DNA of 26,385 nt from positions 1 to 26,385 of IMG/VR virus record IMGVR_UViG_3300049783_000681; one strand, 5' to 3'. The position numbers and the translations under genes are program-made. Positions 1 through 26,385 of this stretch are shown here, piece after piece (position 1 is the first letter of the stretch; each line of letters opens with the position of its first letter). The stretch comes from a virus. Below the pieces are notes generated by a model that saw only the letters and a program-made list of their open reading frames with translations, had not been told where the DNA came from and searched no databases.

Positions 1-3000
1 TTTTTGTTGACAACTTAGAAGTAGAATATAATAACTTATTCTTAGCTAGTGTTAGGTATGCATTTAGTGAACAGCCAAATATTGACTGGGCATTTAAATC
101 AAGTTTTGTAAAAGCACAACACAATTTAGGTGAACTTGCACAAAGAGTTACATTTAAAAATGACAATTTAGAAAGTTACCAAACTTATATAAACGAAGTT
201 AAGCCATACAAAACTAAAGTTAGAGAGTATGTAAGTTCTTATAATAATACAGACCTTACACAATCAATAATATCAGACTTTGATTTACCGCCGAAGTATA
301 GTATTGCAGACGGAAAAATTAAAGCTTCTAGTGCTAAGGCTTCAGACATTGCAGTGTACGGTGAACGGGCTGTATCTTCATATCCGGACAAGCATTGGTT
401 TGATAATGTTGGATATCAAATTACAAGTGTTGAAATTGGTAATAAAGGGTCTGCATATAACTTACCTCCAGTAATTAGATTTGAAGGAGGCGGTGGCACA
501 GGTGCTACAGCAACGGCATTCTTAAACAACGGCAAATTAAGCAAAATACAAGTATTAACTCCTGGTAGCGGGTACATTAGCGCACCGACTATTATAGTCG
601 ACGGCGGATTAAGCGACACTGGAACAATTGGCAACGCAACTGCAATTTTAGGTAATGGTGTAGTTAGAGGTACTAAAGTTTCGTTTAAATTCGATAGGGT
701 AAGCGGACTACCTTACATTACTACATTAGCTACAACAGAAACATTTGTCGGAACTGGCAGTAAATTTAACTTTGATCTAAAATGGCCAATGGATAGAAAA
801 ACAACAAGCACAAGTGTTGTTGTTACTGGTGTTGAGCTATTAAGAAGTGAGTATGCATTTACTAATGTTAACGATGTTACTAAAGGATACACTAGAAGTG
901 TTGGAAGAATAACATTTACTACCCCGCCTAAATTAGGCTCAGCAATAACTGTTACATATAACAAAGATACAAATTTGTTAGATGCACAAGATAGAATTAG
1001 TTTACTTTACAATCCTACTACAGGAATGGTAGGTAAAGACATTGCACAGTTAATGGATGGTATTGATTACGGTGGCGTTGAGATTAAGAGTTTTGGATTT
1101 GAAGGAAGTTCCGGTTTTGATACTGAGCCTTTCTTTACAGAAACGTTTGATACTTATGATAACACATACGAGGATTTAGTATTCCAGCTAGACGGATCAA
1201 CTGCTACATTAACTTGGGACACTCCATTGTTAAGCGGAGTTACTTATAACGTATATAAAAATAATGTGCGAATTGATGACACTTATTACAATGATTCATC
1301 AATAGCAACTAATCCAAATGCTAAAATGCTTAGTATTATTGGAGATGGCGTACTAACTTCGTTAAATTTACAAGACAACGGTGTATCATCAGTAAGTGAC
1401 GATACGTTTATTATTAGAAAAACTACAAGTGACGGTAGCTTTAAGCCAGACACAACATCATACGATACATTACTTGATGGCGGAACAACATTGTATGATA
1501 CTGCTAAAGGTATTGATGCTTCGGAAATAGTTGTTGACGGCGACGGGTTTGTAACTCAGACTAATAGCAAAGGTCCTGAGGAGTTAGTTCCTGGACAAAT
1601 ATTAGATACTTTAGACTTACAAGTCGTCCATCGTCCAGTCGAAGGTGGCAGTACAATTTACAGTGATGTTCATTGGACAGACGGCACAACGGCTATATTC
1701 AAATTAGGCGGTCACCCAAACTCTGCAGATGCAGTATTTGTAAGACTTGACAATGTTAAAGTTGCACCAAGTTTATACACAGTTGATTATGCAACTAACA
1801 CAGTTACATTTGCAACGGCTCCGACTACTAGACAACTGCTAAACACTATTGTTATGGGTGAAGCTGGCCAGAAGATACTAGATATTAACACGTTTAAAGG
1901 TGACGGCAGTACAATAGAATTTATTACTAAAGTAGAATTCCAATCAAACATGACACACTTTGTTAATATTAACGGAGTATTGCAAACAGTTACTATTTTC
2001 TCAGCAGGCGATGCTTATGGTATAGATAAAGGTTATACTGGAATTAGATTTAGTTCAGCGCCTGCACTTGACGCTGTAATTGATTTTGGATTATTTTATA
2101 CTACAGGTACTAACTTTAGTCAAGTTGCAAACCAAACATTTGTTGCAGACGGAAGTACTACACAGTATACACTAGCAACTGCTCCAATAGGAAGCAATCC
2201 TGTTGCAAACCAGACTATAGTTAAAGTTGACGGTAGTATTTTAAATGCAGGCTACAGTGACAGACATGTTATTGGTGCTAACGTACTACAATACCAATTA
2301 CAAAATTGGCAGTTAGGATTAAACACAATCCGCGGCGAAGATATTGAAGTTTATTTAGACGGTATTAAATTAGTTAGAAATATCCAATACAAATGGGATT
2401 CGGCTAATAACATAGTTAATGTAACAGCTAACGTAGCTACTGCTGGACAAATACTTGATGTATTTTTAGTAGCAGATGGTGCATATGCGTTTGGTTATAT
2501 TGGAGTTGATCCAGATGATAGTTCGACTAAGTTTATAGCAACACCGGGCGTAATATACTTTGACACTGCTCCTGCACTTGATGTAACTGTTGAAGTAACA
2601 ACATTTAGTAACCATGATATATTAGACATTGAAAGAATCAAATATAATGTTATTAGTCGTACTTCGATAGCAGAAGGAAATGTAGACTTCCAAGAGTATA
2701 CTTTGCTAACCAATGGCTTTGTAAAATTACGCAAAGAAGTAAACGATGCAAGATATGTTTGGGTAATATTAAACGGAACACAGTTAACACCAGCAGTAGA
2801 TTATTATGTAACTGAAGATAAGATGCATATTAAGATAGCAAGCACTATTAGTGCAAGTGATGTTGTTGAGTTAATACACTTTACTGCTCCGCCGACTAGC
2901 CAAAAGTTTGGATTTAGGCAATTTAAGGATATGCTAAACCGTGTTCACTATAAGCGCATGGACGAAACGAATAAGTATATGTTGAGTCAACCACTTAACT

Positions 3001-3605
3001 GGTTTGATTTAAGAATTGAACTTTTGGATGCAAGTGGGTTACCGACACCTAACAAGACTTCAAAAATACCAGGAGTGGTATTTATTAATGGTGAGAGAAT
3101 TGAGTATTTTGTGAAACAAGGCAACACTTTGAGACAGTTACGCAGAGGAACGCTAGGAACAGGGGTTAACACCATCTATCCAGCTGGAACTTTAGCTATG
3201 GAGCAAAGCATTGGCCAAACAATTCCTTACAAAGACGAAACACTTACTCAAATACTTACAGCAGACGGTACGTCTACTGCATATGAGTTAGATTTTATAC
3301 CTAACAATATAAATGAATTTGAAGTATTTGTAGCAGGAAAGCGTTTAAGGAAGAACGCAATAGCAATCTTTAACCCAACAGTTGACTTAGATAGTCCAGA
3401 GGGTGATGAAACTTCCGTAGCAGAGTTTAGTGTAGACGGTACTACTAGTACATTAACGCTTACAACTGCTCCTTTAGAGAATCAAAAGATTATTATAATA
3501 AGAAAACTAGGTAAACTTTGGACAGACGTCGGAACTAGCCTTGCTAACCAAGAAAATGACATTGCACGGTTCCTTCGAGCGAAAGTTACGGAGCTAGTCA
3601 AATAA
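1..3605 (+). CDS. Large virion structural protein, beta-repeat type (5' end outside window)
   Basis: The reading frame is open from position 3 to the TAA at 3603-3605, so 1200 residues are visible and the start lies upstream of the window; the GTG at 354 is an internal valine. Seen: a helical opening stretch (motif INEVKPYKTKVREYVSSYN near residues 65-83), a glycine-rich beta segment at about nt 420-610 with FEGGGGTGATATA and GSGY, then repeated modules that start with a DGST-like turn (nt about 735, 1333, 1672, 1891, 2137, 3250) and end in a T(V/I)TF-x-TAP strand (nt about 905, 1801, 2040, 2550, 3450). There are no membrane segments. Such modular beta proteins are common among virion (baseplate or fibre) proteins of marine T4-like phages. 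The exact T4 equivalent is not recognisable to me. It is the first of a run of virion genes. Confidence 0.75.
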   Translation, partial: FVDNLEVEYNNLFLASVRYAFSEQPNIDWAFKSSFVKAQHNLGELAQRVTFKNDNLESYQTYINEVKPYKTKVREYVSSYNNTDLTQSIISDFDLPPKYSIADGKIKASSAKASDIAVYGERAVSSYPDKHWFDNVGYQITSVEIGNKGSAYNLPPVIRFEGGGGTGATATAFLNNGKLSKIQVLTPGSGYISAPTIIVDGGLSDTGTIGNATAILGNGVVRGTKVSFKFDRVSGLPYITTLATTETFVGTGSKFNFDLKWPMDRKTTSTSVVVTGVELLRSEYAFTNVNDVTKGYTRSVGRITFTTPPKLGSAITVTYNKDTNLLDAQDRISLLYNPTTGMVGKDIAQLMDGIDYGGVEIKSFGFEGSSGFDTEPFFTETFDTYDNTYEDLVFQLDGSTATLTWDTPLLSGVTYNVYKNNVRIDDTYYNDSSIATNPNAKMLSIIGDGVLTSLNLQDNGVSSVSDDTFIIRKTTSDGSFKPDTTSYDTLLDGGTTLYDTAKGIDASEIVVDGDGFVTQTNSKGPEELVPGQILDTLDLQVVHRPVEGGSTIYSDVHWTDGTTAIFKLGGHPNSADAVFVRLDNVKVAPSLYTVDYATNTVTFATAPTTRQLLNTIVMGEAGQKILDINTFKGDGSTIEFITKVEFQSNMTHFVNINGVLQTVTIFSAGDAYGIDKGYTGIRFSSAPALDAVIDFGLFYTTGTNFSQVANQTFVADGSTTQYTLATAPIGSNPVANQTIVKVDGSILNAGYSDRHVIGANVLQYQLQNWQLGLNTIRGEDIEVYLDGIKLVRNIQYKWDSANNIVNVTANVATAGQILDVFLVADGAYAFGYIGVDPDDSSTKFIATPGVIYFDTAPALDVTVEVTTFSNHDILDIERIKYNVISRTSIAEGNVDFQEYTLLTNGFVKLRKEVNDARYVWVILNGTQLTPAVDYYVTEDKMHIKIASTISASDVVELIHFTAPPTSQKFGFRQFKDMLNRVHYKRMDETNKYMLSQPLNWFDLRIELLDASGLPTPNKTSKIPGVVFINGERIEYFVKQGNTLRQLRRGTLGTGVNTIYPAGTLAMEQSIGQTIPYKDETLTQILTADGTSTAYELDFIPNNINEFEVFVAGKRLRKNAIAIFNPTVDLDSPEGDETSVAEFSVDGTTSTLTLTTAPLENQKIIIIRKLGKLWTDVGTSLANQENDIARFLRAKVTELVK

Positions 3606-3608
3606 ATA
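3601..3608 (+). promoter_or_regulatory. T4-type late promoter AATAAATA
   Basis: AATAAATA overlaps the stop codon of the large structural gene and ends 22 bases before the ATG of the 201-aa gene. T4-like marine phages use NATAAATA as a late promoter read with the phage late sigma factor. The spacing fits, but an A+T-rich sequence yields such octamers by chance, so support comes mainly from the similar sites at 8083 and 9577 in the same kind of position. Confidence 0.5.
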
Positions 3609-3630
3609 CACATAGCAGTGAGAGAACAAA

Positions 3631-4236
3631 ATGACAGACAAATTAAATGACACATCAGGAATAAAGGTACAGGGACACATTAAGATTAGTGACCCTGCTA
3701 CTGGCGAAGTATATGTTGACAAGCGTAACGCAATTCATTATGAAAACATGAGTCTTGCACTTGCGGAAAGTTTAGCAAATGCTGGCAAAGGAGCCATTTA
3801 TGAAATGAGCTTTGGCAACGGAGGAACAAGTGTCGATCCAACAGGGATTATTACTTACTTAACTCCTAACTCAACAGGTACAAATGCTAGTTTGTATAAT
3901 CAAACATTTACTAAAGTTGTAGATGATTTGAGTACAAACAACACAGATCCTGTTAGAAATAAATTAGAAACTAGACACGTAAGTGGTACTAACTACACAG
4001 ACATAATTGTAACGTGTTTACTTGATTACGGCGAACCTTCCGGACAAGATGCATTTGATACTGCTACAGATGCAACTAGTACATATGTGTTTGACGAGTT
4101 AGGGTTAAAGAGCTACGATCCTAGTACAACAGGTAAGTTAATTACACATGTAATTTTCCACCCAGTACAAAAATCATTAAACAGACTTATACAAATTGAT
4201 TATACTGTAAGAGTCCAAAGTTTGTCAGGAGCATAA
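3631..4236 (+). CDS. Conserved virion structural protein (201 aa)
   Basis: A 201-residue protein starting MTDKLNDTSGIKVQGHIKIS, with a GAGAGA ribosome binding site about 6 bases before the ATG. It opens with a short beta segment (DPATGEVYVDKRNAIHYENM, residues about 21-40) and is rich in Thr, Asn and Asp, like a soluble beta-structured particle protein. No catalytic motif, signal peptide or membrane segment is visible. Proteins with this opening are found beside tail-fibre genes in marine T4-like phages, where they are annotated only as structural. It lies between the large structural gene and the first fibre gene, whose ATG follows 4 bases after its stop, so it is probably a fibre- or baseplate-associated component. 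No more exact role can be given. Confidence 0.65.
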   Translation: MTDKLNDTSGIKVQGHIKISDPATGEVYVDKRNAIHYENMSLALAESLANAGKGAIYEMSFGNGGTSVDPTGIITYLTPNSTGTNASLYNQTFTKVVDDLSTNNTDPVRNKLETRHVSGTNYTDIIVTCLLDYGEPSGQDAFDTATDATSTYVFDELGLKSYDPSTTGKLITHVIFHPVQKSLNRLIQIDYTVRVQSLSGA

Positions 4237-4240
4237 TTAG

Positions 4241-6265
4241 ATGGCATATACTATTAACTTTACAGATTTTACAAACAAAGGTAGCATTACTGTTGAAGAT
4301 AGCACTTTAAACGTACAAACTAGTTTAAAGTTTCCAGGCAGAAGTACTACAGCATACGGTACTGCTATTAATGAAAATTTCTTGCACTTACTAGAAAACT
4401 TTTCAAATACATCAGCACCTAGCAATCCTGTTGAAGGACAAATTTGGTATGATAATACACCAGGCAGTGAACAGTTAAAAGTATATGATGCAACGCAATG
4501 GGTAGCATCTGGTGGATTAAAGAAAGCACTAACATCACCAGAAGCGGCAAATAGCGTAGTTGGTGATTTGTGGGTCGATACAGACAATCAACAGTTATAC
4601 TTATTTACAGGTTCAGGTTGGGTATTAGTAGGGCCGGAATTTAGTGGTGGTCTTAACACTGGCGCACAACCAGTTGAAATAGTTGGCCAAGACAATGTTG
4701 TTTACAATGCAGTACAAGTAGAAGTTGCGGCAAAGCCAGTTGCAATAATTTCAGCAGATGCGTTTACTCCTAAAGCAGTAATTAGTGGATTTACTACAAT
4801 TAGTCCGGGCATTAACTTAACTACTACAAATATTACAGGTGATGGCGCTCCAAAGTTTGTTGGACCAGCTGATGTTGCAGAAAACTTATTAGTAGGAACT
4901 ACTAAAGTACCTGCGGCAAACTTTTTAAGAAGTGATGCTGTAAGTACAACAAATTATCAAATAAAAATTAAAAACGATTCGGGATTATTGCTCGGAAGCG
5001 GAAATCAGCTTGCATTAGAAGTTGAAGGCGAAGCTGGAGTTATTACACATAACACTAGTGGTAGTAATATTGATATTAGAGTTAACAATGCTGGTACAAC
5101 ACAAACAGCAATTAGAATTGATTCAAATACAAACGTTGGAATTAACAACACTGCGCCTGCAGAAAGTTTAGATGTAACAGGAAACGTTAAATTAAGCGGA
5201 AACTTATTGGTAGACGGAACTACGTCTAGCACAAACTTTGGCAATGGTGCATTAATAGTAGCAGGAGGCGTTGGTATTGCTGGTAATTTAAACGTTGGCG
5301 GAACTTTTGAAGTTGACGGTATTTTAACTACACAAAACCAAGCACCTGATTCTCCTAACGTAAGAAACATTGGTAACTCGGCTAACAAATACTTAGGAAT
5401 ATATGCAACTACATTTAACGGAAACTTACTTGGTAACGTAACAGGTACAGTTAGTGGTAGAGCGGGCAGTGCAGATAAACTAGCCAGTAGTACAAACTTC
5501 CAAATGACTGGAGAAGTAGTTGCTAACCAGTTACTATTTGATGGACAAACAGGCGGTAGTACAAAAGTATTTACAACGTCAGTATCAAATGCATTTATTA
5601 GTAATAAAACAAGCACATCAAACACTGTATCAGATGACGAATTCTTGTTAAACAGAACAACAGGAACTACTGGACTTTATAGAGTTAGCAGAGATACTTT
5701 ATTAGCTAGTGTTCCAACTAACCCAACAGGCGTACTAATGCCGTATGCTGGTAGAGTAGCACCTGCGCATTGGTTACTATGTGACGGTAGTGAAGTATTA
5801 CAAGCAGATTATCCGTTTTTATACACATTAATTGGCTTTGATTATAAGCAAGCAGACCAACTTAGTGATAGCGGTGTGTTAAAATTTGCATTACCTGATT
5901 TAAGAGGTCGCGGAGCAGTTGGTCTAGATAACATGGGCGGATCGGCAGCAGGCAGAGTAACAGGACTAAGAGGTTCTGAGATTGGTAACAGTGCTGGTAC
6001 ACAAGATGTTACTATTGGACTTACTAACTTACCAGAACACGAACATGATTTAGTTGTTGAAGGAACACAATTTTACGCAATATTAGATGCGGCAAAGGGT
6101 GCAGAAAGTCCTGCTTCATCTATTACATATGACTCTCCAACAGGAAGTGGCCAAGGGCAGGCTGTTTCAACTAGTGGCGGAGTAGCAGGCAGTACGGGCA
6201 CAGCAATAGATACTATGAATCCGTTTATGTCGATGAACTATATTATCTACACTGGAAACATATAA
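4241..6265 (+). CDS. Tail fibre protein with phage tail collar domain (674 aa)
   Basis: Domains in order. Residues about 25-210 form an N-terminal region shared with the next two genes (NENFLHLLENFS, then GQIWYD...LKVYD and GDLWVD...LYLFTG). A beta region follows (residues about 310-360) with SLDVTGNVKLSGNLLVDGT and GALIVAGGVGIAGNLNVGG, a pattern common in marine phage fibres. At about 496-565 there is a tail collar domain (GVLMPYAG...PAHWLLCDGS...FALPDLRGRGAVGLDNMGG), then an H-rich loop (NLPEHEHDL) and the end MNYIIYTGNI. Collar domains are found near the distal ends of T4 gp12-type and other fibres. The protein is likely a host-receptor binding fibre or short fibre. No chaperone gene for its trimerisation is seen in the window. 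Confidence 0.85.
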   Translation: MAYTINFTDFTNKGSITVEDSTLNVQTSLKFPGRSTTAYGTAINENFLHLLENFSNTSAPSNPVEGQIWYDNTPGSEQLKVYDATQWVASGGLKKALTSPEAANSVVGDLWVDTDNQQLYLFTGSGWVLVGPEFSGGLNTGAQPVEIVGQDNVVYNAVQVEVAAKPVAIISADAFTPKAVISGFTTISPGINLTTTNITGDGAPKFVGPADVAENLLVGTTKVPAANFLRSDAVSTTNYQIKIKNDSGLLLGSGNQLALEVEGEAGVITHNTSGSNIDIRVNNAGTTQTAIRIDSNTNVGINNTAPAESLDVTGNVKLSGNLLVDGTTSSTNFGNGALIVAGGVGIAGNLNVGGTFEVDGILTTQNQAPDSPNVRNIGNSANKYLGIYATTFNGNLLGNVTGTVSGRAGSADKLASSTNFQMTGEVVANQLLFDGQTGGSTKVFTTSVSNAFISNKTSTSNTVSDDEFLLNRTTGTTGLYRVSRDTLLASVPTNPTGVLMPYAGRVAPAHWLLCDGSEVLQADYPFLYTLIGFDYKQADQLSDSGVLKFALPDLRGRGAVGLDNMGGSAAGRVTGLRGSEIGNSAGTQDVTIGLTNLPEHEHDLVVEGTQFYAILDAAKGAESPASSITYDSPTGSGQGQAVSTSGGVAGSTGTAIDTMNPFMSMNYIIYTGNI

Positions 6266-6266
6266 A

Positions 6267-8081
6267 ATGAGCTATAAATTAAACAAAACAGACGGAACAT
6301 TACTAGTAGATTTAATAGATGGGTCGATAGATACAGCTAGTACGTCACTTACTCTAGTAGGTAAAAACTATTCAGGGTTTGGCGAAGTTTTAAATGAAAA
6401 CTACATTAAATTATTAGAAAGTTTTTCAAACTCAACTAGTCCACTTAATCCAATTCCTGGACAATGTTGGTGGGATACTTCAGAGGGAAGATTAAAAGTA
6501 TATAACGGCACACAGTTTAATGCAGTAGGCGGACCGTTTGTAACGTCGGAACAACCTACAATGGTTGCTGGTGATTTATGGATTAACAACAACGCTGATC
6601 AAATGTACTTTTATGATGGTGCAGGCGATCCTACACTAGCAGGACCAGCATATTCGTCACAACAAGGTAAGTCGGGCTTTATAATAGTATCAAGACTTGA
6701 TACACAGAGCAGAAATAGAACATGTGCTGACTTATATGTTGGCGGAACGTTAATGGCTGTAATGAGTGCTATTGAGTTTACTCCTGCAACAGCAATTACT
6801 GGTATAACCGGCAATGTTAAAAAAGGTATTAATGTTATTGATACTAATTCTTCAACAGGATTTACGTATCAAGGAGTTGCAGACAAAGCATTAAACTTAA
6901 TCAAGGCAGATGGTACTTCTGTTAGTGCAGACAGTTTCCTTTCAGCAATAACAGACGGCAGCACAACTGGATCATTGCAAGTATTAAACTCCAACGGTAT
7001 TACAGTAGGACCAAATGCTAACCAGATTATGAAAATAGTCGGTAATAGCTTTGTTACAGAAAATGCTAGAATTGATGATGACTACATTATTAAGGTTACA
7101 AGCTCTGCGGCTGGATCACAAGTTATTGATGCGTTACATATTGATGCATCAACTAAGCGTGTTGGTATATTCCAAGATACTCCGTTGCACACATTAGATG
7201 TAACAGGTGATATGCGTGTAACTGGCAATTTAATTGTTGAAGGTGCAAGCGCAAGTATTGATGTTTCTACATTAAGAGTTGAAGATAAGCAAATAGAGCT
7301 TGCTATTACAAGTGATAGTACATTACTAAATGATGCAGGCGTTGATGATGCAGGTATACTAGTTAGAGTAACTGGTGATGATAAGAGCTTTACTTGGAAA
7401 AATGCAACTAAAGCATGGACTTCGTCAGAGCACATGGACATTGTAACAGGCAAGACATATAAAATTGGCGGAACTGACGTATTATCAACAACTACATTAG
7501 CTAGTTCAGTAACAAGTGCAACAGGGTTAACAACAATTGGCACACTAGGTGCATTAAGTGTTGATAACATGAATTTAAATAACGCAACAATTACAACAAC
7601 AGCACTTGGATTAACAATTACTAGTGCTGATACAATTACTATTAGCAATAGTAGAAAAATTACAGGTGTAGGTGCTCCTACAACTGGTGCAGATGTTGCA
7701 AATAAAACATATGTAGATGAACAAATTGCTGGATCTTCAATATCCTTTAGTATGGATATTACTAGTCTTAACGACACGCAAATTGCGTCAGTTATTAACG
7801 ATCTAGTTCCGGCAGCAAGTGTTTCAAACGGTACAACAGCTAGAATACACGGTACTTCACTTACAGGTGCAACAGTTACTGGTATTGACGTTGGAGCAGT
7901 TCTTACTAAATCGTTTATTACAGTCGATAAAAACGGAACAGAAAATCAATCAGTGTTGCAAGACATTGGTTTCACTAACGCAACAGGAACAGTGGCAGTA
8001 GCAGTTAGTCGTAGCTTAAAGCAATTTATTACCTCAGGTGGTAATTGGACGTTTGATCAAAACTTGACAAGTAGCGTTTAA
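6267..8081 (+). CDS. Tail fibre protein, second paralogue (604 aa)
   Basis: The ATG follows the stop of the collar-domain fibre by one base. The N-terminal region of about 200 residues matches both neighbours (FVG/LVGKNYSGFGEVLNENY, GQCWWDT...LKVYNGTQF, GDLWINN...MYFYDG, then KKGINV). The middle has the same LDVTGDMRVTGNLIVEG beta motif at about residue 308. At about 465-490 lies ITGVGAPTTGADVANKTYVD, a motif typical of phage tail-fibre shafts. The last 110 residues contain no collar domain and no recognised tip domain. It is most likely a fibre subunit that attaches to the particle through the shared N-terminus. A different C-terminal end suggests either a different receptor or a proximal fibre segment. 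Confidence 0.78.
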   Translation: MSYKLNKTDGTLLVDLIDGSIDTASTSLTLVGKNYSGFGEVLNENYIKLLESFSNSTSPLNPIPGQCWWDTSEGRLKVYNGTQFNAVGGPFVTSEQPTMVAGDLWINNNADQMYFYDGAGDPTLAGPAYSSQQGKSGFIIVSRLDTQSRNRTCADLYVGGTLMAVMSAIEFTPATAITGITGNVKKGINVIDTNSSTGFTYQGVADKALNLIKADGTSVSADSFLSAITDGSTTGSLQVLNSNGITVGPNANQIMKIVGNSFVTENARIDDDYIIKVTSSAAGSQVIDALHIDASTKRVGIFQDTPLHTLDVTGDMRVTGNLIVEGASASIDVSTLRVEDKQIELAITSDSTLLNDAGVDDAGILVRVTGDDKSFTWKNATKAWTSSEHMDIVTGKTYKIGGTDVLSTTTLASSVTSATGLTTIGTLGALSVDNMNLNNATITTTALGLTITSADTITISNSRKITGVGAPTTGADVANKTYVDEQIAGSSISFSMDITSLNDTQIASVINDLVPAASVSNGTTARIHGTSLTGATVTGIDVGAVLTKSFITVDKNGTENQSVLQDIGFTNATGTVAVAVSRSLKQFITSGGNWTFDQNLTSSV

Positions 8082-8082
8082 C

Positions 8083-8090
8083 GATAAATA
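8083..8090 (+). promoter_or_regulatory. T4-type late promoter GATAAATA
   Basis: GATAAATA lies in the 33-base gap between the second and third fibre genes, 24 bases before the ATG at 8115. It matches the NATAAATA late promoter form of T4-like marine phages. An AAGGG ribosome binding site follows at about 8100. Confidence 0.55.
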
Positions 8091-8114
8091 TATTATACAA
8101 AGGGTTATATACAT

Positions 8115-9581
8115 ATGGCATATACAATTAATAGATACAGTGGCACTACTTTAGCAACAGTGCAAGATGGTACAGTTGATGCAACTTCCGATTTACGGTT
8201 TGTTGGTAAAAACTATGCTGGATATGGTGAGATACAAAACGAAAACTTCGTATTCTTGCTTGAAAGTTTTAGTGGAGCATCGCAACCGCCTAAAGCTATT
8301 ACTGGCCAAGTGTGGTATGACACAGCAGTACAAAAATTAAAATTTTACAACGGCACTAAGTTTAAGAATACAGGCGGAGCAGAAGTTTCTGCAACACAGC
8401 CTACAGGATTAACAGCAGGCGACTTTTGGTGGGATAGCGGAAACAATCAGTTATACGCATTTGATGGCACATCATATATCCTTATAGGACCACAAAGTAC
8501 CGGCAGTGGCGTTACGCAAATGACAAGTAAAACTGTTAAAGACACTACTGCAACTAACAGAAGTGTTATTGTTTCAACAATTAACGATGAAGCAGTTTAC
8601 ATAATTAGTAGCCTTGAATTTACTATGGATGTTAGTGATGCATCTGCAATTACAGGATTTGACGTAGTTAAAAAGGGATTGACAATGGTCAACACCCAAG
8701 CATCAACTAATGGTGTTACAACTACTGATCATGTGTATCACGGAACTGCATCTAATGCATTAAGACTAGGCGGAAATTTAGCAAGCGATTTCGTACTAAG
8801 TTCAACAGGATCTTTTGATAGTGTTATACGTTTTGCAGACGCTGGATTAACAATAGGCGATAGTAATGACTTACTAATTACTATTGAAAATGGTAATGAC
8901 GGATCTATTGCTAACCAAGTTGGTACTAACAGTGTTATTAAACTTAAAGCTAACAACGCCGCAGGAGCACTAACACACTCGGCAACGTTCACAGCATTAG
9001 GCATGGCGCCTGCAACTACTAACGCATTTGATTTAGGTGCATCTGGTAATGTATGGGCAAACGTTTATGCAACAAATTTACAAGGCAATGCAACAACAGC
9101 AAGTGCATTAAAGCTATCTGGAACAGTTTATCCACCAAATGCTAGTGCTATTGCAAATACAACAGCACTAAGAGACGCCAGTGGAAACTTAACAGCAAAC
9201 TTATTCCAAGGTGTTGCTACACAAGCACAGTATGCTGACTTAGCAGAAGTATATGCCACTGATGAAATATATCCAGTTGGTACAATAATGGCAGTTGGCG
9301 GCGAAGCAGAAGCTACAGCGGCAGCGGCAAGTCATTATTGTATTGGTGTTATTTCAGATAAACCAGCATACTTAATGAACTCAGAAGCTGAAGGTCAAGC
9401 AATTGGTCTTAAAGGAAGAGTTCCAGTAAGAGTTACTGGACCAGTTAAGAAAGGCCAGCCAATTTATGCTTGGGCAGACGGAGTAGGATCAACACTTGCA
9501 ACTACCGGCATGGTAGGCATTGCACTAGAGTCAGATGACTTTACTGAAGAAAAATTAATTGAGTGTGTGCTAAAAGTATAA
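8115..9581 (+). CDS. Tail fibre protein, third paralogue, with conserved C-terminal tip (488 aa)
   Basis: It opens with the shared N-terminal region (FVGKNYAGYGEIQNENF, GQVWYDT...LKFYNGTKF, GDFWWDSGNNQLYAFDG, KKGLTM). The C-terminal 119 residues (about 370-488) start AQYADLAEVYATDEIYPVGT and run through IGVISDKPAYLMNSE and LKGRVPVRVTGPVKKGQPIY. I know this block as a frequent end domain of marine phage fibre and adhesin proteins. It resembles in layout the peptidase G2-like autoprocessing ends of other fibres, but I see no clear catalytic signature, so processing is not claimed. It has its own late promoter and ribosome binding site, unlike the gene before it. It is probably a receptor-binding or shaft-ending fibre. 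Confidence 0.78.
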   Translation: MAYTINRYSGTTLATVQDGTVDATSDLRFVGKNYAGYGEIQNENFVFLLESFSGASQPPKAITGQVWYDTAVQKLKFYNGTKFKNTGGAEVSATQPTGLTAGDFWWDSGNNQLYAFDGTSYILIGPQSTGSGVTQMTSKTVKDTTATNRSVIVSTINDEAVYIISSLEFTMDVSDASAITGFDVVKKGLTMVNTQASTNGVTTTDHVYHGTASNALRLGGNLASDFVLSSTGSFDSVIRFADAGLTIGDSNDLLITIENGNDGSIANQVGTNSVIKLKANNAAGALTHSATFTALGMAPATTNAFDLGASGNVWANVYATNLQGNATTASALKLSGTVYPPNASAIANTTALRDASGNLTANLFQGVATQAQYADLAEVYATDEIYPVGTIMAVGGEAEATAAAASHYCIGVISDKPAYLMNSEAEGQAIGLKGRVPVRVTGPVKKGQPIYAWADGVGSTLATTGMVGIALESDDFTEEKLIECVLKV

Positions 9582-9584
9582 ATA
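9577..9584 (+). promoter_or_regulatory. T4-type late promoter TATAAATA (exact consensus)
   Basis: The exact T4 late promoter octamer TATAAATA overlaps the stop codon of the third fibre gene and ends 28 bases before the ATG at 9613. A GAGGA ribosome binding site at 9602-9606 lies between the two. This is the best of the three late promoter candidates in the window. Confidence 0.65.
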
Positions 9585-9612
9585 CATTATATACGTAGTT
9601 TGAGGAAATAAC

Positions 9613-10509
9613 ATGGCAGTAGGCGATTTAATCACAGCGGCACGATACAATAACGCACAAGCAAGAGTGGCTGCGATTATGGGAGTCGGCTCAACCACAG
9701 AAGGTTATGGACAAACTTTAAATAGTTCGCAAGTTAGTACAGCACTTACAGTTACAGCGGCACAAGTTAATGCATTATATGCTGATCTTGTAGCTGGCAC
9801 AATACACCAAACTGGGTCAACTCCGACTACTATTGCAGAAATAGTAGTTGGTAATTCCATTGCTGATGCAACAAGTGACAATCCTGATGGTGCAAAGAAA
9901 GGCTTCCAGGACTACGAAGACCTAATTACAATATTTGAAGCAGACCCAGCTAGATTTGCTGTGGCGGCGTCACAGACTACTAACGGTACTGGTGTTACTA
10001 GCACAAGAACTGCCGCCTGGAACACTGATATTGCACACGTAGTAAGAGTTGATTTTACTACAGCTGACGCACGTAGAAATTATTTCAATGCCGGCGGCAC
10101 TATTAAGTTTGAAGCTACTTTAGCAAGCGCCGGAGATGCAAAGTCGAATGATTGGGCCAGTATGTTATCTAACATGGGCACAATAGCAATGGGATACACT
10201 GCAACAACTTCAACTGGTACAGGAACAGTTACTTCGATTGGTAACTTTGATTTAACTTCATCTAATCAAGTACTATTTCGCAAGCCTGGAACAGGTGTTT
10301 ACTCTGCAAACGATTATTATGTTTATGCAAAGGCAAACTCTGCAACACAACTAGAGTTTACACTGCAATTCCAAGAAGAAGCCGCAGGCAATCCAAACTT
10401 TGACGAGCAAGTAAATGGTACACTAGTAAACTCTGTTAAGTTTAAACGCCCAAGCGGATCATATGTAACATTACCAGCACCGAGTTTTGTTACCGTAACT
10501 TCACTTTAA
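9613..10509 (+). CDS. Conserved virion structural protein (298 aa)
   Basis: A 298-residue protein starting MAVGDLITAARYNNAQARVA, with a GAGGA ribosome binding site 6 bases before the ATG and an exact late promoter ahead of it. The N-terminal half looks helical (QVSTALTVTAAQVNALYADL near residues 40-60, then FQDYEDLITIFEADPARF). The rest is Thr/Ser/Asn-rich and probably beta, with FNAGGTIKFEA near residue 160. There are no enzyme motifs, signal peptide or membrane helices. Related proteins sit at the end of the structural block in marine T4-like phages and are annotated only as structural. It closes the virion block in this window: a strong host-type promoter follows directly after its stop. 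Confidence 0.65.
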   Translation: MAVGDLITAARYNNAQARVAAIMGVGSTTEGYGQTLNSSQVSTALTVTAAQVNALYADLVAGTIHQTGSTPTTIAEIVVGNSIADATSDNPDGAKKGFQDYEDLITIFEADPARFAVAASQTTNGTGVTSTRTAAWNTDIAHVVRVDFTTADARRNYFNAGGTIKFEATLASAGDAKSNDWASMLSNMGTIAMGYTATTSTGTGTVTSIGNFDLTSSNQVLFRKPGTGVYSANDYYVYAKANSATQLEFTLQFQEEAAGNPNFDEQVNGTLVNSVKFKRPSGSYVTLPAPSFVTVTSL

Positions 10510-10512
10510 CCA

Positions 10513-10541
10513 TTGACAACACCCGCTTTTTAGTATATACT
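10513..10541 (+). promoter_or_regulatory. Sigma-70 type promoter TTGACA-N17-TATACT
   Basis: The -35 box TTGACA (10513-10518) matches consensus exactly. The -10 box TATACT (10536-10541) differs from TATAAT at one base, and the spacing is 17. The expected start of transcription is near 10548, giving a leader of about 20 bases with an AAGGAG ribosome binding site at 10557-10562, 5 bases before the ATG at 10568. It lies in the only sizeable gap between the virion block and the accessory operon, so it probably drives the operon with host RNA polymerase. Confidence 0.8.
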
Positions 10542-10553
10542 ATATAGTATATA
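10534..10553. repeat. Perfect 20-bp palindrome over the -10 box (possible operator)
   Basis: The sequence TATATACTATATAGTATATA is its own reverse complement and covers the -10 box and the expected start of transcription. A dimeric regulator could bind here and block the promoter. It consists mainly of A and T, so a chance origin or a simple DNA-melting role is possible. No repressor gene is visible nearby. Confidence 0.45.
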
Positions 10554-10567
10554 TTTAAGGAGCAACT

Positions 10568-10903
10568 ATGGACGAACGACTAGAACAAGCATTAGCCGTT
10601 AGTAAAGCGTTAGAAACACATCAAAATCAAAAGAATATTCTACATAAGCAATACAAAGATAATCTAATCTATTACTTTGATGGACAGAAAATTAGCGTAG
10701 ATCTTTCATTAATTGCGTATTGTACAACAAAAACAATGCCAATAGTTATTATTGATGATAATAAGACTCCGGTGCTTATTGATGACATAGAAGAATTTAC
10801 TAAAAAAATAACAGCAATGTACGAAACTGCTTCTCGTAAGTACTTTATGGAGTTCAAAAAGATTAAGTCAAAAAGATCAGTAAAGGAACTTATTGACTTA
10901 TGA
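10568..10903 (+). CDS. Small protein of unknown function (111 aa), first gene of accessory operon
   Basis: I do not recognise a functional domain. The protein starts MDERLEQALAVSKALETHQN, probably an amphipathic helix, followed by a beta-like middle (DNLIYYFDGQKISVDLSLI, residues about 36-54, and PIVIIDDNKTPVLIDDI near 60-76) and a basic helical end (FMEFKKIKSKRSVKELIDL). It has no signal peptide, membrane segment or Cys motif. The ribosome binding site AAGGAG is strong and the sigma-70 promoter lies directly upstream, so it is probably well expressed and early. Its stop overlaps the next ATG (ATGA at 10900), which points to translational coupling with the glycosyltransferase. It could be a small phage regulator or accessory protein, but nothing in the sequence decides this. 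Confidence 0.6.
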   Translation: MDERLEQALAVSKALETHQNQKNILHKQYKDNLIYYFDGQKISVDLSLIAYCTTKTMPIVIIDDNKTPVLIDDIEEFTKKITAMYETASRKYFMEFKKIKSKRSVKELIDL

Positions 10904-11748
10904 CACAAGGCGTACTGTTATTTGCGTATAATTCTAAAAACATGGATTATACAAAGCAAGCTATATATTGTGCTAAACTTATTAAGCAACACCTTGGCAA
11001 AGAGGTTGCACTAGTAACTGATGACGAATCATACCTTAACCGACAATATCCCTTTTACAAAAAATACATAGACCATGTTATTATTACAGGGCATGAAGAT
11101 GCTGTACAAGAGCGAGTGTATAACGATGGGTTGTATCACAGTGATAAACAGCGTTGGTACAATACTAATAGAAGTTCGTGTTTTGAATTATCTCCGTTTG
11201 ATGAAACAATTGTAATAGATACTGATGTTTTAATTTTTAATGACGAGTTAAACAAATGCTTTGGGTCAGCTGAAGATTTCTTAATATCAAAAGACTACAA
11301 TTTTGTAGACATGAAACGAGACTATTCTGAGTTTGATAAAGTATCTGAAACAACATGTGATATGTTTTGGGCGACTGCATTTTATTTTAAGAAAACAGAT
11401 TTCACAACTGTATTTTTTAACCTTATAGAACACATTAAAGAAAACTGGCATTTTTATAGATTAGTTTATGAAATTGCAGAAATTAAGTTTAGAAATGATT
11501 ATGCATTTAGTATTGCTATACATACGTTACGCGGAATGAAAGATGCTACATGGCCGTTACGTGTTCCTGCAAGTATATGGATCACAGTAGATAAAGATAT
11601 CTTATATTCAATTGACGATACTAAGTTAACAGTGTTATTACACAAAGATTATGATTATCAATTAAGTGCAATTAGTGATGCCACTGTACACGTAATGAAT
11701 AAGTTTTCATTAGAGCGGTGCATTGATAAGGTGTTTGAAGATGAGTAA
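10900..11748 (+). CDS. GT-A-like glycosyltransferase (282 aa)
   Basis: A 282-residue protein starting MTQGVLLFAYNSKNMDYTKQ. The N-terminal beta-alpha pattern (GVLLFAYN...AIYCAKLIKQHL...EVALVTDD) fits a nucleotide-sugar binding fold. A DTD motif at residues 107-109 (TIVIDTDVLIF) is the expected metal and nucleotide-sugar binding DxD of GT-A enzymes. The C-terminal third holds several Trp/Tyr residues (FWATAFYFKK, ENWHFYRLVYE) that could form the acceptor site. No signal peptide or membrane anchor is seen, so it acts in the cytoplasm. The next gene encodes a second protein of the same type, and their ends overlap by 8 bases. Donor and acceptor are unknown. The assignment rests on fold pattern and motif only. 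Confidence 0.65.
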   Translation: MTQGVLLFAYNSKNMDYTKQAIYCAKLIKQHLGKEVALVTDDESYLNRQYPFYKKYIDHVIITGHEDAVQERVYNDGLYHSDKQRWYNTNRSSCFELSPFDETIVIDTDVLIFNDELNKCFGSAEDFLISKDYNFVDMKRDYSEFDKVSETTCDMFWATAFYFKKTDFTTVFFNLIEHIKENWHFYRLVYEIAEIKFRNDYAFSIAIHTLRGMKDATWPLRVPASIWITVDKDILYSIDDTKLTVLLHKDYDYQLSAISDATVHVMNKFSLERCIDKVFEDE

Positions 11749-12583
11749 CGGTGTTTGTTTACTAGCGCAAAATAATATCAAGACTGACTATGTCCGGCAA
11801 GCATACGCACTTGCATTAAGTATTGTTGCAAAGTCACCTAATCAAAAAGTAAGCCTTATTACTAATGATCCTGTAAGTGACAAGTATAAAAAGGTATTTG
11901 ATCAAATTATTCCTATTCCGTGGTCAGACGATTGTTCCGACGACAGTGACTGGAAAATTGAAAATAGGTGGAAAGTTTATCACGCAACTCCTTACCGTAA
12001 CACAATGGTATTTGATGTTGATATGTTAGTACTTGAAGACTTAGATATTTACTGGAAACAGCTACAAAAAAATAACGTTGATCACGACATATTATTTACA
12101 ACACAGGTAGTTAATTATCGAAACGAAGTTGTTACTAATAGATATTATAGAAGAACATTTGATGCAAATGATTTACCTAATTTATATTCGGGAATGTATT
12201 ATTTTAAAAAAGCAGAAACAACAAAACAATTTTTTGGGTTGTTAAAAACTGTTATGTGGAACTGGGGCGACTTTTATAAAATTAGTTTAAGTAAGATACC
12301 ACAAGAATGGTGTAGCTTTGATGTGTGTACTGCAATAACTGCAAAGCTATTAGATAGAATGTACACAGTGGGTGATAAGAATAACATACTAGAGTTTACA
12401 CATATGAAAACTCGTTTACAAAATGTACCATTAGGTGAAAAATGGACAGACACCTTGTTTGTTGATTTTAATAGCGATCTTGAATTAATAGTTGGTGGAT
12501 TAAAACAGTCGGGTGTATTTCATTATGTTGAGGACGAGTTTTTAACAGACGGAATAATAAATATTTTAGAGGATGCAGTATGA
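11741..12583 (+). CDS. GT-A-like glycosyltransferase, second copy (280 aa)
   Basis: The ATG at 11741 overlaps the end of the previous gene and is preferred to an in-frame TTG six codons upstream, because the protein then begins MSNGVCLLAQNNIKTDYVRQ, matching the start of its neighbour. The DxD motif is DVD at residues 92-94 (TMVFDVDMLVLED). The shared layout is visible: beta-alpha start, Asp-rich middle, then a Tyr/Phe-rich region (SGMYYFKKAETTKQFF) that parallels ATAFYFKKTDFTTVFF in the other protein. The two are clearly paralogues that have diverged, so they probably add different sugars or act on successive acceptors. The stop overlaps the next start by ATGA at 12580. Confidence 0.65.
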   Translation: MSNGVCLLAQNNIKTDYVRQAYALALSIVAKSPNQKVSLITNDPVSDKYKKVFDQIIPIPWSDDCSDDSDWKIENRWKVYHATPYRNTMVFDVDMLVLEDLDIYWKQLQKNNVDHDILFTTQVVNYRNEVVTNRYYRRTFDANDLPNLYSGMYYFKKAETTKQFFGLLKTVMWNWGDFYKISLSKIPQEWCSFDVCTAITAKLLDRMYTVGDKNNILEFTHMKTRLQNVPLGEKWTDTLFVDFNSDLELIVGGLKQSGVFHYVEDEFLTDGIINILEDAV

Positions 12584-13200
12584 GTTATTATGCATATTAC
12601 AATGAAAAGTTTGAAGTAACAATGATCAGTAATGAGCTTGATAATACTACACATGATATGTTTATTATTATTGACGAAGTTATGTTTTTAGCATTCGCAG
12701 AAGAAAAGATTAACTATTCTAATTATGCAGTAATCGGCGGGAAGCTAACATTAAAAGCAGAGCTTGAATTAGAAAAATATACAGACTCTAGAATTCCAGT
12801 AACACTTACTGACGAAGTATTTGAAAACTGCTTAATGGTAACACAAGATAAAAAAAATAAACATTGGTTTGCACAGTGTTATGTTAGTACAGAAGTTATT
12901 GAAAATTTTGTATTACTACCTAAAGAGCATATTGAAAAAAAGATATTTACATTCTACGTAGTATCAAAGGATAACAGATTTATTTTACTAGACACTATCA
13001 AAGTGCCTGCTAAAAATATTCTAACTAAAAAAGAAAGCTGGCGGCAACATGGATTGCGTGACAACGAAGACGTTGAAGTATTTACATCACCAGCATACAC
13101 TATTGCAGATTTTGATACATCAGTAGTAACACAAGATGTTAGATTACTGTGTCGTAGAGATTTCTTAACGTATCATCATAAAGTAGGAGAGTTGGCATGA
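12580..13200 (+). CDS. Protein of unknown function (206 aa) within glycan operon
   Basis: I do not recognise this protein. It starts MSYYAYYNEKFEVTMISNEL and has a beta-rich first half, two histidines near the end of a long acidic stretch, and a late segment CRRDFLTYHHKVGEL. It has no visible nucleotide-binding loop, signal peptide or membrane helix. It is coupled on both sides by ATGA overlaps (12580 and 13197) between a glycosyltransferase and a glycosyltransferase-like protein, so it is probably translated in fixed proportion to them and may be a partner subunit or acceptor-binding protein. Base composition and codon use look like those of the neighbours. Confidence 0.6.
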   Translation: MSYYAYYNEKFEVTMISNELDNTTHDMFIIIDEVMFLAFAEEKINYSNYAVIGGKLTLKAELELEKYTDSRIPVTLTDEVFENCLMVTQDKKNKHWFAQCYVSTEVIENFVLLPKEHIEKKIFTFYVVSKDNRFILLDTIKVPAKNILTKKESWRQHGLRDNEDVEVFTSPAYTIADFDTSVVTQDVRLLCRRDFLTYHHKVGELA

Positions 13201-14117
13201 AAATTATAGATTATGATATCATTTATTTGAGTTATGATGAACCAAATGCAGAAAAGAATTATGCAGACCTATTAAGCAAAGTGCCTTGGGCAAAGCGTGT
13301 ACATGGTGTAGAAGGCAGTGATGCCGCACACAAAGCATGTGCTAAACTAAGTGAAACAGATCGCTTTATTACAGTAGACGGTGATAATATTATTAATCCT
13401 GACTTCTTAGGACAGGAACTTGACTTTGACGAACATACTGATTTAGAACATAGTGTAATTAGTTGGTGCGGCAGGAACATAATTAACGGATTAATGTACG
13501 GCAATGGTGGATTAAAATGTTGGCCAAAGCAGTATGTGTTAGATATGAAAACACATGAAAATGCAGAAGCAAACAATCCGCATGCACAAGTTGACTTTTG
13601 CTGGGATCTAAAATACATACAGCAAAACAGTTGGTATAGCGATGTGCATAATAATGAAACTGCACTACAAGCATGGAGGGCAGGTTTCCGTGAAGGTGTT
13701 AAAATGTCATTAGATCAAGGAGTGCGACCAACTAAAGAAGCGTTCTTACAAGGCCATTGGAAAAACTTGCAAAGATTGTGGGTGTGGTTAATGGCAGGCG
13801 CTGATGTGGAAAATGGACTATGGGCTATTTATGGTGCTCGAGAAGGATTGTACATGACAATGTGTACAGATTGGGATTATGTACAAGTTAGAGATTTTGA
13901 ATATTTAAACGAGTACTGGAATAAAACAGTTAGTGTATATATAAATGACGACAACTTGTTAGAATCAATTCAGCGGTTAGGTAACAGTCTTATTGATGAA
14001 TTAGAAATACCTATTGCTGAAAATCCTTTAGATGCACAACAAAGTAAGTTCTTTAAAGCAGTTTACCAAAACCCAAGTAGAAACAGCAGAAAACAATTTG
14101 TGATCGATCCTGAATGA
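13197..14117 (+). CDS. Glycosyltransferase-like protein of marine phage type (306 aa)
   Basis: It starts MKIIDYDIIYLSYDEPNAEK, a beta strand and turn followed by WAKRVHGVEG and a helix (AHKACAKL), then ITVDGDNIINPDF with a DGD motif at residues 61-63 in the place of the DxD of GT-A enzymes. NGLMYGNGGLKCWPK (residues about 99-113) is also found in the paralogue at 24554 (NGLVYGNGGIKLFPR). A Trp-rich C-terminal half follows (WKNLQRLWVWLMAGADVENG). Related proteins occur in marine T4-like phages without known substrates. The conserved DxD, the opening strand and the location among sugar genes suggest glycosyl transfer, but it could be an inactive or non-sugar nucleotidyl enzyme. The next gene starts after a 36-base gap that contains no promoter I can support. 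Confidence 0.6.
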   Translation: MKIIDYDIIYLSYDEPNAEKNYADLLSKVPWAKRVHGVEGSDAAHKACAKLSETDRFITVDGDNIINPDFLGQELDFDEHTDLEHSVISWCGRNIINGLMYGNGGLKCWPKQYVLDMKTHENAEANNPHAQVDFCWDLKYIQQNSWYSDVHNNETALQAWRAGFREGVKMSLDQGVRPTKEAFLQGHWKNLQRLWVWLMAGADVENGLWAIYGAREGLYMTMCTDWDYVQVRDFEYLNEYWNKTVSVYINDDNLLESIQRLGNSLIDELEIPIAENPLDAQQSKFFKAVYQNPSRNSRKQFVIDPE

Positions 14118-14153
14118 GCAATGAATAACACTATACAGATAAAGAATAATTAA

Positions 14154-15725
14154 ATGAAAAAAAATGATATTAAGTTACTTAAAGACAAAAATGGTGAGTT
14201 AACTAGTGACCCTTCAAATGTTGAAAATGTAAATAAGTTGTTAAACAACAAAGGCTGCGGCTTTTGTCTTGCAAAGTTTACACAAGTAACTATGCACTTA
14301 GGCACCGGCTATATGCATAGTTGTCATCACCCTAAAATGCATAAAATACCCTTAGACGAATTACAAGAGGACTATCGTGCATTATTTAATACTAAGCATC
14401 TAAAAAAAGCTCGAAAACAAATGCTTACTAATCAAAAACCTTCTGAATGTGATTATTGCTGGAGAATTGAAGATGACGGCAATCTCAGCGATCGTAGTTT
14501 TAAAAGTATGAAACCATGGGCACTTGATCGGCATGATGAAATTATAGAGTCGACTGGTGACGAAAATATAACTCCTACGTATTTAGAAGTTAGCTTTAGT
14601 AATGCATGCAACATGAGTTGTTTATATTGCGGTCCTCAGTTTAGTAGTAAGTGGGTTGAAGACCTTAAACAAAAAGGTCCAATGAAAGTTTTAGAAGGAT
14701 TGGGCGAAAATGAACGCTGGGTTCAAGGTTGGCAGGATCTTGATACATTAAACTATAAAAATAGAGAAGAAAATCCGTATGTTGAAGCATTTTGGAAATG
14801 GTTTCCTGAAATATACTCTAGTTTAGAAACATATAGAATTACTGGCGGAGAACCTTTAATGTCAAAGGAAACTTTTCGCAGTATGGATTGGATAGCAGAA
14901 AATCCAAATGAAAAACTTGATTTTTCAATAAACACTAATTTAGGTGTGCCTGACAAGTTATGGCAAAAGTTTATTGAAAAACTTAAAAAAATAAAAAATA
15001 ATAAAGTTAAAGGCGTTACAATATTTACAAGTTGCGAAGCATGGGGCAAACGTGCTGAGTATATACGTCGAGGATTAGATTTTGAATTATTTAAAACAAG
15101 GTACGAAGAACTTGCAAGTTTAGGAAATGTTAAAGTAGTTGTTATGGCAGCATACAATGTATTAAGTATTTCAAGTTTTCAACAATTCCTAGAATGGCAA
15201 CTTGAAATGAAAAAGAAATACAATTTTAATAGTGCTGTGTTATGGTGGGAAGATAATGTTCCGTTTAAATTTCGTGAAGGACCTAGTAATGTTGAGCTAA
15301 AGAAAAACTCACCGTCCCATATCTTACCATTAGGTATCGATATACCTTATGTTAGACATCCACGATTTTTGGATGCACAAATATCTACAGATCAACTAGT
15401 ACAAGATTTTATGATTCCAACAATGAATTATATGGCAAATAATACTGTTGATAATAAGTGGATGATGCATACTTCGTTTGAACTTAATGAAATGTATAAG
15501 TTAAAACAAATCACAGACCATAGAATGTCAATAACACATTCAATTGAGCCAAATACTCCACATCATTATAAAACTATCATTATGCCTAGAGCAGAGCTTT
15601 ATGACTTCCTTAATGTTAAAGACTCTCGTGACGGAACTAATTTCCTAGAAACTTTTCCTGAAATGGCAAAATTTTACGAAGAATGTAGATTAGCTAAAGA
15701 AATAGTAAGATCTAAAATAGCATGA
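14154..15725 (+). CDS. Radical SAM enzyme with N-terminal twitch/SPASM-like Cys domain (523 aa)
   Basis: The radical SAM cluster motif CX3CX2C is at C152, C156 and C159 (SNACNMSCLYCG) and the GGEP motif at 231-234 (RITGGEPLM), so it cleaves S-adenosylmethionine to start radical chemistry. Before the core there is a second Cys set (C35, C38, C57, C99, C102, with SCHHP and CDYCWR), which fits an auxiliary iron-sulfur cluster. This corresponds to the twitch or SPASM type, but it is placed on the N-terminal side. The C-terminal 150 residues have no known domain. It is strongly similar to the gene at 21000 (shared HKIPL, NTKH, TSCEA-GK-AEYIR-GLD). The substrate is unknown; twitch enzymes include BtrN, a sugar-ring dehydrogenase, and SPASM enzymes often modify peptides. 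It lies between sugar genes. Confidence 0.82.
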   Translation: MKKNDIKLLKDKNGELTSDPSNVENVNKLLNNKGCGFCLAKFTQVTMHLGTGYMHSCHHPKMHKIPLDELQEDYRALFNTKHLKKARKQMLTNQKPSECDYCWRIEDDGNLSDRSFKSMKPWALDRHDEIIESTGDENITPTYLEVSFSNACNMSCLYCGPQFSSKWVEDLKQKGPMKVLEGLGENERWVQGWQDLDTLNYKNREENPYVEAFWKWFPEIYSSLETYRITGGEPLMSKETFRSMDWIAENPNEKLDFSINTNLGVPDKLWQKFIEKLKKIKNNKVKGVTIFTSCEAWGKRAEYIRRGLDFELFKTRYEELASLGNVKVVVMAAYNVLSISSFQQFLEWQLEMKKKYNFNSAVLWWEDNVPFKFREGPSNVELKKNSPSHILPLGIDIPYVRHPRFLDAQISTDQLVQDFMIPTMNYMANNTVDNKWMMHTSFELNEMYKLKQITDHRMSITHSIEPNTPHHYKTIIMPRAELYDFLNVKDSRDGTNFLETFPEMAKFYEECRLAKEIVRSKIA

Positions 15726-16945
15726 TACAACTAGCACATGACTGGATAGGACCAAGCGGCCCTTGGCCAAACGGTCAGAGTCTAGATTTACTAACGTCTC
15801 CTAAGAATTACGAAGATTCTCACTATTCTATTACTAATACCGTCTATAATCTTGAAAGTAAAAGACATCCGTACACTTATTCTAAACTACATGCAATTTT
15901 AGGCAAGAATATAACGCACAGCCACATTCTTGATTGTAACAACAAATTTATATATGAACTAACTCCGTTGCTTAAACCTTATCAATGGACTAGTAATGCA
16001 TTTGATAATGTAAGTGCAGTAGCAATACAAGCACAACAAGCCGGCAAGTGTTTGTTTGTTATTAATGATATGAACGAAGGTTATTCAAACAACACATATA
16101 ACTTTTTTAAAAACTTACACGAGCAACTTGATAAATTTAAATTAGCCCCAGCTAACATATTGTACATCACAATGAATTCTGTTGCAGAGAATGAGTATGC
16201 TAAGTGGACAAAATTAAATAATGTAACTTGTACAATCAATATATCTACAGTTTATTTGTACGAGTCTGTTGATAGTGTTAATGATAGTATTGGTGTTCCT
16301 ACAAAGCATTTTATATGTCTAAATAGACAACCAAATCCATTACGGCAGTGTTTAGTCTATGTGTTATGGCAACGAAATTTATTACAATACGGTCATATTA
16401 GTATGCCAGGTGTAAATGAACTGTTAGATTTTAATTTTGATAAAACTAATCTTCAATTATTTAATATAGATGATAGTCGCTGGCAAGAATTTTTAGACAC
16501 ACTTCCTTATATTGCAGATGGAAGAAGTTTTACAGAACAAACATGTAGTACCAATTCAATAACAGATTTTTATTACGATAGTGTATATAGTATTGTTACA
16601 GAAAATACTATAGGTGAAAAAGATTGCATAAAGTTATCTGAAAAAACATTTAGGAGTTTAGGTAATTATTGTTTGCCGTTACATATGTATAGCAAGGGAA
16701 CCGGACAACAACTTGCTAGATTAGGGTATAAATTAGATTGCAAAGAGTATGATAACATAGTAGACGATACTACACGCTTTTGGGCGTTGATTAATAAAAT
16801 AGAAAAGATTTGTCAAATAAATATTAATACACTACACAATCAAACTAAACAAATGCGATTAGATAATAGACAAAATATTATTAATCGAAAATCACAGTCG
16901 ATCAACCAAACACGGGATTTTATTTATAAATGGCTAGGTACCTAG
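15722..16945 (+). CDS. Probable GT-B-type glycosyltransferase (407 aa)
   Basis: The ATG overlaps the upstream stop (ATGA). Two features resemble the C-terminal part of GT-B glycosyltransferases of the fucosyltransferase type: HFICLNRQPNPLRQCL near residues 196-211 (an R-rich segment of the kind that binds a nucleotide sugar) and VTENT...LSEKTFRSLGNYCLPL near 295-320, where the SEKTF-P pattern fits an acceptor/donor loop, followed by a helix with LARLGYKLD. The first 190 residues are unlike any family I know (MIQLAHDWIGPSGPWPNG at the start). No DxD motif or membrane segment is seen. The downstream ATG overlaps its end by 16 bases. Assignment is from pattern only; it could also be another nucleotide-sugar dependent protein. 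Confidence 0.5.
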   Translation: MIQLAHDWIGPSGPWPNGQSLDLLTSPKNYEDSHYSITNTVYNLESKRHPYTYSKLHAILGKNITHSHILDCNNKFIYELTPLLKPYQWTSNAFDNVSAVAIQAQQAGKCLFVINDMNEGYSNNTYNFFKNLHEQLDKFKLAPANILYITMNSVAENEYAKWTKLNNVTCTINISTVYLYESVDSVNDSIGVPTKHFICLNRQPNPLRQCLVYVLWQRNLLQYGHISMPGVNELLDFNFDKTNLQLFNIDDSRWQEFLDTLPYIADGRSFTEQTCSTNSITDFYYDSVYSIVTENTIGEKDCIKLSEKTFRSLGNYCLPLHMYSKGTGQQLARLGYKLDCKEYDNIVDDTTRFWALINKIEKICQININTLHNQTKQMRLDNRQNIINRKSQSINQTRDFIYKWLGT

Positions 16946-17823
16946 TAAGCGGCAGCAGTGGATTTTTAGGATCTGAACTAGCACATCGATTATCTGCGCA
17001 AGGGCATACAGTTGTCGGTGTAGATATAGTTCCAGGCATCTATACTACACACGTTCAATCTATCCATAGTTTTGATATAACAATAGTATATGATGCAATA
17101 TTCCATTTTGCCGCATATGTAAAAGGAAGAGAGGCTATCGAACGCAATTTCTTGACAATTGCAAAAAATATTGAACTTGACAGAATAGTTTTAGAAAAAG
17201 TATTAAAGTGTCCTCCTAAACAATTTATATATCCAAGTAGTAGTGCAGTATATCCTACTACGTATCAACAGGAAGTACATCGCTCTTTATGTGAAACTGA
17301 TATTGATTTTTCTAAAAATAATATTGGAGTAAGTGATCATTTGTATGGCTGGTCAAAATTAACTACTGAGCGAATGCTGTGGGAACTGCGTAATACTATT
17401 GATACTAAAATCTCAATAATTCGTCCTTTTAGCGGCTATGGGGCTAAACAAAGTTTAGACTACCCTATGCCTAATCTTATTAACATTGTAAAAAATAATC
17501 CAAATAATATTGAAGTCTGGGGGACAGGTAAACAAACAAGAGACTTTGTTTATATAGATGATATACTTGATACACTAGAATGGTGTTTAACGGACACTGA
17601 CCAATATAGAGTAGTTAATATAGGTACAGGCATTGCTACTAGCTTTGTTGACGTTATAACTTTAGCACATCAACTAATATACAATACACCTGTGCTAGAT
17701 ATTACATGTGTATTAGAAAAACCAGTCGGCGTACTAAATCGATATTGCGATAATACACTTCAAAAACAGTTAGGCATTTATCCTAAAATATCTCTAGAGC
17801 AAGGGATAAAATTAATGCTATGA
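16930..17823 (+). CDS. NAD-dependent sugar epimerase/dehydratase, extended SDR family (297 aa)
   Basis: A typical extended short-chain dehydrogenase. The dinucleotide-binding loop GSSGFLG lies at residues 8-14, the Ser triad region at 103-105 (PSSSAVYP), and the catalytic YGWSK with Y139 and K143. RPFSGYG follows, then VWGTGKQTRDFVYIDDI, which is typical of nucleotide-sugar epimerases (UDP-glucose 4-epimerase, GDP-mannose epimerase and CDP-sugar relatives). The length is slightly short but complete. It likely interconverts or dehydrates a nucleotide sugar in the cytoplasm and supplies a donor for the glycosyltransferases in the operon. The exact substrate cannot be read from the motifs. There is a 16-base overlap with the upstream gene and ATGA coupling to the B12 radical SAM gene. 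Confidence 0.9.
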   Translation: MARYLVSGSSGFLGSELAHRLSAQGHTVVGVDIVPGIYTTHVQSIHSFDITIVYDAIFHFAAYVKGREAIERNFLTIAKNIELDRIVLEKVLKCPPKQFIYPSSSAVYPTTYQQEVHRSLCETDIDFSKNNIGVSDHLYGWSKLTTERMLWELRNTIDTKISIIRPFSGYGAKQSLDYPMPNLINIVKNNPNNIEVWGTGKQTRDFVYIDDILDTLEWCLTDTDQYRVVNIGTGIATSFVDVITLAHQLIYNTPVLDITCVLEKPVGVLNRYCDNTLQKQLGIYPKISLEQGIKLML

Positions 17824-19607
17824 AAAATATATATTTCTTTCAAGTTAATTTTCCCATTGGCTTCGGCAAGTTTGAAACACATTGGCTTCCGTATGCTGTT
17901 GCTAGACTGTGGAGTTATGCTAAAACAGACTTGTATGTTAATAAAACATATTGTGCAAAAGATTTTATTTTTGAACGTCTGCCTATAGACAACTTTGTAG
18001 ATAGTATTGATAGTATTGACATTGCGGCATTTAGTTCGTATATTTGGAATGAAAATTATAATTTAAAGTTAGCCAAAGCAATTAAACAAAAGTTTCCTAA
18101 CTGTTTAATTGTGTTTGGCGGTCCACAAGTTCCTGACAAGCCTGCACAGTTCCATAAAGATTATCCTTTTGTGGATCACACATTCCACGGAGAATCAGAA
18201 TATTTATTTAAAGAATTTTTAATAGATAATAATAAACCAAAGAGTATTATAGGTTCAAGGATTGCTGATTTAGATACATTATGCAGTCCTTTTGTTGACG
18301 GAGTGCTTGACAGTATAGTAGCAAAACATCGCAACAAAAACTTTAGTATAACGCTTGAAACTAATAGGGGCTGCCCGTATGCTTGCACATTCTGTGATTG
18401 GGGGAGTTTAACATTTAATAAGATTAAAAAGTTTGATTGTAATCTAGTTAAAAAAGAAATAGAATGGATTAGTAAAAACGGTATTAAATTTGTTGATGTA
18501 GCAGATGCTAACTTTGGCATTTTTAAAGACAGAGACTTTGGACTATTAAAACATATGATAGACCAAAAACAAACGTATGGCTATCCTGAAACATATAGTT
18601 TTAATTGGCAAAAAAATAGTACAGAGCACACACTAGAAATGGTTGAATATCTTACTAATAATAATAGTGCTAGAGGGTTTACGCTAAGTGTACAAAGTAT
18701 GTCCGACGAAGTTCTAACAAACATCAAACGTAAAAATATGGAAGTTAGTAATTTTCAAAACATAATGCAACAATGTAATGTAAAAAACATACAAACATAT
18801 ACTGAACTAATATTAGGGTTGCCGGGAGAAACATACAACTCTTGGGTTACTGGCATTGATAAACTATTAACTGTAGGACAGCACAATAATATCGAAGTAT
18901 GGTTATGTCAAATGTTAGTTAATGCAGAACTTAGCAATAATGAAAGTTTAAAAAAATATGATATAAAAACTTCTAATATAAAAAATTATATTAGCGGTGA
19001 TACTAGTGAAGAAGGACAAGAAGGCATACAAGTTATCAAGAGTACTAACACTTTAAGTTATGATGAGCTTTTAGATTGTTATATGTACAGCTGGATGATT
19101 GCTAATTTTCACAGCTTCGGCTGGACACAGATTATTAGTAGATGGCTGCATGTTACTGAGGGTCTTGCATACAAGGACTTTTATGATAATTTGTTAACTA
19201 AGTTAGTTCATCATCCGTTTTATATAGAAGTACGTAATAATGTAGATCAAGCATACCAAACAGGCTTAATACAACAAAAAGGTATGCATTATTATATTGC
19301 AGAATCGCAGAAAAAGTTACACATGAATAGAGAGGATGTGTTTACCCTAATAGAAAGTATGAATTACGATATACCTAGTGATATTTTTAAGTTTACCAGA
19401 TTGTATGTAACTGAAGTTAATAGACCAGTAAATACATTAGTAGAGTTCGACATCCCTGTTTGGAATATTATCAACAACATTAGTAATGATGATAGTATAT
19501 ACACCTTCAAATGGACTGAAGATGTTACAGATGAACAGGAATATTATGATAGTTTTTATTTTAGACGGCGAAAAGGTTGGGGGAAATGCATAGTAACATC
19601 ATCGTAG
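17820..19607 (+). CDS. B12-binding domain radical SAM protein (595 aa)
   Basis: Residues about 50-140 form a Rossmann-like cobalamin-binding region (IDIAAFSSYIWNENYNLKLA, then CLIVFGGPQVPDKPAQF and HTFHGESE). No DxHxxG motif is visible, so cobalamin would bind without His ligation, as in many B12 radical SAM proteins. The radical SAM motif is C185, C189 and C192 (TNRGCPYACTFCDWGS). ELILGLPGET (around residue 335) is a core strand typical of this family. The C-terminal 200 residues are family-like with no domain I can name. B12 radical SAM enzymes often methylate unreactive carbon or phosphorus centres and can also reshape rings. Here it may methylate a sugar, lipid or peptide. ATGA coupling links it to the epimerase gene. 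Substrate unknown. Confidence 0.85.
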   Translation: MKNIYFFQVNFPIGFGKFETHWLPYAVARLWSYAKTDLYVNKTYCAKDFIFERLPIDNFVDSIDSIDIAAFSSYIWNENYNLKLAKAIKQKFPNCLIVFGGPQVPDKPAQFHKDYPFVDHTFHGESEYLFKEFLIDNNKPKSIIGSRIADLDTLCSPFVDGVLDSIVAKHRNKNFSITLETNRGCPYACTFCDWGSLTFNKIKKFDCNLVKKEIEWISKNGIKFVDVADANFGIFKDRDFGLLKHMIDQKQTYGYPETYSFNWQKNSTEHTLEMVEYLTNNNSARGFTLSVQSMSDEVLTNIKRKNMEVSNFQNIMQQCNVKNIQTYTELILGLPGETYNSWVTGIDKLLTVGQHNNIEVWLCQMLVNAELSNNESLKKYDIKTSNIKNYISGDTSEEGQEGIQVIKSTNTLSYDELLDCYMYSWMIANFHSFGWTQIISRWLHVTEGLAYKDFYDNLLTKLVHHPFYIEVRNNVDQAYQTGLIQQKGMHYYIAESQKKLHMNREDVFTLIESMNYDIPSDIFKFTRLYVTEVNRPVNTLVEFDIPVWNIINNISNDDSIYTFKWTEDVTDEQEYYDSFYFRRRKGWGKCIVTSS

Positions 19608-20212
19608 TAGCCCAGCCTCGCAGTGGAGGAGTAGTTTCGACACAGGTATTGAATAGAATTTACCCGTCGCACAACAATCTGAATGAACATTTTAATTGTC
19701 ATAGATACGGATATAATATAAATGATCAATTAATATCTGCACATGCGCAACAACCGTTTATTGTCAAAGTAAGCTACTTTGATCTAAAAGATGTATTTGA
19801 TGAATTAGTAAAGTTTGCCGCTGATTGGTACCATGTAACTCGCACTAACCCGGTTGAAATGGTATGCAGTAGTTACTTGTCATCAATTACAGGAGTTTTT
19901 CATTTAGACAATAATGAACTACATACACCGTTGTCAAGTGTTATTATACCTAAAGGTTTTATCGAATCTTTCTTTTCTAAAGGTAATCCAGGCGGCTGGC
20001 ATTATAATTTAGCTAGTAATGTTCCTTTCTTAGATAATATAAATTATAAAGAAATTAAATACAATGATTTAATAACTCCGTCAGATGTGTATACACAGAT
20101 AACAGGAAACAAACAAAAAATAAAATTAGGTATACAAAAGCTATACCCAAATAAGGATACAAATATCGAAAATTTAAAAGAAGTAACGGACTGGGTAACA
20201 GAATATGTTTAA
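19586..20212 (+). CDS. Sulfotransferase-like protein (208 aa)
   Basis: The ATG at 19586 is preferred to a TTG three codons upstream; it overlaps the upstream stop by 22 bases. The protein starts MHSNIIVVAQPRSGGVVSTQ, where QPRSGG (residues 10-15) is a PAPS 5'-phosphosulfate binding loop like the RSGTT of sulfotransferases, although the usual Thr/Ser is replaced by Gly-Val-Val. The second motif, HVTRTNPVEMVCSSYL (R86, S95 and S96), matches the 3'-phosphate binding pattern of the family. The length is short but usual for phage and bacterial forms. It could transfer sulfate from PAPS to a glycan or other small acceptor. The altered loop makes loss of activity possible. It lies between a radical SAM gene and an SGNH hydrolase gene. 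Confidence 0.6.
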   Translation: MHSNIIVVAQPRSGGVVSTQVLNRIYPSHNNLNEHFNCHRYGYNINDQLISAHAQQPFIVKVSYFDLKDVFDELVKFAADWYHVTRTNPVEMVCSSYLSSITGVFHLDNNELHTPLSSVIIPKGFIESFFSKGNPGGWHYNLASNVPFLDNINYKEIKYNDLITPSDVYTQITGNKQKIKLGIQKLYPNKDTNIENLKEVTDWVTEYV

Positions 20213-20996
20213 AAATAAAAGTACCCTAGTAGTTTTTGGAGACAGTAATGTTTGGGGAGCAGAACTACCAGTCTGTCCTAACAGACAAAAAGATTTTAAA
20301 AGTATAGTTTATCATCCTATTAATATTGACAAATGGCCGCACCATATTAGACATAGTTTTTCGGGAGTACTTGCTGAAAGGCAAAGCAGCCGTACTAGGC
20401 ACGGCATGAACATTTTAAATTTAGCTATACCCGGGTGTAGCAACGACACAATCTTCAGAAGAGTAAATAAGTTTTTACAAGGACATTATCCTGTAGACCT
20501 TAATAAGTGTTTTGTTATGATTTTTTGGACATCTGTTGAAAGAAGGGAATTCTATCATTCAGCTGAAATTGAAGGGAAAACATACTTTAATTATTCTCCA
20601 ACTTGGGGCCACCTTTATCAAAACGGCCTTAAGACAAAGTTTCACAAAATTTATTCTAGATCTGTTTTTTCTGAGGAATTTGATATAACAAAAACTTTTA
20701 ATTATATATATTCTTCAAATGCTCTATTATCATATAAAGGCGTAGATTTTGTACAAGGTTATTCATTGTTTAAGGATGAGATATCCAACTTAGTAACCGA
20801 GCATAAGATGCCAAATTTTATATCTCACACCCAAAACGACTCACTCCATACTATTGCGGCCAATGCCGCTGGTTTGAATGGCAGGACTCCTTTGCCTAAT
20901 CCTTATCAATTTGAAGGCAGTCATCCTACAGAATTAGGTCATTTAGTAATTGCAGATAGAATCGAAGAACTTCTCAAACAAAGACAGGCAACATAA
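20205..20996 (+). CDS. SGNH/GDSL hydrolase (263 aa)
   Basis: Block I is GDSN at residues 12-15 with nucleophile S14. Block II is PGCSNDT with G77 and N80. Block V is GSHPTELGH with H240, preceded by E237 instead of the usual Asp. Thus Ser, Gly, Asn and His of the SGNH set are present and the fourth position (Asp to Glu) is altered. SGNH proteins remove or transfer acyl groups from sugars, peptidoglycan or lipids. No signal peptide is visible, so it would act in the cytoplasm, more likely on a precursor than on the outer surface. The start overlaps the sulfotransferase-like gene by 8 bases, and the next gene follows after 3 bases. Confidence 0.75.
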   Translation: MFKNKSTLVVFGDSNVWGAELPVCPNRQKDFKSIVYHPINIDKWPHHIRHSFSGVLAERQSSRTRHGMNILNLAIPGCSNDTIFRRVNKFLQGHYPVDLNKCFVMIFWTSVERREFYHSAEIEGKTYFNYSPTWGHLYQNGLKTKFHKIYSRSVFSEEFDITKTFNYIYSSNALLSYKGVDFVQGYSLFKDEISNLVTEHKMPNFISHTQNDSLHTIAANAAGLNGRTPLPNPYQFEGSHPTELGHLVIADRIEELLKQRQAT

Positions 20997-20999
20997 ATT

Positions 21000-22457
21000 A
21001 TGAACGATGATTATAAAACTAATAGCAAAGATTATAAAAAATATAAAGAAGAAATATTAAATAACAAAAGCAAAAGTTTTTGCGGAGCAAAATGGTATAA
21101 TGCAACAACTTGGTTAGGTAGTGGTACAACTGCTAGTTGTCACCACCCGCCTGCACACAAAATTCCTTTAGAGGAAGTAGAAGCAGATTATACTGCTATT
21201 CACAATACTAAGCATAAGAAAGAAATGCGCCGTCAAATGAAATGCGGCGACCGCCCAGGCGAATGTGAGTACTGCTGGAAAGTAGAAGATATGAAGAAAG
21301 ATGCAGTAAGCGACCGTATCTTCAAAAGTATTATATATACCGACAAAGATTTGCAGAAAGCATTTGATTTAGACCACAATGAAAATGTTGAATTGAAAAC
21401 ATTTGAAATAGCATTTGATAGAGTGTGCAACTTAGCATGTAGTTATTGTAATGCTAGTTTTAGTACCACATGGGCAAAAGATATTAATAACAATGGCCCG
21501 TACGAAAACTTAGTTAGCGATGGAGCAGGAGCGTTTAAACAAGACGGCAGCTGGGCACAGTTGTATGATAATGATGATGATAACCCTTACATACAAGCAT
21601 TTTGGAAATGGTGGGATAACGGTTTAGCAGATAGTTTAGAAGAGTTGCGTATTACAGGCGGTGAACCGCTTATGTCAGGTAATACTTGGAAACTGTTTGA
21701 TTGGTTTGAAAAACAAAACTCTAATATGCGATTTGCTATTAATAGCAATCTTATTGCAAAAAATGGTATCATTGACAAGCTAGTATCAAAGGCAAAAAAT
21801 ATTAATAATTTTAGTATATATACTAGTTGCGAAGCAACAGGTAAGCAAGCAGAATATATTCGCGACGGTCTTGATTACGATCAATGGAAGTCTAATTTAG
21901 TTCGTATGTTATCAGAAACAAATGCAGAAATGAACATAATGATGACTATTAATAGTTTATGCTTGTTTAGTATTACAGATTTCTTAGATGAGATATACGA
22001 ACTTAAAGGCGAATATAAAGATAATCAATTAGCAGTAAGTTTAAATTTATTACGTTTTCCAAGTTTTCAAAGTCCACTAGCATTGCCAGTGCATCTTAAA
22101 GATCACTGTTATAACAATCTAAATAATTGGTATAACGCAAACAAGCACAAAGCGTTATGGCACGAGCACGAAAAAGCAAGCATCGAACGGTTAATTGATT
22201 ACTTAGTTACTGTTGACTCTCCGCATAGGCGCACGAGCAATCCTGTAACACTATGGCGCGACTTCAAAACATTTTATGCACAATACGATGTAAGACGAAA
22301 TAAAAACATAAACGTGTTTCCTAAAATCCTAACAGATTGGATAGAAAGTATTCCTGATACAGATTCAAGTATTATGGAACTTGCAGAAAAAGAAGGTTGG
22401 ATATTAAATCCTGATCCTAAAAATATTAAAGAGGCGCTCAGTACTTATGAAAAATAA
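21000..22457 (+). CDS. Radical SAM enzyme with N-terminal twitch/SPASM-like Cys domain, second copy (485 aa)
   Basis: The radical SAM motif is at C143, C147 and C150 (VCNLACSYCN) and GGEP at 220-223 (RITGGEPLM). The N-terminal Cys set is C28, C47 (SCHHP), C82, C89 and C92 (CEYCWKVED), placed as in the gene at 14154 and likely to bind an auxiliary cluster. Long stretches match that gene: HKIPL, DY-A...NTKHKK, TSCEATGKQAEYIR-GLDY. It differs in its C-terminal region, which is shorter and unlike the other copy. It is followed by a third radical SAM gene whose ATG lies 11 bases before its stop. A different substrate or a different step in one pathway is likely, but neither is readable from the sequence. 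Confidence 0.82.
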   Translation: MNDDYKTNSKDYKKYKEEILNNKSKSFCGAKWYNATTWLGSGTTASCHHPPAHKIPLEEVEADYTAIHNTKHKKEMRRQMKCGDRPGECEYCWKVEDMKKDAVSDRIFKSIIYTDKDLQKAFDLDHNENVELKTFEIAFDRVCNLACSYCNASFSTTWAKDINNNGPYENLVSDGAGAFKQDGSWAQLYDNDDDNPYIQAFWKWWDNGLADSLEELRITGGEPLMSGNTWKLFDWFEKQNSNMRFAINSNLIAKNGIIDKLVSKAKNINNFSIYTSCEATGKQAEYIRDGLDYDQWKSNLVRMLSETNAEMNIMMTINSLCLFSITDFLDEIYELKGEYKDNQLAVSLNLLRFPSFQSPLALPVHLKDHCYNNLNNWYNANKHKALWHEHEKASIERLIDYLVTVDSPHRRTSNPVTLWRDFKTFYAQYDVRRNKNINVFPKILTDWIESIPDTDSSIMELAEKEGWILNPDPKNIKEALSTYEK

Positions 22458-23736
22458 AGATGCAGTTTTAAAAACTAAACAATTTTGTATGGCGCCCTGG
22501 ACGCACATGCACTTCATGCCAAACAAAGATGTTAATCCTTGTTGCTTGTCACCTATTGACGAAACAATTGGCAATATGGAAGAACAAACAATAAAAGAAA
22601 TTTGGAACAGTGAGGACATGCGTCAGCTACGCAATGACATGTTAGAAGGCAAAGATTGTGCAAACTATTGCGGACGTTGCTATGAAAAAGAAGAAGACGG
22701 GTTTAGTAGCTTGCGTACACACATGAATGATAGTTATGCAGATACTCATTGGGATAAAGTAGAATCTACTAAAGAAGATGGTACTGTAGACGATTTAAAT
22801 TTAGTTCATTGGGATTTTAGATTTAGTAATATATGTAATCAAAGTTGTAGATCTTGTGGTATAGAATTTAGTTCCCAATGGCATGGAGACTTTATTAAGC
22901 TCTGGGATATACCCAAAGATCAGCAACCTGCAAAAATTAAAAAGATTTGGCGAGACGTAGATGCATTTGAAGACGACTTTGAAGAATTGTTTGACAAAGT
23001 AGAATACATACATTTTGCAGGCGGTGAGCCTCTTATTACTGACGAACATTATAAAGTTTTAGAAAAACTAATTGAACGCGGTCGTACTGATATTACAATA
23101 CGATATAGTACTAATTTTAATCAATTGAAGTATAAAAAATATGATGTAATAGAAATGTGGAAACATTTCAAACATATTCAACTTATAACAAGTTTAGATG
23201 ATTACGGTGATCGTTATAATTACATTCGCAATGGCGGCGAGTGGAATAATGTAATTGAAAATTACAAAAAACTTAAAGAAGCTGGCCTTTTTGATAACGG
23301 TAATATTTGGTTTGGTATACACCCTACTATTAGTTTTTGGAATATTTATTATCTTCCAGATTTCCATGAAGAATGTATACGGTTAGGATTAATTGATATG
23401 AATGCTAGAAATAATGATCATCACTTTACTCAATATTTTCATTTAAATCCTTTAACATTTCCTTCGTATTATTCTCCTCAAATATTACCTAAAGAACATA
23501 AAGAAAAGGTAACAAAAAAATTATTAGAATATGCTGAATATCTTACAGCTACGTATAATGTGAATAGTGCGCCGCTTGTTAGTTTAGTAGATTTAATGAA
23601 TGCACACGACAACACAGCTGAGTTGCCGCTTATGAGAGAGTGGACGACTAAACTAGACAAACTTAGAAACCAAAATTCTAAAGAAACTTTTCCTTTCCTT
23701 GCAGAGATATTTGACAATGACATCCCCACCGCATAA
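22447..23736 (+). CDS. Radical SAM enzyme with N-terminal twitch/SPASM-like Cys domain, third copy (429 aa)
   Basis: The radical SAM motif is at C130, C134 and C137 (ICNQSCRSCGI) and GGEP at 192-195 (FAGGEPLIT). The N-terminal Cys set is C14 (FCMAPWTHMHFMP), C32-C33 (NPCCLSP), C71, C75 and C78 (CANYCGRCYEKEE). This is richer than in the two other copies and close to the CxxxxW...PCC...CxxC pattern of stand-alone SPASM-like domains. Sequence identity to the other two is low outside the core. The end (PFLAEIFDNDIPTA) contains the start of the next gene, which overlaps it. Its function is unknown; the shared layout suggests that it works with or after the second copy. Confidence 0.82.
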   Translation: MKNKDAVLKTKQFCMAPWTHMHFMPNKDVNPCCLSPIDETIGNMEEQTIKEIWNSEDMRQLRNDMLEGKDCANYCGRCYEKEEDGFSSLRTHMNDSYADTHWDKVESTKEDGTVDDLNLVHWDFRFSNICNQSCRSCGIEFSSQWHGDFIKLWDIPKDQQPAKIKKIWRDVDAFEDDFEELFDKVEYIHFAGGEPLITDEHYKVLEKLIERGRTDITIRYSTNFNQLKYKKYDVIEMWKHFKHIQLITSLDDYGDRYNYIRNGGEWNNVIENYKKLKEAGLFDNGNIWFGIHPTISFWNIYYLPDFHEECIRLGLIDMNARNNDHHFTQYFHLNPLTFPSYYSPQILPKEHKEKVTKKLLEYAEYLTATYNVNSAPLVSLVDLMNAHDNTAELPLMREWTTKLDKLRNQNSKETFPFLAEIFDNDIPTA

Positions 23737-24523
23737 CTGGAATTTAAAAAATATACAGTCGTCTAAATCTAGTCTAGAAGATATAGGTTGTTTAAATTGT
23801 TATATAAAAAATACATGGCACACGTTTACTAAAAACAAAAACGATTCCTGGTCTGTTCCGTATTTTAACGATAAAGAGTTGTATTTTGATAAAGACCCGT
23901 GGAACTATTATATTAACAAATACGGTTATCGCGGCGACAATTGGACTTTCAAAAAGGTGCCTGCTTTTTTTGGATGTAGTTTTACGTTTGGCATTGGTGT
24001 TGAAACTCCTTTTCCTGCACTTATACAAAAACAATATTCTGATGATACAGTAATACCTAATATAGGAATACCAGGCGGCTCACCGATTTCTATAATAAAA
24101 TCGTTTGTTGCTTTTGCTAATTTACACCCTATGTCTCATGCATTTATTAGTTTGCCTCAAATTGATAGATTCCATTATTCTGAAAGATGCGATGATAAGT
24201 GGACGTTTGCACAGATTGTTCCAAATGCCGCAACCCCAAAGAGCCAAAAACGTATACTAAGTATGTGGATGGGCGATATGTCTCGTGCGTTTACTACTGA
24301 CTATATAGATTGGGCCGAATCTGTTGCAGAAAGCAAAGGCATAAAGTTATTTTGGGGGTCGTGGGATAACGAAACGTATGAATTTATTAAGCCGTTAGTA
24401 GCTAATAACTTCGAATGGTCTCCGGGGGATCTTATGGGAGCGAATATTGGCCGCGATGGCGCCCACCCAGGACCTGATATTCACAAAGATATGGCAGACC
24501 GAGCTTGGAGTATAATAAATTGA
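23717..24523 (+). CDS. SGNH-like hydrolase, second type (268 aa)
   Basis: The ATG at 23717 is preferred to a TTG six codons earlier; the coding overlaps the upstream stop by 20 bases. A proposed block I is FGCSFTFGIGVE with S88, where the usual GDS is GCS. Block II is GIPGGSPISII (near residues 110-120) and block V is DGAHPGPDIH with D247 and H250. An 80-residue N-terminal extension, rich in aromatic residues (WNYYINKYGYRGDNW), is absent from the SGNH protein at 20205. No signal peptide is seen. This form, with GCSFTFG, is common in phage and bacterial gene clusters for surface glycans. It may be an acyl esterase or acyltransferase acting on a sugar. Its final TGA lies within the -35 box of the next promoter. 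Confidence 0.65.
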   Translation: MTSPPHNWNLKNIQSSKSSLEDIGCLNCYIKNTWHTFTKNKNDSWSVPYFNDKELYFDKDPWNYYINKYGYRGDNWTFKKVPAFFGCSFTFGIGVETPFPALIQKQYSDDTVIPNIGIPGGSPISIIKSFVAFANLHPMSHAFISLPQIDRFHYSERCDDKWTFAQIVPNAATPKSQKRILSMWMGDMSRAFTTDYIDWAESVAESKGIKLFWGSWDNETYEFIKPLVANNFEWSPGDLMGANIGRDGAHPGPDIHKDMADRAWSIIN

Positions 24524-24548
24524 CAGCTTATATAAAAGGTGTTATAAT
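24520..24548 (+). promoter_or_regulatory. Perfect sigma-70 promoter TTGACA-N17-TATAAT
   Basis: The -35 box TTGACA (24520-24525) and -10 box TATAAT (24543-24548) are exact consensus and the spacing is exactly 17 bases. Transcription is expected to start near 24555, which is at the ATG of the next gene (24554-24556). The transcript would thus be leaderless or nearly so for that gene. No ribosome binding site is visible between the -10 box and the ATG. Confidence 0.7.
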
Positions 24549-24553
24549 AAACT

Positions 24554-25231
24554 ATGTATGATATTATTTTTATAAGTTATAATGAACCCGAAGCAGATGC
24601 TAACTGGAAACATCTTACTGAAACGTACTTCTGGGCTAAACGTGTACACGGCGTAACTGGAATTCACCAAGCCCACATACAAGGTGCTAAACTAGCTAAC
24701 ACAGAAATGGTCTGGTTTGTTGATGCAGATGCAATAGTAATGGATGACTTTGACTTTAGTTACGAACCTGATAAAGATAACCTAGACACAGTGCATGTAT
24801 GGCGTAGTCAAAATCCAGTTAACGGATTAGTGTATGGCAACGGCGGAATAAAACTATTCCCTCGTCAGCTTACTATTGACATGGATTTGTCACAGCCTGA
24901 TATGACAACTAGTATAACGCACAAATTTAAAGTAATGCACGAAATCGCAAACATTACAGCATTTAATACTAATCCGTTTAGTACATGGCGTAGTGCATTT
25001 AGAGAATGTGCAAAATTAAGCAGTAAAGTAATTGATCGGCAAAAAAATGAAGAAACAGATAGTAGACTGGATACGTGGTGTACCGTTGGGCGTGAAAACT
25101 TATTTGGTGACTATGCTATTCGTGGTTCCATTGCTGGGCGCAAGTATGGCGCTACTCATCAAGGCGATACTGCCGCTTTAAGATTAGTAAACAATTATGA
25201 TTGGCTAAAGGAGCAATTTGATAATGATTGA
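24554..25231 (+). CDS. Glycosyltransferase-like protein, paralogue of the gene at 13197 (225 aa)
   Basis: It starts MYDIIFISYNEPEADANWKH, matching DYDIIYLSYDEPNAEKNYAD of the gene at 13197, then WAKRVHGVTGIHQAHIQG and WFVDADAIVMDDF with DAD at residues 57-59 in the DxD position. The NGLVYGNGGIKLFPR block is also shared. It is 80 residues shorter than its paralogue because the long Trp-rich C-terminal part is reduced. The ATG lies at the expected transcription start of a perfect promoter, so a leaderless message is possible; transcripts read through from upstream would supply a leader. AAAGGAG near its end serves as the ribosome binding site of the next gene. Its activity is uncertain for the same reasons as for the paralogue. 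Confidence 0.6.
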   Translation: MYDIIFISYNEPEADANWKHLTETYFWAKRVHGVTGIHQAHIQGAKLANTEMVWFVDADAIVMDDFDFSYEPDKDNLDTVHVWRSQNPVNGLVYGNGGIKLFPRQLTIDMDLSQPDMTTSITHKFKVMHEIANITAFNTNPFSTWRSAFRECAKLSSKVIDRQKNEETDSRLDTWCTVGRENLFGDYAIRGSIAGRKYGATHQGDTAALRLVNNYDWLKEQFDND

Positions 25232-25919
25232 ATGGAAAGATGATAATGATATATATGGAAGAATGTTAGTACTAACTAATAATCCATTATTTAATAATCT
25301 TCGAAATGCAGTTGACAATCACGATGCTGATCTTAGTGATGCACTTAGTTGGGGACAACTAAAAAGTAAAAGATGGCTTGTAACTGAACTAGAATCGTTA
25401 GACATTTCGTTAGGTACTGTTTTTTTATGTGCTGGATGGTATGCTACTCTTGCGGCAATGTTATTTCAAAGTAAATGTAATATAGATAAAATTAGAAGTT
25501 TTGACATAGACGAATCGTGTTTACAAATAGCTGATACAATTAATCGAAACCAAGTTAAAGAAGATTGGAAGTTTAAAAGTATTACACAAGATATTATGGA
25601 TATTGATTATAATAAGCACGAATGGCAAATTTGGAGTAATACTAATAATAGAATGAGTTATCCTATTACAGACATGCCAGATACTATTATAAACACAAGT
25701 TGCGAGCATATTGAAAACTTTGATGAATGGTACGCAAAGATACCAAGCGGCAAGTTAGTTATATTACAAAGCAACAACTTCTTTGATGTAGACGAACATG
25801 TAAATTGTGTAGAAGATTGTACACAGTTTCGAATAACAGCACCTATGACTACTCAGTTATACGTAGGTGAATTAGAGTTACCTAAGTACAAGAGGTTTAT
25901 GTTAATTGGATATAAGTAA
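25224..25919 (+). CDS. SAM-dependent methyltransferase, marine phage type (231 aa)
   Basis: The ATG at 25224 has AAAGGAG at 25206-25212 and is preferred to a TTG two codons upstream; the start overlaps the upstream gene by 8 bases. The expected SAM-binding loop is replaced by LCAGWYATLAAML (residues about 68-80), without the usual GxGxG. FDIDESC (93-99) fits the acidic residue that holds the SAM ribose. A later block, INTSCEHIENFDEWYAKIP (about 156-174), is a likely active-site region, and QSNNFF...EHVNC follows. I recall this family from marine T4-like phages, annotated as class I methyltransferase. The acceptor is unknown. It may methylate a sugar, and a nucleic acid or protein acceptor is also possible. 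Confidence 0.65.
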   Translation: MIEWKDDNDIYGRMLVLTNNPLFNNLRNAVDNHDADLSDALSWGQLKSKRWLVTELESLDISLGTVFLCAGWYATLAAMLFQSKCNIDKIRSFDIDESCLQIADTINRNQVKEDWKFKSITQDIMDIDYNKHEWQIWSNTNNRMSYPITDMPDTIINTSCEHIENFDEWYAKIPSGKLVILQSNNFFDVDEHVNCVEDCTQFRITAPMTTQLYVGELELPKYKRFMLIGYK

Positions 25920-26133
25920 CCTTAAACTCAGACAGCTTCAAACTGAAAGTGCTAGGGCACTAAGTACGATGCAAGCTACTAATAATAATATACATCAGTT
26001 TAATAAACTAGCTCACCATAATAGTAGCAACTGGTATAAGGCTGTTATTAACTGGTACATTGAACAGTACGGTGATCTTCCAAGTGTTGTGGGTCCTGGA
26101 AAAGATGTAAAGTTGGTGTTAGATGAAGTTTAA
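25906..26133 (+). CDS. Small protein of unknown function (75 aa)
   Basis: A TTG start at 25906, 14 bases inside the upstream gene, gives 75 residues. An ATG at 25969 in the same frame would give 54. The longer form is chosen because the upstream segment (LKLRQLQTESARALSTMQ) looks like an ordered helix, with an AGAGG stretch near 25890 as a weak ribosome binding site. The rest, NWYKAVINWYIEQYGDL, is an aromatic-rich helix and the end, PSVVGPGKDVKLVLDEV, is acidic. No Cys or leader-type cleavage site is visible, so it does not look like a peptide precursor. Function unknown. The next gene starts within its last codons (ATG at 26123). Confidence 0.5.
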   Translation: MDISNLKLRQLQTESARALSTMQATNNNIHQFNKLAHHNSSNWYKAVINWYIEQYGDLPSVVGPGKDVKLVLDEV

Positions 26134-26385
26134 AAATTCACAAGATAGCTGGGAAATTAATCTTTCTAAAGACGTGACTGATATTGGGATTAAAATATCA
26201 GGCGGAGCAGATAGTGCTATTGTTACATACATGTTAGCAAAATATGTAACAGAAGAAAGACCAGATATTACTATACATCCTGTAACAGGAATAGCAGATA
26301 TAAAGCCGTATCAGTTAATATTTGCAGACCAAGTATTGCGCAAGGTAGAGGATCTAACAGGAGTTGTGTTTGCACAACATCAGTT
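26123..26385 (+). CDS. N-type ATP pyrophosphatase (PP-loop) protein, 3' end outside window
   Basis: The frame from ATG 26123 is open to the end of the window, giving 87 residues. It contains IKISGGADSAIVTYMLAKY, with SGGADS at residues 26-31, the PP-loop of N-type ATP pyrophosphatases (asparagine synthetase, QueC/ExsB, tRNA lysidine synthetase and similar enzymes). These enzymes activate a carboxyl, carbonyl or amide-type group with ATP, releasing pyrophosphate. The exact branch cannot be decided from this fragment. It overlaps the 75-aa gene by 11 bases, so it is the next gene of the same operon. A role in amidating or activating a sugar or peptide in the pathway is possible. Confidence 0.75.
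   Translation, partial: MKFKNSQDSWEINLSKDVTDIGIKISGGADSAIVTYMLAKYVTEERPDITIHPVTGIADIKPYQLIFADQVLRKVEDLTGVVFAQHQ

Follow-up and report, generated by a model that had tools for sequence, protein, structure and literature searches.

A variable gene slot lying between two putative glycosyltransferase (GT) genes, E and O, is replaced between close relatives in a lineage of marine phages, with sharp borders at E and at O. The sugar module that contains this slot has its own σ70-type promoter sequence, and the adjoining fibre genes have T4-late-type sites. The window analysed here (26,385 nt; IMG/VR virus record IMGVR_UViG_3300049783_000681, positions 1 to 26,385) is part of a genome of this large, T4-related marine phage lineage, in agreement with the phage origin given in a preliminary description. 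All of its genes lie on the + strand, in the order fibre genes, A-B-C-D-E, variable slot (F–N), O, P, Q and R from 5′ to 3′:

3..10509, +, virion genes g1–g6 (Pfam and PHROGs tail/structural matches)
10513..10541, +, σ70 consensus promoter TTGACA-N17-TATACT at the head of the sugar module (exact match)
10568..10903, +, A, conserved 111-aa protein (family kept at the same place in relatives)
10900..11748, +, B, GT8-like glycosyltransferase, DTD motif (profile homologous to C)
11723..12583, +, C, GT8-like glycosyltransferase, DVD motif (glycogenin profile match)
12580..13200, +, D, small, fast-evolving protein (comparison of relatives)
13197..14117, +, E, predicted GT-A glycosyltransferase, left slot border (fold model, Foldseek, viral GT matches)
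14118..14153, no strand, left junction of the exchanged cassette (abrupt fall or rise in identity to relatives near 14120-14160)
14154..15725, +, F, N-terminal twitch radical SAM enzyme (NF033640, 288 bits; CX3CX2C at 14607-14630)
15722..16945, +, G, predicted GT-B glycosyltransferase (fold model and Foldseek)
16930..17823, +, H, NAD-dependent sugar epimerase/dehydratase (Pfam Epimerase, 1.1e-33)
17820..19607, +, I, predicted TokK/CysS-type radical SAM C-methyltransferase, B12-dependent (TokK and CysS homology)
19577..20212, +, J, sulfotransferase-like by motif only (PRSGG near the N-terminus)
20205..20996, +, K, SGNH/GDSL-like (sub-threshold Pfam Lipase_GDSL match, 0.002)
21000..22457, +, L, N-terminal twitch radical SAM enzyme (NF033640, 293 bits; CX3CX2C at 21426-21449)
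22447..23736, +, M, SPASM/twitch radical SAM enzyme (NF033640, 380 bits; CX3CX2C at 22834-22857)
23699..24523, +, N, second SGNH-like gene (weak DUF6473 match; relatives in loci L015/L022)
24520..24548, +, second σ70 consensus promoter TTGACA-N17-TATAAT, preceding O (sequence match)
24554..25231, +, O, putative glycosyltransferase homologous to E, right slot border (E-O profile match)
25218..25919, +, P, methyltransferase-like at motif level (Rossmann-like motifs)
25906..26133, +, Q, short conserved 75-aa protein (73-82% identical in relatives)
26123..26385, +, R, PP-loop ATPase-like, truncated by the window end (match of a relative)

The slot was defined by comparing 80 loci gathered independently through one GT, gene E, as seed. 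Their invariant part consists of tail fibres followed by A-B-C-D-E...O, with four GT-like genes, B, C, E and O; B and C lie upstream in 71/71 loci and fibre genes in 65/65. The E-O slot holds 0-9 genes, with at least one radical SAM gene in 38/54 loci, and is empty in 15/54, which keep the same GT core. The nearest relatives share the fibres and A-E at 97% or 84% nucleotide identity and have different slot genes. One of them aligns to the window at 97% identity for 10.9 kb, as far as the end of E, and is unrelated beyond; others show only scattered matches before the end of E and continuous 80-87% identity after it, and nucleotide identity to the related contig L270 (96.9%) resumes at 24554, the start of O. 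Since identity breaks at the slot borders, the slot has been exchanged between phages. The preliminary description had suggested that the genes form one complete pathway; the gene set is instead a mosaic, and a fixed four-radical-SAM pathway is ruled out by the differing contents of close relatives. Sub-cassettes do travel together: some related contigs share the block F-G-H-I, usually accompanied by K and at times by J, and other contigs share L-M. The expected co-occurrence in relatives thus holds for blocks but not for the complete set of four radical SAM genes. Related loci also carry UDP-glucose dehydrogenase, carbamoyltransferase and DegT aminotransferase genes. Only 1 of 135 slot genes encodes a strongly hydrophobic segment, so that the slots show no sign of a flippase, a polymerase or a Gtr-type membrane enzyme; no window protein has more than one hydrophobic segment.

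The virion genes g1–g6 comprise a large structural protein, g2, a collar-domain fibre (Pfam Collar, 4e-13), two more fibre-like proteins, one of them with a Peptidase_G2 autocleavage domain (Pfam, 1e-5), and a putative adhesin; g2 matches 121Q-like phages and Agrobacterium jumbo phages. Late-type NATAAATA sites precede the relatives of g2, g5 and g6, occurring upstream of g5 in 42/55 relatives (2.3 expected), of g2 in 10/15 (0.7 expected) and of the adhesin in 25/87 (4.9 expected), and upstream of gene A in 0/66. Conversely, a strict σ70 promoter lies upstream of A in 40/66 relatives and upstream of g2-g5 in 0/142; before O it is found in 7/52. The host-type promoter from which the sugar genes had been proposed to run in one direction is indeed present, as an exact TTGACA-17-TATACT.

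GT assignments in the core rest on different kinds of evidence. The profile of C matches glycogenin (GT8) at 6e-6, and B, whose own glycogenin match is weak (0.07), would belong to the same family through C (99.8% between the two profiles). For E, the AlphaFold model (pLDDT 89.8) retrieved GT-A enzymes in Foldseek with high probability and modest TM-scores, and E also matches viral GTs; together with a DGD motif at residue 61, this suggests a GT-A enzyme. A PDB search with the E profile returned noise only. O, with DAD at residue 57, is probably of the same type by homology to E (profile match 7e-45). The type of D tracks adhesin type (Cramér V 0.89 versus 0.80 for A), which is weak evidence, and this co-variation was dropped as support since the difference is too small. 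Downstream, P is conserved beside O in relatives and has no Pfam match, Q is followed in relatives by arrays with many distinct radical SAM genes, and the PP-loop gene named earlier is R, cut by the window end, whose full-length relative in L270 matches QueC weakly (8.5e-6).

The four radical SAM genes first noted at 14154, 17820, 21000 and 22447 are all present, with open frames and intact CX3CX2C motifs, and, as claimed, they share one co-directional, overlapping run with GTs, the epimerase and SGNH-like genes. Three are of the N-terminal-twitch type: F, L and M all score above the NCBIfam NF033640 (N_Twi_rSAM) cut-off of 170 bits and carry CX3CX2C and N-terminal cysteines. M also matches Pfam SPASM (2.7e-12), and a PDB search with it gave repeat-protein noise only. 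The fourth, I, is probably a TokK/CysS-like B12-dependent enzyme, judging from homology over the B12-binding and radical SAM domains to the solved methyltransferase TokK (3.7e-81, residues 17-460) and to CysS (1.5e-46); its Pfam Radical_SAM match is 8e-12, its B12-binding Pfam match is weak and below cut-off, and it scores 225 bits against the KedN5 family (NF033712; cut-off 700), to which it is not assigned. In bacteria, the relatives of I have neighbours that code for nucleotide-sugar enzymes, with epimerase, dehydratase, aldo-keto reductase, DegT and GHMP kinase genes around them. Among the partner genes named in the preliminary description, the epimerase at 16930 is solid, whereas the GT-, SGNH- and methyltransferase-like genes have no or weak Pfam matches, the GT calls being backed instead by fold models (E, G), the GT8 match (B, C) and homology (O). 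The model of G (pLDDT 79.4; Foldseek probability 1.00, TM 0.4-0.5) is nearest to the protein O-glycosyltransferases SdgB/GtfA, with DNA glucosyltransferases lower in the list; we relied on folds here because a profile search of the PDB yielded only a fucosyltransferase match at 0.47. The sulfotransferase-like call for J keeps its sequence motif, although no Pfam, NCBIfam or PDB profile of a sulfotransferase family matches. A viral scan seeded with K found no relative, single-sequence patterns being narrow.

The count of four radical SAM genes is a lower bound, since the window is itself only a fragment. A 169-kb contig of a close relative has 12 radical SAM matches, related contigs, which in this lineage reach 382 kb, have up to 18 radical SAM domains, and an A-type Fe-S carrier gene is also present in four larger contigs. 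Neither a DNA similarity search of the window nor tblastn with E and F gave a match in phage records.

We lean, tentatively, toward an exchangeable glycan locus whose sugars would be placed on the phage's own fibre or adhesin, rather than toward host-envelope remodelling. The observed replacement of the slot probably proceeds through homologous recombination in the E and O flanks. In such a scheme host RNA polymerase would transcribe the enzyme genes ahead of the late virion proteins; H, I and at least one twitch radical SAM enzyme would tailor nucleotide-sugars or the growing glycan, with I perhaps adding C-methyl groups, and B, C, E, O and G would transfer the tailored sugars. The acceptor, the least certain step, would be one of the virion proteins, with the adjacent fibre or adhesin as the likeliest candidate, and through the cassette the particle would consequently carry a sugar coat that can be exchanged, amounting to a serotype. 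The linkage of the core to the fibres, the sharp-bordered swap, the GT assignments, the TokK/CysS-like I, the promoter split, the sugar genes of related loci and the rarity of E in the bacterial genomes searched (1/289, alphaproteobacterial) all count for this reading, and the scarcity of hydrophobic slot genes fits a cytosolic protein acceptor. Against it, the sequence pinpoints no acceptor, the position beside the fibres may have been inherited with the module, and peptides are frequent substrates of SPASM/twitch radical SAM enzymes.

The early-type timing implied by σ70 also fits a rather unlikely alternative, in which the host surface glycan is changed during infection by enzymes expressed from host-type promoters, blocking competitor phages or keeping progeny off debris. 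The separation of this promoter from the late-type fibre promoters favours it, as do the bacterial surface-sugar clusters in which enzymes related to I sit and the same interpretation given, in the available text, to the pelagimyophage host-recognition cluster with its GTs and added radical SAM cassettes (PMC7029224). It is countered by slots that differ while fibres stay 97% identical, by the near absence of E from the alphaproteobacterial genomes, which may not include the true host's group, and by the lack of an apparent membrane glycan-assembly gene in the slots. Soluble GT8 enzymes act on the LPS core too, however, and the last point is therefore not decisive.

That twitch/SPASM enzymes are often peptide maturases makes it conceivable, if improbable, that their substrate here is a peptide such as Q, or a virion protein itself, the sugars playing a lesser part. 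The short length and high conservation of Q fit this, as do the varied radical SAM arrays that follow it in relatives, but Q lies outside the E-O slot and no RiPP maturase equivalog among the NCBIfam profiles reached cut-off. Phages do hypermodify DNA with glycans, and the carbamoyltransferase and PP-loop genes in some relatives' loci, like the GT-B fold that G shares with DNA glucosyltransferases, would suit sugars and other groups placed on DNA bases. We regard this as more doubtful still: the module adjoins fibre genes, not replication genes, and thymidylate-synthase-family matches in the larger contigs, one per contig, have the scores of a usual ThyA (E mostly 1e-96 to 1e-104), with no second, divergent match in that family to suggest a hydroxymethylase. 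Least probable of all is a recombination hotspot with mostly non-functional cargo. Content turnover is very high, and the same doubt was voiced for cyanophage LPS clusters (PMC3037559); nevertheless every ORF is intact and overlapping with intact CX3CX2C motifs, sub-cassettes are kept across divergent phages, and four larger contigs carry the Fe-S carrier gene.

Marine phages with multiple radical SAM genes and islands of fibres and GTs are already reported, and in the literature we found no description of a defined exchange slot or of the promoter split. The pelagimyophage host recognition cluster is, as far as its available text goes, a hypervariable island of tail fibres, GTs and radical SAM cassettes that differ among related phages; its radical SAM genes are not analysed in that text, and the locus described here differs in its contigs of up to 382 kb, its six-gene core A-B-C-D-E...O, its sharp slot borders and its measured promoter split (PMC7029224). 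The borders of that cluster, the VrlC gene and gp14 in a SAR11 T4-like phage, were not identified in the window. The T4-like environmental genome TARA_ERS488813_N000010 likewise has many (12) radical SAM genes, together with Fe-S assembly genes, which the accessible part of that report gives as an Fe-S protein tally, describing no link to a fibre/GT locus (PMC5332604). Large cyanomyoviruses also carry sugar-gene blocks, namely LPS clusters near hli03 or phoH, unlike the slot behind fibre genes seen here (PMC3037559). Megavirinae clusters of nucleotide-sugar enzymes and GTs, clade-specific and with chemically shown particle glycans, belong to eukaryotic giant viruses and, in the available text, come without mention of radical SAM enzymes (PMC10117803). 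The GtrA flippase and membrane GTs of phage serotype-conversion clusters were not found in the window or the slots. TokK and CysS, to which I is related over about 440 residues, act on antibiotics, whereas the setting of I is a sugar cassette in a phage. Bacterial O-antigen and capsule loci also exchange variable sugar-gene cassettes between conserved flanking genes; here the locus is phage-borne and beside fibre genes, its flanks are GTs, and no flippase, polymerase or ligase is apparent.

If the virion reading is right, phages would own an exchangeable surface-sugar locus comparable to the bacterial ones, in which radical SAM enzymes do the tailoring. It is possible, though we hold this with more reserve, that large marine phages of a widespread lineage make chemically unusual (for example, C-methylated) tail-fibre glycans with radical SAM enzymes and change 'serotype' when recombination replaces the entire tailoring cassette between the two GT genes that flank it. 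The fibres, A-E, slot and O form a defined, searchable unit for probing glycan diversification in marine phages, the slots are a large reservoir of predicted radical SAM enzymes, and near-identical fibres with different cassettes offer a clean natural comparison.

The window, a linear virus record of 26,385 bp, carries virion genes from 3 to 10509 according to Pfam and PHROGs, and virion gene g2 encodes a protein 44-58% identical to large-phage proteins such as those of Sinorhizobium phage Phosso, Agrobacterium phage Atu_ph07 and the 121Q group. As the preliminary description had proposed, every called gene from 10568 to the window end is co-oriented, many of them overlapping, and the four radical SAM genes are real: F, L and M score above the curated NF033640 (N_Twi_rSAM) cut-off, I matches TokK (3.7e-81) and CysS (1.5e-46), and the CX3CX2C motif is intact in all four.

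Scanning viral contigs with M, I and F yielded 95 loci, which share a recurrent backbone (collar/fibre genes-A-B-C-D-E-radical SAM gene-O-P-Q). Since these seeds are biased toward radical SAM loci, we rescanned with the E family alone and retained the best 80 loci, which are partly non-independent, some contigs being near-duplicates. Among these, B and C precede E in 71/71 judgeable loci and fibre genes in 65/65. The E-O interval (the slot) holds 0-9 genes in the 54 loci with O downstream; at least one radical SAM gene, and at most four, occupies it in 38, and in 15 the slot is empty and a radical SAM gene is also absent further downstream in the locus. The E frame exceeds 450 aa (450-1,110 aa) in nine loci (L240, L246, L251, L252, L256, L271, L273, L274 and L275), apparently through E-O fusion, which supports a joint function of the two border glycosyltransferases (GTs). 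The short protein Q (25906-26133, 75 aa) is among the best-conserved of the module (73-82% identity in relatives) and has no match in Pfam and PHROGs scans.

At the nucleotide level, the related loci L200 and L201 share 97% identity with the window from 3197 and 4718, respectively, to 14139, past which only gene L aligns (82%). L270 follows the window at 84% up to 14129, is then unlike it except for gene L (81%), and regains identity from 24554, with O at 96.9%. Conversely, L021 and L022 align upstream of about 14144-14150 only as scattered pieces (about 71-83%), and continuously at 87% over 14150-18271 and 80% over 14144-22426, respectively; L020 rises from 74% across E to 85% from 14138 on. 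Fine alignment places the breakpoints at about 14120-14160 and 24556. Identity blocks switch at the E and O borders, and slot content therefore moves between backbones; judging from these positions, recombination probably occurs within the E and O flanks.

Sub-cassettes recur among relatives. The G-H-I block is present in L015/L022, L016, L019/L021 (I cut by the contig end) and L029 (reordered, without J), with J limited to L015/L022 and L016 among these, and the L-M pair is found in L005-L014. Whole relative contigs far exceed the window's four, with 18 (275 kb), 15 (203 kb), 15 (159 kb) and 14 (382 kb) radical SAM domains, and the 169-kb contig of L270, a near relative, encodes 12. On the contigs of L016 (G005, 275 kb), L042 (G018, 382 kb), L089 (G027) and L096 (G030), radical SAM genes form arrays of as many as about 12 distinct members within 12-17 kb, mostly 3' of O/P/Q, intermixed with oxygenase-like, SGNH-like and PP-loop genes. 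Four larger contigs (G005, G011, G017, G018) carry an A-type Fe-S carrier gene, as reported before for other multi-radical-SAM marine phages.

The confident E model (pLDDT 89.8) best matches GT-A glycosyltransferases and the nucleotidyltransferase HddC in Foldseek (probability 0.97-1.0, modest TM-scores). O is homologous to E (7e-45), C matches glycogenin (6e-6) and B matches C. The model of G (pLDDT 79.4) shows a GT-B fold whose nearest matches are the protein O-glycosyltransferases SdgB and GtfA; G also has relatives among the other families of the slot (99.6%). In bacteria, homologues of I sit among sugar genes: of 79 neighbouring proteins scanned, 20 (a raw count) are epimerases, and aldo-keto reductases, GHMP kinases, DegT and UDP-glucose dehydrogenases also occur. 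Viral loci related to the window's encode a carbamoyltransferase (L010, 16492-17976), a DegT aminotransferase (L062, 14189-15268) and a UDP-glucose dehydrogenase (L029, 18152-19375).

Strict sigma-70 promoters precede A in 40/66 relatives, E in 14/74 and O in 7/52, and none of g2-g5 (0/142) or B, C, D and F (0). The T4-late-type promoter motif NATAAATA precedes g5 in 42/55, g2 in 10/15 and the adhesin in 25/87, against 2.3, 0.7 and 4.9 expected from mononucleotide shuffles, and A in 0/66. These promoter types suggest that the sugar module and the fibre genes would differ in expression timing. The sigma-70 site before A is missing from one subgroup of relatives; in its place, many members of the L064-L098 group have a conserved stretch resembling GTAAATAGTTATACT, which may represent another class of promoter.

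The closest cases found in the open-access literature are cyanophage LPS clusters (PMC3037559), the host-recognition clusters of pelagimyophages, which contain GTs and radical SAM cassettes (PMC7029224), a T4-like genome whose radical SAM genes number 12 (PMC5332604) and Megavirinae glycan clusters (PMC10117803); we found no description there of a defined E-O slot, its breakpoints or the promoter split.

A strongly hydrophobic segment occurs in 1/135 slot genes, which argues against self-contained membrane glycan assembly. Host LPS would nevertheless be within reach of a soluble enzyme, and the host envelope is the less likely but plausible acceptor. Among 289 alphaproteobacterial genomes, one has the E family and none passes the NF033640 cut-off; the host may belong to another class, so this shows only that both families are uncommon in Alphaproteobacteria. 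We tentatively favour the virion, which may well be the structure that receives the glycan.
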